Of a stretch of DNA of 64,000 nucleotides, positions 1 through 64,000 are shown piece by piece (the stretch's first letter is position 1; the number at the start of each line of letters is the position of its first letter). Below the pieces are notes generated by a model that had not been told where the DNA came from, searched no databases, and saw nothing but the letters and a program-made list of their open reading frames with translations. The stretch is taken from contig SVFD01000001.1 in assembly GCA_015057025.1 (NCBI GenBank), forward strand, positions 372,001-436,000. Direction: 5' to 3'. The stretch comes from Lachnospiraceae bacterium. Lineage in GTDB: Bacteria > Bacillota > Clostridia > Lachnospirales > Lachnospiraceae. Both the position numbers and the translations under genes were made by a program.

Positions 1-261
1 GGAAATTCCGGCGGAGAACGTATCATGATTCCGGATGAGGATATGATGAGTGATGAAAATTTAACCGGTCAGGCTAATGCTAATGGTCAGTCGTATTTGA
101 CAGAATCTGATCAGGTGGCGACATGGAGTGGAGAATCGGTGTCTTATGATCAGGTAATCGGTAATTATACCAATCAGGCTTATACCAATATGGAAAGCAG
201 TAATATTCCCGATTCCATGAAAGACCTGGTTATAGATTATTTTACGGAATTAAACGAGTAA
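1..261 (+). CDS. C-terminal end of an unidentified protein (5' truncated by window edge)
   Basis: The reading frame is open from the first base, so this is the 3' end of a longer gene entering from the left; the first internal ATG at 25 is not a likely true start. The visible 86 residues are acidic and rich in Asn, Gln and Ser, and end in a helical-looking tail (MKDLVIDYFTEL). I do not recognise the family. It ends 24 bases before the MoxR start and is probably the upstream member of the same operon. A role with the MoxR/VWA system is inferred from position only. Confidence 0.6.
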   Translation, partial: GNSGGERIMIPDEDMMSDENLTGQANANGQSYLTESDQVATWSGESVSYDQVIGNYTNQAYTNMESSNIPDSMKDLVIDYFTELNE

Positions 262-285
262 AAGTTGCAATAGATGGAGGATATT

Positions 286-1269
286 ATGGTACAGAATGAA
301 AATGAATTAAGAATGATGATACAAAAGTTAAATGCGGCAGAGGCTGAAATCGGAAATGCCATTATTGGTCAGAAGCAGGTGATAAGACAGGTTTTGCTTG
401 CTATGCTTTCCGGCGGCAATGTATTACTGGAAGGTGTGCCGGGACTTGGTAAAACTCAGCTTGTTAAGGCTGTTGCATCTGTATGCTCCATGGAGTTTTC
501 ACGAATTCAGTTTACTCCGGATTTAATGCCTGCGGATGTAACCGGTACTAATTTAATTGTAAAAGAAGACGGTAGAAATGTATTCCAGTTCCAGAAGGGA
601 CCTGTTTTTGCCAATTTGGTACTTGCCGATGAAATTAACCGTGCAACACCCAAAACCCAGTCTGCACTTTTGGAAGCCATGCAGGAGCATACCGTAACCG
701 TAGGTAATGAAACATACGCTTTGGCAGAGCCTTTTATGGTACTTGCTACCCAGAACCCCATCGAGAACGAAGGTACTTATCCTTTGCCGGAAGCACAGCT
801 GGACCGTTTCCTTTTTAAGATTCAGGTGGACTTTCCAAGCATTGAGGAATTGAAGCAGATTATGGATATTACCGTTTCAAATAAGAAGGTAGAGTTACAG
901 CCTGTTCTTACGGGTGAAGACATTATTGCAATGCGAAGTGCAATAAGAGATATTCCTATTGCGGATGCAGTTGCGGAATATGCATTAAAAGTAGTTGTAG
1001 CAACACATCCTGAAGTGGCAGGGGCTTCGCAATTTGTTAAAAAATATATTACATGCGGAGCCAGCCCCAGAGCTGCACAGGCGATTTATCAGACTGCCCG
1101 GGCAAAGGCTTTGCTCGAGAATCGTTTTAATGTATCCTTTGAGGATATTAAGAGTGTGGCATATCCTGCACTCCGTCATCGTCTTGTATTAAGCTTTGAA
1201 GCATTGGCAGACGGTGTGACTGCAGACGAAATCATAAAAGAAATTCTGGACAGTGTAAAGGTAAGTTAA
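286..1269 (+). CDS. MoxR-family AAA+ ATPase
   Basis: MoxR ATPases act as chaperones or activators for VWA-domain partner proteins, often envelope complexes. The protein has a Walker A (GVPGLGKT, about residues 50-57), a Walker B (LVLADEI, about 111-117), and the typical MoxR stretch ATQNPIENEGTYPLPEAQLD. Its length, 327 residues, is usual. I place the start at ATG 286 because GGAGG at 276-280 lies six bases upstream; the ATG at 274 would put that site inside the gene. It is the first complete gene of a MoxR-DUF58-BatA-VWA-GH9 operon, with the DUF58 partner 14 bases downstream. This gene order is classic for the Bat (aerotolerance-like) cluster. Confidence 0.93.
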   Translation: MVQNENELRMMIQKLNAAEAEIGNAIIGQKQVIRQVLLAMLSGGNVLLEGVPGLGKTQLVKAVASVCSMEFSRIQFTPDLMPADVTGTNLIVKEDGRNVFQFQKGPVFANLVLADEINRATPKTQSALLEAMQEHTVTVGNETYALAEPFMVLATQNPIENEGTYPLPEAQLDRFLFKIQVDFPSIEELKQIMDITVSNKKVELQPVLTGEDIIAMRSAIRDIPIADAVAEYALKVVVATHPEVAGASQFVKKYITCGASPRAAQAIYQTARAKALLENRFNVSFEDIKSVAYPALRHRLVLSFEALADGVTADEIIKEILDSVKVS

Positions 1270-1283
1270 ATTGAGGGATATCA

Positions 1284-2153
1284 ATGGATAAAATATTTGA
1301 CAGTGAGTTTTATTCCAAATTACATACATTGCGAATGTCGATTGCCATGCATCTGGCGGCCGGAATGAGCGGCGGACGAAAGTCCAATGCCAAAGGTAAT
1401 TCCGTGGAATTTTCGGATTTTAGGGAGTATCAGTTAGGCGATGACATTCGAAGAATTGACTGGAATGCATACGGCCGTTTCGATAAGCTCTATATCAAGC
1501 TTTTTATGGAAGAAAAAGAAGGAATCTTTCAAATCTTTTTGGATACCAGTAAGTCCATGGATTTTGGCAAGGCAAATAAGGGTGTGTGTGCGGCAAGAAT
1601 TGCGGCGGCTCTTTCTTATGTAGTATTGGAAAATTCCGACCGCTTGTATTTAAACCTTTTAAAGGAAGGACGTCTGGAATGTCCCAAGAGCTACACCGGC
1701 AAACAGTCATTTTCAAAAGTGATTGATTATTTGGAAAATGTAAAGTTTGAAGGTGCCGGAGATTTACTTTCCGGTATACATCTTAAAAAATTCGACCGTC
1801 GGGGAATGTCCGTATTAATATCGGACGGATACTGCGAAAACATGGAAGAGGTTTTCCGGTATATGAAGTTTAAAAATCAGGATATTGTTTTTGTACATGT
1901 ACTGGCACCGGAAGAAAAGAATCCTTTTTATGAAGGAACCGTTAATTTGATTGACAGTGAAACGGCAGGTGAAATGCGAATGACTATGAGTGCATCTGCC
2001 CTAAAAACATATAAAAACAGTTATCAGAATTTTATCAGAAGCATGGAATTGTTATGTAAAAAGTATTCGGCAATTTATATTCCTGTCAGTTCGGATGACA
2101 GTCTGGATGCTTTGTTCTTTGGGGCGTTGGCAAGAATTTCCCCCAGAAGATAG
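1284..2153 (+). CDS. DUF58 domain protein (VWA-like MoxR partner)
   Basis: A 289-residue DUF58 protein. The family signature is plain near residues 43-75 (EFSDFREYQLGDDIRRIDWN). It is followed by a VWA-like fold starting FLDTSKSMDF (about 88-97), which keeps the DxSxS metal-site pattern. No membrane segment is obvious, so it is probably cytoplasmic. DUF58 proteins are nearly always encoded next to MoxR and VWA membrane proteins and are thought to be substrates or adaptors of the ATPase; the exact function is not established. It sits in an operon with close spacing on both sides. Confidence 0.9.
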   Translation: MDKIFDSEFYSKLHTLRMSIAMHLAAGMSGGRKSNAKGNSVEFSDFREYQLGDDIRRIDWNAYGRFDKLYIKLFMEEKEGIFQIFLDTSKSMDFGKANKGVCAARIAAALSYVVLENSDRLYLNLLKEGRLECPKSYTGKQSFSKVIDYLENVKFEGAGDLLSGIHLKKFDRRGMSVLISDGYCENMEEVFRYMKFKNQDIVFVHVLAPEEKNPFYEGTVNLIDSETAGEMRMTMSASALKTYKNSYQNFIRSMELLCKKYSAIYIPVSSDDSLDALFFGALARISPRR

Positions 2154-2178
2154 ATAGTAGAAATCAGGAGAAAATAAA

Positions 2179-3984
2179 GTGAAATTTTTACATTTATGGC
2201 CTTTCTTTCTATTGTTGCTGATTCCGATTATTATCATTATGTATCTTTTGAAGCAGAAGGCGGTGGAAACACCCATATCTTCTTTGTTTCTCTGGAAAGA
2301 AATGTATCGCAACGTAGAGGCTAATACACCTTGGGAAAAATTAAAAAAGAACTGGTTGTTAATTTTACAGATTATAACCTTGATTGTGTTGATTCTTGCA
2401 CTTACTTCGCCGTATATTATCAGTCATAATGCCGGTGCTGATCATGCAGTTATTGTAATTGACAACAGTGCCAGTATGAATGCCATGTATGATGAGAATC
2501 AGACAAGATTAGAGCATGCACTTGAAGAAGCGCAGGTTTATGTGCGTAATTTAAAAACCGGTACGGGAATTTCAGTTTTGACCAGTAACAGTAAAGCTAC
2601 CCTGGTATTGAGTAATTCTGATGATAAAACCCAGGCAATCAATGAGTTAAAAGCCATTGAGGCAAGCTATGTAGCAGGAGACTGTGTTGCCGGTATCGAA
2701 ATGGTTAAATCCATGCAAACCCAGTGGGACAGCGTGGAAACCGTTTGTTTTACAGATACCCATGTATCTATGGAGCAGGTAGAAGGATATATTGTGGATA
2801 TGTATCAGCCGGTAAACAACATTAGTGTTGATTATGTAGGACACGGTGTAAATAACGGCAAACTTGTGGTACTTGCTAAGATATCCAATCATGGCAGCGA
2901 AGCCGTAAGTACTGACGTAAATCTATACGGAGATGACGAACTGTTGCAGATTAAGAATGTGACTGTAGATGCAGACGCTTCAGAAGTTATGTATTTTGAA
3001 GATATTTCTTTTGAAGGCAATGCTTTATGCGTGGAACTTACAGGGCAGGATGCAATTAAAGAAGATAACAGTTGCTACGATGTTTTGGAGGATGAAAAAG
3101 TTACTAAAGTATTGTTGATGACTGAGGCAAACCTGTATTTGGAAAAGGCCCTTACCCTGGTGGATGGTGTGGAGGTTACCAAATCAGAAGATATTGATTC
3201 CTTTGCGGAATTTACAACACAAAAATTTGATTTATATATTTTTGACGGTATGGTTCCGGATGTATTACCCACTGAAGGAAATATGATTTTTATGAATGTC
3301 AGATATGATGATTTGTATAAAACCGTTTCTCCTATGGGAGGTGTTATGGTTTCTACTGCGAAACATACCACTACGGAGTATTTGGAGGAATTATCCTTTG
3401 GGGTCAGCAGTGTATATGCACTGGAAAAACCGGACTGGGCAGAGACTTTTTTAAGCGTGGGAGAAGCCTGTGTTGGTTTTATCGGTAAAAAAGATGGGCA
3501 GACCATATGCGTTATGGGATTTGATTTTCATAATTCGGATTTGCCGCTAAAGATGGAATTCCCTATTTTGATATATAACATCGTAAATGAGTGTATTTCT
3601 TCCGGATTGTTGGGTGAAAATGTAGTAAATCCGGGTGATACGGTGTCTGTAAACGGTAAGTTAAATGTAGGACTTCCATCTATAACCAAACCGGACGGTA
3701 GCGTAGAAGAACTGGCAGATTATCGTATGAATTATACGGATACCTATGGTTTGGGAGTATATGTAGTAGATCAGGAACAGGATAGTGATACGGTGATAAG
3801 TGCATTTGCCGTAAATTTTCCGGCATCAGAAAGTGTAATTACACAGTCGCCCTCTTCCATGGTACAGGAAGACAGCGATGATGTAAAAACAACGGTATCC
3901 GGTATGTTGGATTTAAGAAATCTGATTATCCTGATTGCATTGGGATTGTTGGGAATTGAGTGGATTGCATACATTCGCAGATAA
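2179..3984 (+). CDS. BatA-like VWA membrane protein
   Basis: This 601-residue protein starts at a GTG preceded by CAGGAG. Its N-terminus is the Aerotolerance/BatA type: a membrane segment (about 7-24), a short loop ending SSLFLWKEM, and a second membrane segment (about 61-83). A VWA domain follows with metal-site residues D95, S97 and S99 (DNSAS). The central part is an extracellular-looking beta-rich region, and a last membrane helix lies near 580-598 with a short basic tail. The protein is therefore anchored at both ends with its VWA domain outside or at the membrane face. It lies 15 bases before the next VWA gene. A multiprotein envelope complex driven by MoxR is the accepted model for such clusters, though the substrate is unknown. 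Confidence 0.85.
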   Translation: MKFLHLWPFFLLLLIPIIIIMYLLKQKAVETPISSLFLWKEMYRNVEANTPWEKLKKNWLLILQIITLIVLILALTSPYIISHNAGADHAVIVIDNSASMNAMYDENQTRLEHALEEAQVYVRNLKTGTGISVLTSNSKATLVLSNSDDKTQAINELKAIEASYVAGDCVAGIEMVKSMQTQWDSVETVCFTDTHVSMEQVEGYIVDMYQPVNNISVDYVGHGVNNGKLVVLAKISNHGSEAVSTDVNLYGDDELLQIKNVTVDADASEVMYFEDISFEGNALCVELTGQDAIKEDNSCYDVLEDEKVTKVLLMTEANLYLEKALTLVDGVEVTKSEDIDSFAEFTTQKFDLYIFDGMVPDVLPTEGNMIFMNVRYDDLYKTVSPMGGVMVSTAKHTTTEYLEELSFGVSSVYALEKPDWAETFLSVGEACVGFIGKKDGQTICVMGFDFHNSDLPLKMEFPILIYNIVNECISSGLLGENVVNPGDTVSVNGKLNVGLPSITKPDGSVEELADYRMNYTDTYGLGVYVVDQEQDSDTVISAFAVNFPASESVITQSPSSMVQEDSDDVKTTVSGMLDLRNLIILIALGLLGIEWIAYIRR

Positions 3985-3999
3985 ACGTGAGGTTGTAAA

Positions 4000-6894
4000 A
4001 TGGATATTTCTTTTGAAAGACCATGGTTTTTGATACTAATACCGATTATTATCGGTTTGTTGATTTTTTCCATGCGTTATATGATTGCACAGAATAAAAA
4101 GACAAGAATCGGGCAGGTTATCGTTCGTTCGATTCTGGCAACGGCCCTTATACTGGCATTGTCGCAGGTGTCCATAAAATGGGTGGGACGGGATGTTACC
4201 ACCATTTTTTTGGTGGATGTTTCTGATAGTGTCAGGGAACAGCGGGAAGAAGTGATTCAGTTCGTAAATGATGCAGTGGAGAATAAGGGAAAGCATGATT
4301 ATGTGGGCGTAATTGCTTTCGGAAGTGATTCCAGAGTAGAACAGTTTATTTCACAGGACATTTCTTTTTCTGAATTTCAAACAGATGTCAGTTCAGAAGC
4401 AACGGATTTGGAAGAGGCCGTAAACATTGCTTTGGCGGAGATGCCTGAGGATTCTGCCAAGAGAATTGTTCTTATTACAGACGGCAATGAGAATGAAGGC
4501 AATATCAAAAATACAGCATCATTGGTAGTGGCTTTGGGCTGCGATTTCGAAGTGATGAAACTGGAGGAAAATCTTGCCAATGAAGTATATGTCAGTGATA
4601 TGTCCATTCCGGAAGAGGTAGGCATTGGTGAGAACTTTAATATTAATGTAGAGGTAGAAAGTAATGTTGCCTGCTCAGCCGTAGTAAGCTTGTATTCAGG
4701 AAGAACCTTAAAGGGGCAGCAGACAGTTAATTTGCAGGAAGGAACCAATCGTTTTGTGTTTACGGATACACAGAGTGATGAAGGTTTAAAAACATATCGT
4801 GTTACGGTAGAAGCAGTAGATGATACGGTAACGGTAAATAACGAGTTTTCGGCATACACCAATATTGAGATAGAATTACCTTTGCTTTTGGTAGAGGGAA
4901 GCGATGGAAAGGCTCAGGAGTTAAAAGGTATTCTTGACAGTATCGGTATTCAATATGACTGTGTTACGCCGGCAACCGTACCGGCTACTTTATCAGATTT
5001 TACAGAGTATTCGGCCATTATTTTTATCGATGTATATGCAGATGATTTGCGTGACGGATTTATGGAGAACCTACCTACTTATATTAAAAATTACGGAGGC
5101 GGTTTTATTGTTACGGGCGGCCGTAACAGCTTTGCGCTGGGAAATTATCGTGATACGGTTATTGAAGAAGTTTTACCTGTAAATATGGATTTGCAGGGTG
5201 AAAATGAAGTGCCTGTTATGGCATTTCAGATGGTAATTGACCAATCGGGCAGTATGAGTGATGGCAATGGAATTATAACTAATCTGGACTTGGCAAAGGA
5301 ATCGGCAAATGCCGCATTGGGGAATATAAGAGAAACGGATTATGTAGGTGTTATTGCTTTTGATGAATCTTATGACAGGGTTGTGCCTTTACAGCTTGCA
5401 ACCGATAAAGATGCAATATCTCAAGAGATTTTTTCAATTGATATTGATGGTGGTACATCCATATATCCGGCGCTTCTTGCTGCAACAACAGATTTAAATG
5501 AAAGCGATGCACAGGTAAAACATATTATTTTATTAACCGACGGTCAGGATTCTTATGGAGATTACGAGGAATTGAAAAAGACCATCAACGATGCCGGAAT
5601 TACGCTTTCTACCGTGGCAATCGGAACCGGTTGTAACGAAGAATTGTTAAAAGATTTGGCAGAAAGTTGTAACGGAAGATATTTTTATACGGATATATCC
5701 TCCGATCTTCCCAGAATCTTTGCACAGGAGGTCTTTTTATCCTCAAATACATATTTGATTAACGAAGAATTTACCCCTATTGTAACATCCAATGATGCCA
5801 TGGTGAGGGATGTTGTTGCCAACGGACTTCCTACATTGAAGGGATACGTTGCCACAACGCCTAAAGACAGAAGCATACAGTTGTTGCAGTCACATTATGG
5901 TGATCCTGTTCTGTGCTATTGGCAATATGGATTGGGTAAAACCGTAGCGTGGACGTCGGATATGACAGGTGAATGGTCCGGAAATTATTCCGGCTGGGAG
6001 AATACACAGTTATTGTGGCATAATATTATTCAATATGTTACGCAGGATATGGGAATGGAAGGTGCTTACGTGGAAGTAGAGCAAAACGGAAGCCGTTCCG
6101 AGATTCATTATACAACGGAGAATTTCAGTGCTGATACCACAGTGTTTGCTACCGTGTTTGATGATGAAGGAAATGCCACGGAAGTTGAATTGGATCCGGT
6201 AAAACCCGGTGAGTATATTGCCGCTATTGATACTGTATCAACCGGTGTATATACGATTAATGTACAACAAAAAGAGGGAGAAGAGATTGTCAGCAGTATG
6301 AATACGGCGGCAATTAATCAATATTCTTTGGAATATCGTTTTTATCCGGATAATACTTTAATGGAGGAATATGTTGCTTCGGTAGGAGGACGTATTATTA
6401 CGGATGCTTCGGAAGTGTTTGCAAGCAAGCCGGAGTATGTGAAAAGCAGATGGAATTTGTCTACGATTTTATTGGTAATGGCTGCGTTTTGGCTTCTTTG
6501 GGATATCGCAGTAAGACGTTTTCACATTGACCTATATAAGCTGATTCCCATTGAGGCGGTAAAAAAACAGAGCGCTAAACGGCAGCAAAAAATCGAAGAA
6601 AAACATGCACGTAAAATTGAAAAAAAGGCAGAGCAAAAGAGTGTCAAGGCTGAATCGGCATCTAATGCAAATGCCGCATTGCAGGCCGGGCAGATGATGG
6701 AGCAAGGGCAGAGAGTCCGGGTGTGGACAAAGAATAGCGGGGAAATTAAAAAACAGACAACACAGCCTGTTCAACGGACGGAACAACCTGTTCAGCAGCC
6801 TTCAAAGACTGTTAAAAAAGGTACAAATAATAAAGGTAAAAAGGAACTGTTAAATACACAGGCATTATTACGAGGATTGGAAGAGGAAGATTAG
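4000..6894 (+). CDS. Large membrane protein with two VWA domains and a GATase-like fold
   Basis: A 964-residue protein. It has two N-terminal membrane helices (about 6-24 and 37-56), then a first VWA domain with D73, S75 and S77, and a beta-sandwich region. A glutamine-amidotransferase-like segment follows (about 288-400, with YGGGFIVTGG). A second VWA domain has D414, S416 and S418 (DQSGS), and another beta-rich region precedes a membrane helix at about 818-840. The cytoplasmic tail (about 845-964) is rich in Lys, Glu and Gln and probably disordered. This layout matches the large BatB/YfbK-type proteins in MoxR clusters. It is separated from the downstream cellulase ATG by one base, so the two are translationally coupled. 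Confidence 0.85.
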   Translation: MDISFERPWFLILIPIIIGLLIFSMRYMIAQNKKTRIGQVIVRSILATALILALSQVSIKWVGRDVTTIFLVDVSDSVREQREEVIQFVNDAVENKGKHDYVGVIAFGSDSRVEQFISQDISFSEFQTDVSSEATDLEEAVNIALAEMPEDSAKRIVLITDGNENEGNIKNTASLVVALGCDFEVMKLEENLANEVYVSDMSIPEEVGIGENFNINVEVESNVACSAVVSLYSGRTLKGQQTVNLQEGTNRFVFTDTQSDEGLKTYRVTVEAVDDTVTVNNEFSAYTNIEIELPLLLVEGSDGKAQELKGILDSIGIQYDCVTPATVPATLSDFTEYSAIIFIDVYADDLRDGFMENLPTYIKNYGGGFIVTGGRNSFALGNYRDTVIEEVLPVNMDLQGENEVPVMAFQMVIDQSGSMSDGNGIITNLDLAKESANAALGNIRETDYVGVIAFDESYDRVVPLQLATDKDAISQEIFSIDIDGGTSIYPALLAATTDLNESDAQVKHIILLTDGQDSYGDYEELKKTINDAGITLSTVAIGTGCNEELLKDLAESCNGRYFYTDISSDLPRIFAQEVFLSSNTYLINEEFTPIVTSNDAMVRDVVANGLPTLKGYVATTPKDRSIQLLQSHYGDPVLCYWQYGLGKTVAWTSDMTGEWSGNYSGWENTQLLWHNIIQYVTQDMGMEGAYVEVEQNGSRSEIHYTTENFSADTTVFATVFDDEGNATEVELDPVKPGEYIAAIDTVSTGVYTINVQQKEGEEIVSSMNTAAINQYSLEYRFYPDNTLMEEYVASVGGRIITDASEVFASKPEYVKSRWNLSTILLVMAAFWLLWDIAVRRFHIDLYKLIPIEAVKKQSAKRQQKIEEKHARKIEKKAEQKSVKAESASNANAALQAGQMMEQGQRVRVWTKNSGEIKKQTTQPVQRTEQPVQQPSKTVKKGTNNKGKKELLNTQALLRGLEEED

Positions 6895-6895
6895 A

Positions 6896-9574
6896 ATGTC
6901 AGAAGAAGTAAAAACCGTTGCAAAGAAAAGTAAAAAAGGTTGGATAATTGTCGGTGTAATTATAGCGGCGCTGATTCTGGTAGTGGGAGGCGCTGCCGCT
7001 GTTATAGGAATTATATCGTTGGTAAAAAGAGCAGGAAATGAAGCGGCAAACGGACAGGCAGAATCTATTGGTAGCGAACAAAGTACAGAAGAAACAGAGA
7101 ATGATTCTTTTACCGGTGCGGATACCAATACGGCAATTAACACGGGCGAATTATCTGAATTGGCATCCGAGTATGAAGGACGAGTAGGAACCGGAGATTA
7201 TAATTATGGTGAAGCTTTGCAAAAATCCATTCTCTTTTATGAACTGCAACGCTCCGGAGATTTGCCGGAAGAAACCAGATGTAATTGGCGAGGCGATTCC
7301 GGACTTTTAGACGGATCGGATGTAGGCTTGGATTTGACCGGTGGTTTATATGATGCAGGTGATCATGTGAAATTTAACTTGCCCATGGCATATACATCAT
7401 CAACGTTATCCATGTCGGTATATGTAAATTACGACAGTTATGAAGAGAGCGGTCAGCTGGTTTATGTTATGGATACTGTAAAATGGATTAATGATTATTT
7501 GATAAAATGTCATCCGGAGGATAATGTGTTTTTTTATCAGGTGGGTGATGGTTCCATAGACCATTCCTGGTGGGGACCGGCAGAAGTGATGCAGATGGAG
7601 CGGCCTTCCTATAAAGTAGATATGCAGAATCCCGGTTCTACGGTATCTGCAGGTGCAGCAGCGTCATTGGCATCTTGTTCGGTAATATTTAAAGATTCTG
7701 ATCCGGAATATTCCGAAGAATGTCTGGAACATGCAAAACAATTATATGAATTTGCGGCAAGTACCTTAAGCGATGCAGGCTATACGGCGGCTAACGGTTT
7801 TTATACATCACACAGTGGTTTTTATGATGAATTAACATGGGCAGCGGCTTGGTTATATATTGCAACCGGAGATGAAAGTTATCTGGCGGACGCCAAGACA
7901 TATTTTGCACAGGCAGACACTAATTACAAGTGGGCACATTGTTGGGACAATGTTTCTATCGGTGCGGCAACCTTACTTGCTATGGAAACAGGTGAAGCTG
8001 AATACAAACAGCTTGTAGAAAATAATTTGGATTATTGGACCACCGGAGTGAATGGTGAGAAAATTACGTATACTCCGCAGGGATTGGCATGGCTCGATTC
8101 ATGGGGGTCACTTCGTTATGCAACCACGGAGGCTTTTATAGCGGCAGTTTACAGTAAATCGGATGTGTGTCCGGATAATAAAAAAGATATTTATTATGAG
8201 TTTGCGGTATCCCAGGTCAATTATGCATTGGGGGATGGCGGAAGATCATATTTGATAGGATTTGGTGAAAATTATCCGCAGAATCCTCATCACAGAACTG
8301 CACAAGGCTCATATAGCAATAATATGAATGAGCCTGCAGAGGCAAGACATACTCTGTATGGTGCTTTGGTAGGCGGACCGGATGCTAATGACGGATATGA
8401 AGATTCTGTTTCAAATTATATCAATAATGAAGTGGCATGCGACTATAACGCAGGTTTTGTAGGTGCATTGGCTTGTCTTTATGAAGATTTCGGCGGACAG
8501 ACTTTGGTAAATTTCGGGGCTGTGGAAGAGGTTCCCGTTGATGAAGTATATATTGATGCATGTGTAAATGTAACGGGCGAGAACCATTTAGAGGTAAAAG
8601 CTTATGTAACCAATGTCTCTGCCTGGCCGGCAAGAACCATGGATGCAGTAACAATGCGCTATTTTATGGATTTGAGTGAAGTGTATGCAAACGGCGGAAC
8701 AGCAGAAGATATTACACTTACAACCAACTACAGTCAAGGCGGAAGTGCCGTGGGGGTTATGCCCTGGGATGAAGAAAATCACATTTATTATGTGGAGATT
8801 CAGTTTGCCGGAGAACCTATTTATCCCGGTGGACAAAGCAGCTATAAAATAGAAGTTCAATTCCGTATGACATCCGCTTCTGCATGGGATAATTCCAATG
8901 ATTTTTCTTATCAGGATATAGCCGGCACCAATGGCGGAAGTACAGTGTGTGCTACTCATATGGCTTTGTATGAAGATGGAGAATTGATTTTTGGTACTGA
9001 ACCTGATGGTGAAGGCGTGTCGGTTACTGCACCGACTCAGGGGAATACAGGAGATAATGTGCCCCAGGAAGACACAACAACTCAGAATAACGGAAGTCAA
9101 AGCGATTCAAATTCCGTAAGCGGTGACGGTCTTACCATGACAATAGATAATCAGTCTAAAAGCGGTAGCGGCTCAAGTCTTGCCTTTTTTATTACGATTC
9201 GTAATGACGGAGATGAGGCAGTAGCACTTTCGGACTTGGAGATACAGTATTATTTTACGGAAGATGGGGATGAGAATTTAAGCTTCTGGTGTGATTATTC
9301 TTGTTTATCGGGCAGTACCTATACAACTTTGACCGATAAAATAAACGGAAGCTTTAGTTCTTTAAGCGGTAACAAAACCAATGCGGATACGAAACTCAGT
9401 ATTACATGTGACTCTAAAGATGCTTTGAGACCGGGGGATGAATTGACTATTCAGGTTCGTGTGGCAAAAGATGATTGGAGTAATTTCGAGTTTGGTAATG
9501 ATTATTCGGCAGGTGGTGCAGATAAAACGGCACTTTTCTGTGAAGATGAATTAATATTGGGCAGTGAGCCGTAA
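6896..9574 (+). CDS. Membrane-anchored GH9 endoglucanase with two CBM3-like modules
   Basis: GH9 enzymes hydrolyse beta-1,4-glucan with inversion. Residues 1-15 are charged and 16-40 form a hydrophobic segment without a clear cleavage site, so an anchor is more likely than release. A Ser/Thr/Glu linker leads into the GH9 domain (about 100-530). The catalytic Asp pair is visible in DAGDHVKF (D153, D156). The His/Arg signature spans 451-467 and the proton-donor signature 501-520 carries E512, so the active site looks intact. A CBM3c-like module follows (about 548-700), then a Thr/Gln/Ser linker and a second CBM3-like module (about 740-892). No dockerin or sortase motif is present. It begins one base after the VWA gene, which ties a cellulase to a MoxR operon. 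Confidence 0.93.
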   Translation: MSEEVKTVAKKSKKGWIIVGVIIAALILVVGGAAAVIGIISLVKRAGNEAANGQAESIGSEQSTEETENDSFTGADTNTAINTGELSELASEYEGRVGTGDYNYGEALQKSILFYELQRSGDLPEETRCNWRGDSGLLDGSDVGLDLTGGLYDAGDHVKFNLPMAYTSSTLSMSVYVNYDSYEESGQLVYVMDTVKWINDYLIKCHPEDNVFFYQVGDGSIDHSWWGPAEVMQMERPSYKVDMQNPGSTVSAGAAASLASCSVIFKDSDPEYSEECLEHAKQLYEFAASTLSDAGYTAANGFYTSHSGFYDELTWAAAWLYIATGDESYLADAKTYFAQADTNYKWAHCWDNVSIGAATLLAMETGEAEYKQLVENNLDYWTTGVNGEKITYTPQGLAWLDSWGSLRYATTEAFIAAVYSKSDVCPDNKKDIYYEFAVSQVNYALGDGGRSYLIGFGENYPQNPHHRTAQGSYSNNMNEPAEARHTLYGALVGGPDANDGYEDSVSNYINNEVACDYNAGFVGALACLYEDFGGQTLVNFGAVEEVPVDEVYIDACVNVTGENHLEVKAYVTNVSAWPARTMDAVTMRYFMDLSEVYANGGTAEDITLTTNYSQGGSAVGVMPWDEENHIYYVEIQFAGEPIYPGGQSSYKIEVQFRMTSASAWDNSNDFSYQDIAGTNGGSTVCATHMALYEDGELIFGTEPDGEGVSVTAPTQGNTGDNVPQEDTTTQNNGSQSDSNSVSGDGLTMTIDNQSKSGSGSSLAFFITIRNDGDEAVALSDLEIQYYFTEDGDENLSFWCDYSCLSGSTYTTLTDKINGSFSSLSGNKTNADTKLSITCDSKDALRPGDELTIQVRVAKDDWSNFEFGNDYSAGGADKTALFCEDELILGSEP

Positions 9575-9750
9575 AGGAATAAAATTTTATTATCAAATGT
9601 AGCAAAAAAGTTGGATTTCTTTGATAAAATATGATAAGATGAAAAGTAATCACAGAAAATTCACAATTTCTTAAGAAATGAATGATATATCTGGATGTAA
9701 GGGAAAACAAATCATTGGGGAATGGTTGATTTTGTGTAAAAAGAGAGATT

Positions 9751-9764
9751 GCGGGTGAAAACCC
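9751..9764 (+). promoter_or_regulatory. Small GNRA hairpin just upstream of a ribosome binding site
   Basis: A 5-bp perfect stem (CGGGT/ACCCG) closed by a GAAA tetraloop lies directly before the AAAGGAGG site of the sigma-like gene that starts with GTG at 9780. It could tune translation initiation. The rest of the 205-base leader shows no riboswitch I recognise, so the role is inferred from position only. Confidence 0.3.
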
Positions 9765-9779
9765 GAAAGGAGGATAACG

Positions 9780-10469
9780 GTGAAACATACATATGAGTTA
9801 TCAGTGATTATCAGGGAATTATTATCAGGAAATAGGAAGGCGTTTCAGGAACTTTATAATTTGACTGCCAACGATGTTTATTTCCACGTAAAAACAATTG
9901 TGAATAATGATGCGGAGGCAGCAAGATTAATCGTTAAGATTTATAAAAGTATGGCAATGCGTTTGGATCGTCTTCAGAAGCCTGAGGATGCCGTTAAATG
10001 GATGAATAAGATTATGTACGGACATCTTATGGATTGGATGAATGTACATTGTGCAACAATGCTTATGGATGAAGAAATGGGTCGTTTTGATAAAATGCCT
10101 GCTGTGCCTATTGTAGAGGGTGGAATGACAATGTATACAGAGGCAGAGACTGCTGCGTTGGCGGCTACATATGTATCACAGCTTCCTGAAGTGCATGCGA
10201 TTACAGGTCTTGCATATTTCTTCGATAATCTTGAAATGCAGGAGACGGCAGAATTGCTCCAGTGTGATGAGACGCGTATTGCAACAAGAACCAAATATGC
10301 ACAGAAGTTAGTAGAAAGTTATTGTAAGGATTTTGCAAAAGAAAATAATATTGAAATACAGACCGTGGATACCCATATTTTGCTTTTAGCATATGTACTT
10401 CTTGCAAAAGAAGCTGTTTTGCCCGGTATGCGTGAGCTTTATTTTGATATCGCGCAGGAAATTTCATAG
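9780..10469 (+). CDS. Divergent sigma-70 (ECF-like) family protein
   Basis: A 229-residue protein starting at GTG behind a strong AAAGGAGG. Residues about 14-85 resemble sigma region 2 (helical, with AFQELYNLTANDVYFHV and a DAVKWMNKI-type segment). Residues about 140-185 resemble sigma region 4 (LPEVHAITGLAYFFDNLEMQETAELLQCDETRI, continuing as a helix-turn-helix). The C-terminal 45 residues have no clear assignment. The similarity is in pattern rather than strict consensus, so it may be a degenerate or specialised sigma-like regulator. It follows the MoxR/GH9 operon by 205 bases and is closed by its own terminator. No anti-sigma gene sits next to it. Confidence 0.6.
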   Translation: MKHTYELSVIIRELLSGNRKAFQELYNLTANDVYFHVKTIVNNDAEAARLIVKIYKSMAMRLDRLQKPEDAVKWMNKIMYGHLMDWMNVHCATMLMDEEMGRFDKMPAVPIVEGGMTMYTEAETAALAATYVSQLPEVHAITGLAYFFDNLEMQETAELLQCDETRIATRTKYAQKLVESYCKDFAKENNIEIQTVDTHILLLAYVLLAKEAVLPGMRELYFDIAQEIS

Positions 10470-10501
10470 GAGATGCTCAACTTTAAATAATAAGAATATA
10501 A

Positions 10502-10546
10502 GGTCACTTTTACTTCAGGGAATTCCCTTGGTAGAAGTGACCTTTT
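10502..10546 (+). terminator. Rho-independent terminator after the sigma-like gene
   Basis: An inverted repeat with outer arms GGTCACTT and AAGTGACC and inner pairing CAGGG/CCCTTG is followed by TTTT. It separates the sigma-like gene from addB. Confidence 0.8.
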
Positions 10547-10627
10547 ATGTTATACTTGGAAAAGAGAACAGTTATAGAATGATTCAAAGTTTCTAAAAAG
10601 AATCAGATATGCTAAAAGAGGTGTAGT

Positions 10628-13600
10628 ATGGCATTGCAATTTTGGTTCGGAGCTTCCGGCTCCGGTAAAAGCATGGGAGTACAACAGGAAATTATAAATC
10701 GTGCTATAGATAATCCGGATAAGATGTTTTTCTTGGTTGTGCCGGATCAGTTTACAATGCAGACACAGAAGCAGATTGTAAAAATGCATCCGGATAAAGG
10801 AATTTTAAATATAGATGTTTTAAGTTTTAGCCGTTTATCACATCGCATTTTTGAAGAAGTGGGAAAAGATAACCGTTTGGTATTGGATGATACCGGAAAA
10901 TGTCTTTTGCTTCGTAAGGTGGCAGAGAAGGAAAAGGATAATATTCCCGTACTTGCCGCAGGTTTGAAGCATCCGGGATATATCCAGGAAGTAAAATCTG
11001 TTTTATCCGAATTTATGCAGTATGGTTTGAAACCGGAGGATGTAACAGGACTTGCTGATTTTGCAAAGGAAAGAAGACCGCTTAAGCTTAAATTAGAGGA
11101 TTTAAGTCGGCTTTATGAGGCTTTTATTAAGGAATGTGAGAATAAATATATCACAAAGGAAGAAACCTTGGATTTGCTTCGGGAGCGCTTGCCTCTTTCG
11201 GAAAAGGTAAAGAGCAGTGTATTTGTATTTGACGGATTTACCGGTTTTACACCCATTCAAAATCAAGTAATTGAAGAACTGTTGATTCTGGCAGAAGATG
11301 TTATTGTCACTTTGGAAATGGACCACCGTTACAGCCCCTATCGAATAGAGGGGGAAGAATTTTTATTTCATTTGACAAGACAGACCGTGGCAAGTTTACA
11401 AAGAATTGCACAAAATAACGGTATATCCATGAAGAAAGATATTTTGATGAATGATGTACCTGTAAAACGTTTCGCATCAAACGAACAAATGTCACATTTA
11501 GAACGCAATCTGTTTCGAAAAGACGCAGAAGATTATACAGGTGTGTGCGATGCCATAGAGATTGTTAAAGCGGCAAATGTGCGTCAGGAATGCAAGGTGA
11601 TGTGTGCATCAATGTTTAAGTTGATTTGTGAACAGGGATATCGTTATCGGGATATCGCGGTAGTTACCGGTAATATGGAAAAATACGAGGCACCGTTGCG
11701 TCAGCAGTTTGAAAAATATGGTGTGCCGTATTTTATGGATGCTACAAAAAGTATGCTGACTAATCCTTTTGTGGCTTTTTTGCGTGATGCAATTGCTGTA
11801 TTAAAACAAGGATATCGGTATGCAGATATCTTTCGTCTTTTACGCACAGGAATGACGGATTTAACCAGAGAAGAAATTGACCGATTGGAGAATTATGTAA
11901 GGGCCAGAGGACTAAAAGGATATAAGGCATGGAGTACACCTTTTACATATCCTCACAAGGAGGCTGCAAAGAATACTGAAGAACTGGAGATGTTAAATAG
12001 TCTGCGGGAGCGTGTTGTAACCCTTTTTACACCTTTTGAAAGTATAAAAGTAAAAGAAGAGTTACCTGCGCGCAGGTGGTGTAAAATATTTTACGATTTT
12101 TGTGTAGAGCAGAAGGTACAGCTAAAGTTAGAGAATTATGCAAAGAATTTTGAAGAGAATCATGATTTGGCAACAGCAGTGGAGTATCGGCAGATTTATC
12201 GGTTAATCATGGAGTTATTTGATCAGATTGTGGGGCTTTTGGGGGAAGACATTCTTTCTCTTCAGGAATTCTCAGATATTTTGGATGCCGGATTTGCTGA
12301 AATACGTGTACGCTCTATTCCGCAGGGCGTAGACCTTGTTGTGGTGGGAGATATTGAGAGAACCAGACTTAAGGATATCAAGGCATTGTTTTTCCTCGGA
12401 GTCAATGACGGTAATATTCCGCAAAGCAGTAGCAAAGGCGGCTTGATTTCCGATATGGAAAGAGAATTTCTTTTAAGTTCAGGACGGGAACTTGCGCCTA
12501 CTCCCTCTTCACAAATGTTTATTGAACACTTGTATTTATATATGAATCTTACGAAGCCTTCTGACAAATTGTATTTGTCTTATGCAGCAATGGAGGATGA
12601 CGGAAGCACTCTTCGTCCGGCTTATCTGATTGGGGAATTACAAAAAATATTTCCTGATTTAGAGATTCTGACAAGTGATTTGGCAGGAGCCATTTTATCT
12701 GAACAGGACGCAAAAGAACGTATGGCAACATTACTGTGTCAATACGTTGCCGGAGCAATGAGTGAGGAGGAACAAAAAGAGTTATATGCATTATATGGTG
12801 ATTTGTCAGGAAGGTCGGAATGTTTGGAATGGCTGGCGGATTTAGTGGATGCTGCGTTTTTATCTTATGAACCTTCTGATTTGGAAAGAAGACTTGCTGA
12901 AGATTTATACGGTAAAATTATGGAGTGCAGTATCAGTAGTCTGGAACGTTTTGCCGCGTGCCACTATGCGCATTTTTTGTCCTACGGACTCAGATTGGAA
13001 AAGCGTGAAGAATATGGTTTTGCCGATATGGACATGGGTAATGTTATGCATGATATTTTGCAAAATTTTGGTAAAATGTTGCAGAGGCAAAAACTTGATT
13101 GGTTCAGCGTAGATGATGAAGTGATTGATACTTTTATCCGGCAGGCATTGGAAGAGGTTAGTTTAAGCTATGGCGGTGCCGTTCTACAGGATGGAGCAAG
13201 AAACCGTTATTTTTTAAATCAATTAAAGAGAATTGTGCGGAGAACAATCCGTACGTTACAGGAACAGCTTCGTCACGGAAGCTTCCGTCCTTATGCATTT
13301 GAAAAGGAATTTAAAAATATTTACGATTTTAATGCTAATGACCAAAATAGCGGACAGTTGCTTTTAAAAGGCCGAATCGACAGAATTGATACATGCAGAC
13401 AGGATGATGAAATATTTGTTAAGGTTATGGATTATAAGTCAGGCAGTCACAGCTTTAATTTAAATACTTTGTATTATGGTATTGCATTGCAGTTAGCAGT
13501 ATATTTGGGACAGGCCGTAAAAAATATGAAGAATGCATATCCGGGACAAAAGATTGTGCCGGCTGCGATGTTATATTATCGTACAGTGGATCCTATCCTT

Positions 13601-14086
13601 ACGGCTGAAAAAATTATTTCAGAGAAAGAGAGTGAAAAGGAAATTTTAAAACAATTAAAAACAACAGGTGCTGTATCTGCCAGGGCAGGTATTGTAGATG
13701 CCTTAGATGAAGGCTTAAACGGCAGGTCTGTTGTGGTGCCGGTTACAAAGAAGGGCGAAGAGATTGCATTAAGTGACAGTGTTTTTGACCCGGTTGTTTT
13801 AAATGCCATCTTAGACTTCGCACAGAATAAAACCATATCATTGGCTGATGAAATTATTCGTGGAAAAATTGATATTAATCCCATACTTTCATCTGATTGT
13901 GATGCCTGTCAGTATTGTGATTATAAGGGAGCCTGTGGATTTGATGGTAAAATCAAAGGTTATGAGCAACGCAGACCAAAGGAAATCACGTGTGAAGAGT
14001 TTTGCAACGAGATGCTTGATTCAAAAGCAGAGAATCAAAATAAGCAGGAAGTATCCGGCAGAGAGGAGGCCGAAATATGGCAGTAA
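10628..14086 (+). CDS. addB: ATP-dependent helicase/nuclease subunit B (AddB)
   Basis: AddB pairs with AddA to resect double-strand breaks and start RecA recombination. This 1152-residue protein has a Walker A (GASGSGKS, K14) and a C-terminal PD-(D/E)XK nuclease with D918, D935 and K937 in GRID...DYK. It also has the Fe-S cluster cysteines expected of AddB: C778 (FAACHYAHF) plus C1094, C1097 and C1103. An extra C1091 is also present. Length and layout are normal for Firmicutes AddB. The start has a GAGGTG site eight bases upstream. Its 3' end overlaps addA by 10 bases, so the two subunits are translationally coupled. Confidence 0.96.
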   Translation: MALQFWFGASGSGKSMGVQQEIINRAIDNPDKMFFLVVPDQFTMQTQKQIVKMHPDKGILNIDVLSFSRLSHRIFEEVGKDNRLVLDDTGKCLLLRKVAEKEKDNIPVLAAGLKHPGYIQEVKSVLSEFMQYGLKPEDVTGLADFAKERRPLKLKLEDLSRLYEAFIKECENKYITKEETLDLLRERLPLSEKVKSSVFVFDGFTGFTPIQNQVIEELLILAEDVIVTLEMDHRYSPYRIEGEEFLFHLTRQTVASLQRIAQNNGISMKKDILMNDVPVKRFASNEQMSHLERNLFRKDAEDYTGVCDAIEIVKAANVRQECKVMCASMFKLICEQGYRYRDIAVVTGNMEKYEAPLRQQFEKYGVPYFMDATKSMLTNPFVAFLRDAIAVLKQGYRYADIFRLLRTGMTDLTREEIDRLENYVRARGLKGYKAWSTPFTYPHKEAAKNTEELEMLNSLRERVVTLFTPFESIKVKEELPARRWCKIFYDFCVEQKVQLKLENYAKNFEENHDLATAVEYRQIYRLIMELFDQIVGLLGEDILSLQEFSDILDAGFAEIRVRSIPQGVDLVVVGDIERTRLKDIKALFFLGVNDGNIPQSSSKGGLISDMEREFLLSSGRELAPTPSSQMFIEHLYLYMNLTKPSDKLYLSYAAMEDDGSTLRPAYLIGELQKIFPDLEILTSDLAGAILSEQDAKERMATLLCQYVAGAMSEEEQKELYALYGDLSGRSECLEWLADLVDAAFLSYEPSDLERRLAEDLYGKIMECSISSLERFAACHYAHFLSYGLRLEKREEYGFADMDMGNVMHDILQNFGKMLQRQKLDWFSVDDEVIDTFIRQALEEVSLSYGGAVLQDGARNRYFLNQLKRIVRRTIRTLQEQLRHGSFRPYAFEKEFKNIYDFNANDQNSGQLLLKGRIDRIDTCRQDDEIFVKVMDYKSGSHSFNLNTLYYGIALQLAVYLGQAVKNMKNAYPGQKIVPAAMLYYRTVDPILTAEKIISEKESEKEILKQLKTTGAVSARAGIVDALDEGLNGRSVVVPVTKKGEEIALSDSVFDPVVLNAILDFAQNKTISLADEIIRGKIDINPILSSDCDACQYCDYKGACGFDGKIKGYEQRRPKEITCEEFCNEMLDSKAENQNKQEVSGREEAEIWQ

Positions 14087-17000
14087 CTTTTACGACTGAC
14101 CAGCAAAAGGTTATTGATTTAAGAGATTGTAATATTTTGGTGTCTGCGGCGGCAGGAAGCGGTAAAACAGCGGTACTTACGGAACGTATTGTACAGCGTG
14201 TTTGTGATGCAAAAAATCCGGTTCAAATTGACAGAATGTTAATTGTAACATTTACCAATGCAGCTGCAGCAGAGATGCGGGAAAGAATTGGTGCGGCACT
14301 TCGCAAACGTTTGGATGAGGAGCCGGATAACAGTCATTTACGGCGGCAGATGACACTTTTAAATAATGCGCAGATTACCACCATTGACAGCTTTTGTTTG
14401 TATCTGATTCGGAATCATTTTCATGAAATACAATTAGACCCGGGATTTCGCATTGCTGATGAGGGCGAAATCAGGCTTTTAAAGCAGGAAATTTTAGAGG
14501 AATATTTAGAAGATAAATATGAGGAAGGAAAAACAGAGTTTCTGGAGCTGATAGAAAAATATGCCGGCACAGGGAGTGAAGAAGGATTAAAGGAAATTAT
14601 TTTAAAAATATATGCCTTTTCACAAAGTCATCCGTTCCCGACAGATTATTTGAAGGATTGTATGCGGACGTTGAAGGATGAAAGCGAACTTCCGGAGAAC
14701 TTACAGCATGTTTTGCATGAATATGAACAAAGCATGCTGGAAGAATGTATCGCTCTGTCAAATAAGGCGATTGAGCTTTGTAAGGAACCGGGAGGACCAT
14801 ATCATTATGAAGAGGCATTTCTTGATGATTTGGATTTTTACGCGAGACTGAAACAAGCATCTTCGTATGAAGAAAGAAGCGGTATTTACGGTAGTCACAA
14901 ATATAAGACTTTATCACGAAGTAAGATTGAAGATTTAGACGAAGATATTAAAAATGCGGTAAAAGATATTCGAGATAAAAAGTGTAAAAAGATTATTGAC
15001 GAAATAAGAAAAAGATTCTATTACGGTACGCTTTCGGAAATAATGCCGGATAATTATGAAGCCGGAAAAAACTTGACCGGTTTAATTAAGCTTGCCATGG
15101 AATTCGGAAATCGTTTTGAGAGTGAAAAGCGTAAAAAAAATATCATTGATTTTTCGGATATGGAGCATTTAGCACTTGAGATACTTATGAAAAAAACAGA
15201 AAATGGTTATGAGCCGGGAGAGGTGGCATTAGGGTATCGCGATTTCTTTCAGGAAATTATGGTAGATGAATACCAAGACAGCAATCAGGTACAGGAGTAT
15301 CTGTTGGAAAGTATCAGTCGCCAAAGTGATACAGAAGGCAACCGCTTTATGGTTGGCGATGTTAAACAGAGTATTTATCGCTTCCGTCTGGCAAGACCTG
15401 AAATCTTTATGGAGAAATATGCTGCGTTTTGTGAAGATACAGGTAAAAACAGACGTGTGAATTTGTCTTGTAATTTTCGTAGCCGCAAAGAAGTAATCGA
15501 GAGTGTAAATGAAGTTTTTAAAGCGTTAATGATTCCTCAGGTGGGTAAAATATCTTATGATAAAGATGCGTGTCTTTATTATGGTGCAGATTATCCGGAG
15601 ACCAAATGCGGTAATGCCAGTGAAATTTTATTATATGAAAAAGATGCCTTTCGGGAACAAAATATTTCTGAAGCAGAAGCGGAAGCAAAAATTATTGCAG
15701 AACGTATCAGAGAGTTGTGCAGGGATTTTTGCGTGAAGGATAAAATAACGGGGGAACTTCGTAAAGCGAAATATTCTGATATTGTGATTCTTCTTCGTAC
15801 GGCTGCTGGCATAGATGATGTGATGAAAAAAGTTTTGGAAACGGAAGGAATTCCTTCATACATTTCATCGGGAAAAGGATATTTTGCGGCACCTGAAATT
15901 TGCATCATGCTAAACTATATAAAGGTTCTTAATAATCCAAGACAGGATATTCCGTTAGTGGGAGTATTACATTCCGTGTTGGGAGGGTTTTCAGAAGAAG
16001 AGATTGCCAAGATTCGTTTGTTTAATCGGAAAAAGGGTAGATTATATGACAGTTTGACAGAATATGCCCAAAAAGGCGGTAATGCAAATTTGCGCTGCAA
16101 AGCCGAAGCGTTTATAAAGCATTTGGAGAAATGGCGTAAAAAATCCTGCTTCGTAAGTGTATATGAACTTCTGGAAGAAATTTTACAGGAAAGCGGTTAT
16201 TTGCAACATTGCATGGCAATGCCGGGCGGAACCCAACGAAGAGCTAATCTTTTAGTACTTTTACAAAAGGCTAAGTCCTTTGAACAAGGTGGATACTCAG
16301 GGCTTTTTGATTTTATCAGATATATTGAACTGATGCAGGAGAGAGAAATTGATTTTGGAGAAGCCAATGTGTTGGATGAAAGTGCAGATGTAGTTCGCAT
16401 TATGACAATCCATAAAAGTAAAGGTCTTGAATTTCCAATATGTTTTGTGGCAGGTTTCTCTAAACAGTTTAATATTAGAGAATCTTCGGAACCGGTATTG
16501 ACGGATGCGGATTTGGGCATGGGAGGCGATTATATTGATCTTAATTTACGATGCAGACGAAGAAGTCTCCGTAAAAATATCATAGCCGTAAAGCAGCGCA
16601 ATGACGGACGTGGAGAAGACTTGAGAATTCTTTATGTGGCGATGACCCGTGCTAAAGAAAAATTGATAATGGTGGGGCATGGAAGTAAGCCGGAAATAAT
16701 GAAAGATGGAGCTACGGCATATGAAATTTTAAAAGCCAAATCTTTTATGGAACTTGTGTTACCTGTGGCCAAAGTGCATAGTGAGCTTTTTGATATAAAG
16801 GAATTTACGACAGGTGATTTGAAATTTAGCAAGGTGACCCGACTTGTTGAGGAAAGAGTGTTAAGGGAAGAACTGCAAAATACATCAGGAGAACAGATTT
16901 GGTCATCATATGTGTATCCGCACGCTTCTTTGGATGGTTTATTTACGAAAACTACAGTGTCTGAGTTAAAGAAAGAAGCGTACTTGGAAACAGAGGAGGC

Positions 17001-17601
17001 TTGTCACGAGTTATATGAAGAAAAAGAAATTGTGCCTTATATACCGCAGTTTATTGCTAACCAGGAAGGGGAAGCAGGCGGTTCCAGACGAGGAAGCGCT
17101 TATCATCGCATTATGGAACTGATGGATTTTACCATTGCGCTAAAGAAAGATAAGCTGAATGAGAGTATTCTTGCGCTACGGAAAGGGGCGGTGGATGCAT
17201 TACGAATTCCGGCATCGGAGAATGAACTGGTCAGTCAGGCAAAGGTTTCGAAATTCATGCAAACTAAACTTGCAAAACGTATGGGAGAGGCTCAGTTACG
17301 AAATCAGTTGCACAAAGAACAGCCTTTTATGATGGCGGTAAAAGGAAACAGTGTACGTCCCAATTTTCCGGAGGATGAGGATGTTTTAATACAGGGTGTG
17401 ATTGACGTATATTTTGAGGAAAGTGACGGACTGGTACTGTTGGATTATAAAACAGACAGCGTATCGGACAGTAATGAATTAGTGAAAAGATATGAAGCCC
17501 AGCTGGTATATTATGCAGAAGCTTTGGAACGTCTTACACATAAAAAGGTAAAAGAAAAACTGATATATTCTTTTGCATTACATGAAGTAATCAGTTTATA
17601 G
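14077..17601 (+). CDS. addA: ATP-dependent helicase/nuclease subunit A (AddA)
   Basis: This is the UvrD-like helicase and nuclease subunit of AddAB, 1174 residues. The Walker A is AAAGSGKT (K30). The helicase motifs FTNAAAAEMRER, MVDEYQDSN and VALGYRDF-type spacing are seen, and RILYVAMTRAKE marks helicase motif VI. The C-terminal nuclease has D1110 (GVID), D1123 and K1125 (DYK), so it is predicted active. GGAGG precedes the ATG, inside the end of addB. The gene is followed 12 bases later by a HAD phosphatase in the same direction, which suggests a longer transcript. Confidence 0.97.
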   Translation: MAVTFTTDQQKVIDLRDCNILVSAAAGSGKTAVLTERIVQRVCDAKNPVQIDRMLIVTFTNAAAAEMRERIGAALRKRLDEEPDNSHLRRQMTLLNNAQITTIDSFCLYLIRNHFHEIQLDPGFRIADEGEIRLLKQEILEEYLEDKYEEGKTEFLELIEKYAGTGSEEGLKEIILKIYAFSQSHPFPTDYLKDCMRTLKDESELPENLQHVLHEYEQSMLEECIALSNKAIELCKEPGGPYHYEEAFLDDLDFYARLKQASSYEERSGIYGSHKYKTLSRSKIEDLDEDIKNAVKDIRDKKCKKIIDEIRKRFYYGTLSEIMPDNYEAGKNLTGLIKLAMEFGNRFESEKRKKNIIDFSDMEHLALEILMKKTENGYEPGEVALGYRDFFQEIMVDEYQDSNQVQEYLLESISRQSDTEGNRFMVGDVKQSIYRFRLARPEIFMEKYAAFCEDTGKNRRVNLSCNFRSRKEVIESVNEVFKALMIPQVGKISYDKDACLYYGADYPETKCGNASEILLYEKDAFREQNISEAEAEAKIIAERIRELCRDFCVKDKITGELRKAKYSDIVILLRTAAGIDDVMKKVLETEGIPSYISSGKGYFAAPEICIMLNYIKVLNNPRQDIPLVGVLHSVLGGFSEEEIAKIRLFNRKKGRLYDSLTEYAQKGGNANLRCKAEAFIKHLEKWRKKSCFVSVYELLEEILQESGYLQHCMAMPGGTQRRANLLVLLQKAKSFEQGGYSGLFDFIRYIELMQEREIDFGEANVLDESADVVRIMTIHKSKGLEFPICFVAGFSKQFNIRESSEPVLTDADLGMGGDYIDLNLRCRRRSLRKNIIAVKQRNDGRGEDLRILYVAMTRAKEKLIMVGHGSKPEIMKDGATAYEILKAKSFMELVLPVAKVHSELFDIKEFTTGDLKFSKVTRLVEERVLREELQNTSGEQIWSSYVYPHASLDGLFTKTTVSELKKEAYLETEEACHELYEEKEIVPYIPQFIANQEGEAGGSRRGSAYHRIMELMDFTIALKKDKLNESILALRKGAVDALRIPASENELVSQAKVSKFMQTKLAKRMGEAQLRNQLHKEQPFMMAVKGNSVRPNFPEDEDVLIQGVIDVYFEESDGLVLLDYKTDSVSDSNELVKRYEAQLVYYAEALERLTHKKVKEKLIYSFALHEVISL

Positions 17602-17613
17602 AGAGGATTAGTT

Positions 17614-18285
17614 ATGTATAAAGTAGTTTTATTTGATTTGGACGGAACTTTGACGGATTCGCGGGAAGGAATTTGTAAATCCGTGCAATATGCTTTGGTA
17701 AAAATGGGGCGTCCGGCACCGGAACTTGCAGATTTGGAATGTTTTATCGGTCCACCGTTAAAAACCAGTTTCCGGGAGTTTTATAACATTACAGGTGAGG
17801 AAGCTGACCGGGCGGTAACCTTTTACAGAGAGCGCTATTCTGATGTGGGGAAATATGAGAATGTACCCTATGAAGGAATTGCTGAAATGCTTTGTGCACT
17901 GAAAGAAGCCGGTTACATTCTTGCAGTTGCATCCAGTAAGCCGGAACTCTTTGTGGAGGATATATTAAAGCATTTCGGGCTCTATGATTATTTTCATTAT
18001 GTCGCAGGAAGCGACATGGAAGGTAAGCGTGGAGAAAAAGAGGATGTAATAGAAGAAGTATTCCGTCGAATGAAGCTTGACGAAGAAAACCGTAAAAAAT
18101 ACGCTGTAATGGTAGGAGACAGACACTTTGATATTAATGGTGCAAAATATTTTGGCCTGGACAGTATCGGTGTAACCTATGGTTTTTGTAATGATGGCGA
18201 ACTGGAAGAAGCAGGAGCGACTTATGTGGTGGACACCGTGGCACAATTACAGGAATTGTTGTTAAGTAAAAAGGCGGATGTGTAA
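17614..18285 (+). CDS. HAD-family hydrolase, phosphoglycolate phosphatase-like
   Basis: A 223-residue HAD superfamily phosphatase. Motif I is FDLDGTLTDS (D8 nucleophile, D10), with a helical cap inserted after it. Motif II is near AVASSKPE, and motif IV is MVGDRHFDINGAKYFGLDSIGV. The layout matches Gph/PpaX-like enzymes that dephosphorylate small phosphoesters; the substrate cannot be told from sequence. GAGAGGATTAG supplies the ribosome binding site. Its stop overlaps the start of the next gene by one base (TAATG). Confidence 0.85.
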   Translation: MYKVVLFDLDGTLTDSREGICKSVQYALVKMGRPAPELADLECFIGPPLKTSFREFYNITGEEADRAVTFYRERYSDVGKYENVPYEGIAEMLCALKEAGYILAVASSKPELFVEDILKHFGLYDYFHYVAGSDMEGKRGEKEDVIEEVFRRMKLDEENRKKYAVMVGDRHFDINGAKYFGLDSIGVTYGFCNDGELEEAGATYVVDTVAQLQELLLSKKADV

Positions 18286-19061
18286 TGGACAAAAAGATAA
18301 ATATTTTTAAAATTCTTTTTGCAATATGCGGTAGTGTGGGGATTTATATTGTGGCATATCTCCTTGTGATATCTTTGCTTGCCGGGATTCCCGGGATAAA
18401 AGAAATGCACACAATGTACTTAAATGCTGTTGCAATGGCAATAGCGGCAGGTGCAATTGTTTTTACCATACGGAAAGAGGAGATTGCTTTTAAGATTCAA
18501 ACGAAACCTTTTTTGCAGGTGATAGCAGTTGTAATTCTGGCATATGCATCTTCGGCGTTCTTTAATTTTTTGCTTGGAATGATTCCCTGGCATACTATAT
18601 TTGAACATGATGTGACACCGGATGAAGCTGTTTTTTTTGGTATTCCGTTGTGGGCAAGGATGTTGTGTTATGAAGTGGTAGCACCGATTTCGGAAGAATT
18701 GTTGTTTCGCCAGGTGATTTATAAAAGATTGCGGATGATTTCACCTATCTGGATAGCGGTAGTTATCTCTGCGGGATTGTTTGGTTTGTATCATGGGAAC
18801 TTGTTGCAGGGAATATATGCTTTTATTATGGGTATTTTCCTGGCATTAGTATATGAATGGACAGGAAGTGTTTTGGCACCGATTATATTCCATATGGTTG
18901 CAAATCATTTGTCGGATATTACGTATGAAGCAGAGATGTTGGGAAACGTTGTATATTCGTGGCCTTCGGCTGTTGTGGCAATCTTTTTGATGGCAATGTC
19001 GTTATACATTTTATTAAAAAACAAGAACAAATGTTCTAAAAATACATTGCATTCCGTTTAG
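18285..19061 (+). CDS. CPBP-family intramembrane metalloprotease
   Basis: A 258-residue polytopic protein with about seven or eight hydrophobic segments. It carries the CPBP (CAAX protease and bacteriocin-processing) motifs: EELLFRQVIYKRL for motif 1, FGLYHGN for motif 2, and a third HMVANHLSD. These supply the Glu and His residues of the metal site of ABI/Rce1-type enzymes. Bacterial members act in processing of membrane peptides or bacteriocin immunity; no bacteriocin gene is nearby. It is translationally coupled to the HAD phosphatase. Confidence 0.88.
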   Translation: MDKKINIFKILFAICGSVGIYIVAYLLVISLLAGIPGIKEMHTMYLNAVAMAIAAGAIVFTIRKEEIAFKIQTKPFLQVIAVVILAYASSAFFNFLLGMIPWHTIFEHDVTPDEAVFFGIPLWARMLCYEVVAPISEELLFRQVIYKRLRMISPIWIAVVISAGLFGLYHGNLLQGIYAFIMGIFLALVYEWTGSVLAPIIFHMVANHLSDITYEAEMLGNVVYSWPSAVVAIFLMAMSLYILLKNKNKCSKNTLHSV

Positions 19062-19103
19062 CTATGTGTTAGAATGAGTGTAATCCGAGAAGAGAATAGA
19101 ATT

Positions 19104-19140
19104 GTCGATGTGATATGAGAAGAAGTTGTATCACATCGAC
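19104..19140 (+). promoter_or_regulatory. 12-bp perfect inverted repeat in the helicase leader
   Basis: GTCGATGTGATA (19104-19115) and TATCACATCGAC (19129-19140) pair perfectly around a 13-base purine-rich loop. No U-run follows, so it is not a standard terminator. It ends 26 bases before the ribosome binding site of the helicase-nuclease gene, so a translational or operator role is possible. Confidence 0.6.
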
Positions 19141-19180
19141 GGGGATGCCCCCCATAAGTGAATATTGGAGGTCTTGTAAA

Positions 19181-21583
19181 TTGGAGATTCATATTTCGGT
19201 CCGTAATCTGGTAGAATTTATCATGCGTTCCGGAGATATTGATAGTCGACGTTCCGTGAAAGCTACCGAACTTGCCATGCAGGAGGGAAGCAGAATACAT
19301 AGGATGCTTCAACATAAGGCAGGTAGTAATTATGAAGCAGAAGTACCTATGAAATATCACTATACCACGGACAGATATACGATTGAAGTTGAGGGACGGG
19401 CCGATGGCGTGATAACGACATCAAATGGCGTGATAATTGATGAGATTAAAGGAACCTATCGTGAACTGGATAAGATAGAGGCACCACAGCCTGTGCATTT
19501 GGCTCAGGCAATGTGTTATGCCTTTTTTTATTGTGTTCAAAATGAATGTGAAAAAATTGTCGTGCGTATTACGTATTGTAATATAGAGACGGAAGAAGTG
19601 CGCTATTTTCAAGAAGAATATACTTGTGAACAATTAACCGAATGGTTTGATGACCTGATAAGTCAATATAAAAAGTGGGCCGATTTTGAAGTGGATTGGA
19701 AAGAAATAAAGAAGCAATCTATCAAAGACTTAAAGTTTCCCTTTGAATATAGAGAAGGTCAAAAGGAGCTGGCAACACATGTCTATCATACCATTTGTCA
19801 TAAGCGCAAGCTGTTTATTGAAGCGCCTACAGGTGTTGGGAAAACTATATCCACCCTGTTTCCGGCAGTGAAAGCACTTGGAGAAGGTAAGGCAGAACGC
19901 GTCTTTTATTTGACGGCCAAAACAATTACTGGTACCGTTGCGGCGGATACCTATGAAATTATGCGAAGCGGCGGTCTGCGTATGAAAACCGTATTTATTA
20001 CAGCGAAAGAAAAACTTTGTCCCATGGAGAAGGTAGAGTGTAATCCTCAGTCCTGTCCGTATGCAAAAGGACATTTTGACAGAATTAATGATGCGATGTA
20101 TGAATTGCTTACTACAGAAGATGCATTCACGAGAGATAAAATTATAGAGTATTCTGAAAAATATACGGTATGTCCCTTTGAGTTTTGTTTGGATATGAGT
20201 TTGTTTTCGGATGGTATTATTTGTGATTATAATTATTTGTTTGACCCGCATGTGTATTTAAAACGTTTCTTTTCGGAAGGTAGCAGAGGCGCGCATTTAT
20301 TTTTGATTGATGAGGCTCACAATCTGTTGGAGCGGGGGCGGGAAATGTATTCGGCACAGCTTATAAAAGAAGATTTTATGGAATTGAAGAGAGAAATCCG
20401 CAATGCCGTTAAGGATAAAATACAAATTTTCCCTCAGCTTAGCACTATAGTAAAAGCCTTAGGAATCTGTAATAAAGAAATGCTTCGGCTGAAGCGGATT
20501 TGCAGCGGAGATTATGCAGTATTGCAAAGTAGCGAACAATTAGCTCCGTTAGTATTAAAGATAAACAATCTATACAGTAAGATAGAAAAGTATTTAGAAG
20601 ATGAAGAAAAAGACAGTGACTTGCGTGGTCAAATATTGGATTTCTATTTTAAATTGTCCCATTTTTTACTTATTTGGGAAGGTCTGGATGAGAATTACAG
20701 CATTTATTTAAAATTTGAAGGGGAAGAGTGTTTTATATGCAGGCTCTTCTGCGTAAATCCATCCTTTCAACTTCGGACCTGTATGGACAGAGGTGTGAGT
20801 TCGGTTTTATTTTCTGCCACATTGCTACCGATTCAATATTACAAAAGTTTGTTGGGTGGTTTGAAGGAAGATTATGAGGTATATGCTCACTCTACATTCG
20901 ATTCCGATAAAAGAGGTATTTTTATTGCTTCTGATGTTACCAGCCGATACAAGAGTAGGGGCATTGATACTTATAAAAGAGTGGCAGATTATATCCGTCG
21001 GATTACACAAATAAAGTTTGGCAATTATCTTGTATTCTTTCCGTCATATGCATTTGCAAATAAAGTATATGAATGCTTTATACCGGAGGAGCAGGATGAA
21101 ATTTTGCTTCAGGGTGAAAGCATGCGTGAAGAAGAGAGAGAGACTTTTTTACAGTGTTTCTCTAATGACTCGAATAGTCAACAAAGAAAAAAGAGCCTCG
21201 TTGCGTTTTGTGTAATGGGAGGAATTTTTGCTGAAGGAATTGATTTAAAAGGAGAAAGCTTAATAGGGGCTATTGTGGTGGGTAACGGTATGCCACAGGT
21301 ATGTCCTGAGCGTGATATTTTAAAAAGGCATTTTGACGATACTGAACAAAAAGGTTTTGATTATGCGTATAAGTATCCGGGAATGAATAAGGTCTTGCAG
21401 GCTGCAGGGCGTGTTATTCGTACTTCGGAAGATGTGGGTATAGTGGTTCTGTTGGAGGAGCGTTTTTTGGACGTCGGTTATCAGAGACTTTTCCCACGAG
21501 AGTGGAATTCTTATAACATAGTTGATATGAATACAATATCTAATGAAATAAAGGACTTTTGGAAACATCATAGTTTGTTGTAA
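19181..21583 (+). CDS. PD-(D/E)XK nuclease fused to XPD/DinG-type Fe-S helicase
   Basis: About 800 residues. The N-terminal 200 form a RecB/Cas4-like nuclease with GRAD, a DEIKG active-site Lys, and HLAQAMCYAFF. The rest is a DEAD_2-type superfamily 2 helicase. It has a Walker A (APTGVGKT, K221), a likely Fe-S cluster made by Cys residues in EKLCPMEKVEC, PQSCPY and TVCPFEF, a DEAH box (D377-H380), and motif VI near QAAGRVIRT. I choose TTG at 19181 as the start because GGAGG at 19167-19171 lies nine bases before it. An ATG at 19115 would place 22 unlikely residues ahead and run through the hairpin. The role is probably DNA repair or nuclease-coupled unwinding, next to the AddAB block. No CRISPR is in the window. 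Confidence 0.88.
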   Translation: MEIHISVRNLVEFIMRSGDIDSRRSVKATELAMQEGSRIHRMLQHKAGSNYEAEVPMKYHYTTDRYTIEVEGRADGVITTSNGVIIDEIKGTYRELDKIEAPQPVHLAQAMCYAFFYCVQNECEKIVVRITYCNIETEEVRYFQEEYTCEQLTEWFDDLISQYKKWADFEVDWKEIKKQSIKDLKFPFEYREGQKELATHVYHTICHKRKLFIEAPTGVGKTISTLFPAVKALGEGKAERVFYLTAKTITGTVAADTYEIMRSGGLRMKTVFITAKEKLCPMEKVECNPQSCPYAKGHFDRINDAMYELLTTEDAFTRDKIIEYSEKYTVCPFEFCLDMSLFSDGIICDYNYLFDPHVYLKRFFSEGSRGAHLFLIDEAHNLLERGREMYSAQLIKEDFMELKREIRNAVKDKIQIFPQLSTIVKALGICNKEMLRLKRICSGDYAVLQSSEQLAPLVLKINNLYSKIEKYLEDEEKDSDLRGQILDFYFKLSHFLLIWEGLDENYSIYLKFEGEECFICRLFCVNPSFQLRTCMDRGVSSVLFSATLLPIQYYKSLLGGLKEDYEVYAHSTFDSDKRGIFIASDVTSRYKSRGIDTYKRVADYIRRITQIKFGNYLVFFPSYAFANKVYECFIPEEQDEILLQGESMREEERETFLQCFSNDSNSQQRKKSLVAFCVMGGIFAEGIDLKGESLIGAIVVGNGMPQVCPERDILKRHFDDTEQKGFDYAYKYPGMNKVLQAAGRVIRTSEDVGIVVLLEERFLDVGYQRLFPREWNSYNIVDMNTISNEIKDFWKHHSLL

Positions 21584-21927
21584 AATCCGGTCAATGAAAA
21601 ATATAAAATTGACTTGTTTATAGGGAGAAATATTGTTTTTTTACCGAATTATGTAACTATAATTTGACAAAAAGGAATAAAATGACATGAAAAATGACAA
21701 GATTGTCTCTAAATTTTTTTAAAAATCGACAAAATATGAATTGTGGATAACTTGGTGGAAACGGTGGATTTTTCGCAAAAAAGCAAGAAAAGTTATCCAC
21801 ATCCGTCAAGAATGTCACTGTAAAAGCCATAAAAGTATTGTTGAGAATGCTCAAAAAGAGTAATTTTTTATGTTAACGATATGAAATGGATACTAATCTA
21901 GTCAATTTATGAAGTTTGGAGGAAATG
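21584..21927. other. AT-rich intergenic region with an inverted pair of DnaA boxes
   Basis: No gene is seen here. TGTGGATAA (21742-21750) and TTATCCACA (21793-21801) are perfect matches to the DnaA box in opposite orientation, within a 12-bp inverted repeat (21742-21753 and 21790-21801). The surroundings are strongly AT-rich with several TGACA words. No dnaA, dnaN or gyrase gene is in the window, so this is not evidently oriC. It may be a DnaA-binding regulatory or titration site. Confidence 0.6.
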
Positions 21928-21956
21928 TTGTCAAAAAGCAAAAATAATAATATAAT
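21928..21956 (+). promoter_or_regulatory. Sigma-A-type promoter for the DUF4097 pair
   Basis: TTGTCA (21928-21933) and TATAAT (21951-21956) are separated by 17 bases. The promoter lies 45 bases before the ATG at 22001. Confidence 0.6.
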
Positions 21957-22000
21957 TAGGATTGTTTTATATTTATGGTAAAAATATGAAAGGCAAGGCT

Positions 22001-22393
22001 ATGAGGGAAAAGACGGAAAGCAAAGTATATATGGCAAAAGAAACAATTCCTGCTATTTGCCTTCTTTTTGTTCCTGCATTAATTCTGCAGGTGATTATAT
22101 TTGCAGTTTCCGTTTTTCTTTGGGGAATTGTTTTGTTTATTGTTGGCGGTCTTGCAGCATTGGCAGTAGCGGGTATTTTTGAATTGGTTTTCGGTGTAAC
22201 TATGGTTGGAATCGGAATTGAAAAATTATTTTCCATGCCTATGGGCGCATTTGCTGTTATGGGATTCGGAATTGCTAACATCGGAATTGCACTTTTAATT
22301 GAGAGTTTCGTATTGTGGTTATTTGGTGTGTTGGTTCCTTCTTTTTTTAGGAAAATAAAAGGCAAGGAGGCAAAGAATGAAAAGATATCTTAA
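22001..22393 (+). CDS. Small polytopic membrane protein
   Basis: About 130 residues, almost entirely hydrophobic, with four predicted membrane segments between two charged ends. The ATG at 22001 has AAAGG eight bases upstream. In-frame alternatives at 21986 (ATG) and 21962 (TTG) lack such a site. It overlaps the following DUF4097 gene by 17 bases, a pairing that recalls the DUF1700/HAAS and DUF4097 modules of Firmicutes, although no HAAS signature is plain here. It may serve as a membrane partner of that protein. Function unknown. Confidence 0.7.
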   Translation: MREKTESKVYMAKETIPAICLLFVPALILQVIIFAVSVFLWGIVLFIVGGLAALAVAGIFELVFGVTMVGIGIEKLFSMPMGAFAVMGFGIANIGIALLIESFVLWLFGVLVPSFFRKIKGKEAKNEKIS

Positions 22394-23408
22394 ATCCTTG
22401 TTTAAAATATCCATTAGCCTGATTACAATCGGAACTATTGTAATGTTCATTGGTTTGCTCATGGGTGGTGCAAAAGCCTTGAGTAAAGAAGTTACAGAAC
22501 TGGTACATGTAGTAAGAGTCGGAGTGGCGGAGACAGTGGAGCGCATTCCTTTGTTGGAGAGTATTACCAATATTAATGGCTTTACGTTGGTTGTGGATAG
22601 AGATGAAGTTAAGGTAGAAGTAAATGAAGAGTATGAAACGATCAACGGAGATTACTCAAATTTGAAACTGGCTGAGGCTTCTCAGGTGCAGAATCTGGAT
22701 ATCAGTATTTTAAACGGAAAATGTTACATTCTTCCTTCCGCAAACGGATATTACGGAATAGAGAGCAGTGATGCAGAAGATTTTCAGTGTTATGTTTCGG
22801 ATGGTACGTTATATTTAAGTGCATTTCCAAAGGATTTCGGAACGGATGCTGAGAAAGCTGAAATTATTCTTTATATTCCAAATGAGACAGAATATGAGAA
22901 AGTCATTTTGTTTTGTTCGGGAGAACAGTTAGAAGGTGAAGTACGGATGACCGGAAATGAATTAAGTATAAGTTCTATTTGCGGGAAAAATACTTTTTCG
23001 GATAATTTGATTTTCGAAGATGCTGTTATAACTGTAGGTATAGGGGAATTAAATATGAATGGGCTGAGTGCAGATTCTGTTAAAATTGAGGTGAGTACCG
23101 CAGAAGCAGAAATCGATAATTTGCAGGCAGATACCATGGAAGTAAATTTGGGTATGGGGACACTTTCCATACAGGGAATTACAGAAGAAGATATTATTCT
23201 TAATTGCGGTATGGGGCATCTGGATATAATGCTGGGATGTGCACAGGAAGACTATAATTATGATATCTCCGGTTCGGCAGAAAGTGTTCAAATCGGTACG
23301 GACACTTTGGCAGGAATGGTGATGGAACGCTGGATTGATAATGGTTCTCACAAGAAAATTACTATGAGTTGTGCCATGGGCAGTGTTAAAATTGAATTTG
23401 AACAATAG
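22377..23408 (+). CDS. DUF4097-family envelope protein
   Basis: A 343-residue protein with an N-terminal membrane anchor (about 10-32). A repetitive beta-strand region follows, in which short strands alternate with turns (MNGLSADSVKIEVSTAEAEI, LNCGMGHLDIML, MSCAMGSVKIEFE). This is the DUF4097 beta-solenoid pattern, also called adhesin-like. AAGGAGG precedes its ATG inside the end of the previous gene. Proteins of this family are linked to envelope stress modules, but no dedicated regulator (PadR or two-component) is adjacent. Outside location is inferred from the anchor. Confidence 0.75.
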   Translation: MKRYLKSLFKISISLITIGTIVMFIGLLMGGAKALSKEVTELVHVVRVGVAETVERIPLLESITNINGFTLVVDRDEVKVEVNEEYETINGDYSNLKLAEASQVQNLDISILNGKCYILPSANGYYGIESSDAEDFQCYVSDGTLYLSAFPKDFGTDAEKAEIILYIPNETEYEKVILFCSGEQLEGEVRMTGNELSISSICGKNTFSDNLIFEDAVITVGIGELNMNGLSADSVKIEVSTAEAEIDNLQADTMEVNLGMGTLSIQGITEEDIILNCGMGHLDIMLGCAQEDYNYDISGSAESVQIGTDTLAGMVMERWIDNGSHKKITMSCAMGSVKIEFEQ

Positions 23409-23504
23409 ATTTTCAGAATGATTTGTGGAAGAGTGTTGCGAAAGAAGGCAAATGTGTTGTAAAATATAGTTTAGCGTTTTTATACGACTTGCGTTTCGCA
23501 ATTT

Positions 23505-23534
23505 TTGGAATCGAAACAGAAGATGTTTTATAAT
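23505..23534 (+). promoter_or_regulatory. Candidate valS promoter
   Basis: TTGGAA (23505-23510) and TATAAT (23529-23534) lie 18 bases apart, just upstream of the AAAGGAG of valS. The leader would be under 25 bases. The 150-base gap before valS has no T-box signature, which is unusual for an aminoacyl-tRNA synthetase gene in Firmicutes. Confidence 0.45.
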
Positions 23535-23556
23535 AGAGCAAAAGGAGTACTTGAGA

Positions 23557-26199
23557 ATGAGCAAAGAACTTGCAAAAACTTATGATCCTCATGGTATTGA
23601 GGACCGTCTTTACGCGAAGTGGCTGGAAAAGAAATATTTCCACGCAGAGGTGGATGAGAATAAAAAACCTTTTACCATTGTGATTCCCCCTCCAAATATT
23701 ACGGGACAGCTTCACATGGGACATGCATTGGATAATACCATGCAGGATATTTTAATCCGTTTTAAAAGAATGCAGGGATATAATGCCCTTTGGCAGCCCG
23801 GTACAGACCACGCGAGTATTGCAACCGAGGTTAAGATTATCGAGAAGTTAAAAGAAGAAGGCATTGATAAAAATGACCTTGGAAGAGAGAAGTTCTTAGA
23901 GCGTGCATGGGACTGGAAGAGAGAATACGGCGGAAGAATTATCAGCCAGTTAAAGAAGCTTGGTTCTTCCTGTGACTGGGACAGAGAGCGTTTTACAATG
24001 GACGAAGGCTGTAACAAGGCAGTTACGGAAGTATTTATTAAGATGCATGAAAAAGGATGGATTTATAAAGGTGCCAGAATTATTAACTGGTGTCCTGTTT
24101 GTAATACTTCTATTTCCGATGCAGAGGTAGAATATGAGGAGCAGGCAGGCCATTTCTGGCATATTAAGTACCCTATCGTAGGTTCGGATGAATTCCTTGA
24201 GTTTGCTACCACACGTCCTGAAACCATGCTGGGTGATACTGCAGTTGCAGTAAATCCTGATGATGAAAGATATACCCATTTGGTAGGAAAGATGGTAAAA
24301 CTTCCTTTTGTTGACCGTGAAATTCCTATTATTGCGGATTCCTATGTAGATAAAGAGTTTGGTACCGGTGTTGTTAAAATTACTCCGGCACACGACCCTA
24401 ACGACTTCCAGGTTGGACAGCGTCATAACTTACCATTGATTAACATCATGAATGATGATGCTACCATTAATGAAAACGGTGGTAAGTTTGCAGGTATGGA
24501 CCGTTATGCGGCCAGAGCCCAGATGGTAAAAGAACTGGACGAAATGGGACTTCTTGTGGAAATCGAAGATTATTCCCATAATGTAGGTACTCATGACCGT
24601 TGTAAAACAACCGTAGAGCCCCTTGTAAAACAACAGTGGTTTGTTAAGATGGACGAATTGATTAAGCCTGCTGCAGATGCAGTTCGTAATGGTGAAATCA
24701 AATTGGTTCCCGAAAGAATGGAAAAGGCTTACTTTAACTGGACCGACAATATCCGTGACTGGTGCATTTCCAGACAGTTGTGGTGGGGACACAGAATTCC
24801 CGCATACTACTGTGATGACTGCGGCGAAATTGTAGTGGCAAGAGAAATGCCCGATGTCTGCCCTGTTTGCGGACAGAGTCATTTTACACAGGATCCCGAT
24901 ACACTGGATACATGGTTCTCATCAGCACTTTGGCCCTTCTCAACTTTGGGCTGGCCTGAAAAGACCAAGGATTTGGAATATTTTTATCCTACAGACGTGC
25001 TTGTAACCGGTTATGACATCATCTTCTTCTGGGTAATTCGTATGGTATTCTCAGGCTATGAGCAGATGAAGGAGAAGCCTTTTAAAACTGTTTTATTCCA
25101 CGGACTTGTTCGTGACTCACAGGGACGTAAAATGAGTAAGTCCTTGGGTAACGGTATCGATCCCTTGGAAATCATCGAAAAGTACGGTGCAGATGCACTT
25201 CGTCTTACATTAATTACCGGTAATGCACCGGGTAATGATATGCGTTTCTACTACGAAAGAGTAGAAGCAAATCGTAACTTCGGTAACAAGATTTGGAATG
25301 CTTCCCGCTTCATTATGATGAACATGGAAGACAAGACTGTGACTACTCCTGCAGTTGCTGATTTAGAGCCTGTAGATAAGTGGATGTTGTCTAAACTTAA
25401 CAATGTGATTAAAGAAGTTACCGACAATATGGAAAATTACGAACTGGGTATTGCCGTTCAGAAGGTTTACGATTTCATCTGGGACGAGTTCTGTGACTGG
25501 TATATCGAAATGGTTAAGCCCCGTCTCTATGCATCCGATAATCAGGTATCTTCCAATGCGGCACTTTGGACTTTAAAGACCGTATTAATCGATGCATTGA
25601 AATTATTACATCCTTATATGCCTTTTATTACAGAAGAAATTTTCTGTACCTTACAGAATGAAGAAGAGTCAATTATGATTTCTTCATGGCCTGTTTACAC
25701 CGAAGAGAGAAACTTTGCTAAAGAAGAAAAGGAAATTGAAATCATGAAGGAAGCCATCCGTGGTATCCGTAATGTGAGAACTTCCATGAACGTTCCTCCT
25801 TCCAAGAAGGCACAGGTGTACGTCGTATCCGAAAAACCTGAAATGAGAGCGATTTTTGAAGAAGGTAAATTGTTCTTCGCCTCTCTTGCTTATGCATCCG
25901 AAGTAATTGTTCAGGCAGATAAGAGCGGTATTGCCGATGATGCGGTGTCCGTAGTGATTGCCAACGCAAACGTATACATTCCTTTTGCAGAGCTTGTAGA
26001 CATTGCGCAGGAAATCGAGCGTCTTGAAAAAGAAGAGAAGAAGCTTGCAGGCGAGCTTGCCCGTGTAAACGGTATGCTTAACAATGCAAACTTCGTATCG
26101 AAAGCTCCTGCGGCCAAGATTGAAGAAGAAAAGGCTAAATTAGAGAAGTATACACAGATGATGGAGCAGGTTAAGGAGAGACTTGCACAGCTTAGATAA
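23557..26199 (+). CDS. valS: Valyl-tRNA synthetase
   Basis: A class I synthetase charging tRNA-Val, 880 residues as expected. The HIGH motif appears as HMGH (53-56) after PPPNITGQL, and the KMSKS motif is exact (525-529). The editing domain lies between them ([15 protein letters not shown]). Anticodon-binding helices follow, with a C-terminal Val-type coiled coil rich in Lys and Glu (about 815-880). The ATG at 23557 has AAAGGAG upstream; a TTG two codons earlier is less likely. The gene ends in a GC-rich terminator that also forms the outer end of a large palindrome. Confidence 0.97.
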
Positions 26200-26206
26200 A
26201 GTGAGT

Positions 26207-26547
26207 ATGCCCGCCCGGTTAGGGCGGGCTTATTTATTGACGGCTACGCGGTTTGTTATATTAATGATTTTGCCTGCATATTTGCGAGTATAGTTAGTGA
26301 AAACTGCGCAGATTATTTTATATTCCAACAGAACGCGCTCTCGCTCGGGTGAAATCGTAACGGACACTAAACTCGTGCTACATTTCTTTTGCACTCGTCA
26401 AGTGCCGACGTTTTCACACGGTTCTTTATGGAATAAAAATATCTGCACAGTATCAAGTAAGATGAAGTGCAAATATGCGGGCAAAAGTAAAGGTACGAAC
26501 CGCGTAGCCTATACGAAGAAATAGCGACGCCCTAACTGAGCGGGCAT
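26207..26547. repeat. Long intergenic palindrome A (about 340 bp)
   Basis: The stretch folds back on itself over almost its full length. The valS terminator (ATGCCCGCC..., 26207) is mirrored at 26528-26547. GGCTACGCGG (near 26242) is mirrored by CCGCGTAGCC (near 26502), and GCATATTTGC (near 26275) by GCAAATATGC (near 26469). The region around TATTCC (26318) is mirrored by GGAATA (26430). The apex holds CGTAACGGACACTAAA (26356) and TCAAGTGCCGACG (26398-26410). The left arm carries an extra GCGCTCTCGCTCGG-like bulge. The 75-codon open frame inside is a by-product of the repeat. It shares its core with palindromes B and C. Confidence 0.85.
26209..26238 (+). terminator. valS terminator
   Basis: GCCCGCCC (26209-26216) and GGGCGGGC (26222-26229) form an 8-bp GC stem with a 5-base loop, followed by TTATTTATT. 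It coincides with the outer left arm of palindrome A. Confidence 0.85.
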
Positions 26548-26572
26548 GGAGAGCTGAAAAAGGAGGTTTTAC

Positions 26573-27193
26573 ATGGGTAAAGAATTAGTTCCTTTCTGGG
26601 AAGAAACATATCGAGACAACAGTGTTTCAACATTTGCAATCACGCCCAATCCAACAGTTAAAGAATTTGAACATTTTCTTAATTTACACTCTCAAATCTT
26701 GGAAGTAGGATGTGGCGAAGGTCAGAATATTTTGTATTTGGCAGAGCAAGGATATTGTAATCTCGATGCTTTTGATTTATCGCAAAACGGAATTGCAAAA
26801 TTAAAACAAAGAGCCCAAAGTATAAAAAATCAAATAAATGCATTTGTAGATGATTTAACTACATATCAATTTAAGAAAAAATATGACATGATTATGTGTT
26901 TCGGAACTTTGCATTTTGTAAGTAAAAAAGATTGGAAGAATTTTATCTGCCGGGCAAAAGAAAATACTAATGTAGGCGGTATACATATTATGCAAATATT
27001 TACGGATGTGGTTCCGGCTTCGGCAGATATTGCCCCTTTTTCAATTGGTCTTGCGAAAGATGAAGAAATAAAAGATTTGTACAGCGATTGGGAGATAGTA
27101 CAATTTAAGTCTTATGTATTCGAGGATGAACATCCTAATGTACCCAAACATCTACACGCTTCCAATAAAATTGTGGCCCGCAGAATAAAATAA
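26573..27193 (+). CDS. Class I SAM-dependent methyltransferase (TehB-like)
   Basis: A 206-residue methyltransferase with the SAM-binding motif I ILEVGCGEG (about 42-50), an acidic residue after strand 2 (LDAFDLS), and motif IV MIMCFGTLHFV. Overall length and N-terminus resemble the TehB/UbiE-like small-molecule methyltransferases linked to tellurite or thiol detoxification. The acceptor is not evident. AAGGAGG lies seven bases before the ATG. It is a stand-alone gene right after palindrome A and opens the accessory region. Confidence 0.8.
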   Translation: MGKELVPFWEETYRDNSVSTFAITPNPTVKEFEHFLNLHSQILEVGCGEGQNILYLAEQGYCNLDAFDLSQNGIAKLKQRAQSIKNQINAFVDDLTTYQFKKKYDMIMCFGTLHFVSKKDWKNFICRAKENTNVGGIHIMQIFTDVVPASADIAPFSIGLAKDEEIKDLYSDWEIVQFKSYVFEDEHPNVPKHLHASNKIVARRIK

Positions 27194-27256
27194 CATCTAT
27201 TTCAATTCCGAAAAATAGCATATAATAAATATATTGATACATAAAAGGAGCACCGT

Positions 27257-28171
27257 ATGAAGTATCCCTACGATAAAGGTTTCCGCAAGGTGGCGTTCAA
27301 TATGCCTTTTAGCGGTTGGATGTGTAAAATGACCCATAAGCCCTTAAAAAGAATGGTGGACAGAATGAAACCACCTAAAGGGGTGATTTTGCGCAATTTT
27401 GCGATTCAGGGATATCACGGCGAATCTATTGATGTAAAAGAAATCACACCGGAGAATCTTACTGATGTTGCAATTTTGGATTTGCACGGAGGTGGCTTTG
27501 GTTATAAAACATCACCCGGACAGTTACAATTTGCCTATGAGTATGCGAAAGCCTTAAATTGCCGCGTTTTTATGCCGGACTATCATTTGCTACCGGACTA
27601 TCCTTTTCCTGCGGCATATGAGGACGTAATGCTTACATATCAGTACATGGTTGACCATGCCACAGAACTTTCGATTAATCCAAGTAAAATCATTGTTTTA
27701 GGTGACAGTGCGGGAGGCGCATTGGCGGCAAATGTATGCAATATGGCGGAAACAAGAGGATTGCCAATGCCTATGTGTCAGGTGCTTATTTATCCTGTTG
27801 TAGACGATGAGATGAATACAGAATCTATGAAGCTTTTTCCGGATACGCCTTTATGGAATGCGAAAAATAATCGTAAAATGTGGCCCATGTATTTGAAGGG
27901 TGTTTCAGAGGAGACACGAAAAATTGCAGTGCCCATTAAAAATCTCTTACCGCAATCTTTGCCTCCTACTTATATTGAAACCGCGGAATTCGATTGCCTG
28001 CATGATGAAGGGCTTGCGTATGCAAAACATATTAAGGGCGTGGCTGAGTGTGTAGAGATAAATGAAACCCAAGGAACAATTCACGGATATGATATTTTGG
28101 CCAAACACCCGATTACTAGAGACAGCGTCAAGAAAAGAATTGATTTTATGAAGAAATATATCAACTCGTGA
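27257..28171 (+). CDS. Alpha/beta hydrolase, HSL-type esterase
   Basis: A 304-residue esterase of the hormone-sensitive lipase family. The oxyanion motif is HGGG (77-80), and the nucleophile elbow is GDSAGG (S151). The third and second triad members are probably the Asp in TAEFDCLHDEG and the His in GTIHGYDIL. No signal peptide is seen, so it is probably intracellular. AAAGGAG precedes the ATG. It is a single gene with its own terminator. The likely activity is hydrolysis of short acyl or acetyl esters, possibly from acetylated plant oligosaccharides, but this is inference. Confidence 0.87.
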   Translation: MKYPYDKGFRKVAFNMPFSGWMCKMTHKPLKRMVDRMKPPKGVILRNFAIQGYHGESIDVKEITPENLTDVAILDLHGGGFGYKTSPGQLQFAYEYAKALNCRVFMPDYHLLPDYPFPAAYEDVMLTYQYMVDHATELSINPSKIIVLGDSAGGALAANVCNMAETRGLPMPMCQVLIYPVVDDEMNTESMKLFPDTPLWNAKNNRKMWPMYLKGVSEETRKIAVPIKNLLPQSLPPTYIETAEFDCLHDEGLAYAKHIKGVAECVEINETQGTIHGYDILAKHPITRDSVKKRIDFMKKYINS

Positions 28172-28197
28172 GTTACTAACTTACGAGTTGATTGTTT
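28162..28197 (+). terminator. Terminator after the esterase gene
   Basis: CAACTCGT (28162-28169) pairs with ACGAGTTG (28183-28190), followed by ATTGTTTT. The stem begins inside the last codons of the esterase. Confidence 0.65.
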
Positions 28198-28376
28198 TAG
28201 TATGGATGCTTTTTACTTAAAAATTAAAATTGTATGTGAATTTATAAACGAGAACGATCGAAAGTAATTAGTGAAAAATAGTGTAAAAATAGTGAAAAAA
28301 TAATGGAATTATTTCTGCTTATGAGATATAATATTCATAGGGTTTTGAATGTATTTTCCATGAAAGAAGGATATAT

Positions 28377-29474
28377 ATGATAAAGGTTGTTTTAACCAAT
28401 GAAATTTTAAAAAGAATATCATCCATTGATGAAAATCGTTTTTCGCTAAATACTGTAGAATTACCGGCGATAACATGGAACAGATTGCGCAAGAATTCTA
28501 AGAAAAAGAGTTCATATGCGTCTAATAAAATCGAAGGAAATCCATTGACCGAGAAGCAGGCAGAAGAAGTAATTGAAAGAGATGAACATAGGCATTTTTT
28601 GAAACCGGAGCAGGAAATACGTAATTATTTTCTGGCATTGAATATGTTGGAAGATAAACTTAAGAAAAAAGAAGCGTTTTCCAAGAAGATGATTCTCGAA
28701 GTGCAGGCTATGGTTGAAAAAGGGGCATCCAAAGAAAAGATTGGATTGAGAGGGCCTATGCCACCGGGAGTACTGTTTGCGGTATATGATTCTGCCAGTG
28801 GAACGCCTGACTATATTCCGCCGGAGTATACAGATATACCTGAATTGTTGGATGAACTGGTAGAATATGTGAATACAACAGATGACCATCCTTTAATCAT
28901 TGCGGCAGTTGTTCATTACCAATTAGTTACCATTCATCCTTTTGAAGATGGGAACGGAAGAACTGCGAGACTTATGTCTGGATATGTCATGGATTTGTAT
29001 GGATATGGTTTTAACGGAATCGGTTCTTTGGAAGAATATTTTGCTTATGACCCTGAAGAATATTATGAATCACTTCAGATGGGATTGCCGGCGCTATATT
29101 ACTCGGGAAGAGCGAATCCGCCCCAACCTGAAATTTGGGTAAATTATTTTCTTCGTATGGTAGAGTTATATTCAAAAAAGGTATATGAAATATCAACAGG
29201 TGCACAAGAGGATGATCTGGATGGCAGTTTGTCTTATTTGAATGCGAAAGAAAAGGATTTTCTTGCACTTCTTTTAAAAAAACGATTATTGGAGTTTACG
29301 CCTATAGAAGTAAGTAAAATAATGGGTGTAACCAATAAAACCGTTATTAACCGATGCGCAAAACTTGCGAATCATGGGTTTATAATTCCCAATATAGTAA
29401 ATCAAAGAATACGTTCGTATTCGTTAAGTGAATTTACGCGAAGGAATGAAAAGAAAATAATTTCAAAGATTTAA
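28377..29474 (+). CDS. Fic-domain protein with N-terminal inhibitory motif and C-terminal winged helix
   Basis: A 365-residue Fic protein. The catalytic Fic motif HPFEDGNGRTAR (187-198) is complete. An N-terminal helix carries SNKIEG (49-54), matching the (S/T)xxxE(G/N) inhibitory motif of class II Fic proteins, where the Glu blocks ATP binding until relieved. The last 70 residues look like a winged helix (FTPIEVSKIMGVTNKTVINR). Such proteins AMPylate targets or themselves. No antitoxin gene is upstream, consistent with internal inhibition. The spacing to the next gene is short, suggesting cotranscription. Confidence 0.9.
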   Translation: MIKVVLTNEILKRISSIDENRFSLNTVELPAITWNRLRKNSKKKSSYASNKIEGNPLTEKQAEEVIERDEHRHFLKPEQEIRNYFLALNMLEDKLKKKEAFSKKMILEVQAMVEKGASKEKIGLRGPMPPGVLFAVYDSASGTPDYIPPEYTDIPELLDELVEYVNTTDDHPLIIAAVVHYQLVTIHPFEDGNGRTARLMSGYVMDLYGYGFNGIGSLEEYFAYDPEEYYESLQMGLPALYYSGRANPPQPEIWVNYFLRMVELYSKKVYEISTGAQEDDLDGSLSYLNAKEKDFLALLLKKRLLEFTPIEVSKIMGVTNKTVINRCAKLANHGFIIPNIVNQRIRSYSLSEFTRRNEKKIISKI

Positions 29475-29502
29475 GTTGGTGTTTCATTTTTTAGGAGAAA
29501 AC

Positions 29503-29940
29503 ATGACAGCGGAACAAATCACTCTTTTAAAAGAATTCGGCTTCCAAATCGGAGAGAATGATCATCGAGGCAGAACGCAGATTTATTGCGAAAACATCCC
29601 TGATTTATTGTCGCTGGAGATGCTCATTTTAACTATGACTTTCCGAGATGAAATCAATTATTGGGATGCGGATTGGTACTCGCCCACAGACCCCGGCGGT
29701 TATGTCAGTGCACTTCGTTTGGATAATGAGCGTGTGGCATATAAGGAAGGAAATCACGGATGGACCAGCCACTGGTATATTGTCACAATCAAAGAGATGG
29801 CGGAGCATATACAGAAGAATTGGAACAAGGATTATGACCGGGGGAAATTTCTGAATTGTATCTGGATTGAGCCGAACGACCACATAACAAAGGATAAGAT
29901 ACGCGAAAAAATCAGCAAAGAATCAAAGTTATCATTTTAA
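29503..29940 (+). CDS. Conserved-looking hypothetical protein
   Basis: A 145-residue soluble protein with many Trp and Tyr residues (INYWDADWYSPTDPGG, GWTSHWYIVTIKEM). I do not recognise the family. The ATG at 29503 has AGGAG upstream; an in-frame TTG at 29476 lacks one. It lies between the Fic gene (28 bases upstream) and an acetyltransferase (15 bases downstream), and all three may share a transcript. A functional link to Fic is not shown. Confidence 0.65.
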   Translation: MTAEQITLLKEFGFQIGENDHRGRTQIYCENIPDLLSLEMLILTMTFRDEINYWDADWYSPTDPGGYVSALRLDNERVAYKEGNHGWTSHWYIVTIKEMAEHIQKNWNKDYDRGKFLNCIWIEPNDHITKDKIREKISKESKLSF

Positions 29941-29955
29941 GGAGAACTATGCAGT

Positions 29956-30519
29956 ATGACTGAAAAAGATAAAATGTTAAAAGGTGAATGGTATGATGCC
30001 AATTTTGACGAGGAATTGGTGGAAGTGCGAAGAAAGGCAGAGACATATTGTTATGATTTTAATATGGCAAGACCGGGAAGTGATGTGCAGAATAATGCTT
30101 TAAGAGAGTTGCTTGGCGCGGAGATTCCGGAAGGCGTTACCGTTTTGGCACCGGTGTATTTTGATTACGGAAACTATACCAAGCTTGGCAAAGGCACTTT
30201 TGTAAATCACGGCTGCTATTTTATGGATGGCGGTACCGTTACAATAGGCGAGAATGTATTTATCGGGCCGTTTTGCGGCTTTTATACGGCAACCCATCCA
30301 ATGAACTATACAGACCGAAATAAGGGGCTTGAGAAGGCATTGCCCATCACGGTAGGCGATAACTGCTGGTTTGGTGCTAATGTATCCGTAATGCCCGGAG
30401 TCACCATCGGAAGCGGATGCGTGATTGCGGCAGGCAGTGTGGTAACGGAAGATGTGCCGGACAATTCCATGGCGGCAGGCGTGCCGGCTGTGGTGAAGAA
30501 AGAAATTCAGCAGAAGTAA
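29956..30519 (+). CDS. Sugar O-acetyltransferase, maltose/galactoside type
   Basis: A 187-residue left-handed beta-helix acetyltransferase. The N-terminal Mac domain (about 5-58) is followed by hexapeptide repeats (VTIGENVFIGP, ITVGDNCWFGANVSVMPGVTIGSGCVIAAGSVV). The active-site His is probably in YTATHP. Members transfer acetyl from acetyl-CoA to a sugar hydroxyl, usually for detoxification of non-metabolised sugars. Size and order are typical of Maa/LacA. Confidence 0.9.
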   Translation: MTEKDKMLKGEWYDANFDEELVEVRRKAETYCYDFNMARPGSDVQNNALRELLGAEIPEGVTVLAPVYFDYGNYTKLGKGTFVNHGCYFMDGGTVTIGENVFIGPFCGFYTATHPMNYTDRNKGLEKALPITVGDNCWFGANVSVMPGVTIGSGCVIAAGSVVTEDVPDNSMAAGVPAVVKKEIQQK

Positions 30520-30615
30520 AATATTGATAAAATGTAGCAAGAAATGATAGTTAAAATTGTTTAAATAAAAGAACAAACGACAATTCAATCATAGATGTAT
30601 TTGGAGGGAAAGCAT

Positions 30616-31194
30616 ATGAGTATTTTAGATACCATCAGTAAAAGACACAGTTATCGTAAAACCTACAAACCCGACCCTGTACCCAGAGAGGATTTGGTTA
30701 AAATTATGCAGGCGGGATTGGATGCGCCTTCCGGTTGTAATAAGCAGACCGTAAGCTTAATCGGTGTTGACGACCCGGAAGTTCTTGCGAAGCTTCATGC
30801 AGTGATTGACCCGCCTCAGGGCGAGACCGCGCCTGCCATGATTTGCGTACTTTCGAAAGAAAGAATTGCCTACGCAAACAGATGCTTTGCAGTGCAGGAT
30901 TATTCCGCTGCCATTCAGAATATGCTTCTTGCCATTGTAGAACTCGGGTATGAGAGCTGCTGGTACGAAGGTCATATTACGGATGAGGACAGAATTTGTG
31001 ATAAAATGGCTAAAATATTAAATGTCCCTGACGAATATAACTTAGTGTGTATGCTTCCTGTTGGTATCGCGGCTGAGGAGGTCAGCGGTCCGAGAAAACG
31101 TTCCTTTGAACAGAGAGCGTGGTTTAATTCGTTTCCGACGGAAGAAGAATATAAACAAATTTTTGAGAGAGCAGGCGTAAAGCCCCCGAGGTAA
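30616..31194 (+). CDS. Nitroreductase-family flavoprotein
   Basis: A 192-residue FMN-dependent nitroreductase-like protein. The N-terminus (ISKRHSYRKTYKPDPVPREDL) and the DAPSGCNKQ segment are typical. AIQNMLLAIVELGYESCWYEG and MLPVGIAAEE mark the flavin-binding half. I place the start at ATG 30616 behind GGAGGG at 30603-30608; the ATG at 30595 would include that site. The substrate is not predictable. It ends two bases before the next gene, so the two are coupled. Confidence 0.88.
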   Translation: MSILDTISKRHSYRKTYKPDPVPREDLVKIMQAGLDAPSGCNKQTVSLIGVDDPEVLAKLHAVIDPPQGETAPAMICVLSKERIAYANRCFAVQDYSAAIQNMLLAIVELGYESCWYEGHITDEDRICDKMAKILNVPDEYNLVCMLPVGIAAEEVSGPRKRSFEQRAWFNSFPTEEEYKQIFERAGVKPPR

Positions 31195-31196
31195 TT

Positions 31197-32036
31197 ATGA
31201 TTCAGCACCCTATCAATCCCATATATGATAAAGACTCTAAAATATTAATTCTTGGAAGCTTCCCTTCGGTTAAGTCCAGGGAAGCAGGGTTCTTTTACGG
31301 GCATCCGCAGAACCGTTTCTGGAAGGTTACGGCAGCAGTCTGCGGTGTAGAGACACCAACCACAATTGAAGAGAAGAAAGCATTTCTTTTAGAGCATCAT
31401 ATTGCGGTTTGGGATGTGATTCATTCCTGTGATATTATGGGCTCATCAGACAGCAGTATTAAAAATGTGGTTACGAATGATTTGAATATAATCCTAAAAA
31501 CTGCAGATATTCGTCAAATATACGTAAATGGCAAAAAAGCAGAAGAACTGTATAAAAAATACATTTATCCGAAGATTCAAAGAGGGGCTATCTGTCTTCC
31601 TTCCACAAGCCCTGCAAATGCGGCGTGGAGTGTAGAAAGGTTGACTGAAGCGTGGAAGTGTATAAAGAAGGAGGGAGATTGTATGGATATTAAGGCATTA
31701 GAAATTATGATGTGGGAAGCGGCCAAGAATAGAGATGCCAAAGCATTTCTGGAAGTGGTTCGCGAAGATGCTGTTATGGTGTGTGGTGGTTATCGTTGTA
31801 GCGGTGCCGAATATGCCGGCATAATTGAAGAATTTGATTTGGAGAAATATGAAATTTCAAATTTTGAGGTTGTTGAACAGAGTACGGATTTGTGTCAGGT
31901 GCATTATGTAATATCTACTTTCGTTTCGGATGTGAGAAATAAAGATTTAGAAGGAAGGTTTCATATAACTTCAACATGGAAATGTGTTGAAAACATATGG
32001 AAACTGATTTTTAACATGGATTCACGAATTTTATAA
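31197..32036 (+). CDS. DNA-deoxyinosine glycosylase joined in frame to an NTF2/DUF4440-like domain
   Basis: Residues 1-160 match hypoxanthine/deoxyinosine-DNA glycosylases of the uracil-DNA glycosylase superfamily (LILGSFPSVKSREAGFFYG, HPQNRFW, LPSTSPANA). They would remove deaminated adenine. Residues 163-279 look like a SnoaL/DUF4440 NTF2-fold domain (MMWEAAKNRDAKAFLEVVRE). At the junction lies AAGGAGGG (31668-31675), then an in-frame ATG at 31683, eight bases from the GGAGG. The second part may therefore also be made as a separate 117-residue protein, or the pair arose by loss of a stop codon. The start overlaps closely with the nitroreductase gene. Confidence 0.8.
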   Translation: MIQHPINPIYDKDSKILILGSFPSVKSREAGFFYGHPQNRFWKVTAAVCGVETPTTIEEKKAFLLEHHIAVWDVIHSCDIMGSSDSSIKNVVTNDLNIILKTADIRQIYVNGKKAEELYKKYIYPKIQRGAICLPSTSPANAAWSVERLTEAWKCIKKEGDCMDIKALEIMMWEAAKNRDAKAFLEVVREDAVMVCGGYRCSGAEYAGIIEEFDLEKYEISNFEVVEQSTDLCQVHYVISTFVSDVRNKDLEGRFHITSTWKCVENIWKLIFNMDSRIL

Positions 32037-32090
32037 TAAAAAAACAGATACTCAAGAAGCATTGTACATATTTTAAAGGGATAACAATGA

Positions 32091-32319
32091 TGGACACAAG
32101 TAAAAATAAATCATAAAAAATACATAATCGCGGTTTTGATTTCTCATATCATTGCGCTTTTGGCCGGAATAAAATCGATGAGCAAGTTGCTCATCGATCC
32201 GATTATGTCTATTGCGGTTGCGTTATTCATTTTTAACAATGCCATTAAGAATCTGAAAAGAGCATTGCCACGTGGAGTATGAGGCATCGACAGGACATCA
32301 TCACCACCATCATCACTAA
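32091..32319 (+). pseudogene. Remnant of a cation diffusion facilitator-like transporter
   Basis: Read in the frame of 32121, this gives a hydrophobic stretch with a DPIMSIAVALFIF segment followed by a basic end. This resembles a membrane helix of CDF zinc/cobalt exporters. There is a stop just upstream (32088) and another at 32280. A different frame then carries seven His codons and a stop (32296-32319), suiting a His-rich metal-binding tail. The pattern suggests a decayed, frameshifted gene fragment. The family assignment rests on one helix, so it is tentative. Confidence 0.45.
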
Positions 32320-32580
32320 TGCGGAGATTCGGGCTTGATATATCAAATTACGACAGAAAGTCTGAAATAATATATTGTCCTAAAATGAATAAGAAAGAGT
32401 GACAGAGTATGAAATTTTATGAGTTCAGAAAAAAATGATTTAACACTTCTTTTGCTTCGCGGTGTGGCTACTACTTGGCAACTGAGTTTTAAAAAATTAA
32501 TTCAACTGGCCAAGCTATGAAGCACTAAATCTGTTATTTCAATTACAAATATAGACCTTTTCAAATGTATCATTCAATGC
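32320..32580. other. Non-coding or decayed intergenic stretch
   Basis: There is no convincing gene. A 33-codon frame from 32419 to 32520 lacks a ribosome binding site and recognisable similarity. Base composition is AT-rich with scattered stops, in keeping with decay of the accessory region. Confidence 0.4.
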
Positions 32581-32620
32581 TATAATATCACCAGTATTAT
32601 GGTTTATGAGGAATTGACGT

Positions 32621-34039
32621 ATGAAGAAGTTAAGCCAATTTCAAAAAAATATGATAGCTGTAGTGGTGGCAATTATTATTACTGTGCTTGCTATGGTAGC
32701 AGTTTATACTTGGTCATTGCATTATAATAAGGCGGACAGGCAGGTAAGTTTATCGGATGGCAGATTTGACGGAGAAAAGTATGCTTTTTCGGATTTTACC
32801 GTGCAAATAGGACCTCGAGGCGGTGATAGCGGGGCCTGGTTAAAAGATCCGATTTATGACGAGGCCGGCAATGAAATTCATGGTGCCAGCGTGGGAACCA
32901 TTTATGAAATCATTCTCTACAATGCGTCGGATGCTACCATTACCGATTGGGAGATGGAAGTATTTGTCCCGGAATATATGTGGTTAAATAATGCATGGAA
33001 CGGAACAATGGAATTACGACAGACCACTACGGGAGAAGAATTGGTCCAGGAATTGGATTTGAGCGAGTATACCCAAAAAGAAATTATTTTGGATTATTAC
33101 TTAGACCATACCGGTCCTATGATTCCGATGAACGAGGGAGACAGTTTCGTATATATCCCAAGTCAGGCAGATAATGAGATGCCATTGGTTCCGTCAGAAG
33201 AAGATAAAGATGTTAAGGATAAAGCGATTGTAGGTTTTATCATTTATGTGCCGGATCAGACCTTGGATTATGTGGCAGTTTTTGATGAAGCAGTGATTAC
33301 TTATCATATGCAAAAAAGTGTTTGGGACTATCCTGTTTTTGTGTTTTTGCTTGTGGTATTAAGTATATATGTTGTTATTTTTATTACGTTGGTGGTATCG
33401 CAGATTCGCGTTAATAAATTATTAAGGCAGCAGAAGCATGATGCACAGATTATTGAGCAGTCTATCAGTACTTTCATTAATTTTATTGAAGCAAAAGACC
33501 CTCATACCAAAGGTCACTCGGAGCGTGTTGCCCGCTATTCTTATTTGCTGGCACAGAAGATGGGATATTCAGAGAGAGAATGTAACAGAATTCGCTACGT
33601 TGCCCTGATGCACGATTGCGGAAAAATCAGTATTCCGGTTTCAATTTTACAGAAAAAAGGGAAATTGACGGAAGAGGAATATGAAGTGATTAAGAGTCAT
33701 ACCACTTACGGTAATCAGATGTTGCGAGATTTTTCTTCTATTGACGGAATTAATACAGGTGCATTATATCATCATGAAAGATATGACGGAAAAGGTTATC
33801 CGGCAGGTATTTCCGGTGAAGAAATTCCTATGATTGCCCGAATTATCGGCGTGGCGGATTCTTTAGATGCCATGAACAGTAATCGTTGCTATCGTCCGCG
33901 TCTGACTAAAGATGTGATTATAAAAGAATTGCTCGACAATAAGGGTAAGCAGTTTGATGCAACGGTTGTTGATTATGTTATTGAGTTAATCAACGAGGGT
34001 AAAATTATTATCGGCGAAGAAGTAACAGAGACAGAATAA
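32621..34039 (+). CDS. Membrane HD-GYP phosphodiesterase with a CBM2-like outer domain
   Basis: A 472-residue protein with an N-terminal membrane helix (about 10-30), an outer domain (about 35-232), a second helix (about 240-265), and a cytoplasmic HD-GYP domain. The HD motif is H331/D332 (MHDCGKISIP), with HHERYDGKGYP ending at P394, so c-di-GMP hydrolysis is likely. The outer domain has the beta-sandwich pattern and Trp spacing of cellulose-binding modules (ITDWEMEVFVPEYMWLNNAW, then a late GFIIY strand). It could be a cellulose or glucan sensor. A TATAAT at 32581 is a possible -10 element. It is monocistronic, with a terminator at its end. Confidence 0.85.
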   Translation: MKKLSQFQKNMIAVVVAIIITVLAMVAVYTWSLHYNKADRQVSLSDGRFDGEKYAFSDFTVQIGPRGGDSGAWLKDPIYDEAGNEIHGASVGTIYEIILYNASDATITDWEMEVFVPEYMWLNNAWNGTMELRQTTTGEELVQELDLSEYTQKEIILDYYLDHTGPMIPMNEGDSFVYIPSQADNEMPLVPSEEDKDVKDKAIVGFIIYVPDQTLDYVAVFDEAVITYHMQKSVWDYPVFVFLLVVLSIYVVIFITLVVSQIRVNKLLRQQKHDAQIIEQSISTFINFIEAKDPHTKGHSERVARYSYLLAQKMGYSERECNRIRYVALMHDCGKISIPVSILQKKGKLTEEEYEVIKSHTTYGNQMLRDFSSIDGINTGALYHHERYDGKGYPAGISGEEIPMIARIIGVADSLDAMNSNRCYRPRLTKDVIIKELLDNKGKQFDATVVDYVIELINEGKIIIGEEVTETE

Positions 34040-34046
34040 TAAAGGA

Positions 34047-34076
34047 AAAGACATCAATCATATTGGTGTCTTTTTT
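34047..34076 (+). terminator. Terminator after the HD-GYP gene
   Basis: AAGACATC (34048-34055) pairs with GGTGTCTT (from 34065), followed by a T run. Folylpolyglutamate synthase begins 21 bases later. Confidence 0.8.
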
Positions 34077-34096
34077 AGAGAGTTTAAGGAAATTAT

Positions 34097-35455
34097 ATGA
34101 ACGAACAGACAATAAAAACATATAAACAGGCAGAAGAATATTTATATAACGTACCAAAGTTTACAACCAAATCCACACCGGAGATGACAAGGGCTTTTTA
34201 TGAATTCTTAGGTTGTCCCGGAGAATCGCGTAAAATCATTCACGTGGCAGGAACCAACGGTAAGGGCTCGGTTTGTACCTATTTAAGCAGTATTTTGACT
34301 GCCCACGATTATAAAACTGCCATGTTTACTTCGCCCCACTTAATATCTATGTGCGAACGTTTCCGTATTGACGGGGAAATGATGAGTGAAGATGAGTTTA
34401 TGCGTTATTTTTTCCTGGTACAGGAAAAAACAGATGAGGTCGGAGACGCAATAGCTAATCAAATAATGCAATCTGATGTTCTTTCATCAGACTATCACCC
34501 CACCTTCTTTGAATACCTCTTCTTTATGGCTATGCTGTGGTTTGAAGACAAAGGGGTGGACTATATCGTTTTAGAGACAGGGCTTGGCGGACGCTTGGAT
34601 GCTACTAATATTATCCGGAAACCTGAACTTTGTATTATAACCAAGATTGGTTTGGACCACACCATGTATTTAGGCAATACCATTGAAGAAATAGCCGGTG
34701 AAAAAGCAGGTATTATAAAAGAGAATGTATCGCTTATTTACTATGATTTCGACAAAAAAGTTACGGAAATCATGGAAAATACTGCTGCCAAACATACCGC
34801 TAAAACCTATCCTGTCAAAATAACAGATATTAAGAATGTGAAAATTCATGAAAAAGACATTGATTTTTGTATGTTTTATGAGTATGATAATTGTGTGTGC
34901 CCTGCGTGGGAAGAGTTTTGTATTCCTACCGTGGCTACTTATCAGACCATTAATTCCACAATGGCGGTCAAAGCGTCCAAAATTCTTTTAAAAGAAGAAT
35001 GGAAGTTGGACGTTGTCAAAATGATTCTTTCCCATACTTTTTGGGAAGGAAGAATGGAAGAGGTATTACCGGGCTTTTATGTAGACGGAGCACACAATGA
35101 AGATGGTGTAGAGGCTTTTTTGGAAGGGCTTTGTGCATTACAGGAGAAGGATGCAGTTCTTTTGTTCGGTGTAAACGGCGACAAGGATTATGAGCCTATG
35201 ATAAAACGCATGGCCTTAAGCGGACGTTTTAAAAGAATTGTGGTCACAAAGCTTTTGGGAGACAGAAGTGCTCTTCCGGAAGTGATTGCCAAGCAGTTTG
35301 CGAAGTACACCGAATCAGATATAATAATAACGAATAGTGTAAAAGATGCAGTAGAAAAGAGCCGTAGCTTGACAGGCGGTGGTAAAATATACGCAGTGGG
35401 TTCTTTGTATCTTGTAGGAGAGATAAAAGAACTTGTCAGGGAGGAATTATTGTGA
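34097..35455 (+). CDS. folC: Folylpolyglutamate synthase / dihydrofolate synthase
   Basis: A Mur-ligase-family enzyme that adds glutamate to folates, 452 residues. The P-loop is VAGTNGKGSV (about 51-60), then MFTSPHLISMCERFRIDG. LETGLGGRLDATN carries the second ATP/metal site, and ITKIGLDHTMYLG is typical of FolC. The C-terminal Mur-ligase domain has DGAHNEDG and LFGVNGDKD. AAGGAA precedes the ATG. Its TGA overlaps the GTG start of a 47-codon gene. Confidence 0.95.
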   Translation: MNEQTIKTYKQAEEYLYNVPKFTTKSTPEMTRAFYEFLGCPGESRKIIHVAGTNGKGSVCTYLSSILTAHDYKTAMFTSPHLISMCERFRIDGEMMSEDEFMRYFFLVQEKTDEVGDAIANQIMQSDVLSSDYHPTFFEYLFFMAMLWFEDKGVDYIVLETGLGGRLDATNIIRKPELCIITKIGLDHTMYLGNTIEEIAGEKAGIIKENVSLIYYDFDKKVTEIMENTAAKHTAKTYPVKITDIKNVKIHEKDIDFCMFYEYDNCVCPAWEEFCIPTVATYQTINSTMAVKASKILLKEEWKLDVVKMILSHTFWEGRMEEVLPGFYVDGAHNEDGVEAFLEGLCALQEKDAVLLFGVNGDKDYEPMIKRMALSGRFKRIVVTKLLGDRSALPEVIAKQFAKYTESDIIITNSVKDAVEKSRSLTGGGKIYAVGSLYLVGEIKELVREELL

Positions 35456-35595
35456 TTGATTTCGAAGAAGAATTAAAAAAATTCCATCCGAGTCTCGAAA
35501 TCGGTGAGGCAGAGGATGCGATTAAGAGTCACGATTTATCGGATATGGTAGATATCATAGTTGGAGTAGTTAAGGAGTCCGAGAAAGACGAATAG
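35452..35595 (+). CDS. Small acidic protein of 47 residues, unknown function
   Basis: The gene starts at GTG 35452, overlapping the folC stop (GTGA), behind a strong AGGGAGG. The product starts MIDFEEELKKFHPSLEIG and ends in ESEKDE. It is acidic and likely helical, with no membrane segment. Ribosome binding site, coupling and compact frame support it as real despite its size. No family is recognised. It ends 13 bases before the zinc-ribbon/TPR gene. Confidence 0.7.
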   Translation: MIDFEEELKKFHPSLEIGEAEDAIKSHDLSDMVDIIVGVVKESEKDE

Positions 35596-35608
35596 AGGAT
35601 AAGAAGAC

Positions 35609-37021
35609 ATGAAGTGTTATAATTGTGGCTGTCGCTTATCTGAGAAGGACTTTTGTACCGGCTGTGGTGTGGATGTGGCACATTACAAGAAAGTAATGTT
35701 TCTCTCTAATCAGTATTACAATGAAGGTCTGGAAAAAGCACAGGTAAGAGATTTATCCGGTGCTATTGCCAGTTTGCGACAGAGTTTAAAATTAAATAAA
35801 AATAATACCAATGCAAGAAATCTTCTTGGACTTGTTTATTTTGAAATGGGTGAGCCGGTGGCTGCCCTGACAGAATGGGTTATCAGTAAAAGTTATCAGA
35901 GTGAGAAGAATATTGCAGAAGATTATATTGCAAAGGTGCAGTCTAATCCTTCGGGATTAGATGATATGAATACCAGTGTTAAGAAATACAATCAGGCATT
36001 GTCCTATTGCCAACAGGATAGTCTTGATATGGCTACCATACAGTTGCGTAAGGTAGTACAGACGAATCCGAAGCTGATTCCGGCAAGACAGTTACTTGCC
36101 CTTCTTTATATAAATGAAGAAGAGTGGACGAAGGCTAAAAAAGAACTGGATGCTTGTAAAAAAATTGATAACGGAAATGTGATGACGAACCGCTATTTGA
36201 AAGAAGTCGACAGCATGCTTGGTTTTGAAGAAAGTAAAAATGCAGGCAAGCGTAAGGTGCAGGAAACAGCAATTTGGTCCAAAAGCGGTAATGATATTGT
36301 TATTCAACCCAATAATCCCAGAGATTTAGGCAATTGGAATGTATTCTTTAATATTTTAATCGGATTGGTAATTGGTCTTGCCATTGGTTGGTTTTTGCTG
36401 GCACCCATCCGTGTAAACAAAGAGCAGGCCGGAATGGATGATGAACTGACCAGTCTCCGCGAACAGTTGAGTGTGAAAACGACTGCTGTGGATGAGTTGA
36501 CACAGGAGATGTCTACCCTGAATACCGAGAAAGAGAATCTGGAAAGTAAGCTGGAGGAGTACGAAGGAAGTACCGGTCTCTTGGAAGCACACAGCAATCT
36601 GATGCTGGCACAGCTGGAGTATAACAAGGGTGCATCTGCTGACAAGCTTAAAATTGCAGAATATCTTGATAATGTGGATTTGGATTTTATTGAAGATGTA
36701 GCATCGGAAGAGTATGTTGCGTTGTATGAGAGTTTAAAACAGTCAATCGGTTCATCGGTTGCTACCAGTTTTTACGACAGCGGTTATGAAGCATATCGTA
36801 ATCAGGATTATGAAACGGCAATCGAGAAACTAGGTAAAGCGGTTGATTATGATCCTAATAATGCAGAAGCTTTATATGCTTTGGCAAATGCATATCGGGA
36901 AAATGAAGATTATGTACAGGCTCGTAAATTATATGTACAGGTTATTGAATTATTTCCGGATACAGAGAAAGCAATCAAAGCGCAAGGATACATTGCGGAA
37001 ATTGATGCAATGGGACTTTAA
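35609..37021 (+). CDS. Zinc-ribbon, TPR and coiled-coil membrane protein
   Basis: A 470-residue protein. The N-terminal zinc ribbon uses C3, C6, C16 and C19. TPR-like helices follow (about 30-200), then one membrane helix (about 246-268, NILIGLVIGLAIGWFLL) and a coiled coil (about 275-325). Two or three C-terminal TPRs lie beyond the membrane (DYETAIEKLGKAVDYDPNNAEALYALANAY). The topology suggests a scaffold with repeats on both sides of the membrane. It precedes the spoIIA operon but is separated by a terminator. Function unknown; cell-envelope or sporulation assembly is a guess from position. Confidence 0.75.
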   Translation: MKCYNCGCRLSEKDFCTGCGVDVAHYKKVMFLSNQYYNEGLEKAQVRDLSGAIASLRQSLKLNKNNTNARNLLGLVYFEMGEPVAALTEWVISKSYQSEKNIAEDYIAKVQSNPSGLDDMNTSVKKYNQALSYCQQDSLDMATIQLRKVVQTNPKLIPARQLLALLYINEEEWTKAKKELDACKKIDNGNVMTNRYLKEVDSMLGFEESKNAGKRKVQETAIWSKSGNDIVIQPNNPRDLGNWNVFFNILIGLVIGLAIGWFLLAPIRVNKEQAGMDDELTSLREQLSVKTTAVDELTQEMSTLNTEKENLESKLEEYEGSTGLLEAHSNLMLAQLEYNKGASADKLKIAEYLDNVDLDFIEDVASEEYVALYESLKQSIGSSVATSFYDSGYEAYRNQDYETAIEKLGKAVDYDPNNAEALYALANAYRENEDYVQARKLYVQVIELFPDTEKAIKAQGYIAEIDAMGL

Positions 37022-37051
37022 TACGTAAGACAAGTAAATAAAAGACGAAAG

Positions 37052-37087
37052 AAGAACATAAAACGAAAGAGTTTTGTGTTCTTTTTT
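37052..37087 (+). terminator. Terminator before the spoIIA operon
   Basis: AAGAACA and AAAAC pair with GTTTT and TGTTCTT, followed by TTTTT. It separates the TPR gene from spoIIAA. Confidence 0.7.
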
Positions 37088-37151
37088 ATTTTGCCAAAGT
37101 TTAGAGCAAAGAACAAAAAACAAGATACAGTTTGCAGAAAGGAGAAAAAAT

Positions 37152-37478
37152 ATGGAAGAAAGAAAAATGATGGAGGGCACGTTTGCAGTACTTGATCGCC
37201 ATTTGATGGTAAAAATGCCCAGAGAACTTGACCATCACAATGCTACCAGAATCAGAGAAAGAGCAGATTATTTTTTGCTGATGGACAATGTAGACAGTAT
37301 TGTTTTTGATTTTGAGGATACGGTTTTTATGGATAGTTCCGGAATCGGTGTCATTATGGGACGCTATAAGAAGGTATCTTGTTTCGGTGGGAAAGTATAT
37401 GCCATACATACCAATCAGAGAATTAAAAAGATTATGAAGATGTCGGGACTTCACAATATTGTGGAAATAATGAGCTAA
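37152..37478 (+). CDS. spoIIAA: Anti-sigma F factor antagonist SpoIIAA
   Basis: A STAS-domain protein of 108 residues that releases sigma F by binding SpoIIAB when dephosphorylated. The phospho-acceptor region is FMDSSGIGVIMGRYK, with S62/S63 after D61, as in Bacillus SpoIIAA. AAAGGAG lies about nine bases before ATG 37152. It is the first gene of a complete spoIIAA-spoIIAB-sigF operon, in which stops and starts overlap. A sigma-H-type promoter was not clear to me by eye. Confidence 0.93.
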   Translation: MEERKMMEGTFAVLDRHLMVKMPRELDHHNATRIRERADYFLLMDNVDSIVFDFEDTVFMDSSGIGVIMGRYKKVSCFGGKVYAIHTNQRIKKIMKMSGLHNIVEIMS

Positions 37479-37492
37479 TGGAGGAAATGCAG

Positions 37493-37963
37493 GTGAACAA
37501 TTTAATTTTAAAAGAAACCAATGAAATAGAAATTTTATTTGATGCATTATCAGAAAATGAAGGATTTGCCAGAGTGGCAGTAGCTGCTTTTATGACGGAA
37601 ATGAATCCTACGCTGGAGGAAGTATCCGATGTTAAGACTGCAGTATCCGAGGCGGTTACCAATGCAATCATTCATGGATACGGAGGTGTAAAAGAAAGGG
37701 AAGAGAGTGGTAAAAACAAGGTTCGCCTTCATTGCAGTATAGCAGGCAGAAGTATTCGTATCTCCGTAGAAGATAAGGGCGTGGGAATTGAAGATATACA
37801 TAAGGCGATGGAACCGTTATATACATCTAAGCCGGAATTGGAGCGTTCGGGCATGGGATTTGCATTTATGGAAGCATTTATGGATGATGTGCAGGTGTAC
37901 AGTGTATTAGGCGAAGGTACCCGAATAGTCATGGAAAAGACACTGGGAAAGGATTACGAATAA
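37493..37963 (+). CDS. spoIIAB: Anti-sigma F factor and SpoIIAA kinase SpoIIAB
   Basis: A GHKL-type serine kinase that holds sigma F inactive and phosphorylates SpoIIAA. The N box (AVSEAVTNAIIHGY), DKGVGIEDI, and ERSGMGFAFMEAFMDDV (G2 region) are all present. I prefer GTG 37493, eight bases after GGAGG (37480-37484), giving 156 residues. An ATG at 37478, overlapping the spoIIAA stop, is the alternative and adds five residues. Its stop overlaps the sigF start (TAATG). Confidence 0.93.
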   Translation: MNNLILKETNEIEILFDALSENEGFARVAVAAFMTEMNPTLEEVSDVKTAVSEAVTNAIIHGYGGVKEREESGKNKVRLHCSIAGRSIRISVEDKGVGIEDIHKAMEPLYTSKPELERSGMGFAFMEAFMDDVQVYSVLGEGTRIVMEKTLGKDYE

Positions 37964-38688
37964 TGTCTGAAACAAGAAATTTGCTTGCGAAGACAAAAGA
38001 GGGTGACAGAGAAGCCAGAAATACATTAATAGAAGAAAATTTGCGGCTTGTTCATCACGTAGTAAAAAGATTCGTGGGCCGGGGTGTGGAGATGCAGGAT
38101 TTGTTTCAAATCGGAACCATAGGTCTTATTAAAGCCGTAGATCATTTTGACTTAGATAGGGAAGTTCAGTTTTCTACCTATGCCGTGCCTATGATTATGG
38201 GGGAAATTAAGCGATTTCTACGGGATGACGGAATGGTAAAAGTAAGCAGAAGTTTAAAGGAGAATGCATACCGCATACGACGGGAACAAGAACAGTTTTG
38301 TAAGCAGTATGGAAGAGAACCGTTGATTACGGAATTATCGAAACGGTTGGAGCTTACACCTTATGAAATTGTAGAAGCGTTAGAAGCTTCAAGCGAGGTA
38401 GAGTCCCTGCAAAAAGAGGTATACAGGCAGGATGGCAGCAGTATTACTTTGGCCGAACAGCTTCCGGATAACAGAAATGAAAAAGAGGAATTGTTAAATC
38501 ATATGGTATTAAAACAGTTATTGACGGAATTGGAACCGCGAGAACGGGAAATCATAGTTTTAAGGTATATGGATAACCTGACGCAGACAGAGGTGGCAGA
38601 ACGGTTAAATACAAGTCAGGTCCAAATTTCCCGATATGAAAAAAAGATATTAAAGAAAATGAAACTTTCTATTGACATAAAGGTATAA
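37963..38688 (+). CDS. sigF: Forespore sigma factor F (SpoIIAC)
   Basis: A 241-residue sigma-70 factor of the SigF/SigB/SigG type. Region 2 (LFQIGTIGLIKAVDHFDLDR, FSTYAVPMIMGEIKRFLRDDG) and region 3 (VKVSRSLKENAYRI) are conserved. Region 4 has a helix-turn-helix (LTQTEVAERLNTSQVQISRYEKKIL). Position after spoIIAB identifies it as sigF. Its presence indicates at least an ancestral capacity for endospore formation. The tRNA-Arg promoter overlaps its last codons. Confidence 0.95.
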   Translation: MSETRNLLAKTKEGDREARNTLIEENLRLVHHVVKRFVGRGVEMQDLFQIGTIGLIKAVDHFDLDREVQFSTYAVPMIMGEIKRFLRDDGMVKVSRSLKENAYRIRREQEQFCKQYGREPLITELSKRLELTPYEIVEALEASSEVESLQKEVYRQDGSSITLAEQLPDNRNEKEELLNHMVLKQLLTELEPREREIIVLRYMDNLTQTEVAERLNTSQVQISRYEKKILKKMKLSIDIKV

Positions 38689-38701
38689 TCTGTCATATAA
38701 T
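38672..38701 (+). promoter_or_regulatory. Consensus promoter for the Arg-His-Gln-Lys tRNA cluster
   Basis: TTGACA (38672-38677) and TATAAT (38696-38701) lie 18 bases apart, with both hexamers perfect. The -35 element lies within the last codons of sigF. Confidence 0.8.
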
Positions 38702-38729
38702 AGCAATCGTCGGTGACGCAAAGTTGCGT

Positions 38730-38803
<74 letters not shown>

Positions 38804-38861
38804 TTTGTGTTATAAATATGACACAGGATAAAGGCGAAGAAGCCCTAGCATAATTTATCAT

Positions 38862-38936
38862 GGTGGGTATGGCGCAGTCGGCTAGCGCGCCAGATTGTGG
38901 CTCTGGAGGCCGAGGGTTCGAGTCCCTTTACCCACC
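38862..38936 (+). tRNA. tRNA-His (anticodon GTG)
   Basis: The acceptor is GTGGGTA/TACCCAC with an extra 5' G (38862) opposite C at the discriminator position, the histidine identity pair. Anticodon GTG lies in the loop TTGTGGC. Confidence 0.97.
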
Positions 38937-38942
38937 CTCTAC

Positions 38943-39014
38943 TGGGCTATCGCCAAGCGGTAAGGCACAAGATTTTGATTCTTGCATACGCTGGTTCGAA
39001 TCCAGCTAGCCCAG
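38943..39014 (+). tRNA. tRNA-Gln (anticodon TTG)
   Basis: The acceptor is TGGGCTA/TAGCCCA. Anticodon TTG lies in the loop TTTTGAT, and the T arm contains GGTTCGAATCC. The U1-A72 pair is typical of glutamine tRNAs. Confidence 0.97.
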
Positions 39015-39068
39015 CTTACTTTACAAAATATCGCATAAGATATATACTTATGGATATCATATAAATAC

Positions 39069-39141
39069 GGGCCATTAGCTCAGGTGGTAGAGCACTTGAC
39101 TTTTAATCAAGTTGTCCGGGGTTCGAGTCCCCGATGGCTCA
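39069..39141 (+). tRNA. tRNA-Lys (anticodon TTT)
   Basis: The acceptor is GGGCCAT/ATGGCTC with one G-U pair. Anticodon TTT lies in the loop CTTTTAA. It is the last gene of the tRNA cluster and is followed by a terminator. Confidence 0.97.
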
Positions 39142-39150
39142 CTTGCGAAA

Positions 39151-39180
39151 AACCTTGAATTATCAAGGTTTTTTTCTTTT
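39151..39180 (+). terminator. Terminator of the tRNA cluster
   Basis: AACCTTGA (39151-39158) and TCAAGGTT (39163-39170) form an 8-bp stem with a 4-base loop and a long T run. Confidence 0.9.
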
Positions 39181-39189
39181 GTATAATAA

Positions 39190-39242
39190 AAAATCCCTAT
39201 AAACGGTGAAAAACACAAGGTATAGGGGTTACCTTGTGCTTT
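39190..39242 (+). other. Hairpin with possible loop pseudoknot after the tRNA cluster
   Basis: CACAAGGTA (39214-39222) pairs with TACCTTGTG (39230-39238) and is followed by CTTTTC. The loop and flank TATAGGGGTT can also pair with AATCCCTATA just upstream (about 39191-39201). The rest of the interval up to 39554 is AT-rich and shows no gene. Confidence 0.45.
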
Positions 39243-39554
39243 TCTGTTAAAGGGAAAAACAATCGGAAAGACGATTGATTTTGGCAATATTCAATGTTTT
39301 AGATAATCCTAAAACTTATTAATATAATATTCCTTTTTTGTCAAAAAAACAATGGTTTTTTGATTAAATATGATATTTTTATGTTATTTTTTATATATTT
39401 CTGCACTTTGTTTTGGGTAGGTGAGGAATGATAAATTTTATATAAAAAATAAAAGGTTACTCTTTACAACTTTTTTTTAAGGAGATAAAATAAGCCTTGT
39501 GCGTAAATGAATTACAAGCGGCAGGGTGGAATTCCTGTATGAAGGTGAGCAGAT

Positions 39555-40976
39555 ATGAGTGATTATTATGAAGAAGATAAATTAAAAAAAGAAACTGTGT
39601 CATATGGTGAGCAGGCACAGGAAGAAAATAAAATGGGTGTAATGCCTGTAAATAAACTTTTGCTTACAATGTCTATTCCTATGATGGCATCTATGTTAGT
39701 GCAGTCTCTTTATAATATTGTAGACAGTATTTTTGTGGCGAAGCTAAGCGAAGATGCATTGACGGCGGTTTCATTGGCCTTTCCGGTGCAGGTGCTTTGT
39801 ATGGCAGTGGGCGGCGGTACCGGTGTTGGTATTAATGCGGTTTTATCCAAGGCCTTGGGAGAGAAAAATAAGGAGGCAGTAAATAAGTCGGCCACAAACG
39901 GTATTTTTCTTATGATTTTAAGCTCTGTGCTATTTCTTTTAGTAGGGCTTTTCCTTGTAAAACCGTTTTACAATATGCAGGGAACCGAAAGTCCGGCTAT
40001 TACAGAATATGGTATTCAGTACTTAACAATTGTATGTTGCAGCTCCTTTGGTATTTTTACACAGGTAACTTTTGAGCGACTTTTACAGTCTACGGGTAAA
40101 ACCGTGCTTTCCATGATTACTCAGGCTACAGGTGCGGTTATCAATTTAATCCTTGATCCGATTATGATTTTTGGTTTATTTGGTTTTCCTAAGCTTGGCG
40201 TTGCGGGAGCAGCTCTTGCTACCGTAATCGGGCAGGTGTGCGCCGGTGCACTTGCGGTATTTTTAAATTATAAGTTTAATAAAGAAATTTACATTTCGTT
40301 CCGCGGTTTCAGACCGGATGGTAAGATGATTTTAAAGATTTATTCTGTTGGTTTTCCGTCGATTATTATGCAGGCCATCGGTTCTATTATGAATTATTGC
40401 ATGAATCAGATTCTTTTATCTTTTGCGGATACCGCGGCTACTGTATTCGGTGTTTACTATAAACTGCAGAGCTTCTTCTTTATGCCGGTATTCGGTTTAA
40501 ACAATGGTCTTGTGCCAATCATTGCTTACAACTTCGGAGCAGGTAAAAGAAGCCGTATGTTAAAAGCAATGAAATTGGGAATCTTATATGCAGAGATTAT
40601 TTTTATCATTGGTATGCTTTGTTTTATTTTTATTCCGGACAAGTTATTGCTTTTGTTTAATGCGGAAGGTGACCTAATGGAGATGGGGCAAGTGGCACTT
40701 CGTATTATCGGTGTGCATTTTCCGATTGCGGCCTACTGTATTATTCTTAGTAGTTCTTTTCAGGCATTGGGTCACGGGTTTTACAGTATGTGGGTATCCA
40801 TTGCAAGACAGCTTGCGGTGTTGATTCCGGTAGCTTATTTGTTTTCGCTGACAGGACAATTAAACCTTGTGTGGTGGGCGTTCCCTATTGCGGAAGTGGC
40901 ATCTATGATTATGTGTACTATTTTTATGGTGAGGGTTAATAAAAAGACGATTCGAAATATTCCGGATAATGTGTAA
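39555..40976 (+). CDS. MATE-family multidrug/cation efflux transporter
   Basis: A 473-residue protein with twelve predicted membrane helices after a 30-residue charged N-terminus. MATE features include PMMASMLVQSLYNIVDSIFVAKLSEDALTAV at the first helix and a second-half repeat beginning GFPSIIMQAIGSIMNYCMNQ. It probably exports drugs or metabolites using a sodium or proton gradient. The gene is monocistronic and preceded by about 370 bases without another gene. Confidence 0.93.
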   Translation: MSDYYEEDKLKKETVSYGEQAQEENKMGVMPVNKLLLTMSIPMMASMLVQSLYNIVDSIFVAKLSEDALTAVSLAFPVQVLCMAVGGGTGVGINAVLSKALGEKNKEAVNKSATNGIFLMILSSVLFLLVGLFLVKPFYNMQGTESPAITEYGIQYLTIVCCSSFGIFTQVTFERLLQSTGKTVLSMITQATGAVINLILDPIMIFGLFGFPKLGVAGAALATVIGQVCAGALAVFLNYKFNKEIYISFRGFRPDGKMILKIYSVGFPSIIMQAIGSIMNYCMNQILLSFADTAATVFGVYYKLQSFFFMPVFGLNNGLVPIIAYNFGAGKRSRMLKAMKLGILYAEIIFIIGMLCFIFIPDKLLLLFNAEGDLMEMGQVALRIIGVHFPIAAYCIILSSSFQALGHGFYSMWVSIARQLAVLIPVAYLFSLTGQLNLVWWAFPIAEVASMIMCTIFMVRVNKKTIRNIPDNV

Positions 40977-40983
40977 AGAAGAA

Positions 40984-41013
40984 TTGACAAAGACACGGGT
41001 TCTAACATACAAT
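40984..41013 (+). promoter_or_regulatory. tRNA-Leu promoter
   Basis: TTGACA (40984-40989) and TACAAT (41008-41013) lie 18 bases apart, about 54 bases before the tRNA. Confidence 0.7.
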
Positions 41014-41066
41014 AGAATGCGTACAATATAAAAGTTGCGGATGTTGATAAATATTCTGTGACTTAA

Positions 41067-41147
41067 GCGGATGTGGCGGAATTGGCAGACGCGCCAGATT
41101 TAGGTTCTGGTGTCCCCGACGTGCAGGTTCAAGTCCTGTCATCCGCA
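41067..41147 (+). tRNA. tRNA-Leu (anticodon TAG)
   Basis: Class II tRNA with a long variable arm (GTGTCCCCGACGT). The acceptor is GCGGATG/CATCCGC. Anticodon TAG lies in the loop TTTAGGT between CCAGA and TCTGG. Confidence 0.97.
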
Positions 41148-41171
41148 TAGGGCCCGAAAACGGGCGGTTTT

Positions 41172-41207
41172 AAGACCATACGATGAAAGTCGTGTGGTCT
41201 TATTTTT
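41172..41207 (+). terminator. Terminator after tRNA-Leu
   Basis: AAGACCATACGA and TCGTGTGGTCTT form a long stem with one G-T pair, followed by ATTTTT. A smaller GCCCG/CGGGC hairpin precedes it. Confidence 0.88.
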
Positions 41208-41228
41208 GTGATTTGACATCGGTGTTGT

Positions 41229-41250
41229 TTTGGCTAAGATTTGGCTAAGA
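41229..41250. repeat. Tandem 11-bp repeat
   Basis: TTTGGCTAAGA occurs twice in direct succession (41229-41239 and 41240-41250) downstream of tRNA-Leu. It may be a trace of an integration or recombination event, or a regulator site. Confidence 0.6.
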
Positions 41251-41355
41251 AGCCCTTAAAACCACTCCCTGAGAGAAAAAGAATGCTATAATGTGTTGAA
41301 AAAAAGAAAATCGTGCATAAATAGAATTAGAAGCATGAGAAACGGAGTATGAAGT

Positions 41356-42327
41356 ATGAATTTATGGTTAGCAATTCTTTTATTAGTGGTGGGCTTTGTT
41401 CTTTTAATCTGGGGCGCTGATTTCTTTGTGGATGGTGCCAGTCGCGTGGCGGCAAGATTAAAAATTCCTCAGATTGTTATCGGTCTTACGATTGTAGCGT
41501 TCGGAACCAGTGCACCGGAGGCGGCGGTAAGTATTTCGGCAGGATTGAAAGGCAGTGCTGATTTGGCGGTCAGCAATGTTGTAGGAAGTAATATTTTAAA
41601 TATAGGTATTATTCTTGGTATTTCAGCCTTAATCACACCCCTTGCGGTGCAGAAAGCTACCAGAAAGTTTGAAATGCCTTACGTTATGATTGTAACGGTT
41701 ATTTTAATGTTGCTTGGTATGTTTGACGGTAAGCTTGGCTGGGTAGACGGTCTGATTCTCTGGGCCGGCATGATTCTTTTTCTCGTATATCTTTTGAATG
41801 TGGCAAAGAAAGGGAAAAACGAGGTACAGGAAGAAGAACAGGGTGATAAGAAAAAGAAAGCACCGCTTATTTGGTTGATTGCTAAAATTTTAATTGGTGG
41901 AGCGGCAATTGTTCTCGGCAGTGATTTTGCGGTAGACGGCGCAACCGCTATTGCAACTTCCGTAGGTTGGAGTGAGCGTTTAATCGGTCTTACCATTGTG
42001 GCTTTAGGTACTTCGCTTCCCGAATTGGTAACTTCTGTGGTTGCGGCAATGAAGAAGAATGCGGATATTGCTATCGGCAACATTGTAGGAAGTAACATTT
42101 TTAATATCTTATTCGTGTTGGGAACTACAGCGTTGATTACACCCGTGACATATACGGAAGCTTTTATCATTGACAATATTGTAGCATTTGTGATTGCAGC
42201 GTTGCTGCTGGTTTTGGTATTAAACAAAGGTTGTAAATTAAAACGTGTGGGTGGCGGAATTTTACTGGTATCCTACGTTATCTATTTTATATATTTAATG
42301 ATTAATCCTTTCGGATACGGAGTATAA
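41356..42327 (+). CDS. Sodium/calcium exchanger family protein, copy 1
   Basis: A 323-residue CaCA-superfamily antiporter similar to YrbG. The two inverted alpha repeats are visible: VAFGTSAPEAAVSISAGLKG with AVSNVVGSNILNI, and VALGTSLPELVTSVVAAMKK with AIGNIVGSNIFNI. These hold the ion-binding Glu and Ser/Thr residues. About ten membrane helices are predicted, with a charged central loop (residues 153-170). It is followed by a close paralogue 238 bases downstream. Confidence 0.93.
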   Translation: MNLWLAILLLVVGFVLLIWGADFFVDGASRVAARLKIPQIVIGLTIVAFGTSAPEAAVSISAGLKGSADLAVSNVVGSNILNIGIILGISALITPLAVQKATRKFEMPYVMIVTVILMLLGMFDGKLGWVDGLILWAGMILFLVYLLNVAKKGKNEVQEEEQGDKKKKAPLIWLIAKILIGGAAIVLGSDFAVDGATAIATSVGWSERLIGLTIVALGTSLPELVTSVVAAMKKNADIAIGNIVGSNIFNILFVLGTTALITPVTYTEAFIIDNIVAFVIAALLLVLVLNKGCKLKRVGGGILLVSYVIYFIYLMINPFGYGV

Positions 42328-42367
42328 AGTTCTATTGTTTTTCATATAATCCAAGCAGTTGTCCTTG

Positions 42368-42422
42368 AACCGACCCCCAAAAGTCAGACCAAAAATCTGA
42401 CAATTGGAAGGTCGGTTTTTTA
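42368..42422 (+). terminator. Compound terminator between the exchanger genes
   Basis: Outer arms AACCGACC and GGTCGGTT enclose a smaller stem GTCAGA/TCTGAC, and a T run follows. Confidence 0.8.
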
Positions 42423-42565
42423 TGGTAAAAAATGTGAATGCGTATATTTTGTGAAAAGAAAATATTTTATATTTGTTTTTTGTGAAAAGAATGATATAAT
42501 GATTAGAATTGGTTAAGAAATAGTTAAGAAAATATATGCATAAAATAACGATTGGAGAGAAAACA

Positions 42566-43537
42566 ATGAGTATTTGGTTGGCAATTTTGTTATTGGTTGT
42601 AGGTTTTGCCCTTTTGATTTGGGGTGCTGATTTCTTTGTAGACGGAGCAAGTAAAGTGGCAGACCGTATGAAGATTCCTCAGATTGTAATTGGTCTTACC
42701 ATTGTAGCTTTCGGCACCAGTGCACCGGAAGCGGCAGTGAGTATTTCGGCCGGTTTGAAAGGCAGTGCGGACTTGGCGGTAAGTAATGTTGTGGGTAGTA
42801 ACATTATGAATATCTTTGTAATTCTTGGTCTTGCGGCAGTAATTACACCTTTGGCAGTGCAGAAGAATACCAGAAAAATTGAGATGCCTTTTGTTATTGT
42901 AACAACGTTGCTTATGATGTTTCTTGGTATGTTTGACGGCAAGCTTGCTTGGGTAGACGGTTTGATTCTTTGGGCATGTATGATTGTTTTTATGGTATAT
43001 CTGTTAAAAACAGCTTTGAGCGGAAAGAACAATACGCCTGCGGAAGAGCCTGAACCTGAAAAGAAGAAAGCTCCTGTCATTTGGTTGATTGCCAAAATTA
43101 TTATCGGTGGTGTGGCAATCGTATTCGGTAGTGATTTTGCGGTAGACGGAGCAACTGCTATTGCTACCTCCATGGGTTGGAGTGAACGTTTAATCGGTCT
43201 TACCATTGTTGCTCTTGGAACATCGCTTCCTGAACTTGTAACTTCCGTAATTGCGGCATGTAAGAAGAAAGCGGATATTGCTATCGGTAACGTAGTGGGA
43301 AGTAATATTTTTAACGTACTTTTCGTACTTGGTACTACAGCATTGATTACCCCTGTGGCTTATCAGAATGCGTTTATTGTAGATAATATTGTTGCTGCAG
43401 TTGCGGCATTGCTTTTATTCCTCTTTGTGCTGAATAAAGATTGTAAGTTGAAACGTTGGGGCGGCGCGGTGCTCCTTGGCGCGTATGTAGTATACTTTGT
43501 GTATTTGATGATTAATCCTTTTGGATATGGTGTATAA
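42566..43537 (+). CDS. Sodium/calcium exchanger family protein, copy 2
   Basis: A paralogue of the preceding gene with the same length (323 residues) and nearly the same sequence at both alpha-repeat motifs. Differences concentrate in the central acidic loop, which here reads AEEPEPEKKK. The ATG at 42566 follows GGAGA and gives the same N-terminus as copy 1; an upstream ATG at 42536 adds ten residues and has no better site. It looks like a recent tandem duplication in which each copy keeps its own terminator. Both are probably calcium or cation antiporters. Confidence 0.93.
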   Translation: MSIWLAILLLVVGFALLIWGADFFVDGASKVADRMKIPQIVIGLTIVAFGTSAPEAAVSISAGLKGSADLAVSNVVGSNIMNIFVILGLAAVITPLAVQKNTRKIEMPFVIVTTLLMMFLGMFDGKLAWVDGLILWACMIVFMVYLLKTALSGKNNTPAEEPEPEKKKAPVIWLIAKIIIGGVAIVFGSDFAVDGATAIATSMGWSERLIGLTIVALGTSLPELVTSVIAACKKKADIAIGNVVGSNIFNVLFVLGTTALITPVAYQNAFIVDNIVAAVAALLLFLFVLNKDCKLKRWGGAVLLGAYVVYFVYLMINPFGYGV

Positions 43538-43554
43538 AAAGAAGTTAATAATTC

Positions 43555-43600
43555 ATAATAAAAGTGCCGAAAGTTCTTTGTTTTTCGGCACTTTTATTAT
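43555..43600 (+). terminator. Terminator after exchanger copy 2
   Basis: A long stem (AAAAGTGCCGAAA against TTTTTCGGCACTTTT) encloses a short loop, with A and T runs on both sides. Confidence 0.9.
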
Positions 43601-43610
43601 GCCCATACGC

Positions 43611-43639
43611 TTGCAAAACTTGACTTTTTCGTGTAAACT
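43611..43639 (+). promoter_or_regulatory. Candidate glgP-malQ promoter
   Basis: TTGCAA (43611-43616) and TAAACT (43634-43639) lie 17 bases apart and about 47 bases before the glgP start. The match is moderate. Confidence 0.4.
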
Positions 43640-43685
43640 ATTGAACGTATGAGTAGATGTTTTTATGTAAGAAAGGAAGTTAGAA

Positions 43686-45998
43686 ATGTCAGTACAGTCT
43701 GAAATGATTCAAAAACAACTTTTAGAAGCGAATATGGAAACAGAGCTTTTGCAAACTGCAGAAAGACTTTACGGCAAAAGTCTTAAGGATTGCAGCGAAG
43801 CTGAGCTTTATTATGTATTGTTGAGTTTTACCAAGGATATGTCCAAGGTAACAGAGCCTATTGTAGGAGAGAAGAAGGTTTATTATATCTCAGCAGAATT
43901 CCTGATTGGTAAGCTTCTTTCCAATAATTTAATTAACTTAGGTATTTATGACCGTGTAAGCGATATTTTAAAAGCAAACGGCAAGGACCTTAGTAAGGTA
44001 GAAGAATTCGAGCCGGAACCTTCTTTAGGCAATGGTGGTCTCGGACGTCTTGCGGCTTGTTTCTTGGATTCTATTGCAACCTTAGGGCTGCCCGGAGACG
44101 GTATTGGTTTAAATTATCATTTCGGTCTTTTTAAGCAGGTATTTAAAGATTACAAGCAGTGCGCCGAGAAGAATGACTGGATTGAAGAACAGTCTTGGTT
44201 AAACCGCACAGATGTAAGCTTTGATGTAAAATACAAAGATTTTACAGTGAAATCAAGATTGTTTGATATTGATGTAATCGGTTATGAAAACGGTGTTAAC
44301 AAGCTTCATTTGTTTGACTTAGAGAGCATTGATGAAAGTCTTGTAAAGGACGGCATTGATTTTGACAAGGAAGATATCGAGAAGAACTTAACATTGTTCT
44401 TGTATCCTGATGATTCTGACGAAGCAGGTAACTTACTTCGTATTTATCAGCAGTACTTCATGGTAAGTAATGCGGCTCAGTTGATTCTTCACGAGATGAA
44501 GGAACGCAAGTATGATTTGAGAAAGATGTATAATCATGCAGTAATTCAGATTAACGATACCCATCCTACTATGATTATTCCTGAGTTGATTCGTATCCTT
44601 ACCGAAGATAAGGCAATCAGCATGGATGAGGCAATTGAAATTGTAAGCAAGACTTGTGCATATACAAATCATACAATCTTAGCGGAAGCTCTTGAAAAGT
44701 GGCCCTTAAAGTACTTAGAGAAGGTTGTTCCTGCTTTAGTACCCATTATCAAGGAATTGGATAAGCGCGTAGCTGCAAAGTATGATGATCCGAAGGTACA
44801 GATTATCGATAAAGATGAGCGTGTACATATGGCTCACATTGACATTCACTACGGTTTTGCAATTAATGGTGTAGCAGCACTTCATACCGATATCTTAAAA
44901 GATAGCGAGTTGAATGCTTTTTATAAGATTTATCCTGAGAAGTTTAACAACAAAACAAACGGTATTACCTTCCGTCGTTGGTTATTATCTTGCAACCGTG
45001 AGCTTGCAGAATATATTACTTCTTTAATTGGTAACGGCTACAAGAAGGATGCTGACGAACTTGAGAAGCTTTTAGCTTATAAAGATGATGAAGAAGTTCT
45101 TGCTAAATTGGAAGAAATCAAGAAGGGTAAAAAGGCTGAACTTGCGGCTTACATTGCTGAAAATGAAGGCGTTACACTTGATACAGAGTCAATCTTTGAT
45201 ATTCAGATTAAGAGAATGCATGAGTATAAGCGTCAGCAGATGAATGTTTTATACATCATTCATAAATATCTTGAAATTAAGGCAGGTAAGAAGCCTGTAC
45301 GTCCTCTTACTTTTATCTTTGGTGCGAAGGCAGCGCCTGCATACATCATTGCACAGGATATTATTCATTTAATTCTTGTAATGCAGGAAATCATCAATAA
45401 TGATCCTGAAGTAAGCCCTTATATGAAGCTTGTTATGGTGGAGAATTACAATGTGGCTTACGCGCAGCGTTTGATTCCGGCATGTGATATCTCAGAACAG
45501 ATTTCACTTGCAAGTAAGGAAGCTTCCGGTACCGGTAACATGAAGTTTATGTTAAACGGTGCGGTAACACTTGGTACAGCAGATGGTGCGAACGTAGAAA
45601 TTCACCAACTTGTAGGTGATGATAATATCTACAAATTCGGTAAGTCCAGTGAAGTGGTTATCGAGCACTATGCAAAGGCTGATTACGTATCTAAGGATTA
45701 CTATAAGAACAGCCCTGTTATCAAGGAAGCAGTTGATTTTATCGTAAGCAAAGAAACATTAAAGGTTGGTCACAAGGAGCAGTTAGAGCGTCTTTACAAT
45801 GAATTGTTGAATAAAGACTGGTTCATGACTTTGCTTGACTTGGAAGAATATATTGAAGTAAAAGATAAGATGTTTGCAGACTTTGAAGACAGAGGAAAGT
45901 GGAGAAGAATGATGCTTGTAAATATTGCAAAGGCAGGTTTCTTCTCATCAGATCGTACTATTGCTGAGTACAATCGCGATATCTGGAAGTTGAAGTAA
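43686..45998 (+). CDS. glgP: Glycogen/maltodextrin phosphorylase
   Basis: A GT35 enzyme that releases glucose-1-phosphate from alpha-1,4-glucans, 770 residues. The N-terminal region has [16 protein letters not shown]. The PLP-binding Lys is K620 within [20 protein letters not shown], and RIHEYKRQ-like [16 protein letters not shown] is present. It is slightly shorter than the E. coli and mammalian enzymes, as usual for Firmicutes. AAAGGAAG precedes the ATG. It forms an operon with malQ 21 bases downstream. Together they convert storage or maltodextrin glucan into glucose-1-phosphate and glucose. Confidence 0.96.
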
Positions 45999-46019
45999 CA
46001 AAACATCGGGGGGATTAAA

Positions 46020-47498
46020 ATGGTTAGAAAGAGCGGAGTTTTACTGGCAATCAGCAGTTTGCCGTCGAAGTACGGTATTGGTTGTTTTTCGAAGGAAGCG
46101 TATGATTTTGTAGATTACCTGGTGGCAGCAGGCCAGCATTACTGGCAGGTGCTTCCCATGGGACCTACCGGTTACGGCGATTCGCCGTATCAGTCCTTCT
46201 CAACCTTTGCCGGAAATCCTTATTTTATTGATTTGGAAGATTTGATTGAACGTAAGTGGTTGACGGCGAAAGAATGTGATGCGGTTGACTTTGGCGATAT
46301 GGAGCAATACGTAGATTACGAGAAAATTTACAAAGGAAGATTTAAATTACTCCGTAAGGCTTATGAGAGATCCAATATTGCTGAAAATGAAGACTTTATC
46401 GCTTTCTGTGAGGAAGAAAAGGACTGGCTGCCGGATTATTGTCTTTATATGGCAATCAAGGATGAAAATAGCGGTAAAAGCTTTATAGAATGGCCGGAGA
46501 AGCTTCGCATGAGAGATAAAAAAGAAATTGCGGTGGCGAAACGCCGTCTTGCAACTGAGATTGAGTTTTATGCCTTTTTACAGTATATGTTTACTTTGCA
46601 GTGGCTTTCTATTAAAGACTATGCAAATGATAAAGGTATTGAAATTATTGGGGATATTCCTATTTATGTGGCATATGACAGCGCAGATACATGGGCGAGA
46701 CCGGAATTATTTCTCTTGGATGAAGAAGGATATCCTACCGGCGTAGCAGGCTGTCCCCCTGATTATTTTTCAAAGACCGGTCAGTTGTGGGGAAATCCTT
46801 TGTATGACTGGGATTACCACGAGGATACTGAATTTGAGTGGTGGATTGACAGAATGGCACAGTGCTTTAAATTGTACGATATGGTGCGCATTGACCACTT
46901 CAGAGGCTTTGATGAATACTACAATATTCCTTACGGTGATGAGACTGCTGAGTTTGGTGAGTGGGAGTACGGACCGGGGTTTGAGTTGTTCCGCGCTATG
47001 AGAGAGGCTTTGGGTGATAAGCCGATTATTGCAGAGGATTTGGGACTCTTAACAAAATCGGTCATTCGTCTTGTAAAACGTACCGGTTACCCGGGAATGA
47101 AGATTTTAGAATTTGCTTTTGACTCCAATGAAGAGAATGATTATCTTCCGCATAATTTTATAAGAAATTGCGTGGTATATACAGGTACTCATGATAATGA
47201 TACGGTGCAGGGCTGGTATGCGTCTGCAAACAGAAATGATAAGAAGCAGATTAAGGCTTATCTTGGCGTGCCTAACAGTAAAAATCTTCATTGGGATATG
47301 ATTCGTTTGGCAGAAGCCAGCGTTGCAGATACTGCGATTATTCCCATGCAGGATATTTTAGGTCTTGGTTCTGAGGCAAGAATGAATATTCCTTCTACCA
47401 TGGGATTAAACTGGAAGTGGAGATTGCTTCCCGGACAGCTGAAGGATGAAGATGCCGCACAGCTTTATGAAATGACGAAGGTGTACGGCAGATTATAA
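46020..47498 (+). CDS. malQ: 4-alpha-glucanotransferase (amylomaltase)
   Basis: A GH77 enzyme of 492 residues that disproportionates maltooligosaccharides. The catalytic residues appear as D292 (VRIDHFRGF), E339 (IIAEDLG) and D392 (GTHDNDT). The N-terminus (SGVLLAISSLPSKYGIG) and LPMGPTGYGDSPYQSFSTFAGNPYFID are highly typical. GGGGG lies about eight bases before the ATG. It is the second gene of the glgP operon and is followed by palindrome B. Confidence 0.96.
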   Translation: MVRKSGVLLAISSLPSKYGIGCFSKEAYDFVDYLVAAGQHYWQVLPMGPTGYGDSPYQSFSTFAGNPYFIDLEDLIERKWLTAKECDAVDFGDMEQYVDYEKIYKGRFKLLRKAYERSNIAENEDFIAFCEEEKDWLPDYCLYMAIKDENSGKSFIEWPEKLRMRDKKEIAVAKRRLATEIEFYAFLQYMFTLQWLSIKDYANDKGIEIIGDIPIYVAYDSADTWARPELFLLDEEGYPTGVAGCPPDYFSKTGQLWGNPLYDWDYHEDTEFEWWIDRMAQCFKLYDMVRIDHFRGFDEYYNIPYGDETAEFGEWEYGPGFELFRAMREALGDKPIIAEDLGLLTKSVIRLVKRTGYPGMKILEFAFDSNEENDYLPHNFIRNCVVYTGTHDNDTVQGWYASANRNDKKQIKAYLGVPNSKNLHWDMIRLAEASVADTAIIPMQDILGLGSEARMNIPSTMGLNWKWRLLPGQLKDEDAAQLYEMTKVYGRL

Positions 47499-47511
47499 AG
47501 GTATAAGTAAA

Positions 47512-47682
47512 TATAATAAGGTGGACGCCCCGAAATATATCTATATTCTTCTTATGCACGTTCTCACTCTGTGAAAAACGTAGCGGTACATAAGGTTGTA
47601 AAAGACACAACCTAAGTACCGACGCTTTTCAAAGGCATGCGAAGAATATAGATATATTTCGGGGCTGTTTTACGTTATTATG
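47512..47682. repeat. Long intergenic palindrome B (about 170 bp)
   Basis: A perfect 25-bp inverted repeat (47527-47551 and 47641-47665, starting GCCCCGAAATATATC) is extended outward by ATAATAA/TTATTAT. The apex contains GTAGCGGTACATAAGGTTGT (from 47580) against ACAACCTAAGTACCGACG (47607-47624). The right strand keeps the CTAAGTACCGACG core also found in palindrome C. It lies between convergent malQ and the CYTH gene and contains no gene. Confidence 0.88.
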
Positions 47683-47731
47683 AAAAAATATGTAAGCAAT
47701 ATTTAAGTGATAAAAACAAATGATAATAAAT

Positions 47732-47777
47732 AATGCCGTACGCTGATTGGTGAAATTGTGTACGGCATTTGTTTTAT
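47732..47777. terminator. Bidirectional terminator between malQ and the CYTH gene
   Basis: AATGCCGTAC (47732-47741) pairs with GTACGGCATT (47760-47769). T runs follow on the plus strand and A-rich sequence precedes it for the minus strand. Confidence 0.75.
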
Positions 47778-47788
47778 TGAATATAATT

Positions 47789-48235
47789 TTAGAACATCTT
47801 ACTAAGCTCTGAATTTGAGAAGGAGCGGTCTTCGGTCACATCTTTTTCAAACCACGCAGGTGGAGTAAAAGCATTGGCTTCCTCGATGCTTTCAAATTCT
47901 ACTTCTGCAAGTACCAAAGGTGCCAGAGGCGCTTCGAATACGTCCAATTCAATAGTGAGTTTCTCATTGTAAGGAATGCGATAACGCTTCTTGGAAATAA
48001 TCAGACCGTCGGCTTTTTCGCGTAAGTGGTAGTAGGCATCTTCGTTTAAGGGGAGATTGTATTCTTCTCTGGCAAGGAAGCCTTTTCCTTTGTACGTAAG
48101 ATAAAAGTCGTCATTTTCGCGGCGGACGCGGACGACAGGATTGGTATTTAAATAAGCTTGCTCGAGAGTGAGACAAGGGTACTGTTCTAAGTTGCTTGGT
48201 AACTTGTTTATTGTAAATTTTCTTTCAATTTCCAT
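47789..48235 (-). CDS. CYTH-domain protein (triphosphate tunnel metalloenzyme family)
   Basis: A 148-residue CYTH protein. The signature MEIERKF starts at 48235 on the minus strand behind AAGGAG. A longer frame back to 48295 adds 20 unlikely residues. Alternating charged beta strands (VRVRRENDDFYLTYKGKG, LTIELDVFEAPLAPLVLAEVEFES) form the tunnel that binds triphosphates. Members include adenylate cyclase class IV, thiamine triphosphatase and inorganic triphosphatase; which one applies cannot be told. It is a single gene, convergent to malQ. Confidence 0.88.
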   Translation of the reverse strand: MEIERKFTINKLPSNLEQYPCLTLEQAYLNTNPVVRVRRENDDFYLTYKGKGFLAREEYNLPLNEDAYYHLREKADGLIISKKRYRIPYNEKLTIELDVFEAPLAPLVLAEVEFESIEEANAFTPPAWFEKDVTEDRSFSNSELSKMF

Positions 48236-48393
48236 AGGGGCTCCTTTTTTTGAATTGAATAAATGTGCCGGCGAGTACAAACATCCTTCAAACATAATGT
48301 TTATGGCATCAGCAACATATTCTTCACATCACAATTATAGCAGAAAAGCGTGTACATATACAAGAAAGGAAAGGGTTTTATTCAAAAACAGGA

Positions 48394-48404
48394 TATGGTA
48401 TAAT
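48394..48404 (+). promoter_or_regulatory. Extended -10 element upstream of the mgtC-like gene
   Basis: TGG directly precedes TATAAT (48399-48404), 46 bases before the ATG. The -35 region is weak. Confidence 0.4.
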
Positions 48405-48449
48405 GTATGCAAATAAAATGAGCCAGTTAGCTTCGAAAGGAGGTATCCT

Positions 48450-49151
48450 ATGACTTGGTTAGAGGCTTTAAGTGATTTTAATGTAATTTCGGTTGTGGTG
48501 CGCGTGTTTCTGGCAATGTTTCTTGGCGGATGTATTGGTTTGGAACGCGAGAAGAGTAAACGGCCGGCAGGGTTCCGCACACATATTTTAGTGTGCGTAG
48601 GTTCTTGTATGACAGCGCTGATAGGTTTGTATGTGGTGTATGTTATGGGGGCAACTTCGGATCCTTTACGTATTGCGGCGCAAGTTATTTCCGGAATTGG
48701 TTTTCTTGGTGTAGGAACTATCCTTGTCAAAGAACACGATCACATTACAGGACTTACCACTGCGGCAGGACTTTGGACTACGGCGGCAATCGGTATTGCC
48801 TGCGGTTACGGCTTTTATATTGGTGCATTGCTTGGTACTTTGGTTGTGGCAATTACCTCTGCGATTTTATATAAGCTGGAAGGAAGAGGGCGCAAGAAGA
48901 ATCGAAAGGTGACCTTGTACATAGAAATAGAAGGTTTGGATTGCTTGAATGAGTACATTGATTGGATTAATGATACATACAAGGCAAGAAGTGTTACCGT
49001 GGTTGCACCGAGAAGTGCAACTCTCGGAAATGTAGGCTTAGAAGCGGTGTTGCCGGTAGTTGGTAATGAGGATATGAAAGTAGTGCTTGAGACTGTGAGA
49101 AAGAAGGAAAACGTGGTATTTGCTATGGAAAGCGTAAAGCGGGAAAAGTAA
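48450..49151 (+). CDS. MgtC/SapB family membrane protein
   Basis: A 233-residue protein with four to five N-terminal membrane helices and the MgtC hallmark GGCIGLEREKSKRPAGFRTHIL. A soluble C-terminal domain of about 85 residues follows (KVTLYIEIEGLDCLNEYIDW), resembling an ACT-like fold. The family is linked to magnesium homeostasis and control of ATP synthase in pathogens; its function in commensal Firmicutes is unclear. AAAGGAGG is placed well. Confidence 0.9.
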   Translation: MTWLEALSDFNVISVVVRVFLAMFLGGCIGLEREKSKRPAGFRTHILVCVGSCMTALIGLYVVYVMGATSDPLRIAAQVISGIGFLGVGTILVKEHDHITGLTTAAGLWTTAAIGIACGYGFYIGALLGTLVVAITSAILYKLEGRGRKKNRKVTLYIEIEGLDCLNEYIDWINDTYKARSVTVVAPRSATLGNVGLEAVLPVVGNEDMKVVLETVRKKENVVFAMESVKREK

Positions 49152-49189
49152 AATTGCAGGTGTAAAGCAGGCAAGGGAGCGTCTTATTT

Positions 49190-49588
49190 ATGTGGCTTTT
49201 ATTTATATTGTTTCAGGAATTTTACATTCCGATTGTATTAGGACTTTTTGCCGTAGCGGCATTGCTTTTTGTTATTGTAGGATATTTTGCGAAGAAAAAA
49301 AGTCTTATATGGATTTCAGGAAGCACTTTGGCTTTTTTGATCATTGGAATTGTGGCGTTTTTTATATTATTCCCTACAGAGTTTCCATATGTAGATTTAT
49401 GGGTATTCGGTAAAACCAAAGAGCAGATTATAGAAGTGTATGGTGAGCCTGAGTATAATGAATATAGGGAATTGGCGTATGAAACAAAATGGATATTTTT
49501 GGATATGTTTTATTATGTCATAGAATTTGATGAGGACGGGAGAGCATATAAAATGTATGAATCTACGTATGTGGGCCCGGGAGGCTGA
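49190..49588 (+). CDS. Small membrane protein, unknown function
   Basis: A 132-residue protein with two N-terminal hydrophobic helices (about 2-30 and 37-60). A soluble C-terminal half follows, with an SmpA/BamE-like start (WVFGKTKEQIIEVYGEPEY), a pattern common in small lipoproteins and membrane proteins. It lies 38 bases after the MgtC-like gene, probably in the same transcript, and ends at a strong terminator. Confidence 0.65.
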   Translation: MWLLFILFQEFYIPIVLGLFAVAALLFVIVGYFAKKKSLIWISGSTLAFLIIGIVAFFILFPTEFPYVDLWVFGKTKEQIIEVYGEPEYNEYRELAYETKWIFLDMFYYVIEFDEDGRAYKMYESTYVGPGG

Positions 49589-49620
49589 TAAAGGGTTAAA
49601 GTGAAGAATGAATAATCAAA

Positions 49621-49652
49621 AATGCATCCTGTTAAAAGGATGCATTTTTTTA
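49621..49652. terminator. Bidirectional terminator
   Basis: AAATGCATCC (49621-49630) and GGATGCATTT (49639-49648) with flanking A and T runs can serve both the plus-strand membrane protein gene and the minus-strand cysK. Confidence 0.88.
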
Positions 49653-49689
49653 AATAAAAGTTATAAGTTAATAAAGCAGATACTATAAA

Positions 49690-50592
49690 TTAAATCAACG
49701 CAGTACTGAAATATCTCTCAACTCTGTCAGGAAGGATAGTTGCAATTACTTTATCCTTGCCGTATTTCTCGGCCATCTTCTTGGCTGCCCATACATTGGC
49801 ACCTGCTGAGGTTCCGCAAAGTAAACCTTGAACCCGTGCCAATTCTCTAGCGGTTTCAATGGCGTCTTCATCGGTTACTTCCACAATATCATTAATAATA
49901 GACACATCTAAAATATCGGGGATAAAACCATCGCCTATGCCCTGAATCTGGTGAAGACCGGGTTCGTCACCGAGAAGCGCGGATACGTTCTTAGGTTCTA
50001 CCGCAACAATCTTGGTGTTGGGGTTCTTTTCTAATAAATATTTGGATACACCCTGTAATGTTCCGCCGCTGCCGATACCGGAAACATAGATATCAATCTG
50101 TTGACCAAGCTGATCGCAAAGTTCAACGGCAGTGGTTTTATAATGAATATCAGGGTTTGCAGGGTTTTGGAACTGCTGAGGTACAAAATACTTATCAGAA
50201 GAAGCAGCAATACGTTCCGCTTCTTCTACAGAACCGCCGATGCTTAATTCGGGAGGTGTTAAAATAAGTTCTGCACCTAAAGCGCGAATGATTTTCTTGC
50301 GTTCTTCACTCATATTTTCAGGCATAACGATAATTACCTTGTAGCCCTTGCGGATGCCGCAGAGTGCAAGACCGATACCGGTATTGCCGGAAGTAGGTTC
50401 AATAATGGTCATGCCGGGTTTTAATTTGCCGGATTTCTCGGCTTCGTCCAACATATTCTTGGCAATACGGTCTTTGATACTACCGCCGGGGTTTAAAAAC
50501 TCGGCTTTGGCAAAAATATTCAACCCTGTTGTTTCTTTTAAAGAAATCAAGGGAGTGTTTCCGATTAAGTCTAAAACGTTTGTGTAATACAT
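49690..50592 (-). CDS. cysK: Cysteine synthase A (O-acetylserine sulfhydrylase)
   Basis: A PLP enzyme that makes cysteine from O-acetylserine and sulfide, 300 residues. The PLP Lys is K40 in NPGGSIKDRIA. The substrate loop is PTSGNTGIG (about 67-74), and the cofactor phosphate loop is GIGSGGTLQG. The start is at 50592 on the minus strand. A long palindrome begins 26 bases upstream of the start and may lie in the leader. Confidence 0.95.
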   Translation of the reverse strand: MYYTNVLDLIGNTPLISLKETTGLNIFAKAEFLNPGGSIKDRIAKNMLDEAEKSGKLKPGMTIIEPTSGNTGIGLALCGIRKGYKVIIVMPENMSEERKKIIRALGAELILTPPELSIGGSVEEAERIAASSDKYFVPQQFQNPANPDIHYKTTAVELCDQLGQQIDIYVSGIGSGGTLQGVSKYLLEKNPNTKIVAVEPKNVSALLGDEPGLHQIQGIGDGFIPDILDVSIINDIVEVTDEDAIETARELARVQGLLCGTSAGANVWAAKKMAEKYGKDKVIATILPDRVERYFSTALI

Positions 50593-50617
50593 AGTGGCTC
50601 CATTTCTTCATAGTGAA

Positions 50618-50830
50618 GTCTTTTCAGATGCAGGGGCGCAACTCTTTCATGGATATTTTACTTTCTCTTTCAGACGCGCTCGCGCTCGGTTTCGTGCGTA
50701 ACGGATACTAAGCTCATGAAACAAATTAATTTGTTCATTCGCTAAGTACCGACGTACTCAAACGGTCTTCAATAGAAATGTAAAATTCCATTCAGAGTTT
50801 GCAAAACATACTGCAATTCTCTGAAAAGAC
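50618..50830. repeat. Long intergenic palindrome C (about 210 bp), upstream of cysK
   Basis: GTCTTTTCAG (50618) is mirrored by CTGAAAAGAC (ending 50830), and the arms match with small bulges along most of their length. The apex holds CGTAACGGATACTAAGC (50697-50713) and GCTAAGTACCGACG (50741-50754). The left arm carries GCGCTCGCGCTCGG as an unpaired insert, like palindrome A. It is shared in core with palindromes A and B and contains no gene. Confidence 0.85.
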
Positions 50831-50877
50831 ATATCTTATATGTATATATAATATGCATGCATTCGCACACTTTCTAT

Positions 50878-50906
50878 ATTATAGTACATTTCTTTATGAA
50901 AAACCA
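50878..50906 (-). promoter_or_regulatory. Possible cysK promoter upstream of palindrome C
   Basis: On the minus strand, TATAAT (50878-50883) has a weak TGGTTT 17 bases upstream. If used, the whole palindrome would be transcribed as a cysK leader. Confidence 0.3.
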
Positions 50907-50972
50907 TTGTTTTATTGGATTTTCTTAAGGATTCTTTGAAAAGCAGTAAGAGAAGGGTTTAAGCATACAACC

Positions 50973-51010
50973 TAAAAAACCTCCCCCACGAATCCGTGAG
51001 AGAGGTCTTT
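50973..51010 (-). terminator. Terminator downstream of cellobiose phosphorylase
   Basis: On the minus strand ACCTC and CACG pair with CGTG and GAGGT, followed by TTTTTT. It lies about 120 bases after the stop at 51130. Confidence 0.75.
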
Positions 51011-51034
51011 TAACTAAAGTTAAAGCATTATTGC

Positions 51035-51107
51035 GCAGCTCGCGGAAAGGAATATTGTTGCTGTGCAACACCGCTCGCGCGCAGAGAATGTGGCGAGCAC
51101 ATTCTCT
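51035..51107. repeat. GC-rich hairpin cluster downstream of cellobiose phosphorylase
   Basis: AGAGAATGTG (51083-51092) and CACATTCTCT (51098-51107) form a perfect 10-bp stem. Beside it, GTTGC/GCAAC (about 51057-51069) sits within a GCGCAGCTCGCGG-like and CCGCTCGCGCGC frame. The CGCTCGCGCG word recalls the bulge in palindromes A and C. It lies between the stop at 51130 and the terminator. Confidence 0.55.
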
Positions 51108-51129
51108 ATATAAAAGTATAAAGTTTGGA

Positions 51130-53613
51130 TTAGCCAAGTGTTACAACTACATTGTAAACTTCTTTGCCATTTTCGTAAGGGATGATGCATCCGTCTACTT
51201 CCTGTCCGTCAACTACCAATGATTTAACGCCCTTGCATACATGAGAAGGGTTCTTAATGGTAATGTTGTAAACAGCGCCTCTAAACTGACGAGTAGCAGT
51301 AAGTCCGTCCCAAGCTGCGGGGATGGAAGGATCAATCTTCAAACCATCGAAGTCAGGAGCGATACCGAGAATGTACTGTGAAATAGCTACCATGTTCCAA
51401 GCTGCAGTACCGGTCAACCATGAGTTCTTACCCTGACCAAAGTTCTTGCCGGGTCTGCCGATATCGGAACCTGCGTCCTTACCACCGATCATCTGACCGT
51501 ATACATAAGGCTCAGTCTTGTGGATATCAGAGGTTTCCTCAGTGAAAGCAGGAGCAATCTTTGAGTAGTACTCAAATGCCTTGTCTCCACGACCAGCGTA
51601 TGCTTCTGCACAGATAATCCATGCATTATTGTGAGTGAAGATACCTGCGTTTTCTTTGTAACCGCCGGGATAAGTAGAAATCTCACCATACTGGATATAG
51701 TACTTGGTGAATGCGGGGTTGTTAAGTACGAGACCGAAGTCTGTATTCAGGTATTTATCAATAGAGTTCAAAGTCTTGATATCAGCGCCTTCTTCTTTAC
51801 CGATATCAGACATAACTGCGAATCCCTGAGGCTCGATGAAGATCTTACCTTCTTCACATTCCTTAGAACCCATCTTAGCGCCTGTTGCATCGTATGCTCT
51901 TAAGAACCAGTCGCCATCAAATGCATGATCCATAACAGCTTTCTTCATCTTATCGATTTCAGCCTGAGCAGCTGCAGCTTCTTCGTCCTTGCCTAAGTGC
52001 TTCAAAATAGAAACATAGTTAGGACCTGCATAAGTAAAGAGAGTAGCAACGAATACGGATTCAGCTACCTTAGAGTAGCCACCTTCTGCTGCAAACTTAG
52101 GATTGGTGTAAGTCTGGAAAGATTCACCGGGTGTATCTGAGTAGCAAGAAAGGTTGATACAGTCGTTCCAGTCTGCTCTCATTGCAAGAGGTAAACCATG
52201 AGGTCCTAAGTTGTTAACGATATGATAGAAGGAAACCTTCAAGTGATCCAACATAGGCTGTGCGATAGACATATCATTGTCATAAGGAACCATCTCATCA
52301 AGGATGCTCCAGTCGCCTGTTTCTTTAATATATGCAGAAACAGAAAGGATTAACCATAAAGGATCATCGGAGAAGTCACCACCGATATCAGAGTTACCCT
52401 TCTTAGTAAGAGGCTGATACTGATGGTAGCAACCACCGTCGGGGAACTGAGTAGAAGCGATATCAATGATACGTTCTTTTGCTCTGTCGGGAATCTGATG
52501 TACAAATCCGAGAACATCCTGGTTTGAATCACGGAAGCCCATACCACGACCGATTCCAGACTCGAAGTAAGAAGCGGAACGTGAAAGGTTGAAAGTAACC
52601 ATACACTGATACTGATTCCAGATGTTAACCATTCTGTTAACCTTGTCATCAGGAGTGTCTACGGTCAGGATACCAAGGAGCTTATCCCAGTAAGCCTTCA
52701 AATCAGCCATACCCTGAGCAAATTTCTCGGGGCTGTTGAACTGCTCGATCATCTTGAGTGCTTTTACTTTATTAATTGTCTTGCCGTCTGCCTCGAATTT
52801 TTCTTCTACAGGCATCTCTACATAACCAAGTACGAATACGAGAGTCTTGGTTTCGCCGGGAGCAAGGGTGATCTTCTTGTAATGAGAAGCGATAGGTGCC
52901 CAACCATCTGCGAAAGAGTCGGTTGCCTTGTTTGCAATAACTGCCTCGGGATTATTAAAACCGTTGTAAAGACCGATGAAGGAATCTCTGTCGGTATCAT
53001 AACCATCAATAGTATCGTTTACAGAGTAGAATGCGTAATGATTACGACGATCTCTGTACTCGGTCTTGTGGTAAATTACGGAATCCTTAACTTCTACACG
53101 ACCTGTAGAGAAGTTACGTTGGAAGTTGTTGCTGTCATCCTGTGCATCCCACAGACACCATTCTGCGAAAGAGAACAGGGAGAATGTTTTCTCTGAGCTA
53201 CCTTCGTTGGTCAAAACTACCTGCTGAACTTCGCCATCGTAATCCTGAGGAACGAAGAAAGTAACTTCTGCCTTCAAATCATTTTTCTTACCGGTAATAA
53301 TGGTGTAACCCATACCATGACGGCATTCGTAAGAGTCTAATTCTGTTTTGACAGGTGACCAACCGGGATTCCAGATGGTACCATTATCATTGATATAGAA
53401 ATAACGGCCGCCCATATCAATAGGAACGTTGTTATAACGATATCTGGTAATTCTACGGAGACGAGCATCTTTATAGAAAGAATATCCTCCGGCAGTGTTG
53501 GAAATCAACGAAAAGAAACCCTGTGTGCCCAGGTAGTTAATCCAGGGATAAGGTGTTCTTGGAGTTGTGATGACATACTCTCTGCGAGCGTCATCGAAAT
53601 AACCAAATTTCAT
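51130..53613 (-). CDS. Cellobiose phosphorylase (GH94)
   Basis: This cytosolic enzyme converts cellobiose and phosphate into glucose and glucose-1-phosphate. At 827 residues it fits cellobiose phosphorylase rather than the longer cellodextrin phosphorylase. The N-terminus ([20 protein letters not shown]) and [10 protein letters not shown] are highly typical. The catalytic Asp lies in [10 protein letters not shown] (D481/D484). The C-terminal part includes [18 protein letters not shown]. It is transcribed divergently from the sugar ABC transporter, which supports coordinate use of cellobiose. Confidence 0.95.
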
Positions 53614-53689
53614 ACATCTTTCTCCTTATTCTATTTGTATTCTTATATAAGTAGGAACGGTTAAGTTCAAACCGGACCTCATGTCCTAA

Positions 53690-53719
53690 ATTATACAATA
53701 ACTATATATAGAAAAGCAA
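53690..53719 (-). promoter_or_regulatory. Candidate promoter of cellobiose phosphorylase
   Basis: On the minus strand TTGCTT (53714-53719) and TATAAT (53690-53695) are 18 bases apart. The leader contains short inverted repeats (GGAC/GGTCC; CGGTT/AACCG), possible operator elements. Confidence 0.45.
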
Positions 53720-53903
53720 GAAGATTTAAGGTAAAACAATAAGGATTCTTTATAATAAATATAAATAAGGAATAATATGCCTGATATTTAAAAGATATTA
53801 AAAAGAGGGTGAAAGGTAATATAATAATGTAAAATGTGAATTGTGAAAGATATTCGTTTTAAAAATGAACAAAAAAACAATAAAAAATGAACAAAATATG
53901 AAC

Positions 53904-54005
53904 GAAAAACTGTTATTTTTCCACAAAAGTATGAAAATTATACAAAAATAACAGAAAAAAGCTTGCTTTCATGGAAAAACTGTTATATACTTACCTTGCT
54001 AGCAA
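53904..54005 (+). promoter_or_regulatory. Repeat-rich promoter of the sugar ABC transporter
   Basis: TTGCTT (53963-53968) and TATACT (53986-53991) lie 17 bases apart. GAAAAACTGTTAT occurs at 53904-53916 and again at 53974-53986, overlapping the -10 start. CTGTTATTTTT (53910-53920) is inverted at 53944-53954. A 10-bp palindrome TTGCTAGCAA (53996-54005) sits at the likely transcription start, a good operator position. Confidence 0.6.
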
Positions 54006-54078
54006 AAGCAGAGCTTCTCTGTTGAGCTGGCAGAAACTATTAACAACACTATAATAATTAAGAGGAGGAAAACAAAAA

Positions 54079-55539
54079 GTGAAAAAGAAATTATTGAGTG
54101 TATTGTTATCTACAGCAATGGTTGCAGCTCTTTTAGTTGGTTGTGGCGAAGACGCACCTGCAACTGACGGCGGCACAACAGATGGTGGCGACGTAACTTC
54201 AGAAGACGGCGGCGCTGCAGCTGACGTTCCTGAGTGGGTTGAACCTACTTATGAATATTCAGCAACAACTTCAGACGATGGTACAGTTCTTAACATCTAC
54301 TGCTGGAACGACGAATTCCAGAGACGTGTTCAGGATCACTTACCTGGTTACACCTATACAGAAGGTGCAACAGATGAAGCTACAGGAAACCCTGTAGGTG
54401 ATTACAACGGAACTAAGGTTGTATGGTGGATCACACCTAACGAAGGTACAGCATACCAGGATAACCTTGACTCTAACTTAGCTAAGCAGGCAGATGCAGA
54501 TGCAGACAGCAAGATCGATATCTTCTTGGTTGAAGCTGACTACGCTTTGAAGTATGTTGACAGTAATGCTTCACTTGCTCTTGAAGATTTAGGTATCACA
54601 GACGCTGATCTTGCAAATCAGTATCAGTATACTAAGGACGTTGTAACTGACATGAACGGAAAGATTAAAGGCTCTTCATGGCAGGGATGCCCCGGTGTAT
54701 TAATTTACAACCGTGCGGCTGCTACAGAAGTTCTTGGTGCTGATGATTACGATACTGTACAGGCAGCAGTTAAGGATTGGGATACATTCAACGCTACAGC
54801 TGCTAAGATGAAAGAAGCTGGATACTTAATGACTTCTACAGTATATGACACATACCGTGTATACTCTAACAACGTAACATCTAAGTGGGTACAGAACGGT
54901 GTTATCACTGTTGATGCTAACATTGCTAAGTGGTGTGAAGATGCTAAGGCTATGGTAGACAACGGATACTCAACAACTTTTGACTTATGGTCAGAAGAAT
55001 GGTCAGCTGGTTTCTATCCTGCAGGTAAGGTATTCTGCTACTTTGGACCCGCTTGGTTAGTAAACTTCTCTATGGCTGCTGACAAAGAAGGCTCTATCGG
55101 TTACGAAGGTGGCTGGGGTGCTTGTGAAGGTCCTCAGGGCTTCTACTGGGGCGGTACATGGGCATGTGCAGCTAACGGAACTGACAATGCAACACTTGTT
55201 AAGGAAATCATCCTTACAATGACAACTGACGAAGCTGTTCTTAAGGAAATCGTTATGGATGACGATGATTTTGCTAACAACACAGTTGTTATGGATGAAA
55301 TTGCTAACTCTGACTATGCTTCAGCTGTATTCGGCGGACAGAACCCTATCGGTGTTTACGCTGGTGGCGTTAGCAAAGTAGACTTAAGCAACATCTCTAA
55401 GTGGGATCAGGGATGTAACGAAATCTTCCAGGCTACTATGAAGGATTACTTCACAGGCGCTAAGACATATGATGAAGCTTATGCTGAATTCATTAAGCAG
55501 GTTATTGAAAAATATCCTGAATTGGAAGCTTACAACTAA
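54079..55539 (+). CDS. Sugar ABC transporter substrate-binding lipoprotein
   Basis: A 486-residue family 1 extracellular solute-binding protein. It begins at GTG behind AGGAGG. The signal peptide ends in the lipobox LVGC (C22), so it is anchored to the outer face of the membrane. An acidic Gly/Thr/Asp linker follows (about 24-50). Many Trp residues in the mature part suit carbohydrate binding. Codon use is rich in ACA/GCT and optimal-looking, as in highly expressed genes. Position divergent from GH94 suggests cellobiose or cellodextrin; the ligand is inferred. Confidence 0.92.
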   Translation: MKKKLLSVLLSTAMVAALLVGCGEDAPATDGGTTDGGDVTSEDGGAAADVPEWVEPTYEYSATTSDDGTVLNIYCWNDEFQRRVQDHLPGYTYTEGATDEATGNPVGDYNGTKVVWWITPNEGTAYQDNLDSNLAKQADADADSKIDIFLVEADYALKYVDSNASLALEDLGITDADLANQYQYTKDVVTDMNGKIKGSSWQGCPGVLIYNRAAATEVLGADDYDTVQAAVKDWDTFNATAAKMKEAGYLMTSTVYDTYRVYSNNVTSKWVQNGVITVDANIAKWCEDAKAMVDNGYSTTFDLWSEEWSAGFYPAGKVFCYFGPAWLVNFSMAADKEGSIGYEGGWGACEGPQGFYWGGTWACAANGTDNATLVKEIILTMTTDEAVLKEIVMDDDDFANNTVVMDEIANSDYASAVFGGQNPIGVYAGGVSKVDLSNISKWDQGCNEIFQATMKDYFTGAKTYDEAYAEFIKQVIEKYPELEAYN

Positions 55540-55572
55540 TTTGAACAATTAGTAAATGCTAAATAGAAGAAG

Positions 55573-55607
55573 CGCCTGCCTATTGTTATAGTGGGCAGGC
55601 GTTTTTT
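55573..55607 (+). terminator. Terminator between the binding protein and permeases
   Basis: CGCCTGCC (55573-55580) pairs with GGCAGGCG (55594-55601), followed by TTTTTT. It likely reduces readthrough so that the binding protein is made in excess. Confidence 0.9.
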
Positions 55608-55664
55608 CAAGTATAAACGGCGATGAAAGTTTTTCTTGGATAATCAGGGGATAATAGCCGGAAG

Positions 55665-55693
55665 TTGACAATTGAGGTGCGAAAGTATATTGA
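55665..55693 (+). promoter_or_regulatory. Secondary promoter for the permease genes
   Basis: TTGACA (55665-55670) and TATTGA (55688-55693) lie 17 bases apart, 40 bases before the first permease ATG. Confidence 0.5.
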
Positions 55694-55732
55694 TTTATAG
55701 CTACAATTGCACGAAATGGAGGACGTTTATTT

Positions 55733-56644
55733 ATGAGTAAAACTAGAAAGGGAAAAGTTGTAAGCTATAACAAATGGGGTTACATATTCTTGATGCCGTT
55801 TATTATAGTTTTTATAATTTTCCAGCTTATTCCGTTGGTAAATACTATTCGATATAGTTTTTATCAGTATTTCCGTGCCGGATTGGATTGGATTGGTCCT
55901 AATTGGGTTGGATTCGAGAATTATGCTAAAGTATTTGGTAATGCAGATATTTGGACCTATGCATGGAATACCATACTTATGTGGATTATGGGCTTTGTTC
56001 CGCAGATTATTGTATCTTTAGTTTTAGGTTCCTGGTTCTCTGACCAGAGATTAAGATTGAAATTTTCAGGTTTCTTTAAAACCGTTATTTACTTGCCGAA
56101 CTTGATTATGGCATCTGCGTTTGCGATGTTATTCTTTACTTTGTTTTCGGCTAAAGGACCTATCAACTCTATTTTAGTTGATGGTTTGGGTATTTTAAAA
56201 GAGCCTTTTATATTTTTTGACAGTATGTGGGCGACCAGAATTTTGGTTGCATTTATGAACTTCCTTATGTGGTTCGGTAATACTACCATCCTCTTGATGG
56301 CAGGTATTATGGGTATTGATGGTTCGCTTTTTGAAGCAGCGGAAGTAGATGGTGCTACACCTACTCAGGTATTCTTCCGTATTACATTACCTCTTCTGAG
56401 ACCGATTCTTGTATACGTTATGATTACATCATTGATTGGTGGTTTACAGATGTTCGACGTTCCTCAGATTTTAACAAATGGTGACGGAACACCGTATCGT
56501 TCTTCCATGACAATGATTATGTATCTGAATAAGCATTTGTTTAGTAGAAACTATGGTTTGGCAGGTGCACTTTCGGTATTTCTGTTTATTATTACTGGTG
56601 CATTGAGTGTTGTTGTTTACAAGTTCAACACCAGCGAGGATTAG
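55733..56644 (+). CDS. Sugar ABC transporter permease, MalF type
   Basis: A 303-residue inner-membrane permease with six predicted helices. The EAA loop reads EAAEVDGATPTQVFFRITLP, the surface that docks the ATPase. It belongs to the carbohydrate uptake CUT1 family. The ATG follows GGAGGA. It lies 13 bases before the second permease, and both are needed for the channel. Confidence 0.93.
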   Translation: MSKTRKGKVVSYNKWGYIFLMPFIIVFIIFQLIPLVNTIRYSFYQYFRAGLDWIGPNWVGFENYAKVFGNADIWTYAWNTILMWIMGFVPQIIVSLVLGSWFSDQRLRLKFSGFFKTVIYLPNLIMASAFAMLFFTLFSAKGPINSILVDGLGILKEPFIFFDSMWATRILVAFMNFLMWFGNTTILLMAGIMGIDGSLFEAAEVDGATPTQVFFRITLPLLRPILVYVMITSLIGGLQMFDVPQILTNGDGTPYRSSMTMIMYLNKHLFSRNYGLAGALSVFLFIITGALSVVVYKFNTSED

Positions 56645-56657
56645 GAGGTAAATTAAC

Positions 56658-57539
56658 ATGGCAAATAATAGTTCAATGGCGTTGCAGGTGGAAGATCCGA
56701 AGAACGCCGGCGGAATTAAGGCGCGAAGATTTGTTGCTTATGTTGTCCTGATATTAATCAGTATTTTATGTTTGTTCTGGTTCTATGTATTATTTGTTAA
56801 CTCAACTCGTTCAAACAGTGATTTAACAACCGGTTTCCGCCCTATACCCAGTACACAGTTGTTTGTAAACATTAAAAATGTTTTGACAGGTACACAGCCT
56901 GTAGGCCGTGGTCTTATTAACAGTTTGATTATTGCTTCTTTCACAGCTCTTTTGAGTACATATTTCTCAACAATGACCGCGTATGCAATTCATTGTTATG
57001 AATTTAAATTAAAGAAGTTTATCTTTACATTTATCTTATTAATTATGACTATTCCTACACAGGTAACAGCACTTGGTTTTATCGATTTGGTTGACAATAT
57101 GGGACTTATGGATACATTTATTCCTTTGATTGTTCCTGCAATTGCAGCTCCTGCTGTATTCTTCTACATGAAGCAGTACATGGATTCAACATTGCCTTTG
57201 GCAATTGTGGAAGCTGCACGTATTGATGGTTCAGGTGAATTCAGAACCTTTAACACCATCGTACTTCCTATGATGAAGCCGGCTATTGCGGTTCAGGCAA
57301 TTTTCTCATTTGTTACCAGTTGGAATAACTACTTTACTCCTGCATTGGTATTGACAATTAATAAGGTTAAAACATTACCTATCTTACTTGCAGAAATGCG
57401 TTCAGCAGACTTCTTGAAGTTCGATATGGGTAAGGTTTACGCTATGATTTTGTTCTCTATCTTCCCGGTAATCGTTGTTTACTTATGTTTATCTAAGTTC
57501 ATCGTACAGGGTATTGCATTAGGTAGCGTTAAGGGTTAA
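56658..57539 (+). CDS. Sugar ABC transporter permease, MalG type
   Basis: A 293-residue CUT1-family permease with six helices. The EAA loop reads EAARIDGSGEFRTFNTIVLP. It is preceded by AGGAGG. No ATP-binding gene follows; as in many Firmicutes CUT1 systems a shared MsmK-like ATPase encoded elsewhere is probably used. A strong terminator closes the operon. Confidence 0.93.
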   Translation: MANNSSMALQVEDPKNAGGIKARRFVAYVVLILISILCLFWFYVLFVNSTRSNSDLTTGFRPIPSTQLFVNIKNVLTGTQPVGRGLINSLIIASFTALLSTYFSTMTAYAIHCYEFKLKKFIFTFILLIMTIPTQVTALGFIDLVDNMGLMDTFIPLIVPAIAAPAVFFYMKQYMDSTLPLAIVEAARIDGSGEFRTFNTIVLPMMKPAIAVQAIFSFVTSWNNYFTPALVLTINKVKTLPILLAEMRSADFLKFDMGKVYAMILFSIFPVIVVYLCLSKFIVQGIALGSVKG

Positions 57540-57569
57540 TCCCCTACAAACAAATATGAAGCAAATGAA

Positions 57570-57594
57570 GGACGGTATTTATACCGTCCTTTTT
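57570..57594 (+). terminator. Terminator after the permease operon
   Basis: GGACGGTAT (57570-57578) and ATACCGTCC (57581-57589) form a 9-bp stem and a T run follows. Confidence 0.9.
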
Positions 57595-57760
57595 GTTATA
57601 ACAACGAGGCAAGCGACCATCATGCTTGCATGAATGGTCATTTGCCGACGGTTAATCAGAGTTGAGATTTGCGAAGCGATCTTAACTCTGTTATATGATA
57701 ACGAGGCAAGCGACCGTTTGGGCAAGCTCATTTAGAATGATTTGTTTAACAATAGCCGAA
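57595..57760. repeat. Repeat region D with a related palindromic core and a direct repeat
   Basis: AACGAGGCAAGCGACC occurs at 57603-57618 and again at 57700-57715, each preceded by a GTTATA word. The first copy pairs with ATGGTCATTTGCCGACG (57634-57650), giving a hairpin whose right strand ends in CCGACG like palindromes A-C. Between the copies a second hairpin, CAGAGTTGAGAT/ATCTTAACTCTG (about 57657-57690), is seen. The rest of the gap to 57901 is AT-rich with no convincing gene. Confidence 0.6.
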
Positions 57761-57901
57761 GAGGCATAAAAGATAAAAAAGGCTGTATGGGGCTGTAGCG
57801 TTGCTACAAGTGTATATGATAAAAGAAATGTATGGCTGATATAGATAAAAAGGAATAAGGTTAAATAAATGGAAGTTATATGTATAGAAAGAGACAAAAA
57901 G

Positions 57902-57932
57902 AAACCGTCGGTTTAAAGTAAACCGACGGTTT
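57902..57932. terminator. Bidirectional terminator
   Basis: AAACCGTCGGTTTA (57902-57915) and TAAACCGACGGTTT (57919-57932) form a 14-bp perfect stem. A T run on the minus strand suits the chemoreceptor gene. Confidence 0.9.
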
Positions 57933-57948
57933 ATACGTTTGCTTGAAT

Positions 57949-60018
57949 TTAGATCTTGAAGATTTCCAACTCGCGTGTTAAGTCATCTGACATAGCTTTT
58001 AACTTCTCGGATGCGGCATCCAGAGATTTCATAGCATCGTTCATTGACTGTGCAGCTTCAATAGTACCATTGGTTGATGCTGCGTACTGCTGAGATACAG
58101 CAGAGAGGTCTGAAATAATATCCAAGATAACATCTCGTGATTTTCTAAGTTCGTTCATACCATTTGTAATATTTCCAATATTTACAAGGGATGAGTCTAC
58201 ACCATCCGCTACTGCACTGAACTTATCAATGGTAAGATTCAGTTTTTCGCGCTGCTCGGAAATTTTAATTTTAACATCATTCATGTAGCTAACCATGAGA
58301 CCAGACTGCTCTAACAAGGTGTTAATAACCTTTTCGATTTCGGTTGCGTTATTTCCGGACTGTGCAGCTAACTTTGAAATCTGTTCTGCGACTACGGCAA
58401 AGCCGCGGCCGGCGTCTCCGGCATGAGCTGCTTCAATACTTGCATTGATTGATAACAGGTCTGTTTCATCTGAAATTGACTGAATCATTGCAATTGCAGT
58501 TCTGATTTCCTGAACGGAAGTATTGGTAATTTCAATCTGTTTTGCAATTTTTTCAATGGAATCAATTACTTCTTCGTTGGAAGTATTCAATTCGTTAATG
58601 ATTGTGGTAGAAGCCTGTTCTGCTTCAGCCATCTTATTTGCAGAAGTTGATAATGAAGCAACATCTTCTGAAATATTATCAATCTGGTCACCAATATTGG
58701 AAACCTGAATCGCCGCTACGGAAGTCTGGTCTGCCTGATCCGCTGCACCTCGTGAAATAAATTCAACAGAGTCGTACAATCCGGATACGCTGTTTACAGT
58801 ATCTTGTGAAAGACCCATCAGCTGTTCGGAAGAGATTGATAAATCGTCTGCCGAGTGTTTAATGTTAGTTACAATACCTTTTAATTCTTCCTGCAATGTA
58901 TAAGATATCGCATACATATCGCCAAGTTCGTCATCGCGTTTCAAGAATCTTGGTGAAGCGGATTGTCTTAAGTCACCGGTTGAAACCACCTGAAGGAAGT
59001 TCTTGGTACGTACCATTGTCTTAGACATTCCCATAGAGATAAGGAAAATAACAACAACACATACTGCAGAAAGTATTAAAGAAAATATAGTAATTTTATT
59101 TGTTTCTGCAGTGATTTGTGCATTAACTTCTGCAGCTGTCTTACCGGCAAAGATACATCCGACAATGGAACCATCTGAGTTAATTAAAGGTTTAAAATAA
59201 GCGTAATATTCAACATCCTGAAGGAGGTAGTCTGTACAGAATACTTCCTGTCCTTCCACAACAACCGCCTGATAAATTTCATCAGACATATGTTCCATAC
59301 CACTGATACGTCCGCCGGCAAGTTCGCCGTTTAATGTTCTTTTGACGGTAGAGATGATAACACGCTTATCATAGTAGAAGGAGCTGTGGAAACCGGTATT
59401 TTCCTGAAGGGAATCCAGCAAATCAGTTTTACCGGAGATTTTATTTTCACCCTTATATAAAGCACCGCTTTGTCCTTCGTAATAATCACCGATGTAGAGA
59501 TTTGAATAAGTCTCTTCCAAGGAAACGGCAACGATTTTTAAGGAACCTTCAATTTCTTTCTCTAAGTTATCGCGAAGGATGTTGGTACTGAGTGAAGAAA
59601 TGATAATACATAGTAAAATCAAAGGCACAATACACAAAATCAGTAGTTTTCGCGAAAAGCTCAAAATGTGGAACTTTTTACGCTTTGAAAGAAGTTGTTT
59701 TGCTTTGTCCTCAGAGGCGTAAGAAACAGGTTTCTCTTTCTTAACCTTTGGCTCTTTCGGTTTCTTTTCCTTCTTAGGCTTCGGCTCTTTTGCCGCCTTT
59801 TCTTTCTTAACTTTTGGTTTCTTTTCTTTTTTCTTTTTATTCTTGGAATCTGCAGCACCGTCTATTTCTATAATAGGAAGGTCTTCGGGGTTAACCTCGA
59901 CGGCTTCTTCAAATGTTTCCAAGAGTGTTTCTGCTTCGGCTAAAGCAACTTCATCTGTTGCTATATTCTCCTGCGCAATATCTGCATCAGGAACCAAGTT
60001 TTCATAATTATTTTCCAT
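57949..60018 (-). CDS. Methyl-accepting chemotaxis protein with a lysine-rich N-terminal extension
   Basis: A 689-residue chemoreceptor. Residues 1-50 are acidic and about 55-100 are almost wholly Lys, Glu and Pro, an unusual cytoplasmic extension. The first membrane helix is near 125-147. The outer region (about 148-303) resembles a single Cache sensor. The second helix is at about 305-328, followed by HAMP and a full signalling domain with EQISKLAAQSGNNATEIEKVI at the tip region. It is convergent with the sugar-transporter operon and 0.4 kb away. The ligand is not predictable; a plant sugar or acid is plausible. Confidence 0.92.
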   Translation of the reverse strand: MENNYENLVPDADIAQENIATDEVALAEAETLLETFEEAVEVNPEDLPIIEIDGAADSKNKKKKEKKPKVKKEKAAKEPKPKKEKKPKEPKVKKEKPVSYASEDKAKQLLSKRKKFHILSFSRKLLILCIVPLILLCIIISSLSTNILRDNLEKEIEGSLKIVAVSLEETYSNLYIGDYYEGQSGALYKGENKISGKTDLLDSLQENTGFHSSFYYDKRVIISTVKRTLNGELAGGRISGMEHMSDEIYQAVVVEGQEVFCTDYLLQDVEYYAYFKPLINSDGSIVGCIFAGKTAAEVNAQITAETNKITIFSLILSAVCVVVIFLISMGMSKTMVRTKNFLQVVSTGDLRQSASPRFLKRDDELGDMYAISYTLQEELKGIVTNIKHSADDLSISSEQLMGLSQDTVNSVSGLYDSVEFISRGAADQADQTSVAAIQVSNIGDQIDNISEDVASLSTSANKMAEAEQASTTIINELNTSNEEVIDSIEKIAKQIEITNTSVQEIRTAIAMIQSISDETDLLSINASIEAAHAGDAGRGFAVVAEQISKLAAQSGNNATEIEKVINTLLEQSGLMVSYMNDVKIKISEQREKLNLTIDKFSAVADGVDSSLVNIGNITNGMNELRKSRDVILDIISDLSAVSQQYAASTNGTIEAAQSMNDAMKSLDAASEKLKAMSDDLTRELEIFKI

Positions 60019-60194
60019 ATGGTGTCTCCTGTCCTATATGTATTCCCTTTTTGCTGATATATATAGTTTAAGCACATTATATCAACTATTCTAATCATAT
60101 CACATTTGTAACGTATTTGCTAGAAAAATATACAAAAAATATACGAAAATGATAAAATAATTATACAAATAGACAAAAATAGAAGTGGTACTTA

Positions 60195-60223
60195 TTGACA
60201 CTCATAAAAAGTACAGATAAGAT
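60195..60223 (+). promoter_or_regulatory. Promoter of the RNA methyltransferase gene
   Basis: TTGACA (60195-60200) and TAAGAT (60218-60223) lie 17 bases apart, about 43 bases upstream of the ATG at 60266. Confidence 0.6.
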
Positions 60224-60265
60224 GTATAAGGAAATAAAAAGAAAAGGTAAAGTTTGATTGAAATT

Positions 60266-61420
60266 ATGGATAAATTTGAGTTGATTGCACCTTGTCACTT
60301 TGGCTTGGAAGCTGTGTTAAAAAGAGAAATAACGGATTTGGGATATGAAATTGCAGAAGTAATGGATGGCAAAGTAACCTTTTATGGGGATGCTGAGGCT
60401 ATTTGTTATGGTAATGTGTTTTTGCGTACTGCAGAACGTATCCTCATAAAAGTAGGGAGTTTTCATGCAGAAACCTTTGAAGAACTGTTTGAAGGCACGA
60501 AAAAGATTCCTTGGGAGAATTATATTCCTAAAAACGGTAAATTTGGTGTGGCAAAGGCAGCAAGTGTAAAGAGTAAACTGTTCAGTCCTTCCGATATTCA
60601 GTCCATTATGAAGAAAGCCATGGTGGAACGTATGAAGGAAAAGTATCATTTGGAATGGTTTCCGGAGGATGGAGACAACTTTCCTGTGAGGGTTTTTATA
60701 CTAAAAGACGAAGTGACGGTTGGTTTGGATACTACCGGTGAGTCTCTCCATAAAAGAGGATACCGCAAATTGACTGCTAAGGCTCCTATTGCGGAAAATC
60801 TTGCGGCATCTTTGATTATGTTGACACCTTGGCGAAAAGACAGAATTTTGGTAGATCCTTTTTGCGGAAGCGGAACAATTCCGATTGAAGCGGCTTTGAT
60901 GGCTGCAAATGTGGCTCCGGGTATGAATCGTGAATTTTTGGCAGAGAATTGGACGCACTTAATTGCAAAGAAACATTGGTATGATTGTATTAATGAAGCC
61001 AACGAATTAGTAGATTATAATGTAGAAACTGATATTCAAGGCTATGATATCGATGAAAAGATGACTAAAATTGCCAGAGAAAACGCCAAATTAGCCGGAG
61101 TGGATAAACTGATTCATTTTCAGACAAGAGCTGTTAAAGACTTGAGCCATCCGAAAAAGTATGGATTCGTTATTACAAATCCTCCTTATGGCGAACGCCT
61201 GGAAGAAAAAGTTGACCTGCCGCCTATTTACGAGGCACTGGGAGAACGTTATAAAGCATTGGATTCCTGGTCAATGTATCTGATTACTTCTTATGAAAAT
61301 GCAGAGCGTGATTTAGGGAAAAAAGCTGATAAAAACCGGAAAATATACAATGGTATGATGAAGACGTACTTTTTGCAGTATATGGGGCCAAAACCGCCGA
61401 AGAAAACGGAAGGCAGATAG
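60266..61420 (+). CDS. THUMP-domain class I RNA methyltransferase (RlmL/YpsC-like)
   Basis: About 384 residues. The N-terminus MDKFELIAPCHFGLEAVLKREI and the THUMP domain (about 55-160) bind RNA. The Rossmann methyltransferase carries VDPFCGSGTIPIEAALMA, GYDIDEKM and the catalytic NPPYGERL motif. It resembles the N-terminal half of RlmL and Bacillus YpsC, predicted to methylate guanine N2 in 23S rRNA. I prefer ATG 60266. A TTG at 60254 with AAAGG closer upstream is possible and adds four residues. Confidence 0.9.
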   Translation: MDKFELIAPCHFGLEAVLKREITDLGYEIAEVMDGKVTFYGDAEAICYGNVFLRTAERILIKVGSFHAETFEELFEGTKKIPWENYIPKNGKFGVAKAASVKSKLFSPSDIQSIMKKAMVERMKEKYHLEWFPEDGDNFPVRVFILKDEVTVGLDTTGESLHKRGYRKLTAKAPIAENLAASLIMLTPWRKDRILVDPFCGSGTIPIEAALMAANVAPGMNREFLAENWTHLIAKKHWYDCINEANELVDYNVETDIQGYDIDEKMTKIARENAKLAGVDKLIHFQTRAVKDLSHPKKYGFVITNPPYGERLEEKVDLPPIYEALGERYKALDSWSMYLITSYENAERDLGKKADKNRKIYNGMMKTYFLQYMGPKPPKKTEGR

Positions 61421-61462
61421 GTTGAGCCTGCAGATAATAAAAATAAAATAAGGTGATGTGAG

Positions 61463-62050
61463 ATGAAAATTATAATTGCAACCGGAAATGCCGGCAAGAT
61501 GAAAGAAATTAAATCTATATTTAATAATTCTGATTATGAAGTGGTATCCATGAAAGAAGAAGGGATTTCGGCAGATGTAGATGAAAACGGTGCTACCTTT
61601 GAAGAGAATGCGCTCATAAAGGCAAGAGAGATTGCTAAGCTTAGCGGACACATTGTACTTGCGGATGACTCCGGTCTTGAGGTAGATGCCCTTAATAAAG
61701 AGCCGGGAATTTATTCGGCAAGATATATGGGTGAAGATACACCGTATTCGGTTAAAAATGCAAGTTTAATTGCAAGATTGGATGGCGTGGAATTCGAGAA
61801 ACGTACCGCTAGATTTGTGTGTGCCGTGGCTGCCGTATATCCTGACGGCAAGGAATTGGTAGTAAGAGAAACCATGGAAGGCTATATCGGATATGAAGAA
61901 AAGGGAAAGAACGGTTTTGGTTATGATCCCATATTCTATTTAAAGGAATTTGATAAAACCAGTGCTGAGATTTCTCTGGAAGAAAAGAATGAAATCAGTC
62001 ATCGGGGCAAGGCATTTCGTGCCATAAAGAAACTTATGGAAGAAATGTAG
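61463..62050 (+). CDS. rdgB: XTP/dITP diphosphatase (RdgB/HAM1)
   Basis: A nucleotide-pool cleaning enzyme that hydrolyses ITP, dITP and XTP, 195 residues. The N-terminus IIATGNAGKMKEI, then FEENALIKAREIAK, VLADDSGLEVDAL, FGYDPIF and SHRGKAFRAI are the family's conserved blocks. GGTGATGTGAG lies before the ATG. It is part of a run of housekeeping genes. Confidence 0.95.
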   Translation: MKIIIATGNAGKMKEIKSIFNNSDYEVVSMKEEGISADVDENGATFEENALIKAREIAKLSGHIVLADDSGLEVDALNKEPGIYSARYMGEDTPYSVKNASLIARLDGVEFEKRTARFVCAVAAVYPDGKELVVRETMEGYIGYEEKGKNGFGYDPIFYLKEFDKTSAEISLEEKNEISHRGKAFRAIKKLMEEM

Positions 62051-62102
62051 AAGAGAAAATATACTAATATAAAGATGATTATTTGATATAAAAGGTGTAG
62101 TA

Positions 62103-62594
62103 GTGAAAATATTAATTTGTAGCGATACCCATCGGGTCAATGACAATTTTTATAAGGTTTTGGAAGATGTTTCACCGGTGGATTTGATTATTCACTGCGG
62201 TGATGCAGAAGGAACCGAGTGTGAAATGGAAGCAATTGCAGGCTGTGATTTCGAAGTTGTTAGCGGAAATAATGACTTTTTTACCATTTTACCCAAGGAA
62301 CGGATTCTGGATATAAAAGGAAATAAAATTCTGGTTACCCATGGGCATTATTACAGCGTGTCTGCAGGATATGAGCGTTTGGCGGAAGAAGCTGCGGCAA
62401 GAGGATGTAATATGGCTTTCTTTGGGCATACTCATTTGCCTTATATGGGTGAGATGAACGGTGTTTTCCTTGTAAATCCCGGAAGTTTAACTTATCCGAG
62501 GCAGTTTGGACGTGTGCCGACCTATGTGATTATGGAAGTGGATGAGCAGGGGGAGGCGCATTTTACACAGTGCAGTTTGGCAAAAGAGGAATAG
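62103..62594 (+). CDS. YfcE/MJ0936-type metallophosphoesterase
   Basis: A 163-residue phosphodiesterase starting at GTG behind AAAAGGTG. Metal-binding motifs are CSDTHR, HCGDAEG, GNND, THGHYY and FGHTHLPY. Members hydrolyse small phosphodiesters in vitro; the natural substrate is unknown. The gene follows rdgB by 52 bases, a very common pairing in Firmicutes. Confidence 0.92.
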   Translation: MKILICSDTHRVNDNFYKVLEDVSPVDLIIHCGDAEGTECEMEAIAGCDFEVVSGNNDFFTILPKERILDIKGNKILVTHGHYYSVSAGYERLAEEAAARGCNMAFFGHTHLPYMGEMNGVFLVNPGSLTYPRQFGRVPTYVIMEVDEQGEAHFTQCSLAKEE

Positions 62595-62647
62595 AGGTTA
62601 GAGTAGGCGCGGATGCGTAATCGTGTTGGTTACAGGAGAATATAGAT

Positions 62648-63478
62648 ATGAATGAACTGTATAAGGAAGTTAGGGAAATTATAAATTTTGAACTTGATAA
62701 GGCGGAGGAAGGGCGTACCCACAAATATTGTAAAAATCTTCGCATAATAGGTGGTGTATTAACGGCATTAATCGTTGTGGCAGGCATTTTGGGAATATAT
62801 TGTGTTTATGCTGACATTCATTGGGGATTCTATGCGTTTTTGGCATTTACACTTCTTAGTGTTGTGTTGTTTAAGGTTTATCAAACGAAAAATATTACGC
62901 GTTTGACGCAACTGGCTAATGATGACTGTTGTGTCATTAAGCCATTGACTGCCTATGTTGTTATGTTACAGTATTCTCGTCGTGCGAAAAATTGTGATGC
63001 TGTATTGCAATGTATCGGAAGTATGCTTTTTTATATGGGTAAATTTAAGGAATGCAAGGCTGTTGCCGGCTTGTTGGAGAAATATTCTGACACGATTGTT
63101 GGGAAATCATATCGATATTCTCTTTTGGCTATGGTTGCATTGGTTGAAAAAGACAGAGAAACAGTAAAAACTTGCATTGAAGAAATTGAGACACTTGTGT
63201 CACAAACCCCGGCGCAATATGTGAGAGAGGCATTTCGCATTATTTCAAAGTATCCGGAGATTTTGGAAGCTGAAGAAAGCGGCGATTATGCTAAAATGAT
63301 AGAGCTGTTGGAATTAGATGATGCAAAAACGTTTACTCTTAAAAAGATTAGTGCCAATTATCGCTTATATAAGGTGGCAATAGTGGCCGGTTTAAAGGAA
63401 GAAGCTTCAAAACACCGCGCTTATGTAGTTGAAAAGGGTGGGGATACCTTTTATAAAAAGGAATTGGAGAGCTGTTAA
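62648..63478 (+). CDS. Membrane protein of unknown function with TPR-like cytoplasmic part
   Basis: A 276-residue protein. Two adjacent membrane helices (about 33-56 and 60-80) follow a charged N-terminal helix. The C-terminal 190 residues are helical, with TPR-like spacing (CIGSMLFYMGKFKECKAVAGLLEKY). No family is recognised with confidence. CAGGAG precedes the ATG. It stands before the tRNA-Pro promoter and has no obvious partner. Confidence 0.6.
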   Translation: MNELYKEVREIINFELDKAEEGRTHKYCKNLRIIGGVLTALIVVAGILGIYCVYADIHWGFYAFLAFTLLSVVLFKVYQTKNITRLTQLANDDCCVIKPLTAYVVMLQYSRRAKNCDAVLQCIGSMLFYMGKFKECKAVAGLLEKYSDTIVGKSYRYSLLAMVALVEKDRETVKTCIEEIETLVSQTPAQYVREAFRIISKYPEILEAEESGDYAKMIELLELDDAKTFTLKKISANYRLYKVAIVAGLKEEASKHRAYVVEKGGDTFYKKELESC

Positions 63479-63510
63479 TTAGCTTATTTTAAAAAAATTA
63501 AAAAAAGATG

Positions 63511-63539
63511 TTGACAATTCCTGAAACATTTCATATAAT
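63511..63539 (+). promoter_or_regulatory. Consensus promoter for tRNA-Pro and tRNA-Gly
   Basis: Perfect TTGACA (63511-63516) and TATAAT (63534-63539), 17-base spacing, 43 bases before tRNA-Pro. Confidence 0.9.
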
Positions 63540-63581
63540 AACACTTGCGTCACGACGAAACGCACTGGTCGATACAGACTG

Positions 63582-63655
63582 CGGGGTGTGGCTCAGTTTG
63601 GTAGAGCACCTGGTTTGGGACCAGGGGGTCGCAGGTTCGAATCCTGTCACCCCGA
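63582..63655 (+). tRNA. tRNA-Pro (anticodon TGG)
   Basis: The acceptor is CGGGGTG/CACCCCG. Anticodon TGG lies in the loop TTTGGGA between CCTGG and CCAGG, and the T arm contains GGTTCGAATCC. Confidence 0.97.
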
Positions 63656-63677
63656 TTGCAATTTTATAATTTTACAT

Positions 63678-63748
63678 GCGGGTGTAGTTCAATGGTAGAA
63701 CATCAGCCTTCCAAGCTGAATACGTGGGTTCGATTCCCATCACCCGCT
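63678..63748 (+). tRNA. tRNA-Gly (anticodon TCC)
   Basis: The acceptor is GCGGGTG/CACCCGC. Anticodon TCC lies in the loop CTTCCAA, and the T arm contains GGTTCGATTCC. Confidence 0.97.
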
Positions 63749-63750
63749 TT

Positions 63751-63796
63751 TGTTATGCGAAAAAACTCAAGCCTAGCTTGAGTTTTTTTCATAACA
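63751..63796. terminator. Strong terminator after tRNA-Gly
   Basis: A near-perfect inverted repeat (outer TGTTATG/CATAACA, inner AAAAACTCAAG/CTTGAGTTTTT) with T run; it could work in both directions. Confidence 0.92.
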
Positions 63797-63797
63797 A

Positions 63798-63898
63798 GCG
63801 GAAGCGTAAACCGCCCCCGGGATTCGGTCTAAGCTTCGCTTCGGTCGGCGCTAAGCCGAGGTCCACTGTACCTCGAGCGCCCCATCCCCCGTTTTTTT
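63798..63898. repeat. GC-rich hairpin cluster at the window end
   Basis: GGCGCT and GAGGT pair with ACCTC and AGCGCC (about 63850-63884) around an unpaired AAGCC. Upstream, CGGTCTAAGC and GCGCTAAGCCG echo the CTAAG/CCG core of the palindrome family. A T run follows at about 63892. It contains no gene, and is strikingly GC-rich beside its AT-rich surroundings. Confidence 0.5.
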
Positions 63899-64000
63899 AT
63901 TAAAATTAAAAAGGGACTAAAATATCAAGTAGAGTATCTGCTTATTCTTCTTGACAACCCAAGGAAACAGATTGACAATAAATATACAAGATATATAAAT

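Follow-up and report, generated by a model that had tools for sequence, protein, structure and literature searches.

Three intergenic stretches in the window (the whole 64,000-nucleotide stretch of Lachnospiraceae DNA analysed here) had been read as long palindromes that share a tip, which raises the question of whether they belong to a repeat family and, if so, whether such a family is mobile, acts as folded RNA, or is maintained at the level of DNA.

Hairpins in the Window

The long hairpins proposed by the sequence-only reading are confirmed, being stable beyond their dinucleotide-shuffled counterparts. Copy 1 (26207..26547, + strand; fold z -10.8, with 0 of 100 shuffles as stable) lies between valS, which ends at 26199, and a methyltransferase-like gene starting at 26573, contains inverted repeats I1 and I3, and matches the covariance model of the family at 84.5 bits. 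Copy 2 (47512..47682, + strand; z -9.8, 0 of 200 shuffles) carries inverted repeat I2, matches at 106.7 bits, and is flanked by two convergent genes assigned by domain matches, a malQ-like gene ending at 47498 and a - strand CYTH-domain gene ending at 47789. Copy 3 (50618..50830, + strand; z -6.4, 0 of 200 shuffles; 84.4 bits) is located between two - strand genes, also assigned by domain matches, for a PALP enzyme (starting at 50592) and a GH94 protein (ending at 51130).

The model places the cores, all on the + strand, at 26320..26446 and 50661..50790 (class B apex, copies 1 and 3) and at 47543..47660 (class A apex, copy 2). The shared apical core is exact in all three: its left strand reads CGTAACGG in copy 1 (26356..26363, AA being bulged), CGTAGCGG in copy 2 (47579..47586) and CGTAACGG in copy 3 (50697..50704), each pairing with CCGACG (26405-26410, 47619-47624 and 50749-50754, respectively). 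The extra bulge ascribed earlier to two members is actually present in all three, as a mini-hairpin that reads GC-TCTC-GC in the left strand of copy 1 (26337..26344; pairs 18-59 and 19-58 of alignment A3), GT-TCTC-AC in copy 2 (47560..47567; GTTCTCAC), where a C-G pair has become T-A, and GC-TCGC-GC in copy 3 (50678..50685), again on the + strand. The outer arms, held to be unrelated, do differ at most sites, but inner arms are common to some copies (L010, L012, L023).

The idea that the arms grow finds one direct example. The intrinsic terminator of valS (26207..26238, + strand), found after valS in L297, doubles as copy 1's outermost left arm, and an inverted near-copy of this terminator (18/20) lies on the - strand at the far end of the element (26528..26547); the relative G006 has this near-copy too, in a more diverged form.

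Extent and Anatomy of the Family

A search of the 2.65-Mb genome with the covariance model, which had been set as a check beforehand, bears out the expectation of many further copies: 39 are found at E <= 0.1, the weakest at E = 6.9e-15, and three of them fall in the window. A degenerate core pattern occurs at 26 genome sites and its reversal at none; among these, L008 lies partly or wholly on a tRNA-Thr gene and lacks a model match. Because chance plainly accounted for some of the 108 pattern hits (out of 253) that a fold filter let through, later counts rest on the model instead. Matches occur in 69 of 150 Lachnospiraceae genomes, and the 18 positive genomes among 196 sampled across the order all lie within Lachnospiraceae; the family is spread over many genera of gut and rumen Lachnospiraceae. 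Copy numbers reach 80 in G072 and 137 in G144, the highest seen, where tandem arrays are also present.

From the outside in, the element consists of a long outer stem, a three-way junction with a GC-YYYC-GC mini-hairpin, a variable stem, and a tip of the form CGU-AR-CGG/CCG-ACG followed by one of two apex types. The conserved apical domain spans about 117 model positions; conservation sits at the apex and not at the ends, and the copies in this genome have no ends in common.

The earlier remark that no named family matches holds as far as Rfam is concerned. In the window, nothing but tRNAs exceeds the gathering thresholds of release 15, and at lenient thresholds the sole overlap with copies is mir-1277 (31.2 bits, the threshold being 81), which is read as chance; in other genomes, two known RNAs lie near, and not on, copies. 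The literature searches did not bring up the family, Rfam has no entry for it, and it is apparently unnamed.

Covariation and Constraint

The paired changes noted in the stem above the core prove to be part of a very strong covariation. In alignment A3, 89.3% of cells are paired, vs. 67.7% after shuffling and at most 37.0% with the partners slid, and 30 of 31 pairs show two-sided change. The invariance of the core in alignment A2 is partly a matter of ascertainment, since an exact match to the core pattern defined its members; the same core pairs vary on both sides in A3, which was drawn by the model. Between orthologous copies (16/17 ortholog pairs), identity is 0.85 in the core, vs. 0.69 in the 60-nt flanks and 0.81 more than 400 nt away, so that orthologous cores are kept about as well as distant sequence, while the arms change on both sides and remain complementary. 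Double changes that preserve pairing could, on their own, reflect either selection or templated correction. Outside the model, a GGAC motif that seemed conserved on inspection is not general (30 seen vs. 22 expected).

DNA or RNA

Stems of 161 elements contain 70 G.T and 92 A.C mismatches among 10333 Watson-Crick pairs, while a tRNA control gives 28 and 4, respectively. This absence of a G.T excess over A.C, unlike in tRNAs, favours a hairpin maintained at the DNA level over an ordinary RNA. In the aligned core the counts are 113 G.T and 89 A.C, an excess that rests on a few fixed pairs. At the conserved pair 86-131, 22 sequences have U.G and not one has A.C; another pair is U.G in 48.

The strongest rival, which we consider rather unlikely, is a structured RNA of 3' UTRs, whose hairpin in the mRNA would stabilise the 3' end, slow ribosomes near the stop codon, or bind an RNA-binding protein. 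The covariation and the conserved U.G pair are what such an RNA would show, and among the 26 copies in this genome with a same-strand upstream gene, 23 have the stop codon within 60 nt or a terminator in between. In this genome, the better fold with 40-nt flanks belongs to the strand transcribed from the neighbouring gene (copies of the ++ vs. the -- class, p 0.001), which hints at an RNA role here; without flanks p is 0.18, and in the wider set the difference is not significant. An effect on translation also has a precedent, REPs at most 15 nt from a stop codon being described as downregulators of translation in PMC12306157. However, G.U is not tolerated above A.C, even in the ++ class alone (15 G.T, 14 A.C), and 12 of the 39 copies are antisense to both neighbours, both orientations relative to neighbours being found. 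For the same reasons, lack of a G.U excess and copies in both orientations, the processed small RNA implied earlier is not favoured.

Genomic Placement and Dispersal

In this genome the copies follow a stop codon or a terminator at the 3' end of a gene, with 1 of 39 between divergent genes; this placement is not general, since 14 of 82 copies in the wider named set lie between divergent genes. Across 254 loci, no protein family recurs beside copies except one cluster (17/254), which reads as an ABC ATPase.

The "mobile-like" description is upheld in part. In two other genera, near-identical 118-bp cores with shared arms and definable ends are found beside different genes, a sign of recent dispersal, and inside the genus the presence or absence of copies differs among relatives; on the other hand, 20 of 27 attempted ortholog comparisons in the genus are alignable, and many copies here are therefore old and vertically inherited. 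Comparisons of empty and filled sites among relatives did not yield a cleanly empty site showing target duplication, and the stretch 57540-57955, compared with G006, was rejected as one owing to other insertions on both sides.

The G072 units (216-217 bp, plus a composite of 491-496 bp) have inverted ends, and in 24 of the 29 ends listed a T directly precedes the terminal AAACTG, the border carrying T or TA; the host stop codon falls exactly at this border in 15 of 37 copies. Such ends, composites and abutting stop codons would suit an ordinary MITE belonging to a single transposase family, such as one with TA targets, in which the hairpin core is a passenger. That explanation is improbable, given that the end sequences differ between G072 and G144, that none is common in this genome, and that the conserved part is the interior, contrary to the MITE pattern. 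It is also quite improbable that the elements are host terminators enlarged at the loop, with arms as terminator stems and the core as an insertion, in spite of the valS terminator in copy 1, the plain hairpin that stands in place of the element at the malQ locus of the related species G020, G015, G004 and G369, and the T-rich run after some right ends, as most right ends inspected lack a T run and a separate classical terminator already precedes the element in 9 of the 26 copies with a same-strand upstream gene.

With regard to a mobilising enzyme, Y1_Tnp (PF01797) has no match in this genome (G000), G006 or G072, one in G001 and two in G144, and RVT_1 (PF00078) has none in this genome, G001 or G006; a RAYT partner, on the one hand, and derivation from a retron or group II intron, on the other, were rejected for this genome on these grounds. 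A phage origin was rejected as well: the first phage matches are human stool contigs labelled 'Bacteriophage sp.', of which L027 and L029 carry the element and L028 matches weakly (26.7 bits), and by eye their ORFs look like chromosomal housekeeping genes. A scan of viral contigs returned at least 120 stretches (L159-L278), and among the matches listed only L180 matches the model, weakly and in part (22.7 bits), so the others are taken for chance hits. One G144 copy, used as the query against plasmids, gave no match.

Proposed Spread of a Fold-Back Repeat in Trans

The explanation that we favour, and to which we give roughly an even chance, is that of a Lachnospiraceae-wide, non-autonomous, REPIN/MITE-like family of fold-back repeats, spread in trans and partly kept by selection. 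The element would spread in folded form, as a single DNA strand or a cruciform on which a putative enzyme acts in trans, the apex, rather than the termini, being the part that is presumably recognised and conserved. Insertions would survive chiefly after stop codons and terminators, where harm is least. The arms may be kept complementary at the DNA level, by template switching within the quasi-palindrome or by inverted copying of flanks, and selection may retain some copies, whose hairpins would probably mark or protect a gene 3' end. A more specific and tentative version, which we regard as rather less likely, holds that a putative Lachnospiraceae protein recognises the apex as a domain of folded DNA, and that fold-back spread or growth copies neighbouring sequence in inverted form, the tip being inherited and the arms made anew.

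Fold-back copying of neighbours, if true, would define a class of repeats with a conserved centre and non-conserved ends, and arms growing in this manner would constitute a natural record of template switching. The family also provides a natural test of the level, DNA or RNA, at which hairpins are kept complementary, and its high-copy genomes are places in which to seek the mobilising enzyme. Should copies affect mRNA 3' ends, they would have a bearing on gene expression in Lachnospiraceae.

Comparison with Known Systems

Bacterial MITEs, of which Correia/NEMIS elements are examples, resemble the family in being short, non-coding and dispersed, and the G072 units share their inverted ends; unlike in MITEs, the interior is conserved family-wide and the ends are lineage-specific, the protein search having covered PF01797 and PF00078 only. 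ERIC/IRU elements are long imperfect palindromes of intergenic, often transcribed places, a likeness at the level of description, and belong to a different host group. A human-microbiome survey (PMC8040213) presents 3161 candidate structured RNAs, including palindromic intergenic ones of which some are not terminators. The Lachnospiraceae family, likewise palindromic and intergenic, could be among these 3161; it is set apart, by description only, from the four palindromic candidates named there, which come mostly or entirely from Bacteroidetes. Close in several respects are the REP/REPIN elements, which PMC3116915 describes as dispersed extragenic palindromes that fold as single-stranded DNA, with two-sided compensatory changes and tandem clusters of near-identical units; the present family shares these features, folding as a single strand being proposed for it. 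REPINs are mobilised by RAYTs (Y1 HUH transposases), whereas three genomes here (this one, G006 and G072) have no Y1_Tnp match; the Lachnospiraceae element does not carry two inverted invariant 16-mers at its ends, is larger (about 170-340 bp in the window), and is conserved at its apex rather than at its ends.

A family of fold-back repeats in Lachnospiraceae

The three intergenic palindromes proposed from the sequence alone, at 26207-26547 (copy 1, after valS), 47512-47682 (copy 2, after a malQ-like gene) and 50618-50830 (copy 3), fold with z-scores of -10.8, -9.8 and -6.4 against shuffled sequence, and the common apex ascribed to them is an exact match. The sequence-only reading allowed a mini-hairpin to two members only; it occurs in 3/3 window copies, with one pair in copy 2 being T-A in place of C-G. 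These hairpins are members of a real, widespread family of fold-back repeats, which is apparently undescribed.

A degenerate core pattern identified 26 sites in the source genome and its reversed control none; 25 of the 26 are real, the remaining one overlapping a tRNA. These copies, together with 71 from other genomes, form alignment A2, the basis of the covariance model R1, which detects 39 copies in the own genome (weakest E 6.9e-15). Same-genus genomes G001, G006 and G020 hold 58, 46 and 19 copies. R1 matches 69 of 150 genomes sampled from Lachnospiraceae, scoring being limited to 24 candidates in each genome, and 18 of 196 in an order-wide sample in which 158 non-matching genomes were not itemised; all 18 lie within Lachnospiraceae. 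Named records with the family are mostly labelled Lachnospiraceae, and include Butyrivibrio, Oribacterium, Mediterraneibacter, Agathobacter and Acetatifactor. A good copy (82 bits) is also present in L057, a contig titled Candidatus Gastranaerophilales that is likely wrongly binned or labelled. Two stool "Bacteriophage sp." records holding the element (L027 and L029) have surrounding genes that read as bacterial chromosomal, and look mislabelled.

Architecture and pairing

The outermost part of the element is a long stem of variable sequence, and at the junction inside it a mini-hairpin, GC-YYYC-GC, is found on the left strand only. Next inward is a short stem, freely variable in sequence on both sides, followed by CGU, a two-base bulge AR, and CGG, with CCG-ACG on the partner strand. 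The apex is of two types, class A (..CATAAGG..CCTAAGTA) and class B (..CTAAACTCG..CTCGTTAAG). In alignment A3, which was drawn from model matches and aligned to the model, and is thus biased towards the model's structure, 89.3% of cells are paired, versus 67.7% after shuffling and between 30.3 and 37.0% with partners slid; two-sided change occurs at 30 of 31 pairs, core pairs included (e.g. U-A 101, C-G 19), and the covariation score is 0.594, versus 0.211 (shuffles) and at most 0.097 (partners slid).

In RNA stems, exchange between A-U and G-C passes through G.U. Across 161 elements with 10333 Watson-Crick pairs, single mismatches within stems comprise 70 G.T and 92 A.C (8:16 in the own genome, 44:49 in the named set, and 5:20 and 13:7 in G072 and G144, high-copy genomes of two other genera); the control, stems of 27 tRNAs from the same loci, gives 28 G.T and 4 A.C. 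Copies in the ++ gene context alone give 15 and 14, and A3 gives 113 and 89, three pairs holding 80 of its G.T cells. Counting against DNA-only pairing, own-genome copies fold better as the strand transcribed from the adjacent gene when 40-nt flanks are included (p 0.001); the difference is not significant there once the flanks are left off (0.18), and is not significant in the wider set either (0.31). We read the pairing as mainly DNA-level, the outer arms having a possible RNA effect.

Persistence and dispersal

Within the genus, 27 ortholog comparisons were attempted, of which 20 gave an alignment. Among pairs changed on both sides, 98 stay Watson-Crick, 6 become G.T and 41 are broken; 245 changed on one side. 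Identity, taken over 16 ortholog pairs of the 17 (the one with distant sequence >93% identical was left out), reaches 0.85 for the core, 0.69 for the 60-nt flanks and 0.81 more than 400 nt away, some distant values being lowered by contig ends; core and flanks differ significantly (p 0.0008), core and distant sequence do not (0.33). At the malQ locus, the site of copy 2, the element in G001 has arms of another sequence that still match perfectly; in G006 the arms persist around a decayed core (27.4 bits). What stands there in G020 is a short, simple hairpin, and in G015, G004 and G369 a plain one resembling a terminator; none was seen in G019. Another small repeat, AACGAGGCAAGCGACC, occurs twice, beside inverted neighbours, at window 57600-57740, in a gap that holds a hairpin-family copy in G006.

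Copy 1 has the valS terminator as its outer left arm and, at the end of its right arm, an inverted copy of that terminator (18/20 bases, including the loop), also present, more diverged, in G006; this is one example of host sequence copied inverted into an arm.

In G144 (137 copies) and G072 (80 copies), near-identical copies adjoin different genes, and G144 contains tandem arrays at C41:7064-7774 and C59:97546-98159, with constant spacings of 148 and about 164 bp. The G072 unit has inverted ends (AAACTGYAG...), which differ from those of G144, and measures 216-217 bp as a single hairpin or 491-496 bp as a composite of two opposed hairpins with inverted ends (e.g. L565, L570). Of the 29 G072 left ends listed, 24 are preceded by T, and 15 of 37 G072 copies start exactly at a stop codon; because the unit starts with A, insertion at TA would leave a TAA stop intact. 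TA targets are linked to known transposases. TwoAYGGAY and Clostridiales-1 RNAs (Rfam; L344 1121-1299 and L396 2647-2800) are no more than about 1.1 kb distant from copies in G072 and G144, TwoAYGGAY about 200 nt from one, a nearness that is probably coincidence.

Genomic placement

By gene context, relative to the element strand, the 39 own copies are 16 ++, 12 --, 10 convergent and 1 divergent, versus about equal convergent and divergent control gaps (window 3:3, loci 29:37). Convergent and divergent copies number 13 vs 0 in G072 and 6 vs 1 in G144; in the named set they number 17 vs 14, and no avoidance of divergent gaps is seen. Where the upstream gene is on the same strand, its stop lies within 60 nt of the model in 14/26 own copies, and a classical terminator intervenes in 9/26; on the opposite side, facing an opposite-strand gene, the figures are 8/22 and 1/22.

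Candidate partners and known systems

The partner search covered two protein families, the RAYT-type transposase domain Y1_Tnp and the reverse transcriptase domain RVT_1: neither had a match in the own genome (97.9% complete) or G006, and Y1_Tnp had none in G072. No common neighbour gene emerged among 1384 reading frames grouped from 254 loci; the largest number of loci sharing a cluster was 17, and that cluster looks by eye like an ABC ATPase. Literature searches of open-licence papers found no published description; PMC8040213 has unnamed candidates, and this family may be one of them. The closest known systems in behaviour are REPINs and MITEs, but the hairpin family fits neither cleanly here: it differs from REPINs in the lack of a Y1_Tnp match in the own genome and of invariant 16-mers at its ends, and for MITEs the picture is mixed, with inverted ends in G072 and no common ends in the own genome.
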